Below, in pieces: positions 1 through 64,000 of a stretch of DNA of 64,000 nt (the first letter of the stretch is position 1; each line of letters begins with the position of its first letter). The notes under the pieces were generated by a model that saw only the letters and a list, made by a program, of their open reading frames with translations, was not told the DNA's origin and ran no database searches. A program made the translations under genes and the position numbers. Origin of the DNA: Oscillospiraceae bacterium (GTDB taxonomy: Bacteria > Bacillota > Clostridia > Oscillospirales > Ruminococcaceae); the NCBI GenBank assembly GCA_009784825.1, contig WQXO01000003.1, positions 1 through 64,000 on the forward strand, given 5' to 3'.

Positions 1-393
1 AATAATATACCGCGGGCATACGTGAACATAATCGCCGATTATGGCTATTACTTGGTTGACAATAATTTATACAAACAACACCTGCAAACCCATGAAAAAG
101 AAATCATATTTTATGATGTTAAATGGATGGAAATTGCCGATAACACCTTATTCGTCTATTCTAAATTTGACTATGAAAACAATGATTATGAGTTGTTCTA
201 TCTCAAGGACGACACTTGGGTTGAAATACCTTACACTGCCTTTATAAGAGGTGAAACGGAAAACTATTTCCTTGTATACAAAAGCCTCGGTTTTGTTATG
301 GGTAATTGGGAATGGGCAGAGCAATACGCCATACTAAAATCCGACTTTTACGCAGGAATTGACACATCTTTTGAAATTTCTCCACCCGAATGA
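1..393 (+). CDS. Hypothetical protein, 5' end outside the window
   Basis: The reading frame is open from the first base of the window to a TGA at 391-393. A GTG at 22 could serve as a start, but the frame upstream of it is also open and it lacks a convincing ribosome binding site, so the gene is probably cut by the window edge. The visible ~130 residues are rich in Tyr, Asp and Glu, with no signal peptide or membrane segment. They contain alternating strands such as YYLVDNNLYK. I do not recognise a family. It converges on dpaB with 13 nt between the stop codons. Confidence 0.55.
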   Translation, partial: NNIPRAYVNIIADYGYYLVDNNLYKQHLQTHEKEIIFYDVKWMEIADNTLFVYSKFDYENNDYELFYLKDDTWVEIPYTAFIRGETENYFLVYKSLGFVMGNWEWAEQYAILKSDFYAGIDTSFEISPPE

Positions 394-406
394 GATAACC
401 AATGTT

Positions 407-994
407 TCAGAACAATACCGGCTGAAGCTGTTTATTGTTTAAAGCGTGTATTATTGTTTCGGGAATTAGCGAAAAGTCTGCCACTAACGAGGTGGGCTTT
501 TCCGCATAATCGTCTTGCCTCATCGGAACGAAATAGTAATGCTTTGTACTCATAAGCTTACCGATATTTTTAGCAGAGCCGGCGAGAGCGTCATTAGTAG
601 ACACGCAAAGAATAACAGGGCGGGAATTGCGGATGTGGCTCTTCACCGCCATAGTTACGCAGGTGTCGGTAATTGAATTCGCAAGCTTTGCCAAAGTATT
701 CCCCGTACATGGAGCTACGATTAACACATCTGCCATTTTCTTTGGACCAATCGGCTCAGCCCCGACAATCGTATGAATAATTTCACAATAGCATATACGT
801 TTAATGCGTTCATGGAACTCCCGTGCATTACCGAAGCGTGTGTCGGTAGAGTATGCCGTTTCAGACATAATCGGGATAACCTGTGCCCCTTTTGCAACAA
901 GCACCTCCATTTGTTCAAGCGTTTGCTCGAACGTGCAGAAAGAGCCGGTCAAGGCGTATGCGATTTTTGTTCCCGTCGGAAAATTAAGGTTCAT
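407..994 (-). CDS. dpaB: Dipicolinate synthase subunit B (flavoprotein family)
   Basis: 195 aa. Subunit B of dipicolinate synthase (SpoVFB) works with DpaA in the mother cell to convert dihydrodipicolinate into dipicolinic acid for the spore core. The flavoprotein-like fold shows in the N-terminal strand-loop KIAYALTGSFCTF, in the central VLIVAPCTGNTLAKLAN motif typical of this family, and in the conserved TDTCVTMAVKSH segment. The length matches the family (about 195-200 aa). Its ATG overlaps the dpaA stop as TAATG, so the two are translationally coupled. The pair is strong evidence for a spore former. Confidence 0.95.
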   Translation of the reverse strand: MNLNFPTGTKIAYALTGSFCTFEQTLEQMEVLVAKGAQVIPIMSETAYSTDTRFGNAREFHERIKRICYCEIIHTIVGAEPIGPKKMADVLIVAPCTGNTLAKLANSITDTCVTMAVKSHIRNSRPVILCVSTNDALAGSAKNIGKLMSTKHYYFVPMRQDDYAEKPTSLVADFSLIPETIIHALNNKQLQPVLF

Positions 995-1869
995 TACAAC
1001 TCACCGCCTTTCTCGTTTTCTGCAATGATGTTTAAAATCGTGTCGGCGATAATGTGTCCCGCAGTAATGGGTGCAACTTTCCCGGGCAAGCTTAACGCCC
1101 ATATGACCTTAACCCCCGAACTCTTCGCCAATTCCATATCGGATATTCCGGTTTTTGAGGCAAGGTCAACAATTAAGCAATCGCTTTTTAATTTAAGCAG
1201 CATTTCCCTGTCAAAAATCTGTGCAGGCACGGTGTTAACAACCGTGTCAAAGCTGCTTAACAAGTCATCTATTTCACTTAATAATACAGCTGAACACCCC
1301 ATAATTCTCGCCCATGCGAGGTCGGAGAACTTCCTCGCACACACGGTAACATTCGCCCCAAGGCTATGTAAATAACGTGACAACACTTTCGATATTCTGC
1401 CATAGCCAGTGATGAGAATGTTCATGCCCATGATGGTTGTCGCCTGCTCCCGCATAATAATTTCAATCGCACCCTCAGACGTCGAAACGGCGTTCATTAC
1501 AGCTAATTCCTCCCTTTCGAAATAGTCAATCAGAGTCAAATCCCTCTTCTCGCAAAACTCCCTGAGTGCCGGACATTCTTTCCCGCAATAGACAGTACCG
1601 CCCGGTTCAATCGCCTTAACAATTGAAGAGAACGGCATTTCCTCCGAGGAATACGGTGCAGTGATATAATCGCAGTTAACGCTGACAGGGAGAGGCAGAA
1701 CCACATTATTACATCTCCTGATTTGCCGTAACAGCGGAACGCCTGTTTCGACACGGGTATCGTCGTGAATCATGTCGAACCCGTAGACAAAGCAGTCGTG
1801 CGTTTTATTTAATTTTGAGGCGGCGTAAATAAACCTCAGGTCACCGCCCAAGAAAATAAAATTATTCAT
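994..1869 (-). CDS. dpaA: Dipicolinate synthase subunit A
   Basis: 291 aa, the usual length for SpoVFA. It has an N-terminal dipicolinate synthase domain starting FIFLGGDLRFIYAA. A Rossmann-type NAD(P)-binding half carries ILITGYGRISKVLSR around residues 150-165, and VNTVPAQIFDRE lies downstream. With DpaB it oxidises the lysine-pathway intermediate to dipicolinate during sporulation. It is first of a two-gene operon. Upstream is a short spacer, then the terminator of another minus-strand unit, so it probably has its own sporulation promoter (sigma-K control is known in the family), but I could not identify the boxes. An AAAGG lies about 14 nt before the ATG, a long spacing. Confidence 0.95.
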   Translation of the reverse strand: MNNFIFLGGDLRFIYAASKLNKTHDCFVYGFDMIHDDTRVETGVPLLRQIRRCNNVVLPLPVSVNCDYITAPYSSEEMPFSSIVKAIEPGGTVYCGKECPALREFCEKRDLTLIDYFEREELAVMNAVSTSEGAIEIIMREQATTIMGMNILITGYGRISKVLSRYLHSLGANVTVCARKFSDLAWARIMGCSAVLLSEIDDLLSSFDTVVNTVPAQIFDREMLLKLKSDCLIVDLASKTGISDMELAKSSGVKVIWALSLPGKVAPITAGHIIADTILNIIAENEKGGEL

Positions 1870-1942
1870 ATATATGTATGTAACCTTTCTTTTGGATTGT
1901 TTCTACTATATTATGAATAACAGGTTGTTTTGGTGAAACAAA

Positions 1943-1977
1943 AACCACCGAACACGGACAGACCGGGTTCGGTGGTT
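1943..1977 (-). terminator. Rho-independent terminator after ppk2
   Basis: An 11-bp stem, AACCACCGAAC (1943-1953) against GTTCGGTGGTT (1967-1977), encloses a 13-nt loop. Read on the minus strand the hairpin runs into TTTTTGTTTC, a good U-tract, 17 nt past the ppk2 stop. It separates ppk2 from dpaAB. Confidence 0.85.
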
Positions 1978-1994
1978 ATTCTTTTAAATATAGT

Positions 1995-2858
1995 TTATTC
2001 TTCCTTCGTCAGCTTCTTCTTGCTGTCTTTTAACATCTCCTCCTGCTTAGCGGAAATGGTGGGATACTTAGGGTCAATATCCCGCATAACCTCGAGCAGA
2101 ACATTAGAAATCAACGCACGGGAGAACCACTTTTTATCTGCGGGAATGATATACCACGGGCTTCTCTCGGTAGATGTTGCCGCAATCGCCGACTGGTACG
2201 CCTCTTGATAATCGTCCCAGAACTGGCGTTCTTTTATATCTGCGTCCGAAAACTTCCAGTTTTTGTCCTTATTGTCAATACGTTCAAGGAATCGTTTACG
2301 CTGGGTTTCCTTAGAAATGTTCAAGAAAAACTTAACGGTGACAATTCCGTTCTCCCATAAATAATCCTCGAACTGTTTAATCTGCTTATAACGCCTTTTA
2401 ATCACGTCCTTGTCCTTGCAGCGGTCGGGGACATTTAACTTTTCATATAATTTATGCACTTTTACAATAAGCACATCTTCATAATAAGAACGGTTGAATA
2501 TCCCGATTTTCCCACGCTCGGGTAAAGCCTTCACCGCCCGCCATAAATAATCGTGCGACAGCTCCTCCGCCGACGGCTGTTTAAAGCTGTGAACGTCAAC
2601 CCCCTGCGTATTCACACCTCGCATAACATGGTTGATTGCCCCGTCCTTACCTGCGGCGTCCATCGCTTGGAAAATAATCAGCACCGCCGTCTTACCCTCA
2701 GCGTATAACTTGGACTGCAGCTCGGCGATTTCTAAAATGTTTTTTTCCAACGCTTCTTGAACGCTTTCCCTTGATTCAAACCCAAGCGTATCCTTTGTAG
2801 AAAAATCGCTTAATTTGAACCCGTCGCTCCCCGTTACCTTAAACTTATTAATCTTCAT
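1995..2858 (-). CDS. Polyphosphate:nucleotide phosphotransferase, PPK2 family
   Basis: 287 aa. PPK2 enzymes transfer phosphate between polyphosphate and nucleotides. The P-loop region reads FQAMDAAGKDGAI (residues ~62-74), the lid/Walker B region reads GIFNRSYYEDVLIVKVH, and ERSPWYIIPADKKWF closes the core. These match the PPK2-related subgroup acting on AMP/ADP (subgroup is inference). I chose the ATG at 2858 because GGAGGAGGA sits four bases before it. An ATG 15 nt upstream lies before this Shine-Dalgarno. The gene follows the DUF3810 gene by 24 nt, so they likely share a transcript that ends at the hairpin at 1943-1977. Confidence 0.9.
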   Translation of the reverse strand: MKINKFKVTGSDGFKLSDFSTKDTLGFESRESVQEALEKNILEIAELQSKLYAEGKTAVLIIFQAMDAAGKDGAINHVMRGVNTQGVDVHSFKQPSAEELSHDYLWRAVKALPERGKIGIFNRSYYEDVLIVKVHKLYEKLNVPDRCKDKDVIKRRYKQIKQFEDYLWENGIVTVKFFLNISKETQRKRFLERIDNKDKNWKFSDADIKERQFWDDYQEAYQSAIAATSTERSPWYIIPADKKWFSRALISNVLLEVMRDIDPKYPTISAKQEEMLKDSKKKLTKEE

Positions 2859-2882
2859 AATGTCCTCCTCCATTGTTGTGTA

Positions 2883-4010
2883 TTATTCCATATAAAATGC
2901 GATAATTAAATCCAGCACTCTCCCATAACTCTTAACACCATCACCCATTCCCTGCGATTTCAGATAAGCGTCATTTACCTCCTCAGAAATATCGGAGGCG
3001 GGAGCGGATTTGATTATCTCAATGACCTCGCCCGTATCCTCATCAACCGTTTCGATAATCCGATAGAAATACTTCCACCAATAATCATACTGCATTTCCC
3101 GCTGACGGTGTGCCTGCTCGGGGATTAGGTCATGAGCCGCCAAATAATAATCAATGCTGTCAAAAGCATTAGCTAATCTGAATATTATATTAAGATAAGC
3201 CGAATACATCAATTCGGGGTCACCACTTTCACGGCAAGCGATGAACGCAATGAAGTTCGCTTCATCCTCCCGCATAAACCCAGTTAAGTGAGCCAATTCG
3301 TGGCAGGCGGTTAACGGCTTCTCACTGTCAAGTGCGGCGTTGTTATAATTCGCCTCAATCGTATAAGGGGAATAGACTCCGAGAATTGTAAAATGCGACA
3401 TAATTTCCGAGTTTATTACAGGCTTAGGACGGGGGTAATATGTATCAAGCGACGGGTATAACTTAGCGGCGGCACGCATGGCTTCGGGGGCAGACTTGCT
3501 CAAGTCACCGGTAAGAACAAACGCACCGTTTTCGTCGGTATGTATAAGCGGTAAAACAGCATTAAATTCATCAAGCACAATGTTGAAAATCACCCATAAT
3601 TCCTCGTCGCCTATATGAGAAATGTCCACATTCTCGCCATGCAGGAATTCCCGCCGATTATAGTTAATTCCGCAGTTCATAATAAAAAGTAAAAGCAGTG
3701 TCGAAGCGGTACACAGTGTCCCCATGAACACCTTCAACCCGAATAAAGCACGTCGCTTCTTGTCCTTAGTTTTGACACCCTTGATAATAATTATCACGAT
3801 TGCCGCAATCGAAGCAGGAACAAGATAAATTATCAGAATTTCTGCAACCGAAAACGGAAAAATACCGGAAATTCTGGCGAATATATTCACCGCAAGGCGG
3901 TAAACATTCACCGAATACCAGTCGGAAAATCCCACGGAAAGCCGTGAGATTACCCCTAATACTATGCTTAAGAAAACCGTTGCCGCTATGTAAATCAATG
4001 GTTTTTTCAT
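2883..4010 (-). CDS. DUF3810 family membrane protein with HExxH motif
   Basis: 375 aa. Three hydrophobic segments fill the first ~120 residues (PLIYIAATVFLSIVLG; FPFSVAEILIIYLVPAS; VFMGTLCTASTLLLLFIM). They are followed by a large, probably extracytoplasmic domain. That domain contains CHELAHLTGFMREDEANF, a zinc-metallopeptidase-like HExxH with a downstream Glu, as seen in DUF3810 proteins. Function is unproven. AAGGA lies 6 nt before the ATG, and a sigma-A-type promoter sits just upstream. It heads an operon with ppk2. Confidence 0.85.
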   Translation of the reverse strand: MKKPLIYIAATVFLSIVLGVISRLSVGFSDWYSVNVYRLAVNIFARISGIFPFSVAEILIIYLVPASIAAIVIIIIKGVKTKDKKRRALFGLKVFMGTLCTASTLLLLFIMNCGINYNRREFLHGENVDISHIGDEELWVIFNIVLDEFNAVLPLIHTDENGAFVLTGDLSKSAPEAMRAAAKLYPSLDTYYPRPKPVINSEIMSHFTILGVYSPYTIEANYNNAALDSEKPLTACHELAHLTGFMREDEANFIAFIACRESGDPELMYSAYLNIIFRLANAFDSIDYYLAAHDLIPEQAHRQREMQYDYWWKYFYRIIETVDEDTGEVIEIIKSAPASDISEEVNDAYLKSQGMGDGVKSYGRVLDLIIAFYME

Positions 4011-4044
4011 GCTTTGTCCTTACTTATGTAAATTATATAAACAT

Positions 4045-4073
4045 ATTGTAACATTATATAACGGAAAAGTCAA
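4045..4073 (-). promoter_or_regulatory. Sigma-A promoter for DUF3810-ppk2
   Basis: On the minus strand TTGACT (4073-4068) is separated by 17 nt from TACAAT (4050-4045). The -35 box overlaps the last codons and stop of scfB, so the unit starts inside the end of the SCIFF operon. Confidence 0.6.
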
Positions 4074-5386
4074 ACGGAAAAGTCTTCCTGTTTTAACGCA
4101 TTTAGGGCAATCGCACATTCCAACCGCTTCTTCATCATAAGGCATTCCACACTGTTACTATCGGTTTTCTTAACATCACCGAAACATTCATAAGACGAAG
4201 CGTTACAGCCGCCCGAGCAATAGAACCTCGCCCAACAGTCGGGACAATCGGACTTGCTGTAAATATGCGTCCCTGCAAACAGTTGACAATGGACAGTTGA
4301 TAGTTGACAGTTATTATGAATATTACCCATTTTAAAATTCTCGTGTCCGACAAATCGGTGGCAGGGGTACACGTCCCCCTCCGGTGTAACCGCAACGTAT
4401 TCGTTTCCGCTGCCGCAACCCCGCAATCTGCGAATTATGCAAGGCCCTCCCGTTAAATCAATCATAAAGTGGAAGAAATTTACGCCTGATTCACCGCTCC
4501 TGATTAACTCATAAAGGCGGTCATACTCTTCAAAAATCCGAGGCAAGTGCTTGTGTGTTATGGCATATGGTTCATTTGAATAAGCCGTCACCGGTTCTAT
4601 AGAAATGTTGCGAAAACCCAATTCAGACATGGCGATAACATCCTCGGTAAAATCAAGGTTATAAGCCGTGAACGTCCCCCGAACATAACAATCGGTGAAC
4701 CCCGGATTAGTTCTGGTTTCGACGAGTTTTTGGAACCTCGGAACTATTTTATCAAAACTCTTCCCGCGAATTCGGTCATTAACCTCCCTCCTCCCGTCAA
4801 GCGAGAGGACACAGTTGACCATTTCCCGATTAATATATTCGATTTTCTCATCGTCCAATAATAACCCGTTCGTGGTAATCGTGAAGCGGACTTTCTTATT
4901 TCGGGATTGTTCGTTTCGACGGGCATAATCGACAGCCGCCTTGACTGTTTCCCACGCCATGAGCGGCTCTCCCCCGAAGAAGTCGGCTTCCAAGTCAACC
5001 CGTTCTCCCGAATTCTCGAAAAGGAAGTCAATCGCTTTAATTGCCGTTTCGGGCGACATAATGCCCCTTTTCATGCCATAACCGCCTGTCTCGGCAAAGC
5101 AATACTCACACCGCAGGTTACAGTCGTGCGAAACATGCAGACACAACGCCTTTAACGGTGTTTCGGGGGGGAGGTCAGCATAAGCGTGGCAGTCGTCCTT
5201 ACTGAACAACAGCCCCGCTTTATACAACTCATATATTTCGGAATGTAGGGGCGAGGTTAACTCACCATTTAAATTAAACGTGTCCAATGCGTCATAAGCT
5301 AACTTGTCCGCAACATGAACAGCACCCGAAACAGGGTCGATTATAAAATAATCGTCCCCCTGTTGAAATTTATGTATGCATGACAT
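4070..5386 (-). CDS. scfB: Radical SAM SCIFF peptide maturase
   Basis: 438 aa. It forms thioether (sactionine-type) crosslinks in the SCIFF precursor encoded just upstream (known for the Clostridium thermocellum enzyme CteB). Visible parts are an N-terminal peptide-recognition region (residues 1-85), the radical SAM CDLRCEYCF-like motif CNLRCEYCFAETGG at ~95, EADFFGGEPLM, and a C-terminal Cys-rich auxiliary-cluster region (CGSGNEYVAV, CHRFVG, CPDCWARFYCSGGC). Its ATG overlaps the scfA stop as TAATG. Oddly, residues ~358-369 (NCQLSTVHCQLF) come from a family B repeat (4279-4312) inserted in frame between cluster-binding motifs, adding two cysteines. Confidence 0.95.
   Translation of the reverse strand: MSCIHKFQQGDDYFIIDPVSGAVHVADKLAYDALDTFNLNGELTSPLHSEIYELYKAGLLFSKDDCHAYADLPPETPLKALCLHVSHDCNLRCEYCFAETGGYGMKRGIMSPETAIKAIDFLFENSGERVDLEADFFGGEPLMAWETVKAAVDYARRNEQSRNKKVRFTITTNGLLLDDEKIEYINREMVNCVLSLDGRREVNDRIRGKSFDKIVPRFQKLVETRTNPGFTDCYVRGTFTAYNLDFTEDVIAMSELGFRNISIEPVTAYSNEPYAITHKHLPRIFEEYDRLYELIRSGESGVNFFHFMIDLTGGPCIIRRLRGCGSGNEYVAVTPEGDVYPCHRFVGHENFKMGNIHNNCQLSTVHCQLFAGTHIYSKSDCPDCWARFYCSGGCNASSYECFGDVKKTDSNSVECLMMKKRLECAIALNALKQEDFSV
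4279..4312. repeat. Family B heptad repeat inside scfB
   Basis: Plus strand ACAGTTGACAATGGACAG followed by TTGATAGTTGACAGTT, a degenerate AATTGAC heptad array. It is read in frame by scfB on the opposite strand, the orientation that contains no stop codon in any frame. Confidence 0.8.
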
Positions 5387-5529
5387 TATTTACGCTCACA
5401 AGGTTGGTTGGCGACGGTACACGAGGTTTTGCACGCCGACTGGCAAGAAGTGCGGCACTTTCCGCAGCCGCCTTTTTCCGCTGTTTCTTTAAGGCTCTGA
5501 CCGGTCACGGTTTTGATGTGTTTTTTCAT
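5386..5529 (-). CDS. scfA: SCIFF peptide (six cysteines in forty-five residues)
   Basis: 47 aa, starting MKKHIKTVTGQSLKE and ending VANQPCERK. The cysteines are at 22, 25, 29, 33, 37 and 44 (GGCGKCRTSCQSAC, then KTSCTVANQPC), the diagnostic pattern of the SCIFF ribosomally made peptide precursor. AAGGAGATATT lies directly before the ATG. The stop overlaps the maturase start (TAATG), so precursor and enzyme are coupled. The peptide is nearly universal in Clostridia, but its biological role is not established. Identification rests on the cysteine spacing and the adjacent scfB. Confidence 0.96.
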   Translation of the reverse strand: MKKHIKTVTGQSLKETAEKGGCGKCRTSCQSACKTSCTVANQPCERK

Positions 5530-5559
5530 AATATCTCCTTTTTTGTAAGGTTTTACATT

Positions 5560-5588
5560 ATTTTAACACATCAATTGTACATTGTCAA
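5560..5588 (-). promoter_or_regulatory. Promoter of scfA-scfB, with -35 box inside a repeat
   Basis: On the minus strand TTGACA (5588-5583), 17 nt, then TAAAAT (5565-5560). A start near 5553 gives a ~24-nt leader with AAGGAGATATT. The TTGACA is part of the family B heptad repeat at 5571-5610. Confidence 0.6.
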
Positions 5589-5610
5589 TTGTAAATTGTT
5601 AATTGTTCGT
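5571..5610. repeat. Family B heptad repeat between the small membrane protein and scfA
   Basis: On the minus strand it reads ACGAACAATTAACAATTTAC followed by AATTGACAATGTACAATTGA. This is almost identical over ~40 nt to the copy next to ssrA at 62889-62924, so the family is a dispersed element and not just a local tandem array. Confidence 0.85.
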
Positions 5611-6005
5611 CAAAACCCGTTATTGCGATTAACCCCGATAACGCCGCCTACTGCCCCGCACAAAAGCGTGACAATAACCTTATTTAACGCTGCTTCCCCT
5701 GTGAAGCTACCCGCAAACCACCCGATTAACGCAATGGGCAGTAAAAACAAAAACGCCGCAAAAATCCCCGCAAACAGTCCACCCTGCCGCTTTAACGTCC
5801 CCGCAGTAAACCCTGCTGCCAAGCACCCCGCCCCATAAGAAGCAAGGGCGAAGAATCCACCGTAGGAGCTCGGAAGCTTCAACGCATAGATTATCAGGGC
5901 AGACAGCAGCAAAGCCACTCCCGAAGCCACCATTCCGAAAATCACAGCGATTATGTATGCACGGTATCTCCGTGAAGCGGGCTGACCGGATTTTCTTGTA
6001 GTCAT
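5610..6005 (-). CDS. TIGR04086-type small membrane protein
   Basis: 131 aa with four hydrophobic helices (YIIAVIFGMVASGVALLLSA; FFALASYGAGCLAAGFTAG; LFAGIFAAFLFLLPIALIG; VIVTLLCGAVGGVIGV). This matches the small membrane protein (TIGR04086) commonly next to SCIFF genes in Clostridia. GAGGTG seven bases upstream supports the ATG at 6005 over the in-frame GTG at 6014, which is part of that ribosome binding site. The stop is followed immediately by family B repeat. Function unknown. Confidence 0.8.
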   Translation of the reverse strand: MTTRKSGQPASRRYRAYIIAVIFGMVASGVALLLSALIIYALKLPSSYGGFFALASYGAGCLAAGFTAGTLKRQGGLFAGIFAAFLFLLPIALIGWFAGSFTGEAALNKVIVTLLCGAVGGVIGVNRNNGF

Positions 6006-6052
6006 ATTTATCACCTCGTCTTATTATATTATTCTAAACAAAAAAATATTTC

Positions 6053-6081
6053 TTGAATTTTTTAAAAATGTATGTTATAAT
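6053..6081 (+). promoter_or_regulatory. Sigma-A promoter of the def operon
   Basis: TTGAAT (6053-6058), 17 nt, TATAAT (6076-6081). It lies 61 nt before the def start and would drive the eight-gene translation/kinase operon. Confidence 0.75.
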
Positions 6082-6091
6082 ATCATAGCTG

Positions 6092-6125
6092 TTTTGTAAA
6101 ACCCTTGTTTTTTTACAAAAAGGGT
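6092..6125 (+). promoter_or_regulatory. Possible alternative hairpins in the def leader
   Basis: TTTTGTAAA (6092-6100) can pair with TTTACAAAA (6112-6120), and ACCCTT (6101-6106) can pair with AAGGGT (6120-6125). The two stems share base 6120 and are interleaved, so they would compete. The AGGAGGGG ribosome binding site follows at once. Whether this regulates anything is inference. Confidence 0.35.
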
Positions 6126-6142
6126 GCTTAGGAGGGGAATTA

Positions 6143-6664
6143 ATGGCGACAAGAAGAGTTGTTATGTTCGGGGAAGACGGGCTGAAAAAACAAAGCAGAG
6201 AAATTTCTGTCTTTGACGATAAGCTGTGGGTCTTGCTCGACGATATGGAGGAAACCATGAAGCTGTTCGGTGGGGTGGGGATTGCCGCACCGCAGATTGG
6301 TATATTAAGGCGTGTTGTCCTCATTGAAATGGACGGGGAGTTATACGAGTTTGTAAACCCCGTAGTAACCTCCATGAAAGGCAAGCAGAGGGAATTAGAG
6401 GGGTGCTTGTCCTCCCCGGGTGAATGGGGTTATGTTGTCCGCCCCGAGCGAATTAAGGTAAAAGCACAAACCCGATATGGTGAGGAGTTTAACACAGATG
6501 CAGACGGGGTTTTCGCAATTGCACTGTGCCATGAAATCGACCACCTCAACGGAATAATATTCACCGACATAGCTGACGAAATGGTTGACGACGAGCAGGA
6601 AATCGAAAAAGCCAAAGCCGCCCGTTTCCGCAAGCGAAACAAGAAAAAGAAAAAGAAACGATAA
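6143..6664 (+). CDS. def: Peptide deformylase
   Basis: 173 aa. Removes the N-formyl group from nascent proteins. All three metal-site motifs are present: GVGIAAPQIG (~residues 45-54), EGCLSSPGEWG (~91-101, Cys ligand) and CHEIDHLNGIIF (~133-144, two His ligands and catalytic Glu). The C-terminus is an unusually basic tail (RKRNKKKKKKR). AGGAGGGG precedes the ATG. First gene of the operon, three bases before fmt, its functional partner. Confidence 0.97.
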   Translation: MATRRVVMFGEDGLKKQSREISVFDDKLWVLLDDMEETMKLFGGVGIAAPQIGILRRVVLIEMDGELYEFVNPVVTSMKGKQRELEGCLSSPGEWGYVVRPERIKVKAQTRYGEEFNTDADGVFAIALCHEIDHLNGIIFTDIADEMVDDEQEIEKAKAARFRKRNKKKKKKR

Positions 6665-6667
6665 ATT

Positions 6668-7531
6668 ATGAAAATTATATTTATGGGAACGCCGGACTTC
6701 GCAAAAACATCACTGCAGGCGTTAATAAACTCAAAGCATGACATAACCGCCGTATACACACGCACGGACAAACCTCGTGACAGGGGGAAGAAAATCTCAT
6801 ATTCTCCTGTGAAAGAGCTGGCGTTAAAACACAACATTCCCGTGGTTCAGCCGACTTCATTGAAAACAGACGAGGCAATGGAAATCCTCAAATCATATAA
6901 CCCCGATTGCATAGTCGTAGCCGCTTATGGAATGATATTACCGCAGGGGGTTCTCGATTTACCGAAATACGGGTGCATAAACGTACACGCCTCCCTGCTC
7001 CCGAAGTACAGGGGTGCCGCCCCGATTAACCGTTGTATTATGGACGGTGAAACCCGGTCGGGCATCACCATTATGCAAATGGACGCAGGGGTGGACACCG
7101 GCGACATGCTCTTACAAGGGGAGGTTTTAATCCCCGATAACATGACCGCCTCCGAGCTGCACGACGCTCTTGCCGAAACAGGGGGAGAACTCATAGTCAA
7201 AGCACTTGACAATATAGACTCGATAACACCGACAAAACAAGATAACTCGCTTGCCACTCACGCAGAAAAGCTCACAAAAAGCGAATGTGAAATCGACTTC
7301 ACACGTTCAGCGAAAGAAATCCATAATTTTATAAGAGGGCTTGCCGATTATCCGTGTGCGTATACATTTGTTGACGGTAAGCGGCTCAAGGTATACCGAG
7401 CGGTTCTTGACAATTCCGACACACGGCTGACATTCACCTGCGGTGACAGTAATAAAATCACACTTACCGAAATACAACCCGAGAACGGCAAACGCATGAA
7501 ATCCGAGGATTATTTAAGAGGGATAAAATAA
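6668..7531 (+). CDS. fmt: Methionyl-tRNA formyltransferase
   Basis: 287 aa, somewhat short against the usual ~310. Formylates initiator Met-tRNA using 10-formyl-tetrahydrofolate. It starts MKIIFMGTPDFAKTSL and carries the catalytic-loop signature region NVHASLLPKYRGAAPINRCI (residues ~105-124) and the conserved QMDAGVDTGDM. The C-terminal OB-fold-like part is shorter than in the model enzymes. The def-fmt order is standard in Firmicutes. Confidence 0.96.
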   Translation: MKIIFMGTPDFAKTSLQALINSKHDITAVYTRTDKPRDRGKKISYSPVKELALKHNIPVVQPTSLKTDEAMEILKSYNPDCIVVAAYGMILPQGVLDLPKYGCINVHASLLPKYRGAAPINRCIMDGETRSGITIMQMDAGVDTGDMLLQGEVLIPDNMTASELHDALAETGGELIVKALDNIDSITPTKQDNSLATHAEKLTKSECEIDFTRSAKEIHNFIRGLADYPCAYTFVDGKRLKVYRAVLDNSDTRLTFTCGDSNKITLTEIQPENGKRMKSEDYLRGIK

Positions 7532-8200
7532 ATGGACATTTGGTATTTTCTTTGTATAATCGCAATAGTTTTTTCCATAATCGCTTCGATTATGGTTAAG
7601 GTCACTTTCAATAAATATAACAAATTCCGCACACAGGGGGGACGCACTGCCGCAGAAATTGCGAGGGAGGCGCTTGACGAGAACGGGCTTTTTCAAGTAG
7701 CCGTGACAGAATGTGCGGGAGAGCTCACCGACCACTACGACCCGAGAACCGAAACAGTGGCTTTGTCACAGGCGGTCTATTCTAAAGACAGTGTGGGGGC
7801 AATCAGTGTCGCACTGCATGAGGTGGGACACGCAGTCCAACACGCCGAACGGTATCTCCCTGTTAAAATGAGACAGGCGATATTCCCGGTGGTGAACATC
7901 TGCTCAAAAGGGTGGGGGTTTGTTCTGATTGCAGGAATTCTTTTGGAATGGTTACAATTAATCTGGATTGCGATTATTCTTTTCGGAGCAGTGGTAGTAT
8001 TCAAGTTTATCACACTTCCTGTAGAATTCGACGCTTCTAACCGAGCCATTCGCATGATAAACGACAAGGGTTATCTCGTGGGTGAAGAAATCACTTGGGC
8101 GAAGAAAACACTTACAGCGGCGGCATTAACCTACCTTGCCTCGTTGATTGTCATGGTTATGCAAATGCTCAGGCTGATTATGAGAACACGCAGACGATGA
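7532..8200 (+). CDS. Zinc metallopeptidase, YugP-like membrane protein
   Basis: 222 aa. An N-terminal helix (WYFLCIIAIVFSIIASIMV), the zinc-site motif ALHEVGHAVQHAE at ~residues 90-102, and two or three C-terminal membrane segments (WGFVLIAGILLEWLQLIWIA; LTYLASLIVMVMQML) fit the YugP / putative neutral zinc metallopeptidase family. It begins immediately after the fmt stop and overlaps rsmB by four bases (ATGA). This position between fmt and rsmB is common in Clostridia. Substrate unknown. Confidence 0.9.
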   Translation: MDIWYFLCIIAIVFSIIASIMVKVTFNKYNKFRTQGGRTAAEIAREALDENGLFQVAVTECAGELTDHYDPRTETVALSQAVYSKDSVGAISVALHEVGHAVQHAERYLPVKMRQAIFPVVNICSKGWGFVLIAGILLEWLQLIWIAIILFGAVVVFKFITLPVEFDASNRAIRMINDKGYLVGEEITWAKKTLTAAALTYLASLIVMVMQMLRLIMRTRRR

Positions 8201-9345
8201 AAACAAACACAAGAAAAACCGCTTATGAGCTTCTTAGAAAAATGGAAAAAGGTGCATATTCATCCCTAATTCTCAACAACGAATTAAAAAAGCAAAGCCT
8301 TGATGAACGTGACAAAGCGTTCACAACCATGCTGTTTTACGGGGTTATTGAACGCCGTATAACCTTAGATTATATAATCGCAAGCTTCACTAAAACCAAG
8401 CCCGAGCAGGATATAGCCGTTCTTTTAAGAATGGGCTTGTACCAAATTATATACATGGATTCCGTTCCGGAAAGTGCTGCAGTGCATGAAACCGTCGAGC
8501 TTTCCCCGAAACGAGCGAAATCGTTCGTTAATGCGGTTTTGCGAAACTTTTTGCGAAAAAACACGGACTGCTATACAGGGGAGAATTGTGTTCTCCCGTT
8601 ATGGATAAAATATTCCTGCCCCGAATGGTTGGTTAAAAAATGGCAGGAGGAATATGGCGAGCAGGCGACTTTACAGATTTTAGAAACGAGCCTGTTACCG
8701 CCTCCGCAATTTGTTGTTACAGGGAAAAATCATGTAGGGGAGAACTGTGTTCTCCCGCCCACACAATACACACAAGATTTATCCTCACAACAAGCCTGCG
8801 AATTATTGAACCCGCAGCCCGGCGAAACAGTTATAGACTTATGTGCAGCACCCGGCGGGAAGAGCTTTACCATTGCGGGATTAATGAACAATACCGGGCG
8901 AATTATAAGCTGCGACATTCACGAAAAGAAGCTTAAGCTGATTGAACAGGGTGCAACCCGCCTCGGAATAAGTATAATCGAGGTTCATAAAAACGATGCA
9001 CGGGTTTACAATCCCGACTTTCCGAAAGCCGACAGGGTGTTATGCGATGTACCATGTTCGGGATTAGGCGTAATTAGGCGAAAGCCCGAAATTAAATACA
9101 AGCCCGAAGCCGACTTTATTCGCCTGCCGGAAATACAGGGCGAAATTCTGCAAACCGGCTCACGCTACGTAAAAGACAAAGGTGTGCTAATGTATTCAAC
9201 CTGCACGTTAAGCAAGCGTGAAAATGACGACGTAATCGAAAACTTTCTGAAAAACAACAGGTTTGATTTATCGGAAAAACGAACGGTTATCCCGAGCGAG
9301 GACGGCGGCGACGGATTTTTCACAGCGGTTATGGTGAGAAAATGA
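8197..9345 (+). CDS. rsmB: 16S rRNA m5C967 methyltransferase RsmB, with two repeat-derived insertions
   Basis: 382 aa. An N-terminal NusB-like RNA-binding domain (to ~140) precedes a SAM methyltransferase domain with VIDLCAAPGGKSF, the motif IV cysteine region CDVPCSGLGVIRR and the motif VI cysteine region STCTLSKREN. The ATG at 8197 overlaps the previous stop (ATGA). A longer reading frame upstream exists, but the family N-terminus TRKTAYELL lies just after 8197. Residues ~127-134 (TGENCVLP) and ~180-187 (VGENCVLP) are encoded by family A palindromes at 8575 and 8734. Both fall in or near linkers away from the active-site motifs. Confidence 0.95.
   Translation: MKTNTRKTAYELLRKMEKGAYSSLILNNELKKQSLDERDKAFTTMLFYGVIERRITLDYIIASFTKTKPEQDIAVLLRMGLYQIIYMDSVPESAAVHETVELSPKRAKSFVNAVLRNFLRKNTDCYTGENCVLPLWIKYSCPEWLVKKWQEEYGEQATLQILETSLLPPPQFVVTGKNHVGENCVLPPTQYTQDLSSQQACELLNPQPGETVIDLCAAPGGKSFTIAGLMNNTGRIISCDIHEKKLKLIEQGATRLGISIIEVHKNDARVYNPDFPKADRVLCDVPCSGLGVIRRKPEIKYKPEADFIRLPEIQGEILQTGSRYVKDKGVLMYSTCTLSKRENDDVIENFLKNNRFDLSEKRTVIPSEDGGDGFFTAVMVRK
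8575..8598 (+). repeat. Family A palindrome in rsmB, copy 1
   Basis: ACAGGGGAGAATTGTGTTCT then CCCG, arms GGGAGAA and TTCTCCC. The start GTA has become ACA. It is read in frame 1 as TGENCVLP. Confidence 0.85.
8734..8757 (+). repeat. Family A palindrome in rsmB, copy 2
   Basis: GTAGGGGAGAACTGTGTTCT then CCCG. Read in frame 1 as VGENCVLP. It is 159 nt from copy 1 in the same gene and nearly identical to it. Confidence 0.9.
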
Positions 9346-10367
9346 TTGACATTTTATCTTTAAACCTCGACGAATTAAAGCAAGAATTGGCACAATTCGG
9401 CGAACCCGCTTATCGGGCGAAACAGATTTACGAATGGCTTCACATAAGAAAAATATCGGATTTTGACGAAATTACTAATATTTCTAAACAATTACGAGAA
9501 AAATTAAGAGAAAAGTTTTGTATAAAATCACTAAATATGCAAAAAAGACTTGTATCAAGCATAGATGATACGGTAAAATATCTATATATGCTTGACGACG
9601 GCAATTGCATTGAAACGGTTTTTATGTCGCACAACCACGGGAATTCATTATGTATATCCTCGCAGGTTGGTTGCAGAATGGGCTGCAGGTTCTGTATGTC
9701 AGCACAATGCGGCTTTGTCCGAAATCTTACACCAAGCGAAATGCTCCTACAAATATACCGAGCCGAAAAAGAGATAAACAGCGTTGTCGTCATGGGAATT
9801 GGCGAACCGTTAGATAACTTCGACAATGTGAAAAAGTTTTTAGAAATTCTACCGATGAGCTTACGGCATGTGTCACTTTCCACCTGCGGACTTGCAGACG
9901 AAATAGACGAACTTGCTAAGTTAAAATTAGGCTTAACGCTTTCAATCTCGCTCCACGCAACCAACGACAAAGACAGAACGGCGATTATGCCCATTAACGC
10001 ACGATATAACTTAGAACGCCTGTTAAGCTCATGTGCGAATTATTTCACAATTACCCGCCGCAGAATAAGCTATGAGTATGCATTAATTGATGGAGTTAAT
10101 GACACTGAGGAAAATGCATACGAACTTGCGAAACTGCTGAAAAAGTTACCAAAGGGTTCATACCATGTTAATATTATTCCCATAAACCCTGTAGGGGCGA
10201 ACTGCGTTCGCCCGCCTGACACAAAACAAATCAAAACCTTTTCCACCGTTCTTGAAAGAGAAAACATAAACGTCACCGTAAGAAGAACCTTAGGTGCAGA
10301 CATAAACGCCGCTTGCGGGCAATTACGTAGGGGGGAACTGTGTTCTCCCGATAAAAAGGAATTATAA
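9342..10367 (+). CDS. rlmN: Dual-specificity rRNA/tRNA adenine C2-methyltransferase RlmN
   Basis: 341 aa. Radical SAM enzyme that makes m2A2503 in 23S rRNA and m2A37 in some tRNAs. It has the cluster motif CRMGCRFCMSA (residues ~110-120), GIGEPLDNFDNV, SISLHATND, and the second catalytic Cys near the end in INAACGQLR. The start overlaps the rsmB stop (ATGA). One family A copy encodes internal residues ~284-291 (VGANCVRP). A second, read in a different frame, supplies most of the C-terminal tail (RRGELCSP) beyond the catalytic Cys. Catalytic residues are untouched. Confidence 0.96.
   Translation: MIDILSLNLDELKQELAQFGEPAYRAKQIYEWLHIRKISDFDEITNISKQLREKLREKFCIKSLNMQKRLVSSIDDTVKYLYMLDDGNCIETVFMSHNHGNSLCISSQVGCRMGCRFCMSAQCGFVRNLTPSEMLLQIYRAEKEINSVVVMGIGEPLDNFDNVKKFLEILPMSLRHVSLSTCGLADEIDELAKLKLGLTLSISLHATNDKDRTAIMPINARYNLERLLSSCANYFTITRRRISYEYALIDGVNDTEENAYELAKLLKKLPKGSYHVNIIPINPVGANCVRPPDTKQIKTFSTVLERENINVTVRRTLGADINAACGQLRRGELCSPDKKEL
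10191..10214 (+). repeat. Family A palindrome inside rlmN
   Basis: GTAGGGGCGAACTGCGTTCG then CCCG, perfect arms GGGCGAAC/GTTCGCCC apart from a 2-nt loop. Frame 1 gives VGANCVRP. Confidence 0.9.
10327..10350 (+). repeat. Family A palindrome at the rlmN 3' end
   Basis: GTAGGGGGGAACTGTGTTCT then CCCG. Read in frame 3 (AGG GGG GAA CTG) as RGELCSP, forming the enzyme's last residues. Confidence 0.9.
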
Positions 10368-10370
10368 ATT

Positions 10371-11108
10371 ATGCTGGTTTATTCTAAAACAGACATAGGG
10401 AAAAAGCGTTCAGAAAACCAAGACCGTGTTTGGACAGATGTTTTGAACGAGGGCAGTGACGAAGCTGTTGCGGTCATAGTATGTGACGGCATGGGCGGTG
10501 AAAATGCGGGAAGTCTTGCGAGCCAGATGACGGTTGACTTCATGGCGGACAGGTTTAAGCGTGGCTTCCGTGACGATATTAACCGAAATTCCATTCGCAA
10601 TCTTATGATAACCTCGGTGATTGCGGCGAACTCATTAGTTTATGACGAATCAATTTCTGACTCAAGCAAGCACGGTATGGGAACAACCTGTGTAGCCGCA
10701 ATCGTACATAACGAGCGGGCATATATAATCAACGTGGGAGACAGTCGGGCGTATCATATATTCGACGACAACATTCAACAGATTACCAAAGACCACACAT
10801 ATATAAGGACACTTATAGATGAGGGCAGGATTACCGAGGAGGAGAGCAAACGCCACCCAGACAGGAACGCAATAACACGTGCAATCGGTGCAGAGGGGAA
10901 CGTCACACCCGATTATTTCGAGTTAGACTTACAGGAAAAAAGCATAATGCTTCTCTGCTCAGACGGGCTTCACTCATACGGTGACGATATAAAAATCGCT
11001 GAAATCATCGTGAACAATCCCAAGAACAAGGTTTGCGAGCTTTTGGTGAATTATGCAATAAAAAACGGCGGACGTGACAACATCACAGCGGCATTAATTG
11101 TACTGTAG
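10371..11108 (+). CDS. stp: PP2C-type serine/threonine phosphatase
   Basis: 245 aa. Stp/PrpC-type phosphatase that reverses PrkC phosphorylation. Metal-binding motifs are visible: RSENQDRVW near the start, VCDGMGGENAGSLAS (~39-53), INVGDSRAYH (~120) and LCSDGLHSY (~195). GGRDNITAALIVL closes the fold. AAGGAATT precedes the ATG. The TAG stop (11106-11108) lies inside a family A repeat that begins at 11105, so the repeat sets the C-terminus. prkC follows. Confidence 0.95.
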   Translation: MLVYSKTDIGKKRSENQDRVWTDVLNEGSDEAVAVIVCDGMGGENAGSLASQMTVDFMADRFKRGFRDDINRNSIRNLMITSVIAANSLVYDESISDSSKHGMGTTCVAAIVHNERAYIINVGDSRAYHIFDDNIQQITKDHTYIRTLIDEGRITEEESKRHPDRNAITRAIGAEGNVTPDYFELDLQEKSIMLLCSDGLHSYGDDIKIAEIIVNNPKNKVCELLVNYAIKNGGRDNITAALIVL

Positions 11109-11128
11109 GGGCGAACTGCGTTCGCCCG
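11105..11128 (+). repeat. Family A palindrome supplying the stp stop codon
   Basis: GTAGGGGCGAACTGCGTTCG then CCCG. Identical in sequence to the copy inside rlmN at 10191. Here stp reads it in frame 2, where the second base onward is TAG. Confidence 0.92.
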
Positions 11129-11186
11129 TTGAAACAAAACGTAAGGATTTAGAGGAATACTGTGCACGAAAGGGTTGAATTTATCT

Positions 11187-13319
11187 ATGGATAACTACAT
11201 CGGCGTAAAACTTGACGGGAGATACGAGCTTCTTGAACTCATCGGCTCAGGCGGCATGGCAGAAATCTACAGAGCTGATGACACAGCTGAGGACAGGACT
11301 GTTGCGGTAAAAATTCTCAAAAACGAATTCGCAGGCAGTGAGGACTTCCTCCGCAGATTCCGCAACGAGTCGAAAGCAATCGCACTCTTATCACACCCGA
11401 ACATTGTCAAAATCTTTGACGTGGGCTTCACCGAAAGCGTGCAGTTCATCGTCATGGAGTACATTGACGGTATAACACTCACCGAGTATATCGAAAAGCA
11501 AGGCGTCCTCAAATGGAGAGAGGCGTTGGGTTTCGTTCAGCAGATTTTGAAAGCTCTCCAGCACGCCCACGACCGAGGAATAGTCCACCGTGACGTAAAG
11601 TCACAGAACGTCATGCTTCTGCCGGACGGTGCGATAAAGGTGATGGACTTTGGGATTGCACGGTTCAATCGAGAAATCGACAAAACCATATCCGAAAAAG
11701 CAATCGGCTCTGTCCACTATATCAGCCCCGAACAAGCACGGGGAGACGTTACCGACGAGAGGAGCGACCTTTATTCGGTGGGGATTATGCTATACGAAAT
11801 GCTGACCGGCGTTAAACCGTTTGACGGGGATGACGCATTGGCAATTGCGTTAATGCATACCAACAAAAACCCGAAACGTCCCGCAGAAATCAATTCATCT
11901 ATCCCCGAAGGGTTAGAGGAAATTACACTTCGTGCAATGCAGAAGGAGCCTCCCAAGCGTTACCAGACAGCCGGCGAAATGGTGAGCGATTTACGGGAAT
12001 TTGAGCGTAACCCCAGTGTTGTGTTCGACTATAAATATTTCACACCTGACGGAAACACAAAACATTTCAACAAGGTGGGGAAAGCAGTTCCGCCTCCCGC
12101 ACCTGTTCCCCAGCAAAAGAAAGCACCTGTTGCCGTCACCGTGGCATACGATGATGACGACGATGAAGAATATGATGATGATGAAATCATCGAAAGGCGT
12201 TCGCCTCTACTGCCTATTTTATTCGCAGTAGCCTCGGTGTTTGTTATTCTTGCGGCATGGTTGATTTATATGATTGTCGGAAACATCACCGACCCGAGCG
12301 GCAGAGGGCCGGACGGGCCGATAAGACCCGGCAGTGACATTCAAATGCCTAATCTCGTGTCAATGTCTTATGTAGAAGCAATCGACTTATACGGTGACAG
12401 GATTATATTTGACCCGTCAGAGGAATACTCCTCAGAATACCCGAAAGGTATAATCATGGAGCAGGAATACGTGGCAGGAAGAAACATAAAAGTGAATTCC
12501 ACCGTAAAAATCGTTGTAAGCAAGGGAAAGAACGTGGTATACGTCCCCGACTACGCTTTGACGGGACCGCACCATTCGGTCAGTGTAGAGCAGGAATTGA
12601 AAAACGCAGGCTTGATTGTAAGAATGTCGTTTATTGAAAGTGAAACAGTCCCCAAGGAATACGTCATTCGGACAGACCCGCCCGCCGGCTCACAATTAGA
12701 AAAAGGCGACCCGATTACAATTATTGTCAGCTTAGGGGCACCGGAATCCGATATAACAAATGTCCCCGATATGCTGGGATTGAATATAACCAGTGCAAGG
12801 GTTCGTGCAGACGAATACAGAATCGAACTCATAGAAATCTATGAAGAAAGCTCCGAGGAAGACAGGGGTAAGGTTCTCAGTCAAAGCATAGTACCGTTTG
12901 AGGAAGTGCCGAACTGGACAGAGGTTGAAGTAGTTATAGGCAGCGGACCTCCCGCAACCAGAAAATCCAATATTACGTTTACTGTAGCAGACAGATGGAC
13001 AGGGGATTACACCTTCCTTTGGTATGTTGAGGGAGCACCCGTCGGCTCTATGAAGCAAAATGTTGAGATAAAAAAGGAAGTTAAATGGGAGTTTGAGGAC
13101 GAGGGATTAAAGCTGTATTCTATCAGAATAAGATGCGAGGCGACGGGCGAGGAAGCGTTGTTCTGCACCTATGAAATCGACTTTACCAAAGAAACACCTA
13201 CTAAACGAGAGGTATATCTCGACATGGGTGTGTTCAGTAAAATCAGCACCCCCGGAGGCGGCACAACTGCTACCTCCACTGCCGAAAGCAGCGAACCCGA
13301 ATCACCTGCCGATGAGTAA
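11187..13319 (+). CDS. prkC: Serine/threonine protein kinase with PASTA domains
   Basis: ~710 aa membrane kinase that senses muropeptides or lipid II in Firmicutes. Kinase domain to ~270: glycine loop GSGGMAEIY (20-28), catalytic HRDVKSQN (~134) and DFGIAR (~154). A proline- and acid-rich juxtamembrane region (AYDDDDDEEYDDDEI) precedes one membrane helix (ILFAVASVFVILAAWLIY, ~343-360). About three PASTA repeats cover ~385-590, and a C-terminal extracellular domain of unknown type ends in a Ser/Thr-rich tail. The ATG at 11187 is preferred to an in-frame TTG at 11175 that abuts the GAAAGGG site. It overlaps rsgA by 8 nt. Confidence 0.95.
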   Translation: MDNYIGVKLDGRYELLELIGSGGMAEIYRADDTAEDRTVAVKILKNEFAGSEDFLRRFRNESKAIALLSHPNIVKIFDVGFTESVQFIVMEYIDGITLTEYIEKQGVLKWREALGFVQQILKALQHAHDRGIVHRDVKSQNVMLLPDGAIKVMDFGIARFNREIDKTISEKAIGSVHYISPEQARGDVTDERSDLYSVGIMLYEMLTGVKPFDGDDALAIALMHTNKNPKRPAEINSSIPEGLEEITLRAMQKEPPKRYQTAGEMVSDLREFERNPSVVFDYKYFTPDGNTKHFNKVGKAVPPPAPVPQQKKAPVAVTVAYDDDDDEEYDDDEIIERRSPLLPILFAVASVFVILAAWLIYMIVGNITDPSGRGPDGPIRPGSDIQMPNLVSMSYVEAIDLYGDRIIFDPSEEYSSEYPKGIIMEQEYVAGRNIKVNSTVKIVVSKGKNVVYVPDYALTGPHHSVSVEQELKNAGLIVRMSFIESETVPKEYVIRTDPPAGSQLEKGDPITIIVSLGAPESDITNVPDMLGLNITSARVRADEYRIELIEIYEESSEEDRGKVLSQSIVPFEEVPNWTEVEVVIGSGPPATRKSNITFTVADRWTGDYTFLWYVEGAPVGSMKQNVEIKKEVKWEFEDEGLKLYSIRIRCEATGEEALFCTYEIDFTKETPTKREVYLDMGVFSKISTPGGGTTATSTAESSEPESPADE

Positions 13320-14157
13320 AACTCAAGGGATAATAACCTCGTCGGTTGGCGGATTATACGGGGTCAAAACCGATGACGGTGTAATATCATGCCGTGCAAG
13401 GGGGCTGTTTCGGTTAAAGAATGTCAGCCCTTACGTCGGCGATTATGTAACGGTTGAATACGAAAACGACGAGCCGTTTATCGCAGAAATTAATCAGCGA
13501 AAAAATGAGCTTGTCCGTCCTCCGTTAGCTAATTTGGATTGCGTAGTAATTACGGTGTCATCCTGCGAGCCGAACCCCTGTGCATTAATTATTGATAAAC
13601 TTACGGTTATCCTTGAAAGCAAAGGGATAGAACCCGTGCTGTGTTTTACAAAAATTGACAAGAAAGAAGCCCTGCTCCTTGACGTATATCGAGAGGCAGG
13701 GTTCACCTGTTTTTTAAACGACAATATCGAGAAAATAAACGAGTATATAAAAAACAAAACCTCCGCTCTTATCGGGAACACAGGCGTAGGAAAAACCAGC
13801 CTGCTTAATCGTATGATTCCGGGATTAGACCTACCCACCGCCGAAATCAGCAAAAAATTAGGCAGAGGTAAGCACACCACACGAACGGTTCAGCTGCATG
13901 AATTACCCGGCGGCGGTTACATTGCCGACACCCCCGGATTTTCCACAGTTGAGGGTAAGTTTTACGGAGAAATCCCCTCAAGAGAAATCGCACTGTATTT
14001 CCGGGAAATCGCACCGCTTATCGGAAAATGCAAGTTCAACGGATGCACCCACACAGGGGAAGAGGGGTGCGAGGTTGCTCAAAACATTCACAAAAGCAGA
14101 TACGACAGCTACGTTACTATTTATAAACAAACCAAAAAAGCAGAAAATATTTATTAA
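13312..14157 (+). CDS. rsgA: Ribosome small-subunit-dependent GTPase A
   Basis: 281 aa. Circularly permuted GTPase acting late in 30S assembly. Order seen: OB-fold (residues ~1-65), the G4-like FTKIDK before G1 (as expected for the permutation), G1 GNTGVGKTSLLN, G3 DTPGFS, and the C-terminal zinc knuckle CKFNGCTHTGEEGC. The chosen ATG starts MSKTQGIITSSVGG, which is the family N-terminus. A longer upstream frame is only the prkC shadow. Last gene of the operon. The rpe gene that often follows is absent. Confidence 0.96.
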   Translation: MSKTQGIITSSVGGLYGVKTDDGVISCRARGLFRLKNVSPYVGDYVTVEYENDEPFIAEINQRKNELVRPPLANLDCVVITVSSCEPNPCALIIDKLTVILESKGIEPVLCFTKIDKKEALLLDVYREAGFTCFLNDNIEKINEYIKNKTSALIGNTGVGKTSLLNRMIPGLDLPTAEISKKLGRGKHTTRTVQLHELPGGGYIADTPGFSTVEGKFYGEIPSREIALYFREIAPLIGKCKFNGCTHTGEEGCEVAQNIHKSRYDSYVTIYKQTKKAENIY

Positions 14158-14185
14158 ATCCGTGAAACAAAAGCACGGATTTTTT
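14156..14185 (+). terminator. Terminator of the def-rsgA operon
   Basis: AAATCCGTG (14156-14164) pairs with CACGGATTT (14174-14182) and runs into TTT. The stem begins at the rsgA stop codon. Confidence 0.85.
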
Positions 14186-14230
14186 ACACTTATTTAACAG
14201 AAACGTGTTTCAAAAAAGGAATTAATTCTT

Positions 14231-14767
14231 ATGACTGATTTAGTCGAAAACAAAACCGATTATGATTTTAATGAGGCGGTCGGGCTTGCCGTGAAAGGCG
14301 ACGCCGAAGCGTTCGCTTTGTTATACGCTGCGGTTTATAAAGACTTATATCACGTCGCATTATATTCCTTAAAAAATTCGGCAGACGCAGAGGACGTTGT
14401 CTCCGAAACAGTGTTAGACGCTTTTTCAACAATCAGGACGCTGCGTGACGAAACGGCGTTTAAGGCATGGATAATGAAAATTCTCTCAGCGAAAATCAAA
14501 CGCAAGTTCAAGGAATACATCAAAGCGAGAGAACAGGTTACATATGGTGAGGAAGCAACCGAACCCAATCATGACAGCTTCGATATTAAATTCGAGCTTC
14601 AAAATTTAGACAACAAAGACAAATTGGTTCTTTCGCTGTCAATAATATGCGGATACACGAGTAAGCAGATTTCGGTATTCACCGGAATGAACCACAACAC
14701 CGTCCGCACACGAATTGCACGAGCCAAAGAAAAATTGAAAGAGAGATTACAATATGAACAACATTAA
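14231..14767 (+). CDS. RNA polymerase sigma factor, sigma-70/ECF type
   Basis: 178 aa. Region 2 shows as NSADAEDVVSETVLDAFSTI (~residues 51-70) and WIMKILSAKIKRKFKEY. Region 4 is VLSLSIICGYTSKQISVFTG followed by NTVRTRIARAKEKLKERL, a helix-turn-helix. Size and two-region layout fit the ECF class. It overlaps by 14 nt a gene for a membrane-anchored beta-propeller protein, which is a candidate anti-sigma or signal-sensing partner (inference). Confidence 0.88.
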   Translation: MTDLVENKTDYDFNEAVGLAVKGDAEAFALLYAAVYKDLYHVALYSLKNSADAEDVVSETVLDAFSTIRTLRDETAFKAWIMKILSAKIKRKFKEYIKAREQVTYGEEATEPNHDSFDIKFELQNLDNKDKLVLSLSIICGYTSKQISVFTGMNHNTVRTRIARAKEKLKERLQYEQH

Positions 14768-16823
14768 TAAAGAATTATATACGCATATGACTGAGGCTGA
14801 TGTCCCTGAAACTCTTCTCCCCGAAAACATTGAGGGGCTTCTTGTAAAAAGACCGGCAAAACGCTTTCTCAACAGAACAGCGATTTACGGTGCAGCATTA
14901 GCGGGTGCGGCGGCACTCGTAATCGTAGTGGCGGCAGTCACCAATTCACTGACCTATGACCCGAACGATACTATTCTCTCTACCCTACCGAGTGACACTG
15001 CGGTATATTCAACTGATGAACCGTCACAGTCGGATTTGCCGGCTACAGAGGATTTGCCGGCTACAGTGGCTTCCTCGGAACAAGCAACCTCCATAGATAC
15101 CAACCAACCGGCTAATACAACCGCAACCACCCCAACAGTTTCTACAACCGCCCCCGCTCCGGTAATCCCGCAAGAACCCGTTCCCGAGGTGGCAGAAGTA
15201 TTAGGCGATTATCAGCAATTATATGAATTGATAAAAAACGCAGAGCATTTGCGGTACAATTACGGATTGCCGACCGACGATGCCGCTATCGGCATTGCCA
15301 ATCCCATGCCCCCTACTGTGATGCCCACCGCCCCTGCTCCGGGGGGTGACAACGATTCCCCAACGACAAGCTCACCCGAATTCTCTCAAACCAATAACCA
15401 AATCAAAGACATTGACGAGGGTGATATTGTTAAAACCGACGGCAAGCTCATATATGTTTCTTTAGGTAATGCAGTGTCGGTAATTAAAGCGGAAAACGGC
15501 GAAATGACACGTCTGGCAGTCTTAGAAAAAAGCGGCTACACCCCCGCAGAAATGCAGCTTTATAACGACAGACTAATCATATTCTGGAACAAGAGTACAA
15601 GCGGTGGCGACTTACTTGTTGAGACTTATTTAACCTCGGGAGCTTTCGACAAACCGACAGCTTCATATTCACAAAAAGGCAGTTATATTTCCTCAAGAAT
15701 GCAAGGCTCGATTGTCTATCTTGTGACCTCATATTCTCTGCCTTACTCTAACGACTTCACACATGACGATTACGATTATTACGTACCGTCATACACTGTT
15801 AACGGTCAAAAGAACTACATTCCCCCGAACTGCATAATCGTTCCCGACGAGCTTCAATACACGCAATACACGGTTGTTTCCGGGTTAGACATCAGCAAAA
15901 CAGACATGCAAATCTCGATTAAAGCAAACCTCGGCAGAGCGGATGTGGTTTACTCCTCGCATGAAAACCTCTATATCGCCCAACGAATCTACGATTTTTT
16001 CACGTGGGACGGGAACACCGACATAGTCAAATTCTCACTTAACAAAGGGAATGTGGAATTCGCCGCTTCATGCAGAATAGCGGGGTGGGTGACAAACCAG
16101 TTTTACATGGACGAATACAAAGGTAACTTACGAGTGGTTGCAGAAAAATCGTTTGAATTAGACACCATGTTATACGCCTTAGACAAGGATTTAAAGCTGC
16201 TGTCGGTGGTCACAGGAATAGGCAAGGGGGAGAGGTGTCAGTCGGTTCGTTTTGACAACGAGATTGCCTACATCGTAACCTTCTGGCAGATTGACCCGTT
16301 GTTTGCATTCGACATGAGCGACCCGAAAAATCCGAAGAAATTAGACGAGTTAAAAATCCCCGGTTTCTCCCGTTATATGCACATGTGGAGTGCGGGACGG
16401 CTTCTCGGAGTGGGCGTTGACGCTGATGAAATTACCGGTCGCAGAACAGGTTTAAAGCTTTCGATGTTCGACGTTTCAAATAACGAACAGCTCTCCGAAA
16501 GGCACGTCTTGGCATTCGGAAACGCAAACTCAACCAGCATAACCGAGAAAGAGCACAGAGCGGTTTTAGTTTCACCGGAGAAGAACATTATCGCCGTTCC
16601 GTACCATTATTGGTCTTATGCAAGCACGAATGCTTATGCAGTATTTTCGTATCACGAAACGGCAGGGTTCACGCTTATCGGTGAAATCGAAAGAACAGGG
16701 AAGGAATACGATTTCCAAAGAGGGTTGTTCATCGGGGAATATATATACATCATTTCAAACCACAAGATTATCTCGGTCAAACTGAGCGATTTCGATGAAG
16801 TCAGAGAGATTGGGTTAAGGTAA
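14754..16823 (+). CDS. Membrane-anchored beta-propeller protein, probable sigma-factor partner
   Basis: 689 aa. A ~40-residue cytoplasmic start is followed by one helix (AIYGAALAGAAALVIVVAAV, ~45-64) and a Thr/Pro/Ser-rich linker to ~140. A beta-propeller domain (PF09826-like) then carries IKDIDEGDIVKTDGKLIYVS, YISSRMQGSIVYLVTSY and KIPGFSRYMHMWSAG. The single helix after a short cytoplasmic N-terminus is typical of anti-sigma partners. It is clearly paralogous to the lipoprotein at 39927-42251. It starts inside the end of the sigma gene with a GAGAGAT site. Confidence 0.85.
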   Translation: MNNINKELYTHMTEADVPETLLPENIEGLLVKRPAKRFLNRTAIYGAALAGAAALVIVVAAVTNSLTYDPNDTILSTLPSDTAVYSTDEPSQSDLPATEDLPATVASSEQATSIDTNQPANTTATTPTVSTTAPAPVIPQEPVPEVAEVLGDYQQLYELIKNAEHLRYNYGLPTDDAAIGIANPMPPTVMPTAPAPGGDNDSPTTSSPEFSQTNNQIKDIDEGDIVKTDGKLIYVSLGNAVSVIKAENGEMTRLAVLEKSGYTPAEMQLYNDRLIIFWNKSTSGGDLLVETYLTSGAFDKPTASYSQKGSYISSRMQGSIVYLVTSYSLPYSNDFTHDDYDYYVPSYTVNGQKNYIPPNCIIVPDELQYTQYTVVSGLDISKTDMQISIKANLGRADVVYSSHENLYIAQRIYDFFTWDGNTDIVKFSLNKGNVEFAASCRIAGWVTNQFYMDEYKGNLRVVAEKSFELDTMLYALDKDLKLLSVVTGIGKGERCQSVRFDNEIAYIVTFWQIDPLFAFDMSDPKNPKKLDELKIPGFSRYMHMWSAGRLLGVGVDADEITGRRTGLKLSMFDVSNNEQLSERHVLAFGNANSTSITEKEHRAVLVSPEKNIIAVPYHYWSYASTNAYAVFSYHETAGFTLIGEIERTGKEYDFQRGLFIGEYIYIISNHKIISVKLSDFDEVREIGLR

Positions 16824-16833
16824 AGATAGTTAA

Positions 16834-16866
16834 AACGCCGGTTAATTAACAACCGGCGTTTTTTGT
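16834..16866. terminator. Bidirectional terminator
   Basis: AACGCCGGTT (16834-16843) and AACCGGCGTT (16851-16860) form a perfect 10-bp stem with a 7-nt loop. A T-run follows on the plus strand and TTTTAAC on the minus strand. It serves the convergent beta-propeller and zinc-ribbon genes. Confidence 0.9.
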
Positions 16867-16875
16867 TTTATTCTA

Positions 16876-18459
16876 TTAAACTGCTGCTACTTTTTTATCA
16901 ATGGAATTCTTAATCGAGCGTGACACGATTGCAACAACCATAATCAGCACTCCGCCGCCGACCGTAATCGCTCCCGTCGCCAAAATAGTATTGTTCATTC
17001 CGGTGAGAATTCCCCCGATAAACGATTCGTCCAATTCGATTAATCCGCTGAGCGATGAATTAATAATCGCATACACACTGCTTGACATTGCTCCGGCAAT
17101 AACCACGCTTAACCCCGAAAGAATACAGGATATACCGCAGTATATTAAAGCGGTGGATTTTCTGCGATGAATAATAACAATCACAGCCATAAGCACAACA
17201 ACAACCGAAATAATTACAATCAGCGTTACAGGTGAGAAGATTCTGCGAACCCCGCTAAGGTCAATCGGCATAGGAACATCATCAATTATATCGTCCCATG
17301 TTAATTCCTTAAGCGTGTCTCTCAGCACGTCTTGAATATCGTCTAAATCCTCAGTTTTTATTCTGTAACCGGTAATGTCCTCTATCTCATCAGTGTTATT
17401 CTCGATGAACTTTACTAATTCACGTGCATCGATAATCTGCCCGTCGCCCTGCCCCGTCAATAAGTAATTAATGTTATCATAAAGCAGTTCACCGATATAT
17501 TCATTGATTAAATCGCTCTGTAATAAATCTTCAATATTTTCCTTTGAAATGTCGAATGTTTCAATATAATAATCGTCGATTACCATAAATATCGCTTCCG
17601 ACAAAATCTCACCGCCGCCTAAATCAACATCGGGAATAGGCAGTGGGAGTTTCATATCGGTGAAGTCAATACCGTCAACCATCGCTTGAATGGTTGACGG
17701 ATTATTTACCACCATTCGCATAATCACGCTTACCTGAAGCACCGTTACGCCGGAAATCAAAATAAGCGATAACAACACCGAAACTAATGCAATAAGAATC
17801 TTCTTCCCGATTGATTGAGGGGGCTTGACTTTCTTCGCCCCTTGAACTTCGGGAGCTTCTGCGACTATGTTGTTGATTATTATTTCACCTGCCGCCGATT
17901 GCTCTACTGTGGGAGGGGTTTGTGAAAATGTTTCCGGTTCAGCAAATACAGTAGCCGCAGCCACTGGCTGGTTTGCCGCCTGCGGCGGTTCTGCTGCTAC
18001 AACAGGCTCTTCAACTACAGGAACAGGTTCGGGTTTTTGTTCCACAGGAGCGGGGACTTCTTTTTCAATAATTACAGTTTCTTTAATGGTTTCGGTCTGC
18101 GTGATAATTATCGGCTCTGCAGCAGCCACAGCCACGGGTTGTTCTGCCACAGGCTCTTCAACTACCGCAACAGGCTCTTCGATTACAGGAACTGCCTCTT
18201 CAATTACAGGAACAGCCTCTTCAATTACAGGAACAGCCTCTTCGATAATTTCAATCGGTTCTTCTACTACTGCGACAGGTTCTTCAACTACCGGAACAGC
18301 CTCTTCGATAATTTCAATTGGCTCTTCAATAACCTCTACCGCTTCTTCAACAACCTCTACCGGCTCGAAAGCCTCGGGGAGTGCCGCACCACATTCGGTG
18401 CAGAACATAAGGTCGCCTGCCACCTGCGTACTGCATTGTGTACAAAATTTGTTTTCCAT
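16876..18459 (-). CDS. Zinc-ribbon membrane protein with Val/Glu/Pro repeats
   Basis: 527 aa. The start MENKFCTQC begins a double-CxxC zinc ribbon (FCTQC...FCTECG, residues 5-25). About 125 residues of low-complexity repeats follow (units like EEAVPVI and EEPVAVV). Then come one membrane helix (ILIALVSVLLSLILISGVTV), an acidic, probably extracytoplasmic domain, and three or four C-terminal helices. AGAGGA nine bases before the ATG at 18459 decides the start. Function unknown. The plus strand opposite the repeats gives long Ser/Thr/Gly-rich frames that are artefacts. Confidence 0.85.
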   Translation of the reverse strand: MENKFCTQCSTQVAGDLMFCTECGAALPEAFEPVEVVEEAVEVIEEPIEIIEEAVPVVEEPVAVVEEPIEIIEEAVPVIEEAVPVIEEAVPVIEEPVAVVEEPVAEQPVAVAAAEPIIITQTETIKETVIIEKEVPAPVEQKPEPVPVVEEPVVAAEPPQAANQPVAAATVFAEPETFSQTPPTVEQSAAGEIIINNIVAEAPEVQGAKKVKPPQSIGKKILIALVSVLLSLILISGVTVLQVSVIMRMVVNNPSTIQAMVDGIDFTDMKLPLPIPDVDLGGGEILSEAIFMVIDDYYIETFDISKENIEDLLQSDLINEYIGELLYDNINYLLTGQGDGQIIDARELVKFIENNTDEIEDITGYRIKTEDLDDIQDVLRDTLKELTWDDIIDDVPMPIDLSGVRRIFSPVTLIVIISVVVVLMAVIVIIHRRKSTALIYCGISCILSGLSVVIAGAMSSSVYAIINSSLSGLIELDESFIGGILTGMNNTILATGAITVGGGVLIMVVAIVSRSIKNSIDKKVAAV

Positions 18460-18492
18460 AATAAGAATTCCTCTCATAATTTTTATGTTAAT

Positions 18493-19086
18493 TTAATTTT
18501 TCGACTTAAAAACATGGCGATACTGCCAAGCATATTGAACACCGGAAATCACTGTCAAAAACGCACAGGTATACATTAAAACACTGGTTGTTGTGACTAT
18601 TGCCATATTAAAATCCGGTGAAATATCAAAATAATTAATCTTAAAATCAAAATATATTGTCATGATTATTAAAAACCAGCATATAACAACCATAGTAACC
18701 GCCGTCTTGAGCTTACCTAAAAACCCCGCAGAAATAACAGTCTTGTCTTCGCTTTCGACTGCCGCCAATCTAATTCCCGAAACAATAAATTCCCGTGCAA
18801 TAATTACAACGACAACCCACGCCCCCGTCCAGCCTAATTCTACAAAACACACCAACGCACTGACTACTAAAACCTTATCGGCAATCGGGTCAAGGAACTT
18901 CCCGAACGAGGTAATCATGTTATATTTTCGTGCGATATACCCGTCTAAAAAATCTGTGACACTCGCCACAGCGAATATAATCAATGCTAATAAATAATTG
19001 TACGGTATTTCATCAATCAGCATAAATGCTACGAAAAAGGGCACAAGGATTATTCTGAAAAGTGTCAGCTTATTCGCAAGGTTCAT
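18493..19086 (-). CDS. pgsA: CDP-diacylglycerol-glycerol-3-phosphate phosphatidyltransferase
   Basis: 197 aa membrane enzyme making phosphatidylglycerophosphate. The CDP-alcohol phosphotransferase motif is complete: DFLDGYIARKYNMITSFGK followed by FLDPIADK (residues ~44-71). Four to five hydrophobic helices. AGGAGGAATTGC precedes the ATG, inside the end of the upstream membrane-protein gene (17-nt overlap). In many Clostridia pgsA sits near rimO and recA, as here. Confidence 0.95.
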   Translation of the reverse strand: MNLANKLTLFRIILVPFFVAFMLIDEIPYNYLLALIIFAVASVTDFLDGYIARKYNMITSFGKFLDPIADKVLVVSALVCFVELGWTGAWVVVVIIAREFIVSGIRLAAVESEDKTVISAGFLGKLKTAVTMVVICWFLIIMTIYFDFKINYFDISPDFNMAIVTTTSVLMYTCAFLTVISGVQYAWQYRHVFKSKN

Positions 19087-19504
19087 GCAATTCCTCCTTT
19101 ATGCTGTTTGCTGTTTTTCTTTTACGGGTTTTATGTAAGTACAACGCAACGAAAACAACAGTTAAAGCGGCTACAGCGTATAGTAAAAAACTGCTTTTAT
19201 ATATTCCGTCTGCATAAGCATAGTCATATTCTTCAGCAAACATTCCGGTTGTAAACCACCATACATATAACCCTATTCTCGTAAAGAAAAAAATCAAAAC
19301 CGAAAAGACTTTAACCCTGTTAAACCAACGGAAAACTTTTGAATCAACCATTGATTTTTCGGGAATTATAAACTCACCTGCAATAATTATTGCAATAATC
19401 AGCCATATAGAATTTCTTACAGTTCCCACAAAACCGACATTGTAAAATATCAAGGATAATATCAAAATTTTTCTTAACAGAAATAATATTTTTTCACGGT
19501 TCAT
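19070..19504 (-). CDS. Small four-helix membrane protein
   Basis: 144 aa from the ATG at 19504, which has AGGAGGAATTGC directly before it. Four hydrophobic segments (ILILSLIFYNVGFVGTV; SIWLIIAIIIAGEFII; VLIFFFTRIGLYVWWF; LYAVAALTVVFVALYL), basic C-terminal tail. No family recognised. The 19 bases around its start (AGGAGGAATTGCATGAACC) recur exactly at the pgsA start, suggesting a small duplication. Overlaps pgsA by 17 nt. Confidence 0.75.
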   Translation of the reverse strand: MNREKILFLLRKILILSLIFYNVGFVGTVRNSIWLIIAIIIAGEFIIPEKSMVDSKVFRWFNRVKVFSVLIFFFTRIGLYVWWFTTGMFAEEYDYAYADGIYKSSFLLYAVAALTVVFVALYLHKTRKRKTANSIKEELHEPCE

Positions 19505-19526
19505 GCAATTCCTCCTAATTGTAAAT

Positions 19527-19670
19527 TGGTGACAAACCACCCCCCGGCTTCGCCGTACCCCTCCACAGAGGGGAATTGTGTGCGATTAATCCCCCGTAAA
19601 TTCCCCTCCGTGTGAGGTCTTCCCTTTCTGCGGAAAGGGGTGCCCGTAGGGCGGGGTGGTTACAAACACA
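19527..19670. repeat. Family C repeat, downstream of the DUF559 gene
   Basis: Composite unit: GGTGACAAACCACC, a GGCTTCGCC palindrome, CCCCTCCACAGAGGGG, CTTTCTGCGGAAAG and the end GCCCGTAGGGCGGGGTGGTT. Several local hairpins are visible. Shares CCCGTAGGGCGGGGTGG with the copies at 20068 and 31684. Confidence 0.85.
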
Positions 19671-19672
19671 AT

Positions 19673-20056
19673 CTAAATCGGGTTTTGTAAAGCAGAGTGT
19701 TCGTTCAACATTTTCATGACTCTATTCAAATCATTCAAGACATCTTTTGCCGACACATGAATAACAGTCAACCCTAAATTTTCAAGAAAAGAATTGCGGT
19801 CGCCATCGTATATTTCCTTATTATCGTGGGAACTTCCATCTATTTCAATCACAACTGAGCAATCAACACAATAAAAATCAACAATATAATTACCTATTAT
19901 TTTTTGGCGGTCAAAGTCATATCCCTTAAATTTCTTCTTATGAAATTGTTTCCACATTAAAACCTCGCTTAAATTACCTGCTTTACGCAGTTCTCTTGCT
20001 CGCTCACGTAAATTTGGATTAAACGGAAGATTGCTGTAACTCTCTATATTACGCAT
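19673..20056 (-). CDS. DUF559 endonuclease-domain protein
   Basis: 127 aa, the full length of the DUF559 family (Vsr/restriction-endonuclease-like fold). Conserved pieces are PNLRERARELRK near the start, FDRQKIIGNYIVDFYCVD (~50-67) and VVIEIDGSSHDN (~70-81), with the acidic and Gln/Lys residues of the nuclease core. GGAGGCGTA precedes the ATG. It is bracketed on both sides by family C repeats (19527-19670 and 20068-20170), forming a cassette between pgsA's operon and rimO. A nuclease-driven mobile cassette is a plausible reading (inference). Confidence 0.88.
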   Translation of the reverse strand: MRNIESYSNLPFNPNLRERARELRKAGNLSEVLMWKQFHKKKFKGYDFDRQKIIGNYIVDFYCVDCSVVIEIDGSSHDNKEIYDGDRNSFLENLGLTVIHVSAKDVLNDLNRVMKMLNEHSALQNPI

Positions 20057-20067
20057 TACGCCTCCAT

Positions 20068-20170
20068 AATTCCCCTCCGTGGAGGGGTGCCCGTAGGGCG
20101 GGGTGGTTTCTCCGTGTGAGGTCTTCCCTTTCTGCGGAAAGGGGTGCCCATAGGGCGGGGTGGTTATAAC
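20068..20170. repeat. Family C repeat, upstream of the DUF559 gene
   Basis: Two units in tandem: CCCCTCCGTGGAGGGG with GCCCGTAGGGCGGGGTGG, then CTTTCTGCGGAAAGGGGTGC with CCATAGGGCGGGGTGG. The array ends two bases from the rimO stop codon. Confidence 0.88.
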
Positions 20171-20171
20171 C

Positions 20172-21506
20172 TCATACCTGCTCCCCTATAAGATTATTGT
20201 CCACCACTTCGTTGATTTTCACATTAATAAAATCCCCGATTTTCGGTTTCGACTTAGAAGAAAAATACACCATTCCGTCAATCTCGGGAGCATACATATA
20301 ACTGCGTCCGAAATACATCTCGAAGTATTTGTCATACCCCTCGACAACTACCTCATATTCCCGATTGACTAATTCTTCAAGGAAATCGGTGACACGGATT
20401 TCCTGCTGCTCGGTAATAATCTCACGCCGATTATGCCGTTCTTCTTCGTCAACCTGTTCCGGCATAGCTGCGGCAGGTGTATCCTCCTCCTCAGAATAGG
20501 CGAAGCACCCTAAATGCTCGAACCGCACACTATTCACAAACTCGGCTAACTCGGTGAACTGTTCCTCACTTTCCCCCGGAAACCCGACAAGCACAGTCGT
20601 GCGGATTACAATACCGGGGACAGCGTTTCTTAACTTTGCGACTAAGTCCCATATTTTCTGTTCATCACCCGTCCTATTCATGGATTTAAGAATATCCTTG
20701 TTACAATGTTGAATGGGCATGTCTATGTATTTGACGATTTTTTCTTCATTTTTAATGGTTTCAATCAGCTCGTCGGTAATCCTCTCCGGATAACAGTATA
20801 ACAGCCTAATCCATTTTAAATTGTCGATTTTACAAAGTCGTCTTAACAATTCCGGTAAATCGGGATAAGCGGTCACGTCCTGTGCAACTAAGATTAACTC
20901 CCGAACGCCGCTTTGTGCTAAGCCTTGTGCTTCTTGTAAAATATTCTCGATTTCTCTTGAACGGAACTTCCCACGAAACGTCGGGATAGCACAATAAGAA
21001 CAATTGTTGTCACAGCCGTCGGCGATTCTCAAATAAGCGTAATGCGGCAGGGTAGACAACAAGCGTTCCCCCTCCATATTATGATTGCAAATATCACCCA
21101 AGCTTATTGCTTTTCTATCAAGCAAAACACTGTTAATCGCTTCTACTATGTCATCATTCGCCGACAGACTTAACACCCCGTCAATCTCGGGGAACTCATC
21201 AGCTACCTGTTGGCGATAACGCTCACTTAAACAACCGGTAACTATTATTTTATGTGAGGACTTGCCTCCGGCGGCGAGCCGGTCAGACTTACGATGAATA
21301 GCCTCCATAATTTCTTCAATGGCTTCTTCCTTAGCCGATTGAATAAAACAGCAGGTATTAATAATCACAACATCGGCTAAACCGGGTTCGTTTACTAATC
21401 CGAACCCCGCCTTAGCGATTTTCGCAAGCATTAACTCAGCGTCGCACTGGTTCTTCGGGCAACCTAATGAAACAAACCCGACCTTCACGGTATTATATTT
21501 TATCAT
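20172..21506 (-). CDS. rimO: Ribosomal protein S12 methylthiotransferase RimO
   Basis: 444 aa. Attaches a methylthio group to an aspartate of ribosomal protein S12. An N-terminal MTTase domain ([25 protein letters not shown], cysteines for the auxiliary cluster) precedes the radical SAM motif [15 protein letters not shown] and a C-terminal TRAM-like domain. Start overlaps the recA stop (ATGA), so recA and rimO are one transcript. Confidence 0.96.
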
Positions 21507-22690
21507 AATTCATCAGGCGAGAACTCCTCGAAATTCTCACTACCCTCTATAAGTATTGACTTCTTGCCTTTTTTGGAAACAGGAGCGGGGGGTGCAGCTG
21601 CTTCATCGACAGGAACATGCTCTGCAGCGATTTCCGTAATGTCGGCGGTCATGTCAATCTCATCAGATTTCTCACGGATTTTAACCTCGATTTCATTCAT
21701 CAAGTCTGCGTTATCTAATAAGTACTGCTTGGCATTTTCACGCCCTTGCCCCAGCCTCATATCCCCGTAATAGAACCATGCCCCGCTCTTTTTGCAAATC
21801 CCTAAGTCCACCGCTAAGTCAAGAATTTCTCCAACCTTAGAAATTCCCGTCCCGTATATCATGTCAAACTCGCAGGTTTTGAAAGGCGGTGCAACCTTAT
21901 TTTTAACCACCTTACATCTCGTGCGAACGCCGATTTGCTCGGTACCGTTCATGATTTTCTCACTGGTTTTGCTTACCTGAATTCTAACAGAAGCGTAGAA
22001 CTTTAAAGCCCGTCCGCCGGGTGTGGTTTCGGGATTGCCGTAGCCGCCGATTTTCTCACGAACCTGATTTATAAATATTGCAACTGTTCCTGTTTTAGAA
22101 AGCACACTTGTCAATTTCCGCAAAGCCGCCGACATTAATCGTGCTTGCTGTCCTACGTGAGTGTCGCCCATCTCGCCGTCAATTTCCGCTTTTGTTACCA
22201 TTGCAGCAACACTGTCAAGAACGATTACGTCAACCGCCCCCGAACGAACCAAACGCTCCATAATCTCGAACGCCTGCTCGCCCATGTCCGGCTGTGACAC
22301 GATTAAATCGTCCACATTCACGCCTAACTTCTTAGCGTATACAGGGTCAAGGGCATGCTCCACATCTATGAATGCGGCAGTCCCGCCTAATTTCTGAGCC
22401 TCGGCAATTGCATGAAGGGATACCGTTGTTTTACCGCCGGATTCTTGACCGTAAATCTCGACAATTCTGCCTTTAGGCAGTCCGCCAATTCCGAGAGCGA
22501 GGTCTAAGTTCAACGAACCGGTAGGCGTGGATTCTATGTTCATGCGGTTTTTCGAGGCACTCATAAACATGACCGAGCCTTCCCCGAAATCTTTCTCAAT
22601 TTGTGCAATTGCAGAAGCAAGTGCTTTCTTTTTTTCTTCCCCCGATGCCGCTTTAACGGGTGGTGCTTTTGAAACTTTACTCTTTGCCAT
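21503..22690 (-). CDS. recA: Recombinase A
   Basis: 395 aa. Strand exchange and LexA co-protease. Walker A is [15 protein letters not shown] (~residues 80-94). [11 protein letters not shown] is Walker B, and the DNA-binding loop regions [16 protein letters not shown] and [16 protein letters not shown] are intact. The acidic, Ala/Pro-rich C-terminus is longer than in model proteins. AAAGGAGTAACACAA precedes the ATG. I saw no LexA-type box directly upstream. It probably belongs to the minus-strand run that includes prmC. Confidence 0.98.
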
Positions 22691-22695
22691 TTGTG

Positions 22696-23433
22696 TTACT
22701 CCTTTATTGAATATATTACTCTTTCTATATTATTAAAATCCTTGACAATCACTGAGTTTTCGGGCATAAACCGCATAACCCTTTCCGCTTGCCCGTCACC
22801 GATTTCCGTTGCAAAAAATCTCGCCTTATTTCCCCATAATTGATAGATTTTTCTGTAAAAATCTAACCCGTCCTCCCCGCCGTATAATGCTTCTCTCGGC
22901 TCATGAGTTACTTCTTTTTGTAACGAGGTCATCTCTATTTTCGACAAATACGGAGGGTTAATAAGAACACAATCTGCAATTTCATACTGCATTACGGGGT
23001 TCAGAACATCATCTTGTATTATTGTAATATCCACTTTATTTAATTCTGCGTTTTGTTTAAGATAATGAATCGCCTCTTCAGACTTCTCTACAGCAACTAC
23101 AGAACAGCCGGTTTCCTTAGCAAGAGTTATCCCCACACAACCGCTCCCCGCACACAAGTCGTAAACCAAGGAATTGTGCATTGTGAATTGTGCATTGTGA
23201 ATTGCAATATCCACCAACAATTCTGTTTCGGGGCGTGGAATCAGAACACCTTCCCCCACCTTAAAACTATAACCGTAGAACTCCCATTCCCCGAGTAAAT
23301 ACTGTAACGGCTCACCGGTAATCCGCCGACGTGCAATTTCCTCATGATTGTGCGAATATTTTATAATCCAAGCGGCTTCCTGTTTATAATTTTCAACGCC
23401 GCCCTCACGCAGAATATTCTCGATATTTACCAA
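22696..23433 (-). CDS. prmC: Release factor glutamine methyltransferase PrmC
   Basis: 245 aa, shorter than the usual ~280 at the N-terminus. Methylates the GGQ glutamine of release factors. Motifs: [24 protein letters not shown] (SAM site) and the diagnostic INPPYLS. The TTG start at 23433 is supported by AAGGAG eight bases upstream and gives a 7-nt overlap with the DUF1385 gene. Residues ~77-88 ([12 protein letters not shown]) come from a family B repeat (23172-23205) sitting in the linker between PETELLVD and the SAM motif. Confidence 0.93.
23172..23205. repeat. Family B variant inside prmC
   Basis: Plus strand AATTGTGCATTGTGAATTGT then GCATTGTGAATTGC, heptads AATTGTG/CATTGTG. Read in frame by prmC on the minus strand as NAQFTMHN. 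Confidence 0.8.
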
Positions 23434-24458
23434 CGGTCTTGCTCCTTATCAGCGGGAATTACAGGGAGCATTGCGGCGATTGCGACCTCTATTTGCCTTT
23501 CACTGGGTTCACGGGTGGTTAAGCGTTGCATACCAAGCCCCGGTGCCGAGATAATCCGCATAATAATGTTCCTGTCATACCGCCCCGCTAATTTTATAAC
23601 CTCGTAGGTTATTCCCACCAAAAACGGCAGACACAACAACTTCACGCCTGTTCTTATTATATTAGCTATTATGGTATGAACGCCGAGCCAATCTACAATT
23701 GCGGCACTGCTGACAGGTAAAAAGAACTGCAGCACCGAATAAAAAACTATGCTGATTGCAAGAACCAAAAATAAGAAGCTCGTTCCGCAGCGTGGGTGGA
23801 ATCGCCTGTGCTGCTTGACGTTTTCTATTGTAAGCTCAACCCCCGCTTCATATGCGGCAATGGTTTTATGCTCTGCACCGTGGTATTCATAAGTCACACG
23901 GATTTCTTTCATAAGCGATATAGCCCACATATAAACCACGAATAATATAATCCTTATTGCTCCCTCGAAAAGCGGCTGATAACGGCTAATATCCTCCTCA
24001 AACAACATCGAAAACCATGTAAAGCCTTGTGCGGGCACGAACATAAATAATAATACCGCAATTGAAATTCCCAATATCATTCCGATAACTCCGATTGCCG
24101 TTTCCCCCGCTTTACTTTTTACTTTAATCGGTTCAACATCATCCACATCAAGCAAAACGTCAATAACCTCTTCAGTTTTTGACTTTTCTCTCGGCTCATC
24201 CTCGTCTAAGAAACCCGACTTTTCCATCGACTTCATCAGATAACTGTAACCGTTTTTCATTTGCAAAATGAAGTTGAAAACCCCTCGAATGAACAGCGTT
24301 TTCTGATACCATTTATTGGCGGGGACGGGTTTTTCCTCAATATAAATTGAACCGTCCTTTTGGCGAACTGCCATAGCTTCCTTGTCCAAGCCACGCATCA
24401 TCACACCCTCGAATAATGCTTGTCCGCCGATTTTTGATTTGTGTGTCTTCTTTTTCAA
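23427..24458 (-). CDS. DUF1385 family membrane protein
   Basis: 343 aa. The N-terminus IGGQALFEGVMMRG is the DUF1385 signature. Hydrophobic segments occur at ~120-145, 165-185, 225-250 and 258-285, and there is a conserved YHGAEHKTIAAYE motif (~195-207). Located directly before prmC, an arrangement common in Clostridia. Function unknown. It is preceded by a family A repeat and the histidine kinase gene on the same strand. Confidence 0.92.
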   Translation of the reverse strand: MKKKTHKSKIGGQALFEGVMMRGLDKEAMAVRQKDGSIYIEEKPVPANKWYQKTLFIRGVFNFILQMKNGYSYLMKSMEKSGFLDEDEPREKSKTEEVIDVLLDVDDVEPIKVKSKAGETAIGVIGMILGISIAVLLFMFVPAQGFTWFSMLFEEDISRYQPLFEGAIRIILFVVYMWAISLMKEIRVTYEYHGAEHKTIAAYEAGVELTIENVKQHRRFHPRCGTSFLFLVLAISIVFYSVLQFFLPVSSAAIVDWLGVHTIIANIIRTGVKLLCLPFLVGITYEVIKLAGRYDRNIIMRIISAPGLGMQRLTTREPSERQIEVAIAAMLPVIPADKEQDRW

Positions 24459-24477
24459 TGTATATTGCCTTTCTGTT

Positions 24478-24502
24478 CGGACACGATATATCGTGTCCCT
24501 AC
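24478..24502 (-). repeat. Family A palindrome supplying the histidine kinase stop codon
   Basis: On the minus strand GTAGGGACACGATATATCGT then GTCCG. The arms GGACACGATA/TATCGTGTCC differ from other copies, but the GTAGGG start is kept. The TAG within it (24501-24499) is the stop codon of the kinase. Confidence 0.85.
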
Positions 24503-25941
24503 ATAATCGTTAATTGTTCATTTAACACTTCCGCGTTTCTTTCAGCTAACGGCAGTGTTATTTTTATTGCTGTGCCCTCACCGAATTCACTTTCTATATC
24601 CAACCTACCCATGTGCATTGCCACTAACTCGTTCGACACGGCTAACCCAATCCCCGACCCACGCTTAGTGTGGTTCGCCTTAAAGAACTTGGTTTTAACC
24701 TTAGGCAAGTCCGATTTCGATATACCGCACCCGTTATCCTCAATAGTAATGGTGATGAACTTCTCGCCTGTGTCGGTGTATATGGTAACGCTTCCGCCTT
24801 TTCTGCCATACTTAATCGCATTGTCGATTATATTTATGAACACCTGCCTTATTCGGTTGCTGTCCCCCATAATATACACAGAGGCAACGGGTTTCTCATA
24901 ATTCAGCGAAATCCCCTCCCGATTAGCACGCTCGGTATACACCATAACCGCATCGGTTAACTCCGCAATAATATCAATATTCGTCATCTGAAGCGGGAAT
25001 CTGCCGCTTTGAATTCTCGAAAAATCGAGAAGCTCCTCCACCATTCCCGTAAGCCGTTCAGTCTCGGCAATAATCACCCGCATACCTTTTTCAGTGGTGT
25101 CCCCGTCCTGCAATTCTAACACTGTTTCACTCCAGCCTTTAATAGCGGTGAGCGGTGTTCTGAGTTCATGAGAAACCGAGGAAATAAAGTCGTTTTTCAT
25201 TTGCTCGGAGCTTTCTAATTCGTCTGCCATGTCGTTGAACACTCGGCATAATTCGCCTATTTCATCCTCATGTTTAGTTTGGTTAATTCTCACCGAAAAA
25301 TCCCCGCCTGCGAACCTGCGTGCAGTATTACCGATTTGTCTTAACGGTGAAACAATTGACTGAATAAAATACAATCCCAAAAACAAAAGCAAAAGCAACG
25401 TCGCAATACTTAACCCGCCGACTGCCAGCGTAATAGTGTAAATCTGTGCGTCCACCTGTTCAAGGGAAGCCACCATTCTTATGGCGTTGAAATCACTTCC
25501 TTGGGTTGACGGTAATGTCACAGTGACTGCCATATACTTCTCGCTTGAGCCGCCCCTGCCTATGTATTCGCCCACCCCGGAAACACTTTCACGGGCGGCA
25601 CGATAATCGGGCATGTCATAACTCCCGTGGGGGGAGAACCCGCTGGAGGTCAGTGCAACCTGCCCCGCTGTGTTAATCGCCATAAGCTCCATCTTATTTT
25701 TCTTGTCGAATTCTTCAATAGAGCGGCGAATTTCATTCGGGTCAACCGACCCCGCATTTTCGTAATACCGTGTCAAAACCCCTGCAACAATCCCCGCTTC
25801 AGACTGCAGAAAATTCCCCACCGCACTGTAATAATACGCTCTGAGCATAAAAAACAATGCAACGTCCACGATTATTAAAATAACAGCAACCACGGCAAAG
25901 CTATTTACAAACCACCGCGTAGCAATACTTCTCTTCCCCAT
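24499..25941 (-). CDS. Sensor histidine kinase
   Basis: 480 aa. Transmembrane helix 1 (FAVVAVILIIVDVALFFML, ~15-33), an extracytoplasmic sensor of ~120 residues, helix 2 (~170-195), HAMP, the HisKA motif SSVSHELRTPLTAIKGW (~255-271), then N, G1 and G2 boxes (NIIDNAIKYG; ITIEDNGCGIS; GSGIGLAVSNEL). Partner of the OmpR-type regulator encoded immediately upstream. The last codon is followed by TAG within a family A repeat. Signal unknown. Confidence 0.93.
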   Translation of the reverse strand: MGKRSIATRWFVNSFAVVAVILIIVDVALFFMLRAYYYSAVGNFLQSEAGIVAGVLTRYYENAGSVDPNEIRRSIEEFDKKNKMELMAINTAGQVALTSSGFSPHGSYDMPDYRAARESVSGVGEYIGRGGSSEKYMAVTVTLPSTQGSDFNAIRMVASLEQVDAQIYTITLAVGGLSIATLLLLLFLGLYFIQSIVSPLRQIGNTARRFAGGDFSVRINQTKHEDEIGELCRVFNDMADELESSEQMKNDFISSVSHELRTPLTAIKGWSETVLELQDGDTTEKGMRVIIAETERLTGMVEELLDFSRIQSGRFPLQMTNIDIIAELTDAVMVYTERANREGISLNYEKPVASVYIMGDSNRIRQVFINIIDNAIKYGRKGGSVTIYTDTGEKFITITIEDNGCGISKSDLPKVKTKFFKANHTKRGSGIGLAVSNELVAMHMGRLDIESEFGEGTAIKITLPLAERNAEVLNEQLTIM

Positions 25942-25963
25942 AAAATCATTCCCAACAATTAAG

Positions 25964-25999
25964 TAATTGTCAATTGTACATTGTCAATTGTCAATTGTC
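25964..25999. repeat. Family B heptad repeat between response regulator and kinase
   Basis: On the minus strand GGACAATTGACAATTGACAA then TGTACAATTGACAATT. It supplies the last codons (GAC AAT) and the TGA stop (25993-25991) of the response regulator. Confidence 0.85.
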
Positions 26000-26695
26000 C
26001 GCCACTCCCCACTTATAACCGAACCCCCATATAGTCTGTATGTATAACGGGTTCGACGGGTCGTCCTCTATTTTCATTCGCAGTCGCCTGATGTTCACGT
26101 CAACGATTTTGTCATCACCGAAATATGAGTCACCCCATATATGCTGTAAAATGCTTTTCCTGTCTAATGCGGCAGAACGGTTCTTGATAAAAAATTCCAA
26201 TATGTGATATTCCACCTGCGTCAAATCAATGACTTCGCCGTTTTTCGATATAGTGCGGCTTTTCACATTAACCTTAAACGGGCCCGAAAAAATATCCTGC
26301 TCGGCTTCCTCCATTGGGCGGGTTATTGACACTCTGCGGTGAATTGCGTCCACCCGTGCGACTAACTCCGACGGCGAGAACGGCTTAGTTACATAATCAT
26401 CCGCCCCCGTCATAAGGCTGTTTACCTTGTCCATTTCCTGTGCCTTTGCAGAAAGCATGATTATCCCGAGGCTTTTACTTTTTTCACGCAGAAGCTTACA
26501 GACCTGACCGCCGTCCATTCCCGGCATCATAATATCAAGCAATGCCACGTCAAACCGTCCGTTCGCCTGCTCAAACGCTTTAATTGCGTCCTCACCGTTG
26601 TTTACGTCGGTAACGTCGTACCCCGCACGTTTAAGATTGATTACCACAAAATCACGTATGGCGTCTTCGTCCTCACAAACAAGAATTCTTTTCAA
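25991..26695 (-). CDS. OmpR-family response regulator
   Basis: 234 aa. Receiver domain with the phosphorylated Asp in VALLDIMMPGMDG (~D54) and conserved Lys in VTKPFSPSEL (~105). Winged-helix DNA-binding domain from ~135 (LTQVEYHILEFF; IWGDSYFGDDKIVDVNIRRLR). The stop lies in a family B repeat. ATGA overlap with the lipoprotein gene upstream ties lipoprotein, regulator and kinase together. Confidence 0.95.
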   Translation of the reverse strand: MKRILVCEDEDAIRDFVVINLKRAGYDVTDVNNGEDAIKAFEQANGRFDVALLDIMMPGMDGGQVCKLLREKSKSLGIIMLSAKAQEMDKVNSLMTGADDYVTKPFSPSELVARVDAIHRRVSITRPMEEAEQDIFSGPFKVNVKSRTISKNGEVIDLTQVEYHILEFFIKNRSAALDRKSILQHIWGDSYFGDDKIVDVNIRRLRMKIEDDPSNPLYIQTIWGFGYKWGVADN

Positions 26696-27963
26696 AATAT
26701 TATCAACCTTTCATATAATTCGTCAACGCTTAAGCTGTCGTTAAAAACTTCTATCACCGTGTCCTTCAAAGTGGTTATGCTGAATAGCTGTGTCGTAACA
26801 TCATGCACCGACTCGAAATCGGGATTGTATTCCCAGAATATAACCTCGTTCCCGTCATGGCTGACCGTAACCGTCACACTGCCGACCCATTCATCGGGAA
26901 AAATAAAAATATAATCGTTGTTGACGCTTAAATAAGAATAACACAGCCGTATCAGCCTGTCCGAGCTGTTAATATTGTACCAGATTACGGCACGCACACG
27001 CTCCTGCATACTCACTGCCAAGTCATACCCGGGGAAATCCGCATTCCCACCGACCTCGATTATCCCGTCACCGGTTACGTCCCGTGAATAAGCGTGTGTG
27101 GTATTGCTGTTGGGTCTTTTATCAAGCAGAATTAGATTTTCCTCCCTAAGCTGCTCATTCTCGGTATACACCGAATTGTTTAATCGGCTGCCCACCCAGC
27201 TTATCACGCTCGTGTTGCAGGAGTTGTCCGCCCTAAGATATTCAATAAACAATGCGGGGACTTCCTCACGAACAAACCCCGGTATAATCTTCAAATACTC
27301 CACCGCATCGGGATTAAGCTCGGTTCTGCCCAACGTCACGAACTTGTCCTCGCTCCATGCGGCGACATACGCCTCGGAAAGCCTTGCCGCACGGTCTTGC
27401 CGGATAATAAAAAGGCTGTTATGGTTTTCTTTATTAAAATCGTTAATTTCATAATACAGGCAGTTGTCTAACCGATAAACCTCCTCAGGGACACCCTCGT
27501 CCGAGAAAGCGACAACGCTGACGCCCTTTTCCGCCGCACTGAGTACCGAATAGCTGATAATTATATTCTCCCTGTCACTGTCACCTAAGGTCGAGAATTC
27601 CACCTTTTCTATGTCCATTGCGAAAAATGACAGCTCATATGTACATTCCCACCTGCCGTTGCGTTTTTCTAAAAAAGCCAGCCACACTGCGGGTTCTCCC
27701 ACTAATCCCGACGACTCGTAAAAAACCACTCCCTGTGACGGTTTTTCCTCCCTAAACACAAACGCCGAACGGTATTCCCCCGCCTTGGGGTATTTTAGAG
27801 TAATTCCCATCCCTTTGCTGTTGGTCAACGCACGATAAATCTCGCTCTGCTCGTCAGTGAGCTTAGGGGGGGAAATCAAGTCCTCTGCGGGAACAGTCAG
27901 CGTACACCCGGTTAAGAGAAAAACCGCCGCTAACATAACCGCAATCCTAATCCTGCTCTTCAT
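26692..27963 (-). CDS. Predicted lipoprotein upstream of the two-component system
   Basis: 423 aa from the ATG at 27963, which directly starts a signal peptide (MKSRIRIAVMLAAVFLLTGC). The lipobox is LLTG with Cys-20. The mature part is mixed alpha/beta with no recognised domain. It contains TGDGIIEVGG, a short repeat-protein-like Asp-rich turn. A longer frame upstream lacks a signal sequence and overlaps the neighbour. It overlaps the regulator by four bases. A role as sensor accessory is inference. Confidence 0.75.
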   Translation of the reverse strand: MKSRIRIAVMLAAVFLLTGCTLTVPAEDLISPPKLTDEQSEIYRALTNSKGMGITLKYPKAGEYRSAFVFREEKPSQGVVFYESSGLVGEPAVWLAFLEKRNGRWECTYELSFFAMDIEKVEFSTLGDSDRENIIISYSVLSAAEKGVSVVAFSDEGVPEEVYRLDNCLYYEINDFNKENHNSLFIIRQDRAARLSEAYVAAWSEDKFVTLGRTELNPDAVEYLKIIPGFVREEVPALFIEYLRADNSCNTSVISWVGSRLNNSVYTENEQLREENLILLDKRPNSNTTHAYSRDVTGDGIIEVGGNADFPGYDLAVSMQERVRAVIWYNINSSDRLIRLCYSYLSVNNDYIFIFPDEWVGSVTVTVSHDGNEVIFWEYNPDFESVHDVTTQLFSITTLKDTVIEVFNDSLSVDELYERLIIF

Positions 27964-28960
27964 AACTGTCGTCCGGAAATTCATCAAAGGTTTTTTCATC
28001 GTCATCTTCTTCATAGGGGAACTCGTCAAATATATCCTTGTATGTCCTTTCACGCTCCGCAACGGGAGTAAACACCTCATCAATTTCACTGTACGCCCCT
28101 CTTTTATTATTCTTATTAGAATTTTTAGACTTCTTGGTTTTCTTGGCAGACAATGCGTAAATCAACCAAAGAACCGCCAGTCCCTGTATAAAGAAATACA
28201 GCTCCGGCTTTAAAAAGCCGTTTTCCACATTCGGATTTAATAAAACGTCACGCACACTTACGTCGGCGGTGAAAGCATAAGCCACTCGTGCCAGCCCGTC
28301 CGAAAAAACCAATAGACAAGCCGAATAACCGTATATTAACATGAATATTGGGGAGCGTTTTGTCTGTGCCCGCAGGAACGCACGCCCGCAGGAAAGGAAA
28401 AACGCAGCCAAACCTAAGTGAATTATCAAAATTATTAACCGTGCCGACAAGTTGGCAATGTAAATTCGGGTCATAAACTCACTGCCGGCACTGAATACAT
28501 GGAATCCCGCCAGCAGAATAAACAACATCGCACACCAAGGCAGCAGCCTCTTCTTAGAAAAAATCACAACCCCTATGCCGATATAACACAAAGCCACCCC
28601 GACAAGGAGAGCGGTTTGGAAGAGATTCCCGCTCAGGAACAGGATTACCCCCTCATAAGCATATAGAAATCCCGTCGCCGCAAGGATTATTCCGCCAAAG
28701 CTCGCCGAACCCGAGGTCAACCGCTTAACGCCCCCTCGAGTCGCTCCACAATTGGTTTTCCTGTCGAATATTGCCAAAACAGCGAACAAGACCATCGAAA
28801 CGGCAAAAGCGACATAATAAGCCATGCTTAAAAAGCCGCCATCTAAGATAAAGAAACCGTTTTCCGGTTTAATCACCGTGGAATACTGTAAATAGCGGAT
28901 TATAAAACACAGGGGAAGCAATATTGCAAAAGAAACAGCGGTTTTCGACAGGGTTTTCAT
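27947..28960 (-). CDS. Polytopic membrane protein with acidic tail
   Basis: 337 aa. About eight hydrophobic helices fill residues 8-275. A basic loop (SAKKTKKSKNSNKNNKR) and a very acidic C-terminal tail (EEDDDEKTFDEFPDD) follow. No family recognised. First gene of the unit membrane protein - lipoprotein - response regulator - kinase, overlapping the lipoprotein gene by 17 nt. Divergent from spoIID. Confidence 0.75.
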   Translation of the reverse strand: MKTLSKTAVSFAILLPLCFIIRYLQYSTVIKPENGFFILDGGFLSMAYYVAFAVSMVLFAVLAIFDRKTNCGATRGGVKRLTSGSASFGGIILAATGFLYAYEGVILFLSGNLFQTALLVGVALCYIGIGVVIFSKKRLLPWCAMLFILLAGFHVFSAGSEFMTRIYIANLSARLIILIIHLGLAAFFLSCGRAFLRAQTKRSPIFMLIYGYSACLLVFSDGLARVAYAFTADVSVRDVLLNPNVENGFLKPELYFFIQGLAVLWLIYALSAKKTKKSKNSNKNNKRGAYSEIDEVFTPVAERERTYKDIFDEFPYEEDDDEKTFDEFPDDSYEEQD

Positions 28961-29044
28961 TATGGGTTGTCCTCATTTTCATTTATAAACATATAAATAG
29001 ATTATAACATAAATATTAGTGAATAGTCAAGGAGAATTTTAATA

Positions 29045-29971
29045 ATGAGAGAATATGTCATAATTATTCTGGTATTTGCGGTTTTGCTGTTCACCGTGCC
29101 GTTTTTGCCACTCGGGAGTATCTCGGCACAAGCACCCAATGCCGCTTCTTTCCCGGAAAAATTTACAATACTCTTAGAAAGCGGCAAAATTTTGGAAATG
29201 TCGGTCATTGATTATTTAACCGGCTGCCTCTTTGCCCAAATCCCTGTGAACTATAGCGAAAACGCCTTAAAAGCACAGGCAATCGCCGCACATACCTACG
29301 CCCTGCGATTAATCGCCTCAGGCGTAGCACTGTCCGACAGCCCCACCGAATGCCAGCCCTTTTTCACCGAGGAGAAAGCGAGGGAGCATTACGGGAGCGA
29401 ATACAACGCATATTACAGCAGGGTCAGGCGTGCCGCAGAATACGGTGCAAAGCGGGTAATTCTCCATTCCGGTGAACCCATTTATGCGGTATACCACAGC
29501 ATTTCTTCGGGGGTCACAAACACCGCAAGCACAGTATGGGGGAGGGATTACCCGTATCTTAAAAGTGTCGGCAGCTCGTGGGACAGAGAGCATGAGCATT
29601 ACCTATGCACCAACGAAATGACGACCGATTATATGCGGCTGTCGTTGTTGGAATACGACAAAACGCTGACCATGCCCGTCGATTATTCGCTGTGGTTCAC
29701 CGATGTCGTCAAAAACGATTACGGATACGTCATGTCGCTTAAAGCGGGTAGCACCCCTTTATCGGGAGGGGACATGTGGAGAATGTTCAACCTGCGTTCG
29801 ATTGCCTTTGAAATAACCTACAACGGCAACGCCTTTTCGATTGAAACGAGAGGGTTCGGGCATGGCGTGGGACTAAGCCAATACGGTGCGGAGGTCTTAT
29901 CGGGGAGGGGGTATTCCCCTGAGGAAATCCTGAAATATTACTACACAGGGGTTGAAATTATCGAATTATAA
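29045..29971 (+). CDS. spoIID: Stage II sporulation protein D
   Basis: 308 aa. Membrane-anchored lytic transglycosylase needed for engulfment. N-terminal helix (VIIILVFAVLLFTVPFLP) and SpoIID/LytB domain with KAQAIAAHTYALR, VYHSISSGVTNTASTVW and the C-terminal GFGHGVGLSQYGAEVL followed by ILKYYYTGVEI. AAGGAG precedes the ATG. Upstream CATATAAA could be part of a sigma-E box, but I am not confident. Single gene, followed 15 nt later by an apparently leaderless flavoprotein gene with its own promoter. Confidence 0.93.
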   Translation: MREYVIIILVFAVLLFTVPFLPLGSISAQAPNAASFPEKFTILLESGKILEMSVIDYLTGCLFAQIPVNYSENALKAQAIAAHTYALRLIASGVALSDSPTECQPFFTEEKAREHYGSEYNAYYSRVRRAAEYGAKRVILHSGEPIYAVYHSISSGVTNTASTVWGRDYPYLKSVGSSWDREHEHYLCTNEMTTDYMRLSLLEYDKTLTMPVDYSLWFTDVVKNDYGYVMSLKAGSTPLSGGDMWRMFNLRSIAFEITYNGNAFSIETRGFGHGVGLSQYGAEVLSGRGYSPEEILKYYYTGVEIIEL

Positions 29972-29980
29972 TGCTATAAT
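29952..29980 (+). promoter_or_regulatory. Promoter giving a leaderless flavoprotein transcript
   Basis: TTGAAA (29952-29957), 17 nt, TATAAT (29975-29980), then ACCCCC and the ATG at 29987. Initiation seven bases past the -10 box would fall on the A of the ATG. There is no Shine-Dalgarno. The -35 lies in the last codons of spoIID. Confidence 0.65.
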
Positions 29981-29986
29981 ACCCCC

Positions 29987-31240
29987 ATGAACACTTACGA
30001 CTTAATTATAATCGGCGGAGGTGCGGCGGGGGTATTCGCATCACTTAATTCAAAGCACAAGCGAATTCTCATAATCGAACGCAACACCTCCCTTATGAAA
30101 AAGCTCATGATTACGGGGAAAGGCAGGTGCAACCTCACTAATAACTGTGACGTTGAAACGGTTCTTCTTAATATCCCGAGGAATTCTGCGTTTATGCGGG
30201 GTGCATTGTCCCGCTTTACCCCTCATGACACGATTGCTTTTTTTGAAGAAATTGGTGTCCCGCTCAAAACCGAACGTGGTGGGCGGGTTTTTCCAATTTC
30301 CGACAAAAGCGGGGACGTTGTTAATGCATTAAAAAAACATCTCAACGCCGAAATCGTTACAGACCGTGCGAGGGAACTTATAATCGAGAGCGTTCCTGTA
30401 GGGGCGACCTGCGGTCGCCCGCAAATGGTTACGGGAGTGAAATGCGAAACCGCCACCTACTACTCTAAAAACGTCCTAATTTCAACAGGGGGCATGTCCT
30501 ACCCTAAGACCGGCTCAACCGGCGACGGTTACGAAATGGCACGAAAGGTCGGTCACAGCATTACACCGCTGAAACCCTCGCTTATCCCGCTGGAAACCGT
30601 CGAGGACTGCAGCTCCGTAATGGGGCTGTCACTCAAAAACGTCCGTTTAACACTTCTGAAAAACAACAAGGCGGTATTCTCCGAGCAAGGCGAAATGTTG
30701 TTTACCCACTTCGGCGTATCTGGACCCCTTGTACTCAGTGCAAGCTCGTATATCAGCGAACTGTCAACTATCCATTATCAACTGTCAATTGACTTCAAGC
30801 CCGCCCTTGACGAGAAAAAACTCGACACACGTATACTGCGGGATTTTAACGAAAACAAAAACAAGCAGTTCAAAAACTCGCTTAACGCATTATTACCCGA
30901 AAAGCTGATTGAATTATTTATAACACGTTCAAAAATCCCGCCCGACAAGCGGGTTAACGAGATTACCCGACAGGAACGTGAACGCCTCATATCACTGTTC
31001 AAGGATTTTCGATTGACCGTAAAATCATTCCGCCCGATTGAGGAGGCAGTCATAACCGATGGCGGTATTTCGGTCAAGGAAATCGACCCGAAAACCATGC
31101 AGTCGAAATTGGTGAAAGGGCTGTACTTCGCGGGGGAAATCATCGACGTTACAGGGTTTACGGGCGGGTTTAATCTGCAAATCGCTTTTTCAACCGCATA
31201 CACAGCTATATCATCGATTGACTTTTCACTTAACCCGTGA
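29987..31240 (+). CDS. HI0933-type NAD(P)/FAD-dependent oxidoreductase with two repeat insertions
   Basis: 417 aa. FAD-binding LIIIGGGAAGVFAS at the start, VLISTGGMSYPKTGSTGDGY in the middle and the C-terminal VTGFTGGFNLQIAFSTAYTA fit the HI0933/BaiN-like flavoprotein family. Substrate unknown. Residues ~138-145 (VGATCGRP) derive from a family A palindrome, and ~258-269 (LSTIHYQLSIDF) from a family B array, so both families sit in frame in one gene. Probably translated from a leaderless transcript. Confidence 0.93.
   Translation: MNTYDLIIIGGGAAGVFASLNSKHKRILIIERNTSLMKKLMITGKGRCNLTNNCDVETVLLNIPRNSAFMRGALSRFTPHDTIAFFEEIGVPLKTERGGRVFPISDKSGDVVNALKKHLNAEIVTDRARELIIESVPVGATCGRPQMVTGVKCETATYYSKNVLISTGGMSYPKTGSTGDGYEMARKVGHSITPLKPSLIPLETVEDCSSVMGLSLKNVRLTLLKNNKAVFSEQGEMLFTHFGVSGPLVLSASSYISELSTIHYQLSIDFKPALDEKKLDTRILRDFNENKNKQFKNSLNALLPEKLIELFITRSKIPPDKRVNEITRQERERLISLFKDFRLTVKSFRPIEEAVITDGGISVKEIDPKTMQSKLVKGLYFAGEIIDVTGFTGGFNLQIAFSTAYTAISSIDFSLNP
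30398..30421 (+). repeat. Family A palindrome in the HI0933-type gene
   Basis: GTAGGGGCGACCTGCGGTCG then CCCG, arms GGGCGACC/GGTCGCCC. Frame 1, VGATCGRP. Confidence 0.9.
30759..30793 (+). repeat. Family B array in the HI0933-type gene
   Basis: AACTGTCAACTATCCATTAT then CAACTGTCAATTGAC. Same orientation on the coding strand as the copy in scfB, and encodes a related peptide (LSTIHYQL here, LSTVHCQL there). Confidence 0.8.
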
Positions 31241-31246
31241 TATAAT
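31218..31246 (+). promoter_or_regulatory. Promoter of the HIT gene
   Basis: TTGACT (31218-31223), 17 nt, TATAAT (31241-31246), overlapping the end of the flavoprotein gene. AAAGGA follows in the leader. Confidence 0.7.
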
Positions 31247-31280
31247 TAATAGATTATAAATTAAATAAAGGATTGCTATT

Positions 31281-31625
31281 ATGAACAACTGCTTATTTTG
31301 TAAAATTATAAATAACGAAATCCCGTCAGAAAAAGTATACGAGGACGGGGAAATCTTGGCGTTTAAGGACATTAACCCTGCCGCACCCGTCCACATTTTA
31401 GTTATTCCAAAGAAGCATATCGACGGTGCGGATGAGCTAAATCAAGAGCACACCGAATTAATCGGGAAGCTGATTTTAACCGTGAAACACCTTGCAGAGG
31501 AGTATAATCTTGATAAGGGTTGGCGGATTGTCACTAATATCAAAGAACACGGCGGACAAACCGTAAGACACCTGCATTTCCACTTGCTCGGCGGCGGTCA
31601 ATTAGGCGACTTCGGGTTGCGTTAA
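31281..31625 (+). CDS. HIT family nucleotide-binding protein
   Basis: 114 aa, the HINT-like length. NCLFCKIINNEIPS at the start holds the zinc-type CxxC, and VRHLHFHLLGG (residues ~96-106) is the histidine triad. Likely a purine nucleoside phosphoramidase. AAAGGATTG precedes the ATG. Followed by a family C repeat and comEC. Confidence 0.95.
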   Translation: MNNCLFCKIINNEIPSEKVYEDGEILAFKDINPAAPVHILVIPKKHIDGADELNQEHTELIGKLILTVKHLAEEYNLDKGWRIVTNIKEHGGQTVRHLHFHLLGGGQLGDFGLR

Positions 31626-31683
31626 ATGAGGATTGATAAACGGACATGTAATAAATCAACGAAATCGTTTTTTCTGCCTTTAC

Positions 31684-31819
31684 CAAAACCACCCCGCCCT
31701 ACGGGCACCCCTCCAAAGAGGGGAATTGCCCGCTTCAAGACGGAAAGATGGTTTTTCGTTTGCAACCTGTCATCCCCTCCGTGGAGGGGTGGATGCGAAG
31801 CGGACGGGGTGGTTTTGGA
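31684..31819. repeat. Family C repeat between the HIT gene and comEC
   Basis: Begins CCAAAACCACCCCGCCCTAC with GGGCACCCCTCCAAAGAGGGG, then a less conserved stretch, then TTGCAACCTGTCATCCCCTC, CGTGGAGGGG and GGACGGGGTGGTTTTGG. The ends are inverted copies of each other (CCAAAACCACCCCG / CGGGGTGGTTTTGG). Short open frames across it look non-coding. Confidence 0.88.
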
Positions 31820-31844
31820 ACAGGCGGTGAATTAATACAACACT

Positions 31845-33632
31845 ATGAATATAGAACCTTTCAGTAAAACTAAAAATAAAGCCGCAGTCATCGGACTGTT
31901 TTATTTCTTCGTAATTGCAATGGCGTTTTGGCTGTTCGACGGCATAATCCACAAGAACGTCTACGAATTAGCGGGGCAGACGGTTCACGTTACAGGGGCG
32001 GTTACAGACATAACAGGTCATTCCCGTGACACCGCTTCGTATCAAGTAAACACCGAAATTAGCGGCGTTCGGGTAAACCTTGTTATGTTCGCTGAAAATA
32101 CCGACGCAAATCACGGCGACGTTATCGAATTCGAGGCAGTGCTTTTTAGATTACGTGACAATGCTAAATTTCCGGAACGCTCCTACAACTATTCTAAAGG
32201 AATTCTATTGGGGGCAGAGGCTGTGTCAGATGTAACAATAGTTAATTCTGCAAACAAAACCCCTGTTCACTATATTCGGGATTATAACACCTACATCAAA
32301 AGCAAAATAATGACAGCGTTCCCAAATGACAATGGCGGTTTATTATGTGCTGTTTTCTTAGGCGATAAGTCATTTATGTCAGATGACCTTTCCGACAATA
32401 TACGAACAGCGGGTGCGGCACATTACACGGCGGTGTCGGGGCTGCATATGACGATGATTACCCATATGTTTCTGCTTGTTTTCGCACTTACACCGTTCAG
32501 GAAAAACCGCTATGTTAAGTTTATATTTCTACTGATAACCGTAATTGTTTTAGCGATATTTTTCAACATGACAAAATCGTTTTTGCGTGCGGCGATTATG
32601 CTGATAATCGTTTACAGCGGCGAGGTGTTTTTACGAAAAGGAAACGTGTTTAATTCATTAGGCTTTGCGTTGTTAATAATATTAATCTTTGAGCCGTATG
32701 CCTGCTACGATGCGGGGCTGATTATGTCGTTTACGGGGACATACGGGGTAGGAGTAGTCGCTCCTACGTTATTACAAAAGCGTAAGTTTAATGTCATAAT
32801 CGAACAGCTTATAACTTCTACCTGTGCGGCTGTCTGTGTACTTCCTGCCGCCGCAATTTTCTTCAAGGGGACAAGTCTTCTCGCACCCATAACAAGTGTA
32901 TTATTTTTACCGTTTTTCACGATTGCGGCAGGCTCGTTAGTACTGTTCTTGATATTCGGCGGACACGCAGAAATATTCCTGTTTATCGCAGGCGTCATGT
33001 CACGAATTATGAACGGCATTATAAACACTCTCGGCTCAATAAATAAAGCGTGGGTTTCACTTGACTATGCCTTTATAAATTACTGGTTAATTCTTGCAGT
33101 CGTCACAATTGCGGTAATTTGGATTGTTTACAAAGAACCCGTTAAAACTGCAAAATCCGCTGTAATTACTATTTGCTGTCTTGCAATTATGATTTGCACA
33201 TATAACTTATTCTCGGCTGACCGAACATATATAGAAATCCATTCCGACAGTGTTCACGCACAGGTAATCATTCGGCAAAGCAATACCGAAACGATTATAA
33301 CAACATCAAGCAAGCCCGCCGAAAACACCATAAACCTCCCCGAATTAGACCAAGCGACCTACGACATTAACGGCAGATTTACTCTTGATGTCCGTGAAAA
33401 CGAACAACTGATTACTATTGACGATTATATGATACTGCTCACCCGTTCAGGGAATTCCCTCGCTTCCGGTGCAAATATAATCATCGCAAGCGGCTGGGTC
33501 AGAAACAAGCGGGAATTCAACAGCGAATATGTTGTGTATGTTTCAAAAAGTATGCTGATTGAATATGATTATGAACTAAGCCCGTATTACGAACCGGTTA
33601 TGTTAATATTAAAGGAAAACAATTATGAATGA
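31845..33632 (+). CDS. comEC: ComEC/Rec2 family DNA-uptake channel, short form
   Basis: 595 aa. N-terminal hydrophobic region and DUF4131-type soluble loop (~residues 40-130). The competence-domain signature AAHYTAVSGLHMTMI is at ~190. About nine helices follow to ~440, then a C-terminal soluble part of ~150 residues. The metallo-beta-lactamase domain of full-length ComEC (~750-800 aa) is absent or very reduced. No zinc-binding HxHxDH is visible. It overlaps holA by 8 nt, the classical comEC-holA order. Confidence 0.88.
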   Translation: MNIEPFSKTKNKAAVIGLFYFFVIAMAFWLFDGIIHKNVYELAGQTVHVTGAVTDITGHSRDTASYQVNTEISGVRVNLVMFAENTDANHGDVIEFEAVLFRLRDNAKFPERSYNYSKGILLGAEAVSDVTIVNSANKTPVHYIRDYNTYIKSKIMTAFPNDNGGLLCAVFLGDKSFMSDDLSDNIRTAGAAHYTAVSGLHMTMITHMFLLVFALTPFRKNRYVKFIFLLITVIVLAIFFNMTKSFLRAAIMLIIVYSGEVFLRKGNVFNSLGFALLIILIFEPYACYDAGLIMSFTGTYGVGVVAPTLLQKRKFNVIIEQLITSTCAAVCVLPAAAIFFKGTSLLAPITSVLFLPFFTIAAGSLVLFLIFGGHAEIFLFIAGVMSRIMNGIINTLGSINKAWVSLDYAFINYWLILAVVTIAVIWIVYKEPVKTAKSAVITICCLAIMICTYNLFSADRTYIEIHSDSVHAQVIIRQSNTETIITTSSKPAENTINLPELDQATYDINGRFTLDVRENEQLITIDDYMILLTRSGNSLASGANIIIASGWVRNKREFNSEYVVYVSKSMLIEYDYELSPYYEPVMLILKENNYE

Positions 33633-34638
33633 AGAAACCCTTTCAAAGGAACTCAAGCAAAATATAATTAAAAACCTCTATTTCCTCTACGGGAAAGAGG
33701 CGTATCTTGTCGATTTATATACCACACGAATTCTGAAAAAATGCTTAACCGAACAGGAATACGATTTCAATTTAATAAAGTTTTCGGGCAACCCCGAGCT
33801 TAATCAATTAAACGAAAGTGTACAAGCCGTTCCCGTATTCGCAGAAAAACGGGTAGTTGTTATAAATGATTTAGACATAGAAAAATTAGATAATGCCGCA
33901 TTAGATGACCTTATGAAAATCCTGTCAAGCATTCCCGAAACTACTGTAATCATCATCAGCATAACAGGGTTTGAAACAGATATAAAAAAAGCCAAAGTTA
34001 AGAAAGTTATAGCAATCGCAAATACCGTCGAATTCGAGAAGATGACTGAGGCGAAAACCGCCGACATGATTATGAAACGTGTCGCACGGTTGGGCTGTGT
34101 AATCTCGAAAGACAACGCCTCCTATATCGCACGGTTATGCCTTAGAAACCTCACATTAATCGGCAACGAAACGGATAAATTATGTGCTTATTTGAACTAT
34201 TCAGGTGAAATCACCCGAAAGGAAATTGAGCTGCTTATTACAAAACAGCTCGAAGCGGGAGTGTTCGCACTTGCCGCCGAAATCACCTCAAGGCGTGGAA
34301 CAGGTGCAATGCGGTTGTTAGACGAGTTAATTTCCCTCGGAAACCCGCCTGTTAATATTATGTCGGCGTTGTCAATCACATTTATCGATTTTTACCGTGC
34401 GAAATTGGGAATCAATTCCGGCAGAACCGCAGCAGAAATTGTCAGCGATTTCAACTATCCGAAAAATCGTGCATGGGCAGTCGGTAAGGCGATGGGGGCG
34501 GTTTCCCGCCAGTCGATTGTTCAAATCAGGCAGTGCGTTATTGTTTTATGTGATACCGATTATAAATTAAAATCCTCCCGTGTTGACGAGCGGATTATTA
34601 TGGAACGTGCAATTGCGGAGTTATTGATGTTATGTTAA
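33625..34638 (+). CDS. holA: DNA polymerase III subunit delta
   Basis: 337 aa, normal length. Clamp-loader delta. NLYFLYGKEAYLVDLYTTRI at the start and the downstream AAA+-like and collar regions (VVINDLDIEKLDN; ALAAEITSRRGTGAMRLLDEL; IVQIRQCVIVLCDTDYKLKSS) fit the family. Starts within the comEC end (8-nt overlap) and overlaps rnmV by 7 nt. Confidence 0.92.
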   Translation: MNEETLSKELKQNIIKNLYFLYGKEAYLVDLYTTRILKKCLTEQEYDFNLIKFSGNPELNQLNESVQAVPVFAEKRVVVINDLDIEKLDNAALDDLMKILSSIPETTVIIISITGFETDIKKAKVKKVIAIANTVEFEKMTEAKTADMIMKRVARLGCVISKDNASYIARLCLRNLTLIGNETDKLCAYLNYSGEITRKEIELLITKQLEAGVFALAAEITSRRGTGAMRLLDELISLGNPPVNIMSALSITFIDFYRAKLGINSGRTAAEIVSDFNYPKNRAWAVGKAMGAVSRQSIVQIRQCVIVLCDTDYKLKSSRVDERIIMERAIAELLMLC

Positions 34639-35159
34639 AAATAAAACAGGCAATCATAGTCGAGGGGCGTTATGACAAAGCTGTCCTTGAAAATATAATC
34701 GACGCTGTGATTATCCCCGTGAACGGCTTCGGGATTTATAAGGACAAGCATACGCTTAATTTAATTAAACGATACGCTCAGGAAACCGGAATTATCATAT
34801 TAACCGATTCGGATAATGCGGGTCGGCAAATCAGGAATTATATCAAAAACTATTTGCCGAAGGATTGTGAAATTATTGATATTTACGTTCCGAATTTACA
34901 CGAAGTCGAGGACACAAATGCCGATGTTTTACGGAAAATATTCACCGAATTCAAAACCGATAACAAATCGAACAACCCCGCCATTACCCGTGAAAGATTA
35001 TTCGATGACGGTTTAATCGGTTCTGCGAATTCTGCCGAAAAACGCAAGGCGTTATTAAAACAAATGAACCTGCCCGAAAACCTGTCCACCGCACAATTAA
35101 TTAATGTTCTTAATCTGTACGATATAAAGGAATATGAAAAATGGTATTCTCAAGTTTAA
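34632..35159 (+). CDS. rnmV: Ribonuclease M5
   Basis: 175 aa. Toprim nuclease that matures 5S rRNA in Firmicutes. The Toprim Glu is in AIIVEGRYDKAVL (~residues 8-20), and the DxD-type motif is ILTDSDNAGRQIRNYI (~residues 56-71). The C-terminal domain (RERLFDDGLIG) follows. Overlaps holA and, by 19 nt, the MBOAT gene. Confidence 0.9.
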   Translation: MLKIKQAIIVEGRYDKAVLENIIDAVIIPVNGFGIYKDKHTLNLIKRYAQETGIIILTDSDNAGRQIRNYIKNYLPKDCEIIDIYVPNLHEVEDTNADVLRKIFTEFKTDNKSNNPAITRERLFDDGLIGSANSAEKRKALLKQMNLPENLSTAQLINVLNLYDIKEYEKWYSQV

Positions 35160-36550
35160 CATTCTTATTTTTATTCCTGCCGATTTTCTTTCTGGCATAC
35201 TTTGTTGTCCCCAAATTTTTGCGTAACTCGTTTTTATTTATCAGCGGGTTGATTTTCTACGCATGGGGTGAGCCGTTTTATGTATTCATTCTGATTTTAT
35301 CGACGTTTATGGACTATTTTGCGGGGCTGTTTATTCATAAATTCGACAATAAACCCGCACTTCGTAAATTGGGATTAATCGTTTCAATAGTCATGAACTT
35401 GTCACTGTTAGGTTTGTTTAAATATGGCGGGTTCATCGCACATAATATCAATTTATTAGTCGGGCAGGAATTATTTAATATCGACCTGCCACTCCCCATA
35501 GGTATAAGCTTCTACACGTTCCAGACAATGTCATACACCATAGATTTATACAAACGCAAAATAAAAGTGCAGAAAAATCCGATGAACTTCGGGGCATTCG
35601 TGACTATGTTTCCGCAAATCGTGGCAGGGCCCATTGTCCGTTATGAGGATATTGCAAAAGAGCTTGACAACCGCAAGTTAAAGCTTGACATGGTTTATGA
35701 GGGGATTAACCGCTTCATAATCGGGTTAGGTAAAAAAGTCCTTTTAGCGAACAATATCGGAATGCTGTGGGACACTGTCAAAGGCACGGAAATTTCACAA
35801 TTATCTGTAACAGCGGCATGGGTGGGGATATTAGCGTTTACGTTTCAGATATATTTCGACTTTTCGGGATATTCCGACATGGCAATCGGGTTGGGGAAAA
35901 TTCTGGGTTTCAACTTTCCGGAAAACTTCGATTACCCATACACCTCACGCAGTATCTCGGAATTCTGGCGGCGGTGGCACATGACCTTGGGAAACTGGTT
36001 CAAGAGTTATGTGTATTTCCCGATGGGCGGGAGCCGCAAGGGAATTTCAAGGACGTTGATTAACCTTGCAACAGTATGGCTGCTTACAGGAATATGGCAC
36101 GGTGCGGCTTGGAACTTCATCGTGTGGGGCTGTTTATACGGGGTGGTAATAATTGTTGAAAAACTGTTCCTCGGGAAATTCTTGGAAAAGCTTCCTGTGG
36201 GTATATCAATGGCATATACCATGTTCCTTGTAATTCTTGGGTGGGTGCTGTTCAGCTTACCGGATTTGCCGACTGCGTGGCTGTATATGGGGGCAATGTT
36301 CGGGGTCGGGGGAAGCGGTGAAATAATCAGCAGTCAAGCCGCATATTTAATAATGAACTATTCTGTGATTTTCACAATTTGTATATTCGCCTGTACCGAC
36401 ATATTCAAAAACGGGAAAAACTGGCTGGAAAAGAAATTCCCCGCAGTTATAAATTACGGGACAATTCCTGTTATATTATTAATCTTTGTTTTCTCGGCGG
36501 CATATCTTGTTAATGCAGGGTATAACCCGTTCCTGTATTTTAATTTTTAA
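35141..36550 (+). CDS. MBOAT family O-acyltransferase (AlgI-like)
   Basis: 469 aa, polytopic. Typical AlgI-like features: PLPIGISFYTFQTMSYTIDLY (~111-131), FPQIVAGPIVRYEDI, FWRRWHMTLGNWFKSYVYFPMGG (~270) and the catalytic-His region LLTGIWHGAAWNFIVWG. Such proteins move acyl groups across the membrane onto secreted polysaccharide or wall polymers, with a DHHW/AlgX-type partner, encoded next. Confidence 0.94.
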   Translation: MVFSSLTFLFLFLPIFFLAYFVVPKFLRNSFLFISGLIFYAWGEPFYVFILILSTFMDYFAGLFIHKFDNKPALRKLGLIVSIVMNLSLLGLFKYGGFIAHNINLLVGQELFNIDLPLPIGISFYTFQTMSYTIDLYKRKIKVQKNPMNFGAFVTMFPQIVAGPIVRYEDIAKELDNRKLKLDMVYEGINRFIIGLGKKVLLANNIGMLWDTVKGTEISQLSVTAAWVGILAFTFQIYFDFSGYSDMAIGLGKILGFNFPENFDYPYTSRSISEFWRRWHMTLGNWFKSYVYFPMGGSRKGISRTLINLATVWLLTGIWHGAAWNFIVWGCLYGVVIIVEKLFLGKFLEKLPVGISMAYTMFLVILGWVLFSLPDLPTAWLYMGAMFGVGGSGEIISSQAAYLIMNYSVIFTICIFACTDIFKNGKNWLEKKFPAVINYGTIPVILLIFVFSAAYLVNAGYNPFLYFNF

Positions 36551-36555
36551 TAAAT

Positions 36556-36579
36556 GTAGGGGCGACCTGTGGTCGCCCG
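36556..36579 (+). repeat. Family A palindrome, left half of an inverted pair
   Basis: GTAGGGGCGACCTGTGGTCG then CCCG, 5 nt after the MBOAT stop. Confidence 0.9.
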
Positions 36580-36606
36580 ATAAACCGGAAACAAATTGTT
36601 GTCAAG

Positions 36607-36630
36607 CGGGCGACCGCAGGTCGCCCCTAC
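36607..36630 (-). repeat. Family A palindrome, right half of an inverted pair
   Basis: CGGGCGACCGCAGGTCGCCC then CTAC, opposite orientation to the copy at 36556 and 27 nt away. This is BIME-like, as in REP systems. The GAGGT ribosome binding site of the DHHW gene abuts it. Confidence 0.9.
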
Positions 36631-36640
36631 GAGGTATCAC

Positions 36641-37834
36641 ATGAAGAATCTTCACAAGAGAATATTAGTAACATTATTCGCAGGGATATTTCTGTTCCTG
36701 CCGATAACGTCGTTTATTCTTATGCCGAATGAAGAAATGCCGTTCTCGGAAAATGAGAACCGTTTCCTCTCACGGTTTGTTAAGCCCGATTTCAAGGGCT
36801 TTGTGCAGAACTTCTTCAACGACAGGTCAAACAATATAAAAGACCGTCGGTTTATGAACGCATTCGACGACTGGTTCGCAGACAGGTTCTTCGCTCGTGA
36901 GGAATGGATTGTTTTAAAAAACGAGCTTGAAATGCTTCAGGGGAAATCAGAAATTAACGATGTGTTCGTCACCGAGGAGAGGTTGGTTCAGGTGTGGCGG
37001 GGTTATGATGAGGAGAGGGTGACCGCTGTGTTAACCGCTATGGACGGGTTCGCCGAACGCAACCCGCACGCCGCCGTCAGCTTTATGCTAATCCCGAGTG
37101 CACAAGAATTATATATAGATACTCTGCCGCCTAATTCCGGGGCAGGAAATCAAGAAATGTTCATCAGGCATTGTTACAATTCATTAGAATATATCACCGG
37201 GGTTGATGTGCTTACACCGCTTTTTGAAAATCGGGACAGTTATATTTTTTACAGAACTGACCACCATTGGACGAGCTACGGGGCATATTGGGGGTATTAT
37301 GCCGCCGCCGCCCGATTAGAATTTGCACCGCTTGAGCCGGGCTGGTTTAATATAGAGCATGCCTCGTCGAATTTCCTCGGTACGTTATATTCCAAAACGC
37401 TTAATCGCAGAATTGCCCCCGACATTATCTCGTTTTATACCCCGTCGAGAATTCAACCCCCCGAGCTGACCTTAACCGTTAATACAGGCTTAGAAATAAC
37501 CGAACATGATACGCTGTATTTCCGTGAATATCTCGATGTGAAAGACAAGTATGCCGTTTTTTTGGGAATGAATTCGCCGATTATGGATATAGTCACCGAT
37601 TTGGAAAACAACGACAAGTCCCTGTTGATTTTTAAAGACAGCTACGCCCACGCAATGATACCTTTTCTGGTTAATCATTATAAGCGGATTACTGTTGTTG
37701 ATATGAGATATATCAATGTTGATGTTCGGCAGTTTATCGACATTGAGGAATATGAGCAGATTTTATTCATATATAACGTGGTGAATTTCTCTGAGGAAAA
37801 CGACCTGAGAAAACTGAACCTGACAAGGGGATAA
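36641..37834 (+). CDS. DHHW family (AlgX/AlgJ-like) protein
   Basis: 397 aa. One N-terminal helix (ILVTLFAGIFLFLPITSFIL), then an SGNH/AlgX-like extracytoplasmic domain with the eponymous RTDHHWTSYGAYWGYY (~residues 207-222) and a late LLIFKDSYAHAMIPFL. Likely completes polymer O-acylation started by the MBOAT protein. The ATG at 36641 follows GAGGTATCAC. An upstream in-frame TTG lies in the repeat and is not credible. Confidence 0.92.
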   Translation: MKNLHKRILVTLFAGIFLFLPITSFILMPNEEMPFSENENRFLSRFVKPDFKGFVQNFFNDRSNNIKDRRFMNAFDDWFADRFFAREEWIVLKNELEMLQGKSEINDVFVTEERLVQVWRGYDEERVTAVLTAMDGFAERNPHAAVSFMLIPSAQELYIDTLPPNSGAGNQEMFIRHCYNSLEYITGVDVLTPLFENRDSYIFYRTDHHWTSYGAYWGYYAAAARLEFAPLEPGWFNIEHASSNFLGTLYSKTLNRRIAPDIISFYTPSRIQPPELTLTVNTGLEITEHDTLYFREYLDVKDKYAVFLGMNSPIMDIVTDLENNDKSLLIFKDSYAHAMIPFLVNHYKRITVVDMRYINVDVRQFIDIEEYEQILFIYNVVNFSEENDLRKLNLTRG

Positions 37835-37835
37835 T

Positions 37836-38159
37836 ATGACTGTAGAAAAATTAATCGAGGGCGGTGAATTTTCACTCTGCACCGAGGATTTCAAAAGAGA
37901 AATAACCAATGTATACTGCTGTGATTTATTAAGCGTGGTGATGGGCAGTGCAAGGGCGGACTGTGCATGGGTGACTGTTATGGGCGGGGTCAACAGCATT
38001 GCCGTGGCGGTTTTGGCGGATATGTCATGCATTGTCTTAGCCGAGAATATGCCGCTCGATGATATGGCGAAATCCCGTGCCGAGCAGCAAGGCATTACTA
38101 TATTAAAAACACCGCTCCCTGTGTTTGAAGCGGCAAAAAGGATAAATGATTTATTATGA
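37836..38159 (+). CDS. DRTGG-domain protein
   Basis: 107 aa. The whole protein resembles a DRTGG domain: MTVEKLIEGGEFSLC, CCDLLSVVMGSARADCAWVT, AVLADMSCIVLAENMPLD. In Clostridia such small proteins often occur with PHP-domain, hydrogenase or anti-sigma-like ATPase genes. Role unknown. It overlaps the PHP gene by four bases (ATGA). Confidence 0.85.
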   Translation: MTVEKLIEGGEFSLCTEDFKREITNVYCCDLLSVVMGSARADCAWVTVMGGVNSIAVAVLADMSCIVLAENMPLDDMAKSRAEQQGITILKTPLPVFEAAKRINDLL

Positions 38160-38890
38160 TTAAAGTATCTTATGATTTACATATTCATTCCTGCCTGTCG
38201 TTTTGTGCTAATGACGAGATGACCCCGAGGAGCATTGCATTATTAGCTAATATGGTGGGGTTAGACGTTGTGGCAGTCACCGACCATAATACCTGCAAAA
38301 ACGTCCCCGCTTTTTTCAAAGCGGCAGAGCAGACGAATATAATTGCGATTGCCGGGCTTGAGCTGAACACCGCCGAGGAAATCCATACCCTGTGTTTATT
38401 TGAAGAATTACAGGCGGCTCTTGAATTTGAACAGGAGGTTGTACTCCCTAACCGCATGAATATTCGGCATAAGGAAAACATGGGTAACCAATTTATAATG
38501 GACGAGAACGATAATATAATCGGCAAGGATTCGATATGGCTTGCACCCGCTACTATGCTCCCCTTGTATGAGCTTTCCGAAAAGGTGAACAAATATGGCG
38601 GGGCAATCATCCCTGCACATATTAATCGGGAATCGTGGGGGCTGTTAAGCGTTCTCGGAGATGTCCCCGACGATTACGGATACGGTAGTGTGGAAATCCG
38701 CAAGAAGGACTGTCGGCAGGGTTATGAGGGGGAAATTGAGGATTTGAAGAAAAAGTATCCCTATTTAAATAAATGCAGGATTATTCACAATTCTGACGCT
38801 CATCGGTTGGAGGATATTTCGCTTCCTGTTAACTTTATTGAAATTGAGCAGAAAAGTGCAAAAAATGTCATAAAATGCTTAAAAATGTAA
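38156..38890 (+). CDS. PHP-domain metal-dependent phosphoesterase
   Basis: 244 aa. Metal-binding motifs DLHIHSCLSFCANDEMTP (~residues 5-22), VTDHNTCKN, PAHINRES and HNSDAHRLEDI. It is of the trpH-like PHP type. Substrate unknown. Co-transcribed with the DRTGG protein. Confidence 0.92.
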   Translation: MIKVSYDLHIHSCLSFCANDEMTPRSIALLANMVGLDVVAVTDHNTCKNVPAFFKAAEQTNIIAIAGLELNTAEEIHTLCLFEELQAALEFEQEVVLPNRMNIRHKENMGNQFIMDENDNIIGKDSIWLAPATMLPLYELSEKVNKYGGAIIPAHINRESWGLLSVLGDVPDDYGYGSVEIRKKDCRQGYEGEIEDLKKKYPYLNKCRIIHNSDAHRLEDISLPVNFIEIEQKSAKNVIKCLKM

Positions 38891-38960
38891 TGATAAACAA
38901 GGGTTTTTACCCCCTTGCCTTATAATACGCACGCGTGACACGCACGCCCGCATGAATAAT

Positions 38961-38990
38961 TATAATATATAATTATAATTATATATTATA
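38961..38990. repeat. Perfect 30-bp A/T-only palindrome
   Basis: TATAATATATAATTA followed by its exact reverse complement, with no loop. It lies in the 107-nt convergent gap between the PHP gene and parA, 7 nt past the parA stop. A weaker hairpin, CAAGGG/CCCTTG, is at 38898-38917 without a U-tract. It could act as an AU-rich terminator or cruciform. Confidence 0.8.
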
Positions 38991-38997
38991 TAAGAGA

Positions 38998-39771
38998 TTA
39001 TATTTTTTTAAAAATCTCTTTAGCTAAAGCGTAATATGCCAATGCACCCTTCGAGGTGGGTTCGTAGTATATAATCGGTTCTCCGTGGCTGGGAGCCTCT
39101 GCGATTTTGACATTGCGGGGAATTTCGGTTTTGAAAATAACATTAGGCGGGAACGTGTTCCGGATTTTCTTGATAACCTCCCTGTTGACTGTCAACCGCT
39201 TGTCCGTCATGGTGAACACAATCCCCATAATTTTCAGCGACTTGTTTACGCTTTTTTGAATTCGCTTGACCGTGGCGAACAGTTCTGCCACCCCCTCTAA
39301 GCTGTACGGCTCGCACTGCATAGGGATTATGATATAGTCGCACGCCACTAAACCGTTCAAGGCTAACACACCTAAGGACGGCAGGGTGTCTATGATTATA
39401 ACGTCGTAATCATCCTTGATTTGCAGGATTGCTTTTCTTAATTGAAGCGTCTTCTGCTCTAAGCGGGGTAAACGGATTTCGGCTTCTGCAAGCTCCTGCG
39501 TTGCCGGCATAAGACTGACATTCTTAAAACGGGTTTCTCTTATTGCTTCGGCGGGGCGGGATTCCCCCATTATAACATTGTATGTTGTGAGCTTAAGCTG
39601 TTTTTTCTCATTGGCACGAATTCCGTAGCCTGTAGTGGCATTACCCTGCGGGTCAAGGTCGATTACCAATACTTTTTTTCCGGCTTGTCCTAATGCCGCT
39701 GATAGATTTATTACTGTAGTAGTCTTGGCAACGCCTCCCTTTTGGTTGGCAACCGTGATTATTACGCCCAT
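38998..39771 (-). CDS. ParA/Soj-type chromosome-partitioning ATPase
   Basis: 257 aa. Deviant Walker A KGGVAKTTTVINL (~residues 10-22, signature Lys present), DLDPQGNATTGYG and DVIIIDTLPSLGVL. This is Soj-like. AAGGAGATACTTCTA precedes the ATG. No ParB gene and no parS-like TGTTTCACGTGAAACA was seen nearby, so it is an orphan in this window, though Soj genes usually precede spo0J. Confidence 0.92.
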   Translation of the reverse strand: MGVIITVANQKGGVAKTTTVINLSAALGQAGKKVLVIDLDPQGNATTGYGIRANEKKQLKLTTYNVIMGESRPAEAIRETRFKNVSLMPATQELAEAEIRLPRLEQKTLQLRKAILQIKDDYDVIIIDTLPSLGVLALNGLVACDYIIIPMQCEPYSLEGVAELFATVKRIQKSVNKSLKIMGIVFTMTDKRLTVNREVIKKIRNTFPPNVIFKTEIPRNVKIAEAPSHGEPIIYYEPTSKGALAYYALAKEIFKKI

Positions 39772-39805
39772 TAGAAGTATCTCCTTAAATTTATATATCC
39801 CATGC

Positions 39806-39834
39806 AGTATACCATAATTTTACAAAAAAATCAA
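39806..39834 (-). promoter_or_regulatory. Promoter of parA
   Basis: Minus strand TTGATT (39834-39829), 17 nt, TATACT (39811-39806). Confidence 0.65.
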
Positions 39835-39926
39835 TGTACATAAAAAATTAATTATTTTTTGCAACCTTTTTCTTACATAGACTGTGTTATAGATAAGCAA
39901 CGAATTCTTAAAGGAGGATTTTAAAT

Positions 39927-42251
39927 ATGAAAAAACGCATTATATCTATGTTTGTGGCAGGGGTTATGCTTGTTACCTTAGCCGCCTGCAATTCGCCGGA
40001 GGTGGTCAATGACACCCAATTAGGCAATTCCGGTGTGCATACGGCGAGCGATTATAACGAGATATTCGAGATGATTAAAGCCCTGCAAGCCAAGAGCGGC
40101 TACAACAATTACGGAATGGACGACGGGGCAGTCATGAATATGGCTGAAGAAAATGAGGTTTCCCCGGCTATGACTACTTCCGTTTCAATGGATATGGCAG
40201 ATAACGACGCCGGACGTGCCGAATCTGTAACATCCGGTGAAATGGCTATGGGAGGCGGCGGAGACGAAAAAGACGCCGATTATTCCGATACTAATAATCA
40301 GGTTGACGGAATTCAAGAGGGTGATATTGTTAAAACCGACGGTAAGCATATATTCGTCGCAATGAGCCACCCCGAGCCCAAAATCAACGTAGTTAGAGTT
40401 GATAAGGGTAATATGGAGTTAATCGCCTCTATCGAATATGAGGACGCTTATCCCCGTGAAATGCTTGTATACGACGGCAAGTTGGTTGTCATATGGAACC
40501 ACAATACTTATGTCGAAAACCCCGAGGCAAGAATAAGTAACGAATATTATTGGGGTTGGTGGGGCTGGTATGATGTGAATACCATTGTTGAGGTTTATGA
40601 CGTTAACGGCAGCTTCAATAACCCTGTATCCTCGTTCTCACAAAAAGGGTATTACAATTCCTCACGCATGATTGACAACATCGTTTACCTTGTCAGCTCA
40701 TACTATCCCGAGGGCTGGAGAATGGGCGAGTTAGTTGCTGAGGATTTAGACAGCTATATCCCGTCATACACCATAAATGGGGTTAAGACATTCGTTGCAC
40801 CGAGCAGCATTGTTTTACCGGAGCAGCTGAGCGAGGTTCAGTATACCATTATTGCGGGGTTAGACGTAAACAGCAGTAACATCTGCATTAATGTTGAAGC
40901 GAACTTGGGTTCCTCGCATATCGTATATTCCTCATTCGATAATATTTATGTAACCGGATATTCTTATGATGAAATAAACGATTGGAACTGGGAAGAATAC
41001 ACAGTTATTAATAAATTCGCACTTAACAAAGGCAATGTCAAGTTCAACGCCTCCGCTAAGGTGAGGGGTAATGTGGGAACACAGTTCTATATGGACGAAC
41101 ACAAAGGAATATTACGCCTTGTTACTCAGGTGTGGGGTTATACCGGCGATGGTGAACCGCAAGATGTTCAAGCACGCAACGATATTGGAATTGACGCCGG
41201 AATTGCAATTAATGAACCTATGACAGAGTCTGAAACGTCTGTAACTACTGCAGTGGTTGACATTGAAGAGCAGTGGGACGAGGTTGAATGGGACTGGAAC
41301 TGGGGTTGGTGGAGCAACTGGGGTTCATTAGGTGCATCACTGTATACCTTTGACAAGGACATGAAAATTCTTGACTCGGTACACGGTATCGGCGGGGACG
41401 AGTCGGTACAGTCTGTAAGGTTCGCAGGGGATATTGGATATATCGTAACCTTCTTTATTACTGACCCGCTGTTCTCCTTTGACTTAAGCGACCCCGGCAA
41501 CATTAAACAGTTAGACGAGTTGAAAATCCCGGGGTTCTCACGTTATCTGCACCAATGGGGTGACGGTCTCCTCCTCGGAATAGGCGTTGACGCTGACGAG
41601 GAAGACGGCACAAGAACCGGACTGAAGCTGTCGATGTTTAATGTTTCGGATAATGAAAACCTTTCTGAATTGCACACATACGTATTAGAAGCTCCCGTAA
41701 TCACCGACCAATGGGGCAGCTGGTCATGGATGTGGACTCCCGCAGAACACGACCACAAGTCAATCTTGATTTCTGTCGAGAGAAATATCATCGCATTCCC
41801 GTACACCTATTACGGTGGGGACGGAATGGATTATCAAAAATATGTGATGTTCTCATATGATTCGTCCGGGTTTAAGTTAATCGGTGAAATAGATAAGCCG
41901 AACTATGACCGTTATTACAGCTGGTATGGCTTTGAAAGAGGACTGTATATCGACGATTATCTGTATGTGATTTCCCCCGATATGATAGTTTCCGCAAAAT
42001 TAAGCGATATGAGTGTTGTTCAGGAATTGGTATTGTTCGACTATGAGGAGTATTACAGGAAATGGGAGGAATACTGGAACAACTATTACGAAGAGTATCC
42101 CGAGGAATATTGGGGTTACGATTATGGGGACGAAGAGTATGTCGTTTATGAATCCCCGCCGTATAACGTCGACGACGATTATCCCGTCGCAGAAACCACA
42201 GTCGGCATAGTAGCTTTACCCGAAACAATTGAACCGAGAATAGCAGGGTAA
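39927..42251 (+). CDS. Beta-propeller lipoprotein
   Basis: 774 aa. Signal peptide with lipobox LAAC at ~17-20 (ISMFVAGVMLVTLAAC), then a PF09826-like beta-propeller. It parallels the 14754-16823 protein: IQEGDIVKTDGKHIFVA, SSRMIDNIVYLVSSYY, KIPGFSRYLHQWGDG and ILISVERNIIAFPY all have direct counterparts. It has a Trp-rich insert (EWDWNWGWWSNWGSL) and a Tyr/Glu-rich tail. AAAGGAGGATTTTAAAT precedes the ATG. Upstream TGCAACCTTTTT resembles an ECF-type -35 element. No sigma gene is adjacent. Confidence 0.88.
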   Translation: MKKRIISMFVAGVMLVTLAACNSPEVVNDTQLGNSGVHTASDYNEIFEMIKALQAKSGYNNYGMDDGAVMNMAEENEVSPAMTTSVSMDMADNDAGRAESVTSGEMAMGGGGDEKDADYSDTNNQVDGIQEGDIVKTDGKHIFVAMSHPEPKINVVRVDKGNMELIASIEYEDAYPREMLVYDGKLVVIWNHNTYVENPEARISNEYYWGWWGWYDVNTIVEVYDVNGSFNNPVSSFSQKGYYNSSRMIDNIVYLVSSYYPEGWRMGELVAEDLDSYIPSYTINGVKTFVAPSSIVLPEQLSEVQYTIIAGLDVNSSNICINVEANLGSSHIVYSSFDNIYVTGYSYDEINDWNWEEYTVINKFALNKGNVKFNASAKVRGNVGTQFYMDEHKGILRLVTQVWGYTGDGEPQDVQARNDIGIDAGIAINEPMTESETSVTTAVVDIEEQWDEVEWDWNWGWWSNWGSLGASLYTFDKDMKILDSVHGIGGDESVQSVRFAGDIGYIVTFFITDPLFSFDLSDPGNIKQLDELKIPGFSRYLHQWGDGLLLGIGVDADEEDGTRTGLKLSMFNVSDNENLSELHTYVLEAPVITDQWGSWSWMWTPAEHDHKSILISVERNIIAFPYTYYGGDGMDYQKYVMFSYDSSGFKLIGEIDKPNYDRYYSWYGFERGLYIDDYLYVISPDMIVSAKLSDMSVVQELVLFDYEEYYRKWEEYWNNYYEEYPEEYWGYDYGDEEYVVYESPPYNVDDDYPVAETTVGIVALPETIEPRIAG

Positions 42252-42291
42252 TATAAAAATAGTAAAAGTTTTTTAAATGGGGCGTTATAAA

Positions 42292-42324
42292 AGTAGGGGG
42301 CGATGTGGGCATCGCCCCCTACTT
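42292..42324. repeat. Family A palindrome, long form
   Basis: AAGTAGGGGCGATG, loop TGGG, CATCGCCCCCTACTT: near-perfect 14-15-bp arms with one bulged C. Unlike the short copies, both ends carry the GTAG/CTAC terminus. Its last two bases are the first two of the cimA -35 box. Confidence 0.88.
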
Positions 42325-42352
42325 GACATTTTAATGTGTTTGATAGTATAAT
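42323..42352 (+). promoter_or_regulatory. Promoter giving a leaderless cimA transcript
   Basis: TTGACA (42323-42328), 18 nt, TATAAT (42347-42352), then AGTTTT and the ATG at 42359. There is no Shine-Dalgarno. A start seven bases after the -10 coincides with the ATG. Confidence 0.7.
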
Positions 42353-42358
42353 AGTTTT

Positions 42359-43921
42359 ATGAAAATTGAAATATTTGATTCAACATTACGGGACGGGGCA
42401 CAGGGTGAGGGTGTCAGCTTTTCTGTGGAGGACAAGCTGAAAATCCTTACAGCGTTAGACAATTTCGGGATTGATTTTGTTGAAGCGGGGACCCCCGCCT
42501 CTAATCCTAAGGATTTGGAATTTTTCCATGAAGCGAAAAAACTGAACCTTAAAACATCGAAATTAGTTGCGTTCGGCTCAACCAAAAGAAAAGGTCTTTC
42601 GCCGGAGGAGGACGAGGGGTGCAATGCTTTATTGTCTGCTGAAACCGATTATATTGTTGTTTTCGGGAAGAGCTATGATTTTCATGTCGAATGCATTTTG
42701 CAGACCACTCTTGAGGAAAATCTGTATATGATATTCGACACGGTTAAGTATCTTGTGGGGAAAAATAAGAAGGTTATTTTCGACGCAGAGCATTTTTTTG
42801 ACGGGTATAAGGCGAATAAAAATTATGCTGTTGATACTATTATTGCCGCCGAGAAAGCAGGTGCTGAAACAATCGTGTTATGCGACACCAACGGTTCATG
42901 CTTTCCCGATGAAATTGCATTTATCACGTCTGCCGTGTGTGGTATAACTAATACGAAAATCGGCATTCATTGCCATAATGATACCGGGTGTGCCGTTGCT
43001 AATTCTATTGCGGCGGTACGCAGGGGAGCAGTTCATGTTCAAGGGACGTTTGTGGGGATTGGTGAACGCTGCGGCAACGCAAACTTATCCACGCTGATTC
43101 CCGATTTGCAGTTGAAATTGGGGTATGCTTGTGTTCCCGAGGAAGCTATGCCCCACCTTACAGAGACAGCACAGTTCATTGCGGAGGTGACGAATATTCG
43201 GCTTGCACGCAATCTGCCTTATGTGGGAGGGAGTGCGTTTTCCCATAAGGGTGGTATGCACATCGACGGGGTCGCAAAAGACCCGAAAACCTTCGAGCAT
43301 ATCGAGCCGGAGAAAATCGGGAATGAACGGAACATTCTTTTATCGGAGGTGTCGGGGCGGTCGGCGTTGTTATCGAAAATTAAAAAAATCATTCCCGATT
43401 TCGACAAGAACGACGAGGTAATTATACGATTAACCGATATAATAAAATCATTGGAGCATAACGGGTATCAGTTTGAGGCGGCGAATGCGAGCTTTGAGTT
43501 ATTAGTTCTGAAAGAATTAGGGAAGTTCACGCCGTTTTTTGAAATTGTGGATTTTGAAATTGTTTCGACTTTTTCGGCTTTGGCGAAAGCAACTGTTACA
43601 ATTCGGGTGGGCGATAAGGTTGAAACTGCCTTCGACGAGGGGGAGGGTCCTGTTAATGCGGTTGATAAGGCGTTGAGGAAAGCTTTGGAGATGTTTTATC
43701 CTGTTATAAAGAAAATGTGGTTGACCGACTATAAAGTGAGGATTATCAACGGGTCGGCTCATACGGCGGCGATTACACGGGTGCTGATTGAAAGTAACGA
43801 CGGGAAACATAGCTGGACGACTGTCGGTGCCTCTGATAATATAATCAGTGCGAGCATAATTGCGTTAACCGATTCGTTGGAGTATATGCTGTATAAGGAG
43901 AACGCACATGGAAATAATTAA
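42359..43921 (+). CDS. cimA: (R)-citramalate synthase
   Basis: 520 aa. Condenses pyruvate and acetyl-CoA to citramalate for isoleucine synthesis. An HMG-CoA-lyase-like TIM barrel begins IEIFDSTLRDGAQGEGVSFS (the family N-terminus, confirming the start). IGIHCHNDTGCAVANS holds metal-binding His residues. The C-terminal LeuA-type regulatory domain (~residues 395-510) includes EGPVNAVDKAL. Length fits CimA (~520-540), not LeuA. leuB lies two genes on. leuCD are not in the window. Overlaps the methyltransferase gene by 14 nt. Confidence 0.94.
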   Translation: MKIEIFDSTLRDGAQGEGVSFSVEDKLKILTALDNFGIDFVEAGTPASNPKDLEFFHEAKKLNLKTSKLVAFGSTKRKGLSPEEDEGCNALLSAETDYIVVFGKSYDFHVECILQTTLEENLYMIFDTVKYLVGKNKKVIFDAEHFFDGYKANKNYAVDTIIAAEKAGAETIVLCDTNGSCFPDEIAFITSAVCGITNTKIGIHCHNDTGCAVANSIAAVRRGAVHVQGTFVGIGERCGNANLSTLIPDLQLKLGYACVPEEAMPHLTETAQFIAEVTNIRLARNLPYVGGSAFSHKGGMHIDGVAKDPKTFEHIEPEKIGNERNILLSEVSGRSALLSKIKKIIPDFDKNDEVIIRLTDIIKSLEHNGYQFEAANASFELLVLKELGKFTPFFEIVDFEIVSTFSALAKATVTIRVGDKVETAFDEGEGPVNAVDKALRKALEMFYPVIKKMWLTDYKVRIINGSAHTAAITRVLIESNDGKHSWTTVGASDNIISASIIALTDSLEYMLYKENAHGNN

Positions 43922-44699
43922 AAAACATATCGACGGCGGGAGGGGCTTCGACTGGGGGCGTGCGTCTGAAGATTATGCAAAGTATCGAGATGTTTATCCG
44001 CCTGTAGTGTATGAAAGGTTAGTCGAATTGGGATTGTGCGTAAAGGGGCAGAGGGTATTAGACATTGGGACGGGGACGGGGGTGTTTCCCCGAAATATGT
44101 ATAAATACGGGGCGGAGTTTGTCGGGGCAGATATTTCTGAAAATCAGATTGAATATGCCAAACGACTTTCTGAAAAAGCGGGTATGAACATTACATACAT
44201 TGTTTCCCCCGCTGAAGAGTTGGAATTCCCCGATAAGCATTTTGATGTTGTCAGTGCTTGTCAATGTTTTATTTATTTTGATAAAAAAATCATTCTCCCG
44301 AAAATTCACCGGTTTTTGAAAGACGGAGGACACTTTTGTAAGCTGTCGATGATATGGTTGGTTGAGGATTCTGAAATTGCGGCAACCAGTGAGAAAATTG
44401 TGCTTAAGCACAACCCGCATTGGTCTGACCATAGTGTGAAAAGGTATACCGAGGTTTTACCGGAGGAAGCGGCGGGGTTGTTTGAGGTGGCTGACTTTTC
44501 GTGTTTTAATGTTCCTTTGACTTTCACACGGGAGAGCTGGCACGGGCGAATGCTGTCATGCCGTGGCATAGGGGCGTCGGGTTTGTCTGAAAAGGAACGT
44601 GAGGATTTTAATAAGGAGCATATGCAATATCTCGAAACATTACCCGAGAGTTTTGAAATAGAGCATTATGCGACGGTGTTTACGTTAAGGAAAATATGA
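43908..44699 (+). CDS. Class I SAM-dependent methyltransferase
   Basis: 263 aa. SAM motif I is VLDIGTGTGVFPRNM (~residues 48-62), motif II GADIS, then HFDVVSACQCFIYFD. UbiE/Tam-like fold. Substrate unknown. Starts inside cimA, so it is co-transcribed with the branched-chain amino-acid genes, but a link to that pathway is not evident. Confidence 0.9.
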   Translation: MEIIKKHIDGGRGFDWGRASEDYAKYRDVYPPVVYERLVELGLCVKGQRVLDIGTGTGVFPRNMYKYGAEFVGADISENQIEYAKRLSEKAGMNITYIVSPAEELEFPDKHFDVVSACQCFIYFDKKIILPKIHRFLKDGGHFCKLSMIWLVEDSEIAATSEKIVLKHNPHWSDHSVKRYTEVLPEEAAGLFEVADFSCFNVPLTFTRESWHGRMLSCRGIGASGLSEKEREDFNKEHMQYLETLPESFEIEHYATVFTLRKI

Positions 44700-44706
44700 C
44701 ATGTAC

Positions 44707-44730
44707 GTAGGGGCGAACTGCGTTCGCCCG
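44707..44730 (+). repeat. Family A palindrome before leuB, forward copy
   Basis: GTAGGGGCGAACTGCGTTCG then CCCG, 7 nt past the methyltransferase stop. Confidence 0.9.
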
Positions 44731-44752
44731 CTGGTAAAGGCGTTAAATTAAT

Positions 44753-44798
44753 CGGGCGAACAGGAGTTTGCACGCAAACTCTTACGTTCTGCCCCTAC
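44753..44798 (-). repeat. Family A palindrome before leuB, reverse copy with nested palindrome
   Basis: CGGGCGAAC at the left and GTTCTGCCCCTAC at the right, with an extra ~24 nt in the loop that forms its own hairpin, GAGTTTGC/GCAAACTC. Inverted relative to the copy at 44707. Confidence 0.85.
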
Positions 44799-44822
44799 AG
44801 TATGACATAAAGGAGTGGCAGA

Positions 44823-45905
44823 ATGGACAAAAGAATAACCGTCATCAAAGGTGACGGAGTTGGTGGGGAAATAGTTGTTGAGGCGGTTAAAGTCATCGAC
44901 AAAATCGCAAGGAAATACGGGCATGTTATGTCGTATAATTATCAGCTTATGGGAGGGGCGGCACTCGACGAGTATGGAATTCCGCTGCCTATGGAAACCA
45001 TTGACGCATGTCGGGAAAGTGACGCTGTTTTATTAGGGGGAGTGGGCGACCCTAAGTGGGATTTCAGCCCGCAGCATTTACGCCCGAAAACGGGGCTTTT
45101 GAACCTTAGAATGTCGTTAGGTTTGTTTGCGAATATTCGCCCTGTTAAGCTTCACCCTGCATTGATTTCGGCGTGCCCTTTGAAAAATAGCGAGCAGAAA
45201 ATCGACATGATTATCGTTCGGGAATTAACCTCCGGAATATACTTCGGGGAGCGTAGGACGTTTACCGATGAGGAGGGGTATAAAACCGCATACGACACCA
45301 TGAAATATAACGATTATGAGATTTCAAGGGTGGCACGGTTGGCGTTAGAGCTGGGGCGGAAGCGTGGTAAAGGGGTCATCAGCATTGATAAGGCGAATGC
45401 CTTAGACAGTTCAAAATTATGGCGTGAAATCATTCAACAGGTGAGGGGTTCGGACTATCTCGATGTGCCTTTATATGATTTATTGGTGGAAGCGGTTACA
45501 GAGTTAATCCGTGACCCGTCACAGTTTGACGTTGTTGTTGCTGAAAACCTTTTCGGCGATATATTATCTAACGGAGCGGGTATATTGACAGGGTCACCGG
45601 GAATGTTACCGTCTGCAAGCTTGGGCAGCTCGGGGTTCGGCTTGTATGAGCCTGTTCACGGGTCTTTACCTGATATTGCGGGACGTGATGTTGCTAATCC
45701 GCTTGCTATGATTTTGTCGGCGGCTTTAATGATGAGGCTGTCACTTTCGATGGTTGATGAAGCCGCTAATATAGAGGACGCTGTTGAACGGGTTCTCAAG
45801 CGTGGGTATAGGACGGCGGATATTGTGTGTAAGGAAGAGTTAAACGATTCGATAACCGTAGTCGGGTGTAAGATGATGGGGGATTTAGTGGCGAGTGAGA
45901 TATGA
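44823..45905 (+). CDS. leuB: 3-isopropylmalate dehydrogenase
   Basis: 360 aa. Oxidises 3-isopropylmalate and, in the citramalate route, probably 3-methylmalate. ITVIKGDGVGGEIV at the start, LRMSLGLFANIRPVKLHP, EAVTELIRDPSQFDVVVAENLFGDILSNGAG and EPVHGSLPDIAG are the family motifs. AAGGAGTGGCAGA precedes the ATG. Overlaps the RAYT gene by four bases. Confidence 0.96.
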   Translation: MDKRITVIKGDGVGGEIVVEAVKVIDKIARKYGHVMSYNYQLMGGAALDEYGIPLPMETIDACRESDAVLLGGVGDPKWDFSPQHLRPKTGLLNLRMSLGLFANIRPVKLHPALISACPLKNSEQKIDMIIVRELTSGIYFGERRTFTDEEGYKTAYDTMKYNDYEISRVARLALELGRKRGKGVISIDKANALDSSKLWREIIQQVRGSDYLDVPLYDLLVEAVTELIRDPSQFDVVVAENLFGDILSNGAGILTGSPGMLPSASLGSSGFGLYEPVHGSLPDIAGRDVANPLAMILSAALMMRLSLSMVDEAANIEDAVERVLKRGYRTADIVCKEELNDSITVVGCKMMGDLVASEI

Positions 45906-46432
45906 GAGATGAACTGACAAAAAGAAAAATCATCCGATTACAAGGGTATGATTATTCATCAGAGGGAATGTATTTTATAACAATATGTTCTATAAAAAGA
46001 TTACCTTTGTTTGGTGAATTCGTAGGGGCGGACGACCCTGTCCGCCCAAAAGATGAACCATACATTAAAATGACAGAAATTGGTAAAATTATACATGATT
46101 GCTGGGATACAGTTAATTCTGTTTATGCAAATGTAAAAACTGATGCATTTTGTGTAATGCCAAATCACATTCACGGAATAATAACTATTGAAAGCATAGG
46201 TTTGTCGGGCGGACAGGGTCTGCTTTCGGGCGGACAGGGTCGTCCGCCCCTACATAAGGTGGTGCAAGGTTTTAAATCTGTGACAACAAGAATGTGTTTT
46301 GATATGGGATTTCAAAAAATATGGCAGCGTTCATACCATGACCGCATTATTAGAAACGAACAAGAATATATAAAAATATGGAATTATATTAATGATAATC
46401 CCAAAAACTGGTTGCAGGATTGTTATTATTAA
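45902..46432 (+). CDS. REP-associated tyrosine transposase (RAYT, Y1 family) carrying family A repeats
   Basis: 176 aa. Y1_Tnp-like single-strand transposase: RLQGYDYSSEGMYFITIC at the start, the HUH motif in CVMPNHIHGIITI (~residues 79-91), and the C-terminal helix NEQEYIKIWNYINDNPKNW with the candidate catalytic Tyr. In RAYT systems this enzyme acts on REP palindromes. Two family A copies lie in frame within it: residues ~41-49 (VGADDPVRP) and ~102-118 (SGGQGLLSGGQGRPPL). No terminal repeats flank the gene, and it starts within the leuB stop, so it looks domesticated or freshly inserted. Confidence 0.9.
   Translation: MRDELTKRKIIRLQGYDYSSEGMYFITICSIKRLPLFGEFVGADDPVRPKDEPYIKMTEIGKIIHDCWDTVNSVYANVKTDAFCVMPNHIHGIITIESIGLSGGQGLLSGGQGRPPLHKVVQGFKSVTTRMCFDMGFQKIWQRSYHDRIIRNEQEYIKIWNYINDNPKNWLQDCYY
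46022..46047 (+). repeat. Family A palindrome inside the RAYT, copy 1
   Basis: GTAGGGGCGGACGACCCTGT then CCGCCC, arms GGGCGGAC/GTCCGCCC. Frame 1. Confidence 0.9.
46206..46253 (-). repeat. Family A palindrome inside the RAYT, copy 2 (one and a half units)
   Basis: CGGGCGGACAGGGTCTGCTT leads into CGGGCGGACAGGGTCGTCCG and CCCCTAC. The full unit is inverted relative to copy 1, with an extra partial left arm. All three frames are open in this orientation. Confidence 0.9.
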
Positions 46433-46438
46433 TTCCCG

Positions 46439-47221
46439 TTAAAAATCACACCAGAGGTCGTCGGGTAATTCTGTGTCGTCAGCGAATATGTTCGGGTTCT
46501 TTTTTAAACAGTGGGTGACTAAGTCTGCCATTTTCACCGCATCTGCGAGAATGCTGTGGGCGTTACCGATTTTTACATATTTCGCTGCACCTTTTTCAAT
46601 AAACGCAACCTCCATTTTACCGTAGTTTTGCGATATATCACCATCGGCGAAATAATGGCGGTGCTGGGGACAGGGGAGCAGACCTTGTTCGGTTTTTATG
46701 AAAAGCTCCTGCGGTTCAGTACCCAAACGATTGGGAATCTTATTCCATTCCTCGACACCGTGAATAAACGTGTTGCGAATTAACTCGCAACCCAAGAAAA
46801 GAATTTGTGCATTTCGGTCATATAACTTACCGTAACAACCGTTCCTCGAACAAGGGGAGCGGCTTTGTTCTTCCCCGCTTGTGTAGTCCCGTGCGTCCTT
46901 TCCGATTGCCGCAACAGAATGTGTCGGGTGAAGCGAACGAATTACATTATCACGCTTCATGAATATATTTGTGAGAATTCCCACACAGGACGGGGTCGTC
47001 ATCGGGTCGTAGGTATTGTTGTTTTCGCCGACGTTTCTCCATGTGTGGGTCGGGAAAATCAGCAGACCGTCTCTCATAAATTCGATGAACGCATCGAGAA
47101 CCGTGTCGGCACGGTTTTCACATTCGCCTATGCTTTTCATGGAGGAATGAACGTGCAGAGTTCCGGTGGGGTTTATGCCGCTTTTTTGTAAGTCGGCGAT
47201 TAGGGTTTCTTTAGTGTGCAT
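46439..47221 (-). CDS. AAC(3)-family aminoglycoside N-acetyltransferase-like protein
   Basis: 260 aa. AAC(3)/YokD-type fold motifs: LHVHSSMKSIGECENRADTV near the start, LLIFPTHTWRN, LHPTHSVAAIGKDA (~102-115) and a late YFADGDISQNYG. AAAGGATTATATA precedes the ATG at 47221. Chromosomal members of this family often have no shown resistance role, so the family is all I claim. Minus strand, with trmL 24 nt upstream. Confidence 0.88.
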   Translation of the reverse strand: MHTKETLIADLQKSGINPTGTLHVHSSMKSIGECENRADTVLDAFIEFMRDGLLIFPTHTWRNVGENNNTYDPMTTPSCVGILTNIFMKRDNVIRSLHPTHSVAAIGKDARDYTSGEEQSRSPCSRNGCYGKLYDRNAQILFLGCELIRNTFIHGVEEWNKIPNRLGTEPQELFIKTEQGLLPCPQHRHYFADGDISQNYGKMEVAFIEKGAAKYVKIGNAHSILADAVKMADLVTHCLKKNPNIFADDTELPDDLWCDF

Positions 47222-47244
47222 TATATAATCCTTTCGGTGTTTAA

Positions 47245-47718
47245 TTATTCTAATTCGGGGAAGTTCCATTGCCTAAGTGTTTCGTAGACACCGACGGCGA
47301 CACTATTAGACATATTAAGGCTCCTAAGTCCCGCCTGCATTGGAATTCTGACGTAGCTGTTTTTATATTTTTGGAATAGCTCTTTTGGTAGACCCGTGTC
47401 CTCCCGTCCGAAAATTAAGCAGGTATTATCCTCGTATTCCACCTCGGTGTAGTTACGTTCTGCGTAGGTTTCAAAAAAGAATAATTCGCCGTTAATTCTG
47501 CTGAAAAAATCATCGAAGCTTTCGTAAACCGTTACGTTTAATTTGTCCCAGTAATCTAATCCCGCACGTTTCATTTTCCTGTCGTCAATCGTGAAGCCTA
47601 ACGGTTTTATCAAATGCAGCCTTGCACCGGTGGCGGCACAGGTGCGGGCGACGTTTCCGGTGTTTTGGGGAATTTGCGGCTGGGCTAAAACAATATTGAG
47701 GGTCATTATGTTTGACAT
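47245..47718 (-). CDS. trmL: tRNA (cytidine(34)-2'-O)-methyltransferase, TrmL-like
   Basis: 157 aa SpoU-family enzyme, the small single-domain form. Knot motifs: PQNTGNVARTCAATGARLHL, LIFGREDTGLP and IPMQAGLRSLNMSNSVAVGVYE. The start is uncertain between ATG at 47718 and ATG at 47706 (MTLNIVLAQPQIP), where the family N-terminus begins. Neither has a strong ribosome binding site. Divergent from yebC. Confidence 0.93.
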   Translation of the reverse strand: MSNIMTLNIVLAQPQIPQNTGNVARTCAATGARLHLIKPLGFTIDDRKMKRAGLDYWDKLNVTVYESFDDFFSRINGELFFFETYAERNYTEVEYEDNTCLIFGREDTGLPKELFQKYKNSYVRIPMQAGLRSLNMSNSVAVGVYETLRQWNFPELE

Positions 47719-47740
47719 TCTTTCTGTAAAATGATATAAT
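47712..47740 (+). promoter_or_regulatory. Consensus sigma-A promoter of yebC
   Basis: TTGACA (47712-47717), 17 nt, TATAAT (47735-47740): a perfect consensus. Confidence 0.85.
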
Positions 47741-47771
47741 GGTTATTAGATTATTATGGGGGGCAGAGAAT

Positions 47772-48503
47772 ATGGCGGGTCATTCAAAATGGAGCACGAT
47801 TAAAAGGAAAAAAGGCGAGAAAGACGGGGCGAGGGCGAAGGTCTTCACTAAAATATCACGTGAGGTTTTAGTATGTATTCGGGAGACCGGCAGTGCTGAC
47901 CCCGCTAATAATTCACGGCTTAAGGATTTAATCGCTAAAGCAAAAGCGAACAACATTCCGAATGAAAATATTGAGCGATTGCTTAAAAAAGCACAGGGCG
48001 GGGATGAGAAAAACGATTATGAAAACTGCCTGTACGAGGGGTATGGGATTGGCGGAGTTGCTGTTATGGTGAGCTGTCTTACCGATAATCGCAATCGCAC
48101 GGCAGGGGAAATTCGGCATTATTTCGATAAGTATGGCGGAAACCTCGGTACAGCGGGTTGTGTGGCGTTTATGTTTTCGGAAAAAGGGATTGTTATTATT
48201 GAAAAAAATGAAAAAACAACGTCTGAAACTAATACGCTTGAGGACGACATAATTGAATCGGGTGCGGTTGATTTTACCGAGTTCGATGATTATGTAGAAA
48301 TAGAAACCGAGCCTAATGATTTAAGGCAGGTCAGCGAGTATATGCAAGAAAGGAATTATAAAATTCTTTCTGCTGAAATTGAAATGATACCGTCTACTTA
48401 TACCACATTAACCGATGAAGAGCAAGTAAAAAAAATGACGATACTTTTAGAAATGTTGGAGGATAATGATGACGTTCAAAATGTATGGAATAATTGGGAA
48501 TGA
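47772..48503 (+). CDS. YebC/PmpR family transcriptional regulator or translation factor
   Basis: 243 aa, family length. Starts MAGHSKWSTIKRKKGEKD, the invariant family N-terminus, which sets the ATG at 47772. Other landmarks are IPNENIERLLKKAQG, LTDNRNRTAGEIRH and GTAGCVAFMF. YebC proteins bind DNA as regulators, and some help ribosomes through proline stretches. Single-gene unit with a consensus promoter. Confidence 0.96.
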   Translation: MAGHSKWSTIKRKKGEKDGARAKVFTKISREVLVCIRETGSADPANNSRLKDLIAKAKANNIPNENIERLLKKAQGGDEKNDYENCLYEGYGIGGVAVMVSCLTDNRNRTAGEIRHYFDKYGGNLGTAGCVAFMFSEKGIVIIEKNEKTTSETNTLEDDIIESGAVDFTEFDDYVEIETEPNDLRQVSEYMQERNYKILSAEIEMIPSTYTTLTDEEQVKKMTILLEMLEDNDDVQNVWNNWE

Positions 48504-48523
48504 TTATTTATATTTATACATTG

Positions 48524-48547
48524 CGGGCGAACACAGTTCGCCCCTAC
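48524..48547 (-). repeat. Family A palindrome supplying the mreB stop codon
   Basis: Minus strand GTAGGGGCGAACTGTGTTCG then CCCG. The TAG at 48546-48544 ends mreB. It also fills the convergent gap between yebC and mreB. Confidence 0.92.
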
Positions 48548-49560
48548 TTGTATTTGTACATTGATACTTTTTCAAAGCCGTCTAATAATTCGTCGGCAAA
48601 GTCAAACGCTTTTGCGACACCGTGAGCGACACATTCAATCGGGTTGTCCGCTAAACGGCAGGAAGCCCCCGTGTGCCATGCAATAAGCTTGTCTAAGCCT
48701 TTGAGCATTGCACCGCCTCCGGTAAGGATTATCCCTGTTTCGAGAATGTCACCCGCTAATTCGGGGGGAGTGGATTCAAAAACGGATTTAATTTTGTTGA
48801 CCACGTCCATCGCCGAATCGATTAACGCCTCATGCATATCAACCTCAGATATTTCTAAGCTTTGCGGTAAGCCTTTTACAACATTTCTGCCTTTTAGAAT
48901 CATTAATTTATCGCTGTCGGGTTCAAAAACATTACCGACGGTTTTTTTTGCGGTTTCGGCAGTTTTTTCGCCGATTAGGATTTTTTCTTTTTGCAGAAAA
49001 TGTTTAATTACCGCAGAGTCAAACTTGGTGCCTGCCATTTTTAAAGATGTCGCTTTTACAATTCCGTTAAAGGATATTACCGCAATGTCGGCAGTTCCGC
49101 CGCCTATGTCAACCACCATTGTGCCGGTCGGTTTTTTTATGTCTACCCCTGCCCCGATTAGTGCGGCAATCGGCTCTTTTATCAGGAATACTTTCCTCGC
49201 ACCTGCCGCTAACGCCGCATCAACAACAGCACGGTTTTCCACGTCTGTAACAGCACTCGGAACGCATATGATAATCTGCGGTTTTATCATAAGGTTTCGG
49301 CTGGCTTTTCTGATAAATTCCTTGAGCATTAACAGGGTCATGTCACGGTCGGAGATTACGCCGTCTTTCAGTGGGCGGACTGCGACGATGTATTCCGGGG
49401 TTCTGCCAATCATTTTATACGCATCACGCCCCACTGCCATGACTTCCTGCTTCTTCTTGTTGTAAGCCACGACGGTAGGTTCGTTTATTATGATTTTTCT
49501 GCCCATTGTTATTATGATGTTAGCCGTACCCAAATCAATTCCAATGTCCATTGATGACAT
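48544..49560 (-). CDS. mreB: Rod-shape-determining actin homolog MreB/Mbl
   Basis: 338 aa. Actin-like ATPase: phosphate-1 GIDLGTANIII at the start, phosphate-2 VVDIGGGTADIAVI (~residues 150), adenosine motif ILTGGGAMLKGLDKLI. AGGGAGA nine bases upstream supports MSSMDIG over the next ATG. The start overlaps the CCA gene by 26 nt. The stop codon belongs to a family A repeat. No mreCD is adjacent, so this may be an Mbl/MreBH-like copy (inference). Confidence 0.94.
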   Translation of the reverse strand: MSSMDIGIDLGTANIIITMGRKIIINEPTVVAYNKKKQEVMAVGRDAYKMIGRTPEYIVAVRPLKDGVISDRDMTLLMLKEFIRKASRNLMIKPQIIICVPSAVTDVENRAVVDAALAAGARKVFLIKEPIAALIGAGVDIKKPTGTMVVDIGGGTADIAVISFNGIVKATSLKMAGTKFDSAVIKHFLQKEKILIGEKTAETAKKTVGNVFEPDSDKLMILKGRNVVKGLPQSLEISEVDMHEALIDSAMDVVNKIKSVFESTPPELAGDILETGIILTGGGAMLKGLDKLIAWHTGASCRLADNPIECVAHGVAKAFDFADELLDGFEKVSMYKYK

Positions 49561-50680
49561 ATAATAATTTCTCCCTGTCGTTTTCGCATTTTTCGTTAAT
49601 TACCATTTGCAGTAATTCATTTAATTTTTCGCCGATTTCCCGCCCTTTGTAGCCTAATTCGACTAAGTCGCCGCCTTTTATATTGAGTTGTTTCAGTGAA
49701 TAGCATTCGCCGTTTTCTATGATTGATTTTGCGATTTCAATTGTTTTATTCGGGGCAGGCGGGACGCCCGGGTGTGCGTCCCCTACATTGCGTTCTGCCA
49801 ATCGAAAAAACATTTCTTCCCCGAATTTATTCAGCAGTGTTTTGATGTTTATTTTGTCGGGTTCGATAATTAAATCGTGGTGTTTTATAAGTGTGATTAC
49901 CTTATAAAAAGTGTCGTTGTCGTATTTAAGCTTTCGCAGAATTCTTCGAGTTTTTTCTTCATTATAATTCAAATCCAGAAAAAACAAAGCGAGGGAATCG
50001 ACTTTGTCTTTCTTAAAATGAGCGGTGACGATTTTATTTAATTCCTGTGCAATTCTTTCCCCTGAAATATTGTGGATTAGGTGTCGCAGTTCTTCGGCGG
50101 CTTTGGCAGTTTCGGGTTCAATCGAAAACCCATATACTGCGGAAAAACGATATGCACGAATTATCCTGAGTGCATCTTCGTTAAAGCGTTTGTGCGGGTC
50201 GCCCACTGCACGAATTGTTTTATTCTGCAAGTCTTCTTGTCCGTTGAAATAGTCGATAATTCCCGTTTTTTCGGAATACGCCATTGCGTTAATCGTGAAG
50301 TCACGGCGGCTTAAATCGTCTTTGAGATTACGGGTAAATTCAACCGTGTCGGGACGGCGATTGTCGGTGTAGTCCCCGTCTATTCTAAAGGTGGTAACCT
50401 CAACCGGGGTTACGGGCGAGTTTTCGGGCGGACAGGGTCGTCCGCCCCTACAGGCGGGGGACATTACCGTGATTGTACCGTGTTTCAATCCCGTGTCATG
50501 GGTGGAGAATTCGGCGAACACCTGCTTCATTTCGGCGGGGGTGGCAGAGGTGGTTATATCGTAGTCAGCAGGTTCTAATCCTAAGAGCATGTCACGGACA
50601 CAACCGCCTACGGCATAGGCTTCATGCCCTGCCGATTGTAATAGATTTATTATGTTTTTAACGTAATCCGGGAGATTCAT
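49535..50680 (-). CDS. cca: CCA-adding tRNA nucleotidyltransferase with two repeat insertions
   Basis: 381 aa. Class II nucleotidyltransferase: YAVGGCVRDMLLG (residues ~20-32), the metal DxD in PADYDITTSA, RRDFTINAMAYS and the RNA-binding RIIRAYRFSAVYGF. An HD-like middle region has been partly lost. Residues ~77-86 (CRGGRPCPPE) and ~299-307 (VGDAHPGVP) are family A palindromes read in frames 3 and 1. The first lies in a loop between head-domain motifs. It would finish tRNAs and the tmRNA here, whose CCA is not encoded. Confidence 0.94.
   Translation of the reverse strand: MNLPDYVKNIINLLQSAGHEAYAVGGCVRDMLLGLEPADYDITTSATPAEMKQVFAEFSTHDTGLKHGTITVMSPACRGGRPCPPENSPVTPVEVTTFRIDGDYTDNRRPDTVEFTRNLKDDLSRRDFTINAMAYSEKTGIIDYFNGQEDLQNKTIRAVGDPHKRFNEDALRIIRAYRFSAVYGFSIEPETAKAAEELRHLIHNISGERIAQELNKIVTAHFKKDKVDSLALFFLDLNYNEEKTRRILRKLKYDNDTFYKVITLIKHHDLIIEPDKINIKTLLNKFGEEMFFRLAERNVGDAHPGVPPAPNKTIEIAKSIIENGECYSLKQLNIKGGDLVELGYKGREIGEKLNELLQMVINEKCENDREKLLYVINGHWN
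49760..49786 (-). repeat. Family A palindrome in cca, 3' copy
   Basis: Minus strand GTAGGGGACGCACACCCGGG then CGTCCCG, arms GGGACG/CGTCCC. The same sequence occurs at 54701-54727. Confidence 0.9.
50425..50451 (-). repeat. Family A palindrome in cca, 5' copy
   Basis: Minus strand GTAGGGGCGGACGACCCTGT then CCGCCCG. Same sequence type as the RAYT copy at 46022. Read in frame 3. Confidence 0.9.
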
Positions 50681-51952
50681 TTAATCGAAATCTTTCATTA
50701 ATTCGTGGCATTTTTTGATAATCGTTTCGGCTTTTTCGCTTGTCAAAAATTCGCCGTTTTGGTATACGATTTTTCCATTTATCATTGTCATTTTTACGCA
50801 GCTTGTGTCGCCGGAATATACTATATTTTTCATGAGATTGTTATGGGGGAGCATTGCGGGACGGCACAAATCAATCATCACTATGTCGGCTTTTTTGCCC
50901 GCCTCCAAACAGTCACAATCGTCTAACCCGAACGCCCTTGCCGAGTTCATCGTCGCCCAGCGAAGTGCGTTATCGGCGGGGCAGGCGGCGGCATTATCAA
51001 GCAGGTTTTTTTGTAGGGTGCAGGCGAAATACATTTCACGGAACATGCTTAAGGCATTGTTAGACGCCGCTCCGTCTGTACCTAATGCAATATTCACTCC
51101 CGCCTCCTGCATTTTCGTGAGCGGGGCAATTCCCGACGCCAATTTTAAGTTACTGCCGGGGTTGGAAATTGCGAATACGTTATTCTTCGCCATGATTGAT
51201 ATGTCAGTATCGTCTACATGGACTGCGTGGAAAACTCCTCCCCCGAATTTCCACAAGCCTAATTCATTAAATAATACTGCGGGGGATTTATTGTGGCGTT
51301 CGTAACAGCCGTCATGCTCTGCTTTGGTTTCGGACATGTGACAATATATCGGGGCTTTGTAGTTTTCTACCGCTTCGGCGAGAAGTTTTAAATTGTTAAT
51401 GCCGTTTGTGTATTCTGCGTGGAAGCCCAATTTATAATCGACTAAGCCTTGGTTTTTGTATTTCTCGTAATTGTCGCACATTTTTTGCACTGCATCGTCC
51501 CCGTCAAAATCCATGACTGAGCCGCACATGGTCATCTTAAACCCCATGTCATTCGCCGCAGAAGCGATTGCGTCTAACTGAAAGTACATATCGAATGCCG
51601 CAGTTGTTCCTCCGGAAATGTACTCCAGCATTGCGAGTTTCGTAAACCAGTGGACATGTTCGGCGGTCAGCTTGGCTTCCTGGGGCCAGACCTGTTCTTG
51701 AAGCCACTGCAACAACGGCATGTCATCAGCACGTGAACGCAGAAACGTCATTGCCGAATGGGTGTGAGCGTTCTTAAAAGAGGGTATGAGCAGGTTACCC
51801 TGACAGTCTATGCTTTGTTCGGGGGTGCAGTGTTCCTCGCACCCGTCGTCGTTGCATATGCGGGCAATCGTATCGTCCTTTATGCAGATTTCCCCGTTAA
51901 TAATCGTCATGTCTTTTTGCAGAATTTTAGCGTTGTATAGTTTTGTTGTCAT
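50681..51952 (-). CDS. 5-methylthioadenosine/S-adenosylhomocysteine deaminase-type amidohydrolase
   Basis: 423 aa. TIM-barrel amidohydrolase: metal motif NAHTHSAMTFLRS (residues ~60-72), CHMSETKAEHD, FHAVHVDDTD and the late IALGTDGAASNNALSMFREM. LLQWLQEQVWPQEAKL is typical of MTA/SAH deaminases (MtaD). The exact substrate is inference. AAGGAGAAATATTTCAC precedes the ATG. The spacer to proS holds a family B repeat. Confidence 0.9.
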   Translation of the reverse strand: MTTKLYNAKILQKDMTIINGEICIKDDTIARICNDDGCEEHCTPEQSIDCQGNLLIPSFKNAHTHSAMTFLRSRADDMPLLQWLQEQVWPQEAKLTAEHVHWFTKLAMLEYISGGTTAAFDMYFQLDAIASAANDMGFKMTMCGSVMDFDGDDAVQKMCDNYEKYKNQGLVDYKLGFHAEYTNGINNLKLLAEAVENYKAPIYCHMSETKAEHDGCYERHNKSPAVLFNELGLWKFGGGVFHAVHVDDTDISIMAKNNVFAISNPGSNLKLASGIAPLTKMQEAGVNIALGTDGAASNNALSMFREMYFACTLQKNLLDNAAACPADNALRWATMNSARAFGLDDCDCLEAGKKADIVMIDLCRPAMLPHNNLMKNIVYSGDTSCVKMTMINGKIVYQNGEFLTSEKAETIIKKCHELMKDFD

Positions 51953-51974
51953 GTGAAATATTTCTCCTTAATTT

Positions 51975-52010
51975 AATTGTCAACTGTCAATTGTCAATTG
52001 TCAATTGTCA
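51975..52010. repeat. Family B heptad array between proS and the amidohydrolase
   Basis: The most regular copy: minus strand TTGACAATTGACAATTGACA then ATTGACAGTTGACAATT, five heptads. It supplies the TGA stop of proS (52010-52008). Confidence 0.9.
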
Positions 52011-53456
52011 ATACGCCTTTCCCCAGTATATTAATTTGTCGGCGGGTTTGCCGCAACATACGCATTTGTTTGATGGAACATCGCCGCCTTGGTCAAATGG
52101 AATACAGCGGCTGCCTACACCGGTTTTGTCCTTTACCTCGTCCTCGCAGGCTTCCTCGCCGCACCACATGGCTTTGACAAAGCCGTCGCCGTTCTTGTCA
52201 ATTGCTGAAATAATATCGTTCATGGTGGTGCAGGTGTACGTCCGGTTTTTGATATTATCGAGGGATTTTTGGTAAATTCCGTCTGCGAATTTCTGCATTG
52301 TTTGAGTTACTTCATTTTCGAGATTATCTAAGGAGACAAAGCTCTTTTCACGATTATCACGGCGGACGATTACGCATTGATTTTGTTCAATGTCTTTCGG
52401 CCCGATTTCTAAACGTAAGGGTACACCTTTCATTTCGTATTCAGCGAATTTCCACCCTGCGGCATTGTCGGAATCGTCTAACTTGACTCTGAAGCCGGCG
52501 TTTTTGAGCCGTTCTAATAATTCTCTCGCTTTGTCAAGCACCCCCTCCTTATGCTGAGCAATCGGGATAATTACCACTTGAACCGGTGCGACGTTCGGGG
52601 GGAGAACTAACCCGTTATCGTCACCGTGAGCCATAATTATTCCGCCGATTAAGCGGGTGCTTACTCCCCATGAGGTTTGGTGGACGTGCTTTATGGTATT
52701 GTCTTTATCTGTGAAAGTGATGTCAAAGGCTTTGGCGAACCCGTCCCCAAAATAATGCGACGTCCCCGCTTGCAGGGCTTTTCCGTCGTGCATAAGTGCT
52801 TCAATGCAATAAGTCGCAACCGCCCCTGCGAACTTGTCACTTTCGGTTTTTCTGCCTTTTATGACCGGCATGTTGAGGTCTTCCTTACAGAAGTCTGCGT
52901 AAACGTCAAGCATTTTTTCGGTTTCTGCCCACGCTTCTTCTTCGGTTGCATGAGCGGTATGCCCCTCCTGCCACAGGAATTCCCGTGACCTTAGGAACGG
53001 GCGGGTAGTTTTCTCCCACCTCACTACCGAGCACCACTGGTTGTATAACTTCGGTAAGTCACGGTAGGATTTTACCACATTTGCGTAGTGTTCGCAAAAC
53101 AGCACTTCTGAGGTCGGGCGGACGCAGAGCCGTTCGGTGAGTTCCTCACTCCCTCCGTGTGTCACCCAAGCGACTTCAGGAGCGAAGCCTACCACATGGT
53201 CTTTTTCCTTGTTAAGCAGGCTTTCGGGAATGAACATAGGCATGTAGACATTCTCGTGACCTGTTTCCTTGAACCGTTTGTCAAGGGATTTCTGGATATT
53301 CTCCCAAATTGCGTAACCGTAGGGGCGGATTACCATGCAGCCCTTTACGCCGGAGTATTCGATGAGTTCTGCCTTTTTTACGATGTCGGTGTACCACTTC
53401 GCAAAGTCAACGTCACGCGAGGTGATTTCTTCTACCATTTTTTTGTTGTCTGCCAT
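52008..53456 (-). CDS. proS: Prolyl-tRNA synthetase, archaeal/eukaryal-type architecture
   Basis: 482 aa. Class II synthetase without the bacterial editing insert: [21 protein letters not shown], motif 2 [19 protein letters not shown] (~residues 140-158) and motif 3 region. The C-terminal zinc-binding part ends [18 protein letters not shown], the usual family terminus. AAGGAGAACAAAAA precedes the ATG. The TGA directly after the natural last Tyr codon is the start of a family B repeat. Confidence 0.96.
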
Positions 53457-53476
53457 TTTTTGTTCTCCTTAGGTTT

Positions 53477-54574
53477 TTAATCTAAATAATCTAAGCCTTC
53501 AAAGGGTTGCCAGTCCGACCCGTCGGGGCAGAGTTTGTGGATTCGGGTTTTATACGTTCTGTCTGCGTAGTTATAATCAAGACAATTGATATAAAAAAGC
53601 CAATCGCCTGTTATATTCCCCGTATCCTCTATTATATCATCAGTAATTAAAAACATTTTGTCTGAGCCATCAGTTCTCATTCTGTAAAGATAACCGTCGC
53701 GGGAGCTTCCGCACTGGTCACGCAGTATATAATAAATCCAGTCGCCGTTTACGGCAAAACCTTTTAACTTTCTACTGACGGGGATTTGTGTCAGTTCAGA
53801 ACCGTCAAGCCGCATTTTAAACATTCCGGAGCCGCCATATTCGTAATAAATCCAGCCGTCCGACACTATAAAATTAAGGAAAATATCGTATTCATCGCCG
53901 TTGATTTGTGTTACGTCCGTGCCGTCGGTGTTCATTTTATAAACATCACGTATAGTGCTGTAATAAATCAAATCATCTTCAATGTGGATATAACAGATAA
54001 AATCTTTGCTTAACTTCGTTTTCTCTGTTCCGTCAGTGCGGATTTTGAATAATTGTCGGCTTTCAGTATATGGGGCTTCATAGAAATATTCAATGTAATA
54101 AAGCCAGTCACCTACGGCGATTAAATCGGCAATTCTTCCTTTTACAATTAAATCGAGTTCTGTGCCGTCGGTTCTCATTCTGAATATTCCATCGCTCATG
54201 TTCCCCGAGTAAACCCAGTCACCGATTACATTGATGTTAAAGCTTTTGTTGTCTGTCAGCTTTATTATTTGAGTGCCGTCTGTTGACATTTTGTATATGC
54301 CGGGTTCTTCCTCATTTGAACTGTACATGCTGAAATATATCCACTCCCCGTCGGTGTTGCTCCCCTTTTCATTCGGGTCGGCGGCAGGGTAGAATTGCAA
54401 CGGTTCGGGTTCGGGGACAGGTTCGGGAACGGTTGTTATTTTTGTGGTTGCGGGTTCTGTTGATGTTTCTTGCACGGCAGTATCGTCGTTCCAGCCCTCG
54501 GGGATTGTGGAATGACACCCGAATAGGGTTATAAGCATTACTGCGGTGAGAAATGTTGATAATATCTTCTTCAT
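53477..54574 (-). CDS. DUF5050-like lipoprotein with repeated YxMxTDG units
   Basis: 365 aa. Signal peptide with lipobox (LSTFLTAVMLITLFGC, Cys at ~20), a Thr/Glu/Pro linker (PEPVPEPEPLQF), then eight or so beta-propeller-like repeats of the form GDWIYY...YRMRTDGTE (for example GIYKMSTDG, GIFRMRTDG, LFKIRTDG, VYKMNTDG). This is the DUF5050 pattern. Extracytoplasmic. Function unknown. Confidence 0.85.
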   Translation of the reverse strand: MKKILSTFLTAVMLITLFGCHSTIPEGWNDDTAVQETSTEPATTKITTVPEPVPEPEPLQFYPAADPNEKGSNTDGEWIYFSMYSSNEEEPGIYKMSTDGTQIIKLTDNKSFNINVIGDWVYSGNMSDGIFRMRTDGTELDLIVKGRIADLIAVGDWLYYIEYFYEAPYTESRQLFKIRTDGTEKTKLSKDFICYIHIEDDLIYYSTIRDVYKMNTDGTDVTQINGDEYDIFLNFIVSDGWIYYEYGGSGMFKMRLDGSELTQIPVSRKLKGFAVNGDWIYYILRDQCGSSRDGYLYRMRTDGSDKMFLITDDIIEDTGNITGDWLFYINCLDYNYADRTYKTRIHKLCPDGSDWQPFEGLDYLD

Positions 54575-54580
54575 AACAAT

Positions 54581-54814
54581 CTACATCCCTATAATCTTAA
54601 TTAGGTCTTTATCAAAGGTGTATATTTCATCGCCGTTAATTTTGTAACGAGCAAAAAGCAAGCAGTCTGTACCAAAACCACCCCGTCGGCTTCGCCGACA
54701 CGGGACGCCCGGGTGTGCGTCCCCTACCCTCACAAAGAGGGGATGGCAGGTTGCCAATCAAATAACGGTTTGTTTTATATTAAATGCGGAAATATTAGCG
54801 TCAAGGAGTTTCAT
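54581..54814 (-). pseudogene. PIN-domain toxin remnant interrupted by a family C/A repeat
   Basis: The ATG at 54814 starts MKLLDANI, a typical PIN N-terminus with its first Asp, but the frame stops after 18 codons. In the same frame 54581-54670 reads TDCLLFARYKINGDEIYTF then DKDLIKIIGM and stop, a typical PIN C-terminus. The ~80 residues between are replaced by repeat sequence (54671-54756). The gene overlaps the antitoxin end by 14 nt, as in intact toxin-antitoxin pairs. Too short (78 codons against ~130) to be active. Confidence 0.75.
54671..54756. repeat. Chimeric family C repeat with an embedded family A copy
   Basis: ACCAAAACCACCCCGTCGGC begins a family C end, then GGCTTCGCC, then a complete family A copy (54701-54727, CGGGACGCCCGGGTGTGCGT then CCCCTAC), then CAAAGAGGGGATGGCAGGTTGCC, the other C end. 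It sits within the PIN toxin remnant. Confidence 0.85.
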
Positions 54815-55043
54815 GCTTTTTCTCTGCCGCCTTTCCCCAAGCGTTTTTTTCCAAATCCTCAATGTTGGGTATATCTGTTTTTGCAAACTCGTTCAATATC
54901 CCTCTTGCAGTCTTTTTCCTTAAAACAGGTTCATCAACAAATTCATCAAGAAAGGTTATAACCACCTTTTGGTTTTTCTTGGCAGTGACCCTGTCAAAGG
55001 TTCTTATTGTGTTTCCGTCAAAGTATCCGTCTGCATTTAACAT
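54801..55043 (-). CDS. Antitoxin of the broken PIN toxin pair
   Basis: 80 aa. MLNADGYFDGNTIRTFDRVT is followed by NQKVVITFLDE, resembling small antitoxins found with PIN toxins in Clostridia. The C-terminal half is charged and helical (ILNEFAKTDIPNIEDLEKNAW), as expected for a toxin-neutralising tail. AAAGGGG lies before the ATG. Promoter at 55066-55094. Still intact although the toxin is not. Confidence 0.7.
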   Translation of the reverse strand: MLNADGYFDGNTIRTFDRVTAKKNQKVVITFLDEFVDEPVLRKKTARGILNEFAKTDIPNIEDLEKNAWGKAAEKKHETP

Positions 55044-55065
55044 ATAATCAACCCCTTTCGTATAA

Positions 55066-55094
55066 AGTATATACCAAAATCTTCATTTTTTCAA
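55066..55094 (-). promoter_or_regulatory. Promoter of the antitoxin gene
   Basis: Minus strand TTGAAA (55094-55089), 17 nt, TATACT (55071-55066). Confidence 0.6.
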
Positions 55095-55187
55095 GTGTTT
55101 ATAAAATTTTATATAAAAAGGGTTTATTTTTTCTTTATAATGTGATATAATTGATAAAATTACGAGTTTTTAACGAGGTGAGTTGCT

Positions 55188-56057
55188 TTGGCTTATGAAT
55201 CTCTACCCGGGGTGAAAATCCACTATCGGGAGAAAAAACAGACATTTATCATATCCGACTTCTTTTCGGTTTACGAAAAAGGCTCGGACGTTCCTGAAAT
55301 TTACAAATGGTCTGACCTTGTTTCGGTTAGCGAGAACAAGGCGGATTTCACCCTTAATACGGGGGTGAAAAGCTATGTCATTCCGAAATCGCTGATTACT
55401 GACCCGGTGCAGTTAATTCGGGCGAGGGCGATTATCGAGGGGGCTATATCCATTAACCCTAATGTCGATTATAAATTCGGTAAGCGGATTTTGCCGCCTA
55501 AAACCCTTTGTACGGGGTGTGAGGTTCCGAGAGATGCATATGTCGCTGTCGGCTCATATACCGAAAAAGAGGTCAACAACGCTAACGTGGTATTGTTGAA
55601 CTCCGGCTTCGACAAGCTGATTATCGCTGTGTTCCCCATTGCGACGGTTGCCGCTTTTGTTCTGATGTGGGTTCTTTGGGGGGAGGTTCTCAACAACCTG
55701 ATTAAGTTTATCCCTATTTCGCTTTTTGCGGGAGGGGCTACGTCTATGGTTGTATACCTGCTGTGTGCTTTTTCGGCGAAAACGCTGTATAGCAGAATTC
55801 TAAAAGAAGACCCTGCACTTTTGGAGGATATTACCTTTGTCATATGCGAGGATGGGTTCATCGCCGCCGAAAGTGAGGTTTATGACTTTTGTAACATCAT
55901 AAGCTGGAACGAGTCCGCTTTCTTCATCGAAACCAACCACGCCTACATAGTCTTCAAGGATAAACAAGCAGTTTTTTGGCTCCCTAAACGCCTGTTCCCG
56001 AAAAACAAACATAAAGAAGTGGGCGATTTTATCGCTGACCGATTACAACAGAAATAA
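55188..56057 (+). CDS. Unknown protein with two membrane helices
   Basis: 289 aa. The TTG start has GAGGTGA six bases upstream. A soluble N-terminal domain (~1-130) contains TLCTGCEVPRDAY. Then two helices (LIIAVFPIATVAAFVLMWVLW; FIPISLFAGGATSMVVYLLCA, ~145-205) and a C-terminal soluble part follow. Both soluble halves contain PH/YcxB-like strand patterns (FIISDFFSVYEKG; CNIISWNESAFFIETNHAY), which is only a suggestion. AT-rich promoter region upstream. The next gene follows by 22 nt. Confidence 0.75.
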   Translation: MAYESLPGVKIHYREKKQTFIISDFFSVYEKGSDVPEIYKWSDLVSVSENKADFTLNTGVKSYVIPKSLITDPVQLIRARAIIEGAISINPNVDYKFGKRILPPKTLCTGCEVPRDAYVAVGSYTEKEVNNANVVLLNSGFDKLIIAVFPIATVAAFVLMWVLWGEVLNNLIKFIPISLFAGGATSMVVYLLCAFSAKTLYSRILKEDPALLEDITFVICEDGFIAAESEVYDFCNIISWNESAFFIETNHAYIVFKDKQAVFWLPKRLFPKNKHKEVGDFIADRLQQK

Positions 56058-56079
56058 TACAATCACGTGAGGTGAGTTT

Positions 56080-57537
56080 ATGAATCCCGTTGTTGTCACC
56101 ACCACCATGAATATAAAAGGCAGAGAGTTCCTGCTTGCGGACGTTACGCGAGGCATGGGGCAAATCGGTGTGTTCCGTTTCGGGTCTGACCCGTCTGCCA
56201 TTACTGATATTTTCTATGTGGAAAATGAACCCATCATCAGTATTGGGTGGCAGAACCTCCATGACCCGTATGCAAATAAGTTTTTGACGCAGATTTCAAG
56301 CACAGAAAGATGCTCGGAGTATATCAGAACACGCCTTTCGGTGGTCGGGGAAAACTATTTCATTGATAAGCAGGGGCTGTCCCGCTCGATTATGCCGGTT
56401 TTGGAATTGCTCCCCGACGGGCTGTATGTCGTGCATGAATCGAGAATGATTCAAAGTGACGGGGAGGGTAGGTTCTTCTGGAACAGCTATAACAACCGCA
56501 GAGAGGTTTTCGGAAGTGCCGACAGGAATGCGGCAATCGGGGACGGTAACTATTCACCGTGTTTCCTCGTTCCCACTGACCAAGTTGCAAGCTATCAGCC
56601 GAATAAAATGAACATCAAGTCTGATAAATTGAACATGGGTGTACAATTGGGCGGTGTCGCCTATCACATCGCAGGGATGTTTTCTGTGCTTCTTGAGGGA
56701 CACCACACGGCTACTGCGTGTCTGCTCAACGATAAGGATTTCCGCTGTCTTGTGATTGAGCCGATTAGTGATGTGATTTATGATTCTCATAATGAAGATG
56801 ACGACGGAATAAAACCGAAGATTATTGCGTTGGCTTGCCCGTTTATTAAAATTCCGTTAGATATGCTTCCGGATAATTCATTAGAACGCTTTCTTGTTTC
56901 CCGCCGATATATTAAGCCATACGCTTATGCCGAGATTAAATCGAAGATGACCAAGAATATTCGTTCGGTGAGTAAGAGGTCGTTCCCTGTTGCCGCCTAT
57001 GAAAAGGCGTTGCAGTTGCCCGATTTGCAGACGGTGGAATCGGCTTCCGGCGTTAACTCGGTTTCGGAGGAGCAGCTCGCCGCTTTGCTTAAGGGTGAGG
57101 TTCAATATGAAGATGAATTTATTGTTTCGAGCAACCACTATTCAAGTGTGGTGACTGTTTGCAATTTCTTGAAGATTTCTAACTTTGAGCGGTTTTTGAG
57201 CTTTTCTCTTGAAATTTTGAAAAGCGAAGAGCTTTCAGCCTCCCACAAGTTCGTTGCTGAACAAATGCTTACTATTATTCATCAGGATATTTGTGAATAT
57301 TTCTCCTCTGTTGCCGAGTCGAAAGAAGAAAAGGACGGGTTTGTTCCCGCCATTGCACATAAGTATATGAAACGCTGGAACGAGTTCCAACAGCGTAAGG
57401 AGGAAGAGGAAACAGCCGCTAATGCCGCACATCAAAAGCACATGGACGCTATGACAGCTATGGCTGAAAGTAAAGGCGGTGTGGCACACCTTGAGGCAGC
57501 AGTTCGGCAAATGGGCGGACTGACGAAAGGTATGTAA
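56080..57537 (+). CDS. Unknown 485-residue cytoplasmic protein
   Basis: No signal peptide or membrane helix. An N-terminal beta-rich region (VVVTTTMNIKGREFLLADVT), a middle part with ADRNAAIGDGNYSPCFLVP, and a C-terminal coiled-coil-like Glu/Lys/Ala stretch (QRKEEEETAANAAHQKHMD). No family recognised. AGGTGAGTTT precedes the ATG. Its tight spacing with the membrane protein upstream suggests they act together. It is followed by a hairpin at 57554. Confidence 0.75.
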   Translation: MNPVVVTTTMNIKGREFLLADVTRGMGQIGVFRFGSDPSAITDIFYVENEPIISIGWQNLHDPYANKFLTQISSTERCSEYIRTRLSVVGENYFIDKQGLSRSIMPVLELLPDGLYVVHESRMIQSDGEGRFFWNSYNNRREVFGSADRNAAIGDGNYSPCFLVPTDQVASYQPNKMNIKSDKLNMGVQLGGVAYHIAGMFSVLLEGHHTATACLLNDKDFRCLVIEPISDVIYDSHNEDDDGIKPKIIALACPFIKIPLDMLPDNSLERFLVSRRYIKPYAYAEIKSKMTKNIRSVSKRSFPVAAYEKALQLPDLQTVESASGVNSVSEEQLAALLKGEVQYEDEFIVSSNHYSSVVTVCNFLKISNFERFLSFSLEILKSEELSASHKFVAEQMLTIIHQDICEYFSSVAESKEEKDGFVPAIAHKYMKRWNEFQQRKEEEETAANAAHQKHMDAMTAMAESKGGVAHLEAAVRQMGGLTKGM

Positions 57538-57553
57538 TTAGGGAATAATTAAA

Positions 57554-57572
57554 GGGCGGGTTTAACCCGCCC
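57554..57572. terminator. GC-rich hairpin between convergent genes
   Basis: GGGCGGGTT and AACCCGCCC with a single T between. On the minus strand it is followed by TTTAATTATT, so it probably ends ackA. It has no U-tract on the plus strand. Confidence 0.65.
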
Positions 57573-57586
57573 ATGCTGTCTGCATA

Positions 57587-58783
57587 TTATAATTTAAACA
57601 GTTTCTTTGTGTCACGTGCTATCAGCAGTTCCTCGTTCGTGGGGACAACCCAGACTTGGGTTTTACTGCCCTCTTTAGTAATCTGGGTGAACTCGCCCCT
57701 TGACTTTGCGTTTTTGTCAACGTCAAAATCAATCCCGAGAAATTCCATGTCTAAGCAGACGTCCCTGCGAATGTCGGTTGCGTTTTCACCAATTCCGCCT
57801 GTGAATATGATGGCATCGACTCCACCCATGACCGCCGCATATGCACCGATGTATTTCTTTATTCCGTAACGCAGAACCGCTGTTGCAAGGATTGCACGTT
57901 CGTCACCTTTTTCGGCGGCGGCACAGATTTCGCGATTGTCTGCAAAACCGCCCAAGCCCAATAAGCCTGATTTTTTGTTAAGGTAATCGTCCGCCTCCTG
58001 CGGGGTGAAGTTAAACTTCTTTTGAATATAAGTCACCACCGACGGGTCAATAGAGCCGCAACGTGTTCCCATCAAAATCCCGTCAAGCGGGGTGAAGCCC
58101 ATAGAGGTGTCCATAGATTTGCCGCCGTCAACCGCTGTTATGGACGAGCCGTTTCCGAGGTGGCAGGAAATGATTTTCATTTTCCGTAAGAGCCGCCCGG
58201 TTTTTTCGGCAAGCGAGGCTGTTACAAAGCGGTGAGAGGTTCCGTGGAAACCGTATTTGCGGATTCCGTAGTCTGAGTAACACTCGTAGGGTATACCGTA
58301 TATATAAGCATAGTCGGGGATTGTTTGGTGGAAAGCAGTGTCGAAAACTCCCGCCTGCGGTACACTTGCAGGAATGACGTTCATACCCGCACTCAACGCT
58401 AACGCTGTTGCAGGGTTATGTAGGGGAGCGAATTCCTTAAAATCGTCAATAGCTTTGATGACTTCATCAGTTATGCGGACGGTTTTGCTGAACTTTTCGC
58501 CGCCGTGAACAACACGGTGTCCTACTGCGTTAATCTCATCCATACCCGATATAACCGCCGCACTGCTTTTGGTTAAAGCGAATACAACTTTTTCAAAGGC
58601 TTCGGTGTGGGTGGGGAAGCTGCACTCTTCCTCTAACTTCCTGCCGTCGTGTGCGGTGTGAATAATTTTACCGTCAATGCCTATACGTTCGCACAGACCC
58701 TTGGCAATCACCTGTTCATTGGTCATTTCAATCAATTGATACTTCAGTGAAGAGCTCCCTGCGTTGATAACTAATATGTTCAT
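57587..58783 (-). CDS. ackA: Acetate kinase
   Basis: 398 aa. Makes ATP from acetyl phosphate in fermentation. Motifs: ILVINAGSSSLKYQL at the start, GHRVVHGGEKF, KYGFHGTSHRFV, ISCHLGNGSSI and IFTGGIGENA. The ATG at 58783 begins the family N-terminus and follows AAAGGAAAACAACCGAT. pta is not in the window. Divergent from tmcAL. Confidence 0.97.
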   Translation of the reverse strand: MNILVINAGSSSLKYQLIEMTNEQVIAKGLCERIGIDGKIIHTAHDGRKLEEECSFPTHTEAFEKVVFALTKSSAAVISGMDEINAVGHRVVHGGEKFSKTVRITDEVIKAIDDFKEFAPLHNPATALALSAGMNVIPASVPQAGVFDTAFHQTIPDYAYIYGIPYECYSDYGIRKYGFHGTSHRFVTASLAEKTGRLLRKMKIISCHLGNGSSITAVDGGKSMDTSMGFTPLDGILMGTRCGSIDPSVVTYIQKKFNFTPQEADDYLNKKSGLLGLGGFADNREICAAAEKGDERAILATAVLRYGIKKYIGAYAAVMGGVDAIIFTGGIGENATDIRRDVCLDMEFLGIDFDVDKNAKSRGEFTQITKEGSKTQVWVVPTNEELLIARDTKKLFKL

Positions 58784-58825
58784 ATCGGTTGTTTTCCTTT
58801 GTTTTTTTGTAATAATAATTATATT

Positions 58826-58853
58826 ATTATACACTATTTTATGAAAAAATCAA
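58826..58853 (-). promoter_or_regulatory. Promoter of ackA
   Basis: Minus strand TTGATT (58853-58848), 16 nt, TATAAT (58831-58826). Confidence 0.6.
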
Positions 58854-58902
58854 GTCCTTGGTGATAATTTTTTGTCAAATTATGGAAAAAAATGAGGTTT
58901 TT

Positions 58903-60033
58903 ATGAAAATTGCGGCGATTATTGCGGAATATAACCCCTTTCATGAGGGGCATAAGTATCACATTAAGCAGACTCGTGAGGTTGCCGGGGCGACACATGT
59001 TGTTGCGGTGATGAGCGGAAACTTCACTCAGCGGGGTGATGTTGCTATTCTTGATAAGCATATCAGGGCTAAGGCGGCTCTTGAGAATGGGGTTGACTTA
59101 GTAGTCGAGTTGCCGGTGGCGTTCGCTTTGTCGAGTGCGGAGCAGTTCGCTTCGGGGGCGGTGCATATTGTAAATTCGCTGGGTTGTGTCGACATTCTCA
59201 GCTTCGGGAGCGAGTGTGGTAAGGTAGAGTTAATCGAGGAGGCGGCAGGTGCGGTGCATTATGCACAGGATACTGAGGAGCTTTACGCCTTGATGAAAAA
59301 GGGGTTGACTTATCCCATGGCATTACAGCAGACGATTGAAAATTATTACACCGAGGACGTTGTTGAGGTTCTTACCGAGCCGAATAATACACTGGGGGTG
59401 GAATATGTTAAGGCGTTAAATGAGGCGGGTTCACGCATTAAGCCTTTTACGGTTAAGCGAGTAGGTTCCGGTCACGACGAGTTTTCTGAAAATACAGACG
59501 GTATATTATGTGCTTCACAGCTGAGGAAGATTATGCTGGAGGAGGGCGGGGATTATGCCGATATTAAACGATTGGAAACGGCGGTTTTGGCAAAGCTGCG
59601 AATGATGTCGCCCAAGGAAATTAAAAAAGCCCCGAATGTTCAAAGCGGGCTGGAAAATCGAATATTCAAGGCTGTTCGGGCGGCGAAGAGCTTGCCCGAG
59701 CTGTATTTCTTAATTAAGACAAAGAGGTATACCTTAGCTCGGATTAGGCGGGCTGTGATGTGCTGTTTCTTGGATATTTCCAACAGTGATGTGAAGCTTA
59801 TGCCGCAGTATGTCCGGATTTTAGGAATGAACGAGAAAGGGCGGGAAATCCTGTCTATGGCGAAGGATTGCCCCTTGCCGATTGATACATCGCTTTCTGC
59901 TTTGATGAAGCATGGGGATAATCAAAGGCGGCAGGCGTTGTTAGAAGAACGCTGCTCTAACGTGTTTGCGTTGGCTTATGAGAAGAATAGGGTGTGCGGG
60001 GGAGAGTTTACGGCTAAGCCGGTGGTTTTGTGA
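58903..60033 (+). CDS. tmcAL: tRNA(Met) cytidine acetate ligase
   Basis: 376 aa. Uses acetate and ATP to make ac4C34 on elongator tRNA-Met (known for B. subtilis YlbM). MKIAAIIAEYNPFHEGHKYH carries the nucleotidyltransferase HxGH. VAVMSGNFTQRGD and PNNTLGVEYVKAL are conserved. GAGG precedes the ATG at 58903. The longer upstream frame has no family similarity. Confidence 0.94.
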   Translation: MKIAAIIAEYNPFHEGHKYHIKQTREVAGATHVVAVMSGNFTQRGDVAILDKHIRAKAALENGVDLVVELPVAFALSSAEQFASGAVHIVNSLGCVDILSFGSECGKVELIEEAAGAVHYAQDTEELYALMKKGLTYPMALQQTIENYYTEDVVEVLTEPNNTLGVEYVKALNEAGSRIKPFTVKRVGSGHDEFSENTDGILCASQLRKIMLEEGGDYADIKRLETAVLAKLRMMSPKEIKKAPNVQSGLENRIFKAVRAAKSLPELYFLIKTKRYTLARIRRAVMCCFLDISNSDVKLMPQYVRILGMNEKGREILSMAKDCPLPIDTSLSALMKHGDNQRRQALLEERCSNVFALAYEKNRVCGGEFTAKPVVL

Positions 60034-60048
60034 AACATGTGAAAAATG

Positions 60049-60077
60049 TTCCCCGATTGTGTAGTCGGGGAATTTTT
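60049..60077 (+). terminator. Terminator after tmcAL
   Basis: TTCCCCGA (60049-60056) and TCGGGGAA (60065-60072), 8-nt loop, followed by TTTTT. Confidence 0.92.
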
Positions 60078-60157
60078 ATTTAATTTATTAAGATAATGCA
60101 ATGGATTTCTGTTTTTGTTGTCTTTATGTATGAAGCTTCAAAAATACGGGAGGAATT

Positions 60158-60715
60158 ATGACTGATATTGAAATACTCGATTTATATGAAAAGCGTTGCC
60201 AGTCTGCAATAGATGAAACGGCTAAGCGGTATGGAGCGTATTGTACCGCTATTGCGATGAACATTTTGAAAAATCGTGAGGACGCAGAGGAATGTGTTAA
60301 CGATGCGTATCTGAACGTGTGGAATACTATTCCGCCGAACCGTCCCGCTATATTCTCGTCGTTCATCGGAAGAATTACCCGAAATGTGTCGCTTAACAAA
60401 TACAAGTCCCGAAAGGTTCAAAAACGTAGCGGCGACGAAACCGCTCTTCTGTTAAGTGAATTGAACGATTGTGTTCCCGCTGTGAGTAGTGTCGAAAGTG
60501 AAGTCGATATGAGAGTTTTAGAAAAAGCGATTGACGAATTTTTGTCCGGCGTTTCAAAAAATGACAGGCTGTTTTTTATGCGTAGGTATTGGTATAACGA
60601 TTCTGTTTTAAGCATAGCCGAGCGTTTTTCTGTGAGTGAGAGTAAGGTTACATCAAGTCTTTTCCGAACCCGTAAAAAATTAAAAATTCATCTTGAGAAA
60701 GAGGGTATATCATGA
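60158..60715 (+). CDS. ECF-type RNA polymerase sigma factor
   Basis: 185 aa. Region 2: NILKNREDAEECVNDAYLNVWN (~residues 30-51) and FSSFIGRITRNVSLNKYK. Region 4: LFFMRRYWYNDSVLSIAERF with SESKVTSSLFRTRKKLKIHL. GGGAGGAATT precedes the ATG. Overlaps its membrane partner by four bases (ATGA). Confidence 0.9.
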   Translation: MTDIEILDLYEKRCQSAIDETAKRYGAYCTAIAMNILKNREDAEECVNDAYLNVWNTIPPNRPAIFSSFIGRITRNVSLNKYKSRKVQKRSGDETALLLSELNDCVPAVSSVESEVDMRVLEKAIDEFLSGVSKNDRLFFMRRYWYNDSVLSIAERFSVSESKVTSSLFRTRKKLKIHLEKEGIS

Positions 60716-61818
60716 GCTTTAATGAAAAAATATATATGGCAATCGGTAACGTAAGCGATGAGAAAATCGCAGAGGCCGATTCTGACAAACTCGAAAAATC
60801 TAAAACCGTAATTACAACCTTTCGCATGAGGTTAATAGTTTCTGCCGCCGCTGTTTGTTTGTTGGTTGCGGGTTTGGTTTATGCAATCCCGCTGTTTTCC
60901 TCCCAGCCTCCGGTTGATTATGATTTAACTGACACGTCCATTCTCGGGCTGCCTGTGGACGATTTCTGTTTAGGTGATGTTCAGTCCGGTGTAATGGCAG
61001 ACCGACATGTATATCATGAACTGCACGACTTCTTCACGTATAATTCTCCTCGGGCGTTTGCGTTTGTTCGGGTGCTTGATACAAGGTTGGTTCAGGAGGG
61101 GAGAGAGGGTTATATAACACGGCAGATTTCAACCGTGCAGGTTCTTGCAAATGTATGGGACAATGGGGACGAGGTACCGCAGATTATTGAGGTTAATCAG
61201 TATAGTTATAACTTTGACGGGTATAACGCTATATTTTTACGCAGGGGCGGCGTGTATCTCCTTGCATTAGACTGCTTCGATTGGGAGGGTAGTGATTGGT
61301 GGAATATTATGGGTGACAATGATGTTTTGTTCGAGGTAGATGACAAGGGGTTAATTTGGTCGCACTCACGGTATTACGGGTTCAACCAGTTCGACGGGGA
61401 AACCGCAGGTGTGGTTGCAGAGGCGTTTTTGGATATAACGGCAGATGCGAATTTCGATATATTGATTTCTAATTTCGGGAAAACCTTGCGTTTCGGTTAT
61501 GACTTAGCTGAAATAACAGTATTATCCGTGGCAGAAATCGACGACGAAATGTACAGGTATACATTAGATTCGCCCGTGTTCGGGGAGTTTACCGCAGTTT
61601 CATGGGGGCGGGAGCAGGGGTATTTTGAGGTGGGAGAAAGATACTTGGCATTCCTTTTCCCCACCGAGGAGGTCGCCGACGGGATTGGGATTTGGTCGTT
61701 TTATTCTGCAATGGTAAATGACGATGATACTATTGCGGGGGACGGGGATAGTGTGTTCGCAGAGTTTAACGGGTTCACCGTGGAGAAAATGTTTGAATTA
61801 GCTGAGCTTATTGGTTGA
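60712..61818 (+). CDS. Single-pass membrane partner of the sigma factor
   Basis: 368 aa. A ~42-residue cytoplasmic N-terminus, one helix (LIVSAAAVCLLVAGLVYAIPL, ~43-63) and a ~300-residue extracytoplasmic domain rich in aromatic and acidic residues (VYLLALDCFDWEGSDWWN). Topology and coupling point to an anti-sigma-like regulator (inference). No domain recognised. Confidence 0.75.
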   Translation: MSFNEKIYMAIGNVSDEKIAEADSDKLEKSKTVITTFRMRLIVSAAAVCLLVAGLVYAIPLFSSQPPVDYDLTDTSILGLPVDDFCLGDVQSGVMADRHVYHELHDFFTYNSPRAFAFVRVLDTRLVQEGREGYITRQISTVQVLANVWDNGDEVPQIIEVNQYSYNFDGYNAIFLRRGGVYLLALDCFDWEGSDWWNIMGDNDVLFEVDDKGLIWSHSRYYGFNQFDGETAGVVAEAFLDITADANFDILISNFGKTLRFGYDLAEITVLSVAEIDDEMYRYTLDSPVFGEFTAVSWGREQGYFEVGERYLAFLFPTEEVADGIGIWSFYSAMVNDDDTIAGDGDSVFAEFNGFTVEKMFELAELIG

Positions 61819-61843
61819 CAACATCATGTTCTTGTTGTATAAT
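61815..61843 (+). promoter_or_regulatory. Consensus promoter of the brnT operon
   Basis: TTGACA (61815-61820), 17 nt, TATAAT (61838-61843), overlapping the stop of the preceding gene. Confidence 0.85.
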
Positions 61844-61865
61844 ACAAATAAGGACGGTATGATTT

Positions 61866-62162
61866 ATGCACGATGAAAAAGATTTTATATGGGACGAGAA
61901 TAAAAATGAGATAAATATAAAAAAGCATGGGATTTCATTTAATGAAGCGTGGACGGTATTTAATGACGAGTTCATTCTACTTTATCCCGACGATGAACAC
62001 TCTTATAGCGAGGAACGCTTTATAGCCATAGGTGAAAGCGTAGTGAACAGATTGCTTATGGTTTGTTACTGTGAAAGGGAAAATACAGAAATTGTACGGT
62101 TGATTTCAGCCCGAAAAGCCGATAAACAAGAAATTGAGTTGTATTATGGAGGTATAGTATAA
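61866..62162 (+). CDS. BrnT-family (DUF497) toxin
   Basis: 98 aa. FIWDENKNEINIKKHGISFNEA at the start, DDEHSYSEERFIAIGES in the middle and EIVRLISARKADKQEIELYY at the end are the BrnT/RelE-like ribonuclease toxin pattern. AAGGACGG lies 8 nt upstream. Joined to the next small gene as TAATG. Confidence 0.9.
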   Translation: MHDEKDFIWDENKNEINIKKHGISFNEAWTVFNDEFILLYPDDEHSYSEERFIAIGESVVNRLLMVCYCERENTEIVRLISARKADKQEIELYYGGIV

Positions 62163-62368
62163 TGGAAAGAGAATACGATTTATCTAAATTCTTTAGAAAC
62201 CCCGAACGTGCTAAACGCTTGCGTGAAAATGGTTGCAGAATAGGCGTTACTCGTCGAGTGGACGGAAAAGATGTCATTGTGAAAGAATATTTTGTTACTC
62301 CCGAACAAATAGCAGAAGAAAACGCAGGACGTGAAATCAATCGCAAGAATCACAGAGTTCAAAATTAA
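62162..62368 (+). CDS. Putative antitoxin partner of BrnT
   Basis: 68 aa, highly charged. EYDLSKFFRNPERAKRLREN is followed by GVTRRVDGKDVIVKEYFV. It is shorter than, and unlike, classical BrnA, but it occupies the antitoxin position with a 1-nt overlap. A ribbon-helix-helix-like fold is possible. Identification is by context. Confidence 0.65.
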   Translation: MEREYDLSKFFRNPERAKRLRENGCRIGVTRRVDGKDVIVKEYFVTPEQIAEENAGREINRKNHRVQN

Positions 62369-62390
62369 AATCTATTTGATTCCCCACATC

Positions 62391-62413
62391 AAGCCCCTTC
62401 CGGGGGCTTTTTT
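62391..62413 (+). terminator. Terminator of the BrnT module
   Basis: AAGCCCC (62391-62397), loop TTCCG, GGGGCTT (62403-62409), then a run of T. Confidence 0.93.
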
Positions 62414-62439
62414 GCTGTCTGCGGCGAGCGTTTTCAGTT

Positions 62440-62456
62440 GGTGACAATTTGTCACC
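62440..62456. promoter_or_regulatory. GGTGACA palindrome, possible operator
   Basis: GGTGACA, ATT, TGTCACC: a perfect 7-bp inverted repeat. Its TTGTCA is 19 nt from a TATAAT (62474-62479), so it could overlap the -35 of a weak promoter that reads only into the terminator at 62495. Function is inference. Confidence 0.4.
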
Positions 62457-62494
62457 GTTTCATTTCCTTACAATATAATTTAAGAATGGAAAGA

Positions 62495-62522
62495 AAAACC
62501 TTGAGTTAAATCAAGGTTTTTT
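62495..62522. terminator. Terminator of ssrA, bidirectional
   Basis: AAAACCTTGA (62495-62504) and TCAAGGTTTT (62511-62520) with loop GTTAAA. On the minus strand it runs into TTTTTCTTTCC, 16 nt past the tmRNA 3' end. Confidence 0.88.
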
Positions 62523-62535
62523 GTTCTTAGGATAG

Positions 62536-62885
62536 TGGAGTCGGCGAGAATTGAACTCGCGTCCGAAAACCCGTCCCGGAATCTTTCTACAAGCTTAGTC
62601 ATTCGTTTGAATTTCCCTTACGCCGGCACAAATAACAAACCCGACGTTCGGTAGCCCTTTGATACTTTCTAAGCTGCAAGGCTCTCACTTAGGAAGTTGA
62701 CCGCTGTTTTGACGCCCGTATTAAGCCGCGGTGCTCTTAGTACGAACGGCAGTGCCGTTTAGGCAGCTGCTGCTAAAGTGTTATTATTAGCGTTTGAAAT
62801 TTAGATGCCACTCGATTAAGGAGATTATGGCACACTCCGCTTGCTTAACGCCGTTCGGAATCCCCGTCGAAACCATTGCGACCCC
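62536..62885 (-). ncRNA. ssrA: tmRNA
   Basis: About 350 nt. The 5' end GGGGTCGCAATGGTTTCGAC has the tmRNA signature and pairs (GGGGTCG/CGACTCC) with the 3' end. The 3' tRNA-like part reads GAGTTCAATTCTCGCCGACT then CCA (T-arm and acceptor). The tag frame is GCT AAT AAT AAC ACT TTA GCA GCA GCT GCC TAA, peptide ANNNTLAAAA. After the discriminator A the genome reads CTA, so the CCA end is not encoded and must be added by the Cca enzyme. Rescues stalled ribosomes with SmpB. Confidence 0.97.
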
Positions 62886-62888
62886 GGA

Positions 62889-62924
62889 CGAACAATTGAC
62901 AATTTACAATTGACAATGTACAAT
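62889..62924. repeat. Family B heptad repeat in the ssrA leader
   Basis: Plus strand GAACAATTGACAATTTACAA then TTGACAATGTACAATT. It lies between the ssrA -10 box and the mature 5' end, so it is transcribed as a precursor leader that RNase P would remove. Confidence 0.88.
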
Positions 62925-62925
62925 T

Positions 62926-62954
62926 ATTATAACACTTAAATTTATTTTTGTCAA
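62926..62954 (-). promoter_or_regulatory. Consensus sigma-A promoter of ssrA
   Basis: Minus strand TTGACA (62954-62949), 17 nt, TATAAT (62931-62926), fully consensus, as expected for a strong stable-RNA gene. Confidence 0.9.
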
Positions 62955-63008
62955 GTGTCCGAAAATGAACTTATAAAACGCTATGTATATTAGAGGGCGG
63001 TGAGCGGT

Positions 63009-63515
63009 ATGTCGAAATTAGAAAAAGCGGTTATTGCACTTTCGCGAGGTGACGATGACGCTCTTTCTATAATATATGACAAAGCGGCGAGATTGATTTT
63101 TTCCACTGCTTATGCGATTGTGGGGAATTATCAAGACGCTGAGGATGTTCTGCAGGACACCTTTGTCGAAATTATGAATTATGCCCCGAGTTATTCCGGT
63201 GGTAACGCTAAGGCGTGGATTTTAACCATGAGCCGCCATATCGCAATCGATGTTATTCGTAAGCGTAAAGCGACAGTGTCTTTTGATAAACAGTTAGATG
63301 AAAATATCGCAATTAATGACGATTATACACACTTAGAAGTATTCGACATGCTCGGTCGACTTGATGAAACCGAGCGGCAAATTATCATCTATCGCATTTA
63401 TGCCAAGCTGCCCTACAAAAATATAGCCGATGTTATGGGCATTTCTGTTTCTTCCGCCCAGAAGAAATACCAGCGTGCTTTACAGAAACTAAAGGAGAAT
63501 TATCATGAAAATTAA
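63009..63515 (+). CDS. ECF-type RNA polymerase sigma factor
   Basis: 168 aa. Region 2: YAIVGNYQDAEDVLQDTFVEIM and WILTMSRHIAIDVIRKRK (~residues 35-92). Region 4: TERQIIIYRIYAKLPYKNIA followed by GISVSSAQKKYQRALQKLKE. GAGGGCGG supports the ATG at 63009 over the in-frame GTG at 63000. Overlaps its membrane partner by 11 nt. Confidence 0.92.
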   Translation: MSKLEKAVIALSRGDDDALSIIYDKAARLIFSTAYAIVGNYQDAEDVLQDTFVEIMNYAPSYSGGNAKAWILTMSRHIAIDVIRKRKATVSFDKQLDENIAINDDYTHLEVFDMLGRLDETERQIIIYRIYAKLPYKNIADVMGISVSSAQKKYQRALQKLKENYHEN

Positions 63516-64000
63516 AAAAACACTTAAACAATTAGATACAATTCCGCTTCCCGAAAACCCGTATGCCCGTTCACAAAAATCCCGCAATTATGCGTTGCAG
63601 TTAGTCCCGTTATGTGCCGCTCTTGTTTTAATAATCGGGGGAGCGTTTATGTTCGCTGTGCTTAATAATAATGAGCTTCCTATATTCAGTGAAGCACCGC
63701 CGCCTGTTGACGACATTCCCGAGCAGACTGAACCCTTCAATATATGGATGAGCCACTCCGACAGAACCACCAACTTTTGGACTTCCGAGGATTATCAATT
63801 TAGTATTAATTCAACTGTGCATGAAATTGAGATTCCCGATGTTCTCCCCGATAATCTGACAGAATGGCGGAAGGAACACTTTTTCGATTATCATGGCGAG
63901 GATTTTATTATGAATGATATAACTCGTGTTAATGATTACACAGTGTTTGCGGGTACCAAGTATTTCTATAAGGAACATGAATTGGGTGGGTATACTTTCG
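63505..64000 (+). CDS. Membrane partner of the sigma factor, 3' end outside the window
   Basis: The ATG follows AAAGGAGAATTATC. The first 165 residues are visible: a basic cytoplasmic start (MKIKKTLKQLDTIPLPENPY), one helix (LVPLCAALVLIIGGAFMFAV, ~33-52), then an extracytoplasmic domain (WMSHSDRTTNFW; EIPDVLPDNLTEW). The layout matches the 60712-61818 protein, so an anti-sigma-like role is likely. The frame is open to the last base of the window. Confidence 0.8.
   Translation, partial: MKIKKTLKQLDTIPLPENPYARSQKSRNYALQLVPLCAALVLIIGGAFMFAVLNNNELPIFSEAPPPVDDIPEQTEPFNIWMSHSDRTTNFWTSEDYQFSINSTVHEIEIPDVLPDNLTEWRKEHFFDYHGEDFIMNDITRVNDYTVFAGTKYFYKEHELGGYTF

Follow-up and report, generated by a model that had tools for sequence, protein, structure and literature searches.

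How does a short palindrome come to lie, in frame, inside one conserved gene after another? The question is raised by the 64-kb stretch of DNA analysed here (the window), in which the first-pass annotation had marked at least nine palindromes within open reading frames (ORFs). All nine are present and all are in frame: two each in rsmB, rlmN, cca and a RAYT gene, and one in the gene of an HI0933-like flavoprotein. The claim that members of a repeat family have entered conserved genes in frame is borne out; the claim that this is a new kind of element is not, as the palindromes have the anatomy of GTAG REPs. REPs are short mobile DNA hairpins whose usual place in bacteria is between genes.

The palindromes are GTAG-type REP elements

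The elements have an 8-9 bp hairpin with GTAG at its foot, and what had been taken for one family of ~24 nt resolves into two families, A1 with 24 nt and A2 with 27 nt, plus a third variant. The features that define the GTAG REP superfamily, namely GTAG at the foot of a 5-13 bp stem-loop, numerous dispersed copies with head-to-head dimers and association with a RAYT gene, are all found here, and the palindromes are GTAG-type REP elements. A mostly intergenic location, which is a common and optional feature, is not found in this genome; membership is still allowed because intragenic units are listed among the features in the sections of PMC3733652 consulted. A palindrome class unrelated to REPs was ruled out by the GTAG foot and the RAYT link. 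No Rfam family covers the element, the sole Rfam match in the window being a tmRNA.

With up to one mismatch, GTAGGGGCG has 28 matches against a shuffle mean of 8.3, and none of 100 shuffles reached 28; a longer pattern with up to three mismatches has 20 matches where 2.2 are expected, some of the 20 not being elements when judged by eye. Folding z-scores are -4.0 to -5.2 in all four REP sequences. Exact-pattern copies number 44 and inverted pairs five, spaced 46-52 nt from start to start. Copy numbers in this genome are lower bounds, the model search having scored 150 of 451 candidate sites, and degraded copies are missed because the scans detect intact ones. Covariation, calculated from sets of 12 and 18 sequences, leans towards pairing because the sequences had been selected for their length and a stem is needed for detection in the scans.

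In the window, rsmB holds an A1-like copy at 8575..8598 (+), with the foot decayed to ACAG and the peptide TGENCVLP, and an A1 copy at 8734..8757 (+; VGENCVLP). Further A1 copies lie in rlmN at 10191..10214 (+; VGANCVRP), at the rlmN C-terminus at 10327..10350 (+; RRGELCSPD) and in the HI0933-like gene at 30398..30421 (+; VGATCGRP). The cca gene contains an A2 copy (cca-1, 50425..50451, -; CRGGRPCPPE) and a third-variant copy (cca-2, 49761..49786, -; peptide within VGDAHPGVPPAP), the latter with an identical twin at 54702..54727 (-). Beyond the original nine we found A1 copies at 11105..11128 (+) and 48524..48547 (-), whose GTAG supplies the TAG stop of ORF 10371-11108, presumably a PPM-type phosphatase, and of an MreB-like gene, respectively. 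There is also an A1 copy in the intergenic region 3' of a methyltransferase-like gene (44707..44730, +) and a REPIN-like inverted pair of A1, its left half intergenic at 36556..36579 (+) and its right half at 36607..36630 (-), upstream of the likely ATG of a DHHW-family gene.

REPs within genes and the frames they use

In this genome 52 of 92 hairpins lie in ORFs of at least 150 aa, some of them doubtful ORFs. The corresponding figures for stretches of genomes that share A1 are 13/92 in G020, 0/17 in G004 and 3/9 in four more, the 20 G020 and 11 G004 stretches having been chosen from the A1 matches listed, with two of the G020 stretches overlapping by ~300 bases. Among 76 A1 and A2 copies, tabulated from the window plus 42 stretches that surround selected matches, 48 lie wholly within the best ORF (at least 100 aa), about eight of these being judged spurious or N-terminal leaders (C1 198000, C2 202268, C3 36607, C6 16019, C6 115695, C6 127022, C6 127364 and C8 65181). 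The copy in FtsW is also N-terminal, and a single array of related lipoprotein-like genes contributes five of the 48.

The 48 genic copies are distributed over the frames as 20, 6 and 0 in sense and 1, 7 and 14 in antisense orientation. As the first-pass annotation had noted, sense frame 2 reads TAG, and it is never used within a gene; five copies provide the stop of an ORF. The accompanying statement that all reverse frames are open holds for the sequence itself, yet one of these frames is nearly unused, with a single copy in a doubtful 130-aa ORF. The idea that the point of the elements is to add Cys loops to RNA-modifying enzymes is not supported: REPs also lie in MutS, DnaX, Lon, FabD and NadC, and not just in RNA-modifying enzymes such as QueA, TlyA, MnmG and ThiI, and the REP-encoded peptide contains Cys in some frames only. 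NCBIfam matches under the curated cut-off include PcrA, HisZ and FtsW.

Gain and loss of host residues

A clean insertion of 8-10 residues had been predicted for each host protein. When the ortholog alignments were run, host residues were often found to be missing, and net-length comparisons rule out clean insertion as a general rule. To judge from these protein alignments, several copies replace host residues rather than adding eight, while others add. Net lengths were read by eye, and PDB alignments were the best two to four per search, out of 3 to 112 matches. FabD shows a gap-free net change of 0 (best four PDB alignments), Sua5 0 to +1 at the element (best three), MutS about +1 at the element, or -1 if a neighbouring gap is counted (best two), and NadC +3 (best four). 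TlyA is +1 in all 29 aligned genus orthologs and in the best three PDB alignments, and QueA is -1 to -3 in 3/3 alignments. Within the window, the rlmN copy at 10191..10214 changes length by 0 to +3, mostly +2, relative to 29 same-genus orthologs, and cca-2 is -6 against 28 of 29 relatives, the other row being incomplete. Gains are seen for cca-1 (+14 when compared with 26 of 29 relatives and +11 or +12 for the other three), the second rsmB copy (+14 against G006 and G003), DnaX (+7), the MnmG REP pair (about +20) and the HI0933-like copy (about +3 to +7).

Orthologs with the same residues, named by the first-pass annotation as the finding that would speak against it, were not encountered: same-genus rlmN, rsmB and cca orthologs are without them. 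An exact empty site is unseen because relatives are only ~60% identical; a search for a close strain found none, relatives reaching at most 62% identity among the 80 of 194 loci retained, with the top ones labelled uncultured Clostridia, Oscillospiraceae or Ruminococcaceae.

A RAYT gene with an internal REP pair

The window contains one full RAYT (TnpA-REP) gene (45902..46432, +), and elsewhere in the genome contigs C25 and C15 have partial matches. Its product has an HUH motif, the conserved WQ and a Tyr followed by NP, and its predicted model has a RAYT fold, the best PDB match being 4er8, the structure of a RAYT in complex with a REP hairpin. The two A2 REPs inside the gene, at site 1 (46022..46048, +; VGADDPVRP) and in antisense at site 2 (46227..46253, -; SGGQGRPPLH), represent a feature that is conserved in RAYTs of this type and are not chance matches. 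Of 40 related RAYT loci, 31 have an ORF with an inverted REP pair at the two fixed sites, eight fragmentary loci (L064, L195, L196 and L198-L202) having been set aside; the other nine are without one or both REP sites, and in L191 the REPs at the two sites do not resemble each other. The 29 order-level loci are biased towards resemblance to the window RAYT, because they are the top scorers among matches from 86 of 394 genomes. The internal copies differ by a distance of 1.6 within genes and 8.3 between genes, with 0 of 20,000 permutations as extreme, and a single phase is used at site 1 in 32 of 34. There are 61 hairpins in the 16.3 kb of 32 RAYT ORFs (of 35; L248, L256 and L260 were left out), compared to 22 in 90.9 kb of flanks and ~0 in shuffled ORFs, which rules out, for this RAYT type, that REPs mainly flank the gene.

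Two of the internal REPs were searched for in genomes, and both are multi-copy. That of the G020 RAYT has 62 copies in G020 and 0-5 in each of 19 other genomes, and that of the G389 RAYT has 23 copies in G389, with near variants in three genomes and none in 26. By contrast, the variant that G311 has in 40 copies does not resemble the REP of L233, the one G311 RAYT read. A plasmid search for RAYT relatives returned four records.

REP movement by RAYT and alternative explanations

In the 40 genus genomes common to the RAYT and A1 searches, all eight with a RAYT have the REP, as do three of the 32 without (at most four matches each; Fisher 2e-6). The flanks of the REPs are pyrimidine-rich and enriched in CT, which lies 5' of A1 in 13/55 copies (p 1.3e-6) and 3' in 14/55 (p 1.8e-7); the base adjoining A1 is never G on either side. 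The 3' flank of A2 has no CT excess (2/13). Three A2 copies of the lipoprotein-like array and five copies with more than four mismatches were left out of this test. Published work on other RAYTs describes folding of a single-stranded REP hairpin, reading of the GTAG foot and cutting at adjoining CT dinucleotides. We therefore propose, with a probability of roughly 0.78, that these REPs are moved by RAYT, an HUH-tyrosine transposase, often via what would be an exchange with a target segment. By analogy, RAYT would fold the REP hairpin, read its GTAG foot and cut at the CT beside it, a cut predicted here from the CT flanks. A single-stranded target segment may then be swapped for the REP, or the REP may be inserted with simultaneous loss of target; in several genes the REP occupies the place of a host segment of about equal length. 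Copies with an in-frame TAG, or those that break frame or fold, would be lost, and the survivors would be those that lie in loops or at C-termini or that provide a stop. Since the RAYT ORF carries two inverted copies of the REP, each at a fixed site, the gene may travel with its substrate.

A plausible alternative, to which we give somewhat less than even odds, is plain insertion of the 24- or 27-nt REP followed by deletion of neighbouring residues, with loop length restored by selection on the protein. The clear gains in cca-1, DnaX and the MnmG pair are as it would predict, and two-step and one-step cases look the same because intact elements are the ones detected. However, young-looking copies at or near the exact consensus also show little net change (NadC and Sua5 with no mismatches, TlyA with one), and in TlyA, whose loop is equally long in all 29 aligned genus orthologs, a deletion of matching size would have had to leave the REP intact. 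It is very improbable, in our judgement, that the hairpin is immobile by itself and spread by template switching or gene conversion with RAYT as a bystander: the co-occurrence, the CT flanks and the multi-copy state of the internal REPs in both genomes tested argue against this, although two REPs in HisZ seem, by eye and unaligned, to bracket retained host sequence, the three genomes with a few A1 copies and no RAYT were counted against movement by RAYT, and G020 is rich in A1 (150 or more matches of the A1 type), although an A1-bearing RAYT is unseen there because the one RAYT match carries another REP.

The internal pair could also have built up by chance, through insertions into loops that tolerate them. 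In the window RAYT model, the block of lowest confidence (residues 41-50, pLDDT 48) contains site 1, site 2 starts in the other low block (101-110, pLDDT 52), and Quentin 2018 (PMC6006769), in the portion consulted, treats such REPs as insertions. We regard this as unlikely given the fixed sites and opposite orientations in 31/40 loci, the match of copies within genes, the shared phase at site 1 and the excess of hairpins inside over flanks more than five times as long. Movement by RAYT also admits a more specific form, in which a RAYT lineage moves its REP by segment exchange (two CT-like cuts, with the middle piece swapped) and holds an inverted pair of its current REP, encoded in two loops of its own protein, the two being kept alike by the same overwriting. 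We offer this only tentatively and think it rather doubtful as a whole; if true, a mobile element could overwrite conserved coding DNA with frame and length unshifted.

Relation to known systems

REP dissemination mechanisms have been termed poorly understood (PMC8266576). REPs in dozens of genes of one genome offer many before/after comparisons, because protein alignments reveal what was lost, and the matched internal pair may reveal, from the gene alone, which REP a RAYT serves, as in the two genomes tested, where that REP is multi-copy, so that RAYT-REP pairing would become testable at scale. The case is also an example of a mobile element writing short peptides into housekeeping enzymes. 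Intragenic GTAG REPs (Di Nocera 2013, PMC3733652) and REPs within their own transposase gene (Quentin 2018) are already in print; the high genic share, the replacement of host residues, the matched RAYT-internal pair and the CT enrichment on both sides of A1 go beyond this. No description of target replacement by REPs was found in the sections of PMC3733652 consulted or in a wider literature search that covered portions of the main texts.

The comparisons that follow draw on extracts of the published papers. With the GTAG REPs of PMC3733652 our elements share the GTAG foot, short stem-loop, head-to-head pairs, RAYT association, TAG stops provided to ORFs and in-frame genic copies, which there include uvr, rec, polymerase and pseudouridine synthase genes; the difference is that those are mostly intergenic. 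The window RAYT shares the NH[IFV]H and WQ motifs with TnpA-REP subclass 2.4 (PMC6006769), its Y motif being YINDNP versus the tabled YIxNNP. As here, in-frame REPs in that subclass generally lie between HuH and Y, and there is an 8-aa insertion at the end of alpha B, which is not termed a REP; the insertions are of variable length and sequence and REPs also flank the gene, whereas here a matched inverted pair occupies two fixed sites and few REPs lie in the flanks. REPINs (PMC3116915) likewise consist of inverted REP pairs, but singlets are expected to be immobile there and most of our 76 copies are singlets. The likeness to Rickettsia palindromic elements drawn by the first-pass annotation was apt: according to PMC3733652 these too are in-frame palindromes in conserved genes, and the intragenic repeats of R. 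conorii correspond to RPE-4 and RPE-6. RPE-1 is longer, however, and that paper assigns the R. conorii repeats to the sister CGTC class, while the foot here is GTAG, not CGTC, and a RAYT is present.

Short GTAG hairpins and their host genes

The short mobile hairpins (REPs) of this genome carry the tetranucleotide GTAG at their foot. In the 24-nt family, A1, the GTAG is followed by an 8-bp stem with the loop TGY and a final G, the commonest stem form being GGGCGAAC/GTTCGCCC; the 27-nt family, A2, has a longer stem and loop. Single strands folded better than shuffled sequences in four of four tests, and the window has 28 matches to GTAGGGGCG (at most one mismatch), where 8.3 would be expected. 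All nine palindromes that the first-pass annotation had named as lying in frame were found in the window with the frame kept. The second copy in cca (cca-2) represents a third variant of the stem, and an identical copy of it lies at 54702. Genome-wide, the exact A1 pattern has 44 copies and a looser pattern 72 matches, a few of them overlapping, and a covariance model gave at least 66 copies from the 150 of 451 candidates scored. The window also holds several copies, in both orientations, of a different repeat family (AGGGGTGCCCGTAGGGCGGGGTGGTT; 19636-20165 and 31687-31712), and 21-nt tandem repeats within an ORF, in 7-residue units (18003-18382).

In a scan of the window and 42 fetched stretches, 48 of 76 A1/A2 copies lay wholly inside the best ORF (at least 100 aa), about eight of these 48 being judged doubtful ORFs or leaders. 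The genic copies are distributed 20/6/0 over the sense frames and 1/7/14 over the antisense frames. None of the 48 uses the sense frame that reads TAG; in five copies the TAG frame supplies the stop of an ORF. Hosts named by NCBIfam are MutS, Lon, a P-type ATPase, ThiI, PcrA, Sua5, DnaX, QueA, FabD, TlyA, NadC, HisZ (two copies), MnmG (an inverted pair) and a HAD hydrolase (C-terminal part), together with MurB and FtsW, where the REP lies solely ahead of the matched domain. Scores for PcrA, HisZ and FtsW were under the curated cut-off, and four of the 20 proteins scanned had no NCBIfam match. At another locus (C1:145206-148088), related Thr-rich lipoprotein-like genes stand in a row and each has A2-like REPs in its N-terminal part, one gene holding two; this series is likely a single event multiplied through gene duplication.

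With the same generic scanner applied to all genomes, 52 of 92 hairpins in the source genome lay in ORFs of at least 150 aa, against 13 of 92 in stretches of the relative G020 (by eye mostly in odd, repeat-rich ORFs) and 0 of 17 in G004 (source against both, Fisher 2e-11); four other genomes gave 3 of 9. A1 is also present, letter-identical, in G020 and G004, and the genic habit is not attributable to the element alone. In the G020 loci examined (L292-L311), REP-like hairpins of at least five families are densely clustered, a GTAGGGAACGGTT family among them.

Insertion or replacement of host residues

Simple insertion of a 24-nt element should lengthen the host protein by eight residues, and clean insertion had been the initial expectation. 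Net length changes, read from alignments by eye, differ from host to host. FabD is gap-free across the REP and NadC gains three residues (best four PDB alignments each), TlyA gains one against all 29 genus orthologs aligned and in the best three PDB alignments, Sua5 gains none or one at the element, MutS gains one there, or loses one with the adjoining gap included, and QueA is one to three residues shorter in three of three alignments. For rlmN-1 the gain is one over G010, its closest relative, and mostly two (range 0 to 3) across 29 orthologs, and rsmB-1 is within about three residues of its relatives. By contrast, at cca-1 the protein is 14 residues longer than in 26 of 29 relatives and 11 or 12 longer than in the other three, at cca-2 it is six shorter, DnaX gains seven, the MnmG pair adds about 20 and the HI0933-like flavoprotein gains about three to seven. 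Compared with G006 and G003, rsmB-2 adds 14, its position being in a region missing from both yet present in most of the genus. In rsmB (8095-9345) much of the stretch between the PP motif and QDxSSQ is absent, as it is in G006 and G003. Taken together, host residues are often, though not always, missing at the REP position. Segment exchange, in which a target segment would be swapped for the REP, is the most interesting interpretation of these length changes, as yet unproven.

The RAYT gene and its internal REPs

The ORF at 45902-46432 matches Y1_Tnp at 21.9 bits, just under the curated cut-off of 23 bits. Its structure model (mean pLDDT 82.6) has as best PDB match 4er8, a RAYT, the HUH-tyrosine transposase of REPs, with bound REP hairpin. 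Further RAYT matches in this genome are partial, on C25 (1-544) and at the end of C15, and may be two pieces separated by contig ends; both have PPVCPQ-type tandem peptides at site 1, and the C25 piece has an A1 REP at site 2. Across the genus, 11 of 71 genomes have RAYT matches. Among 40 genomes tested for both, A1-like REPs were found in all eight with a RAYT and, a few each, in three of 32 without.

Among 55 A1 copies a pyrimidine directly precedes GTAG in 51 and follows the final G in 50, and G occurs at neither position. CT lies beside 13 copies on the 5' side and 14 on the 3' side (background 4.7%). Characterised RAYTs are described as cleaving at CT, and one additionally at CA (PMC8266576); the enrichment on both sides fits two-sided cutting. 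The 13 A2 copies have a 5' pyrimidine in 13 and a 3' pyrimidine in six, with no CT excess on the 3' side. That REP movement is driven by the RAYT is well supported.

Most of the RAYT genes compared themselves carry REPs at two fixed positions. In a set of 40 loci taken from the genus and the order, a sense REP near residue 41 (site 1) is present in 34, an antisense REP after the HUH strand and before the following helix (site 2) in 33, and the pair in 31. Within a gene the two copies are on average 1.6 letters apart, against 8.3 between genes, a likeness that none of 20,000 permutations equalled. As exceptions, the two REPs of L191 are unlike each other, L192 has REPs solely near site 2, and L253 and L260 have a REP at neither site. 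In the window RAYT model, site 1 falls within the block of lowest certainty, and site 2 begins in the other low block and extends to the following helix. Stems of the internal REPs show paired changes, with the caution that detection itself required a stem. The 32 RAYT ORFs (16.3 kb) contain 61 hairpins, at least two in 29 of them, against 22 in 90.9 kb of flanks, the majority of these from a single cluster at L249 (G219), where, unlike at the other RAYT loci inspected, REPs alternate with inverted REPs around the gene.

Such a pair would let the gene carry its own substrate; alternatively, the hairpins may serve autoregulation of the RAYT gene. Multi-copy counterparts were found for both internal REPs searched in their genomes. 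That of G020 has 62 copies in its own genome (at most two mismatches), while none of 19 others has more than 5 and the count goes down to 0. That of G389 has 23 copies at home (at most three mismatches) and variants in G311 (40), G398 (eight) and G040 (one), with none in 26 genomes. The G398 variant is the REP within that genome's own RAYT (L252); the G311 variant differs from the REP in L233, the sole G311 RAYT compared. G020 also has at least 150 A1-type matches, with no A1-bearing RAYT seen, so its RAYT-internal REP is not the sole abundant family there.

Comparison with known systems

In the literature examined, seen in part, we found no precedent for so strongly genic a habit within a single lineage, for target residues lost at REPs, or for the matched two-site pair in the RAYT with its multi-copy counterpart. 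GTAG REPs themselves were defined by Di Nocera 2013, where intragenic units and stop codon donation are also described (PMC3733652). Quentin 2018 describes subclass 2.4 RAYT genes with in-frame internal REPs, as a rule located between HuH and Y, together with an 8-aa insertion where alpha B ends (PMC6006769).
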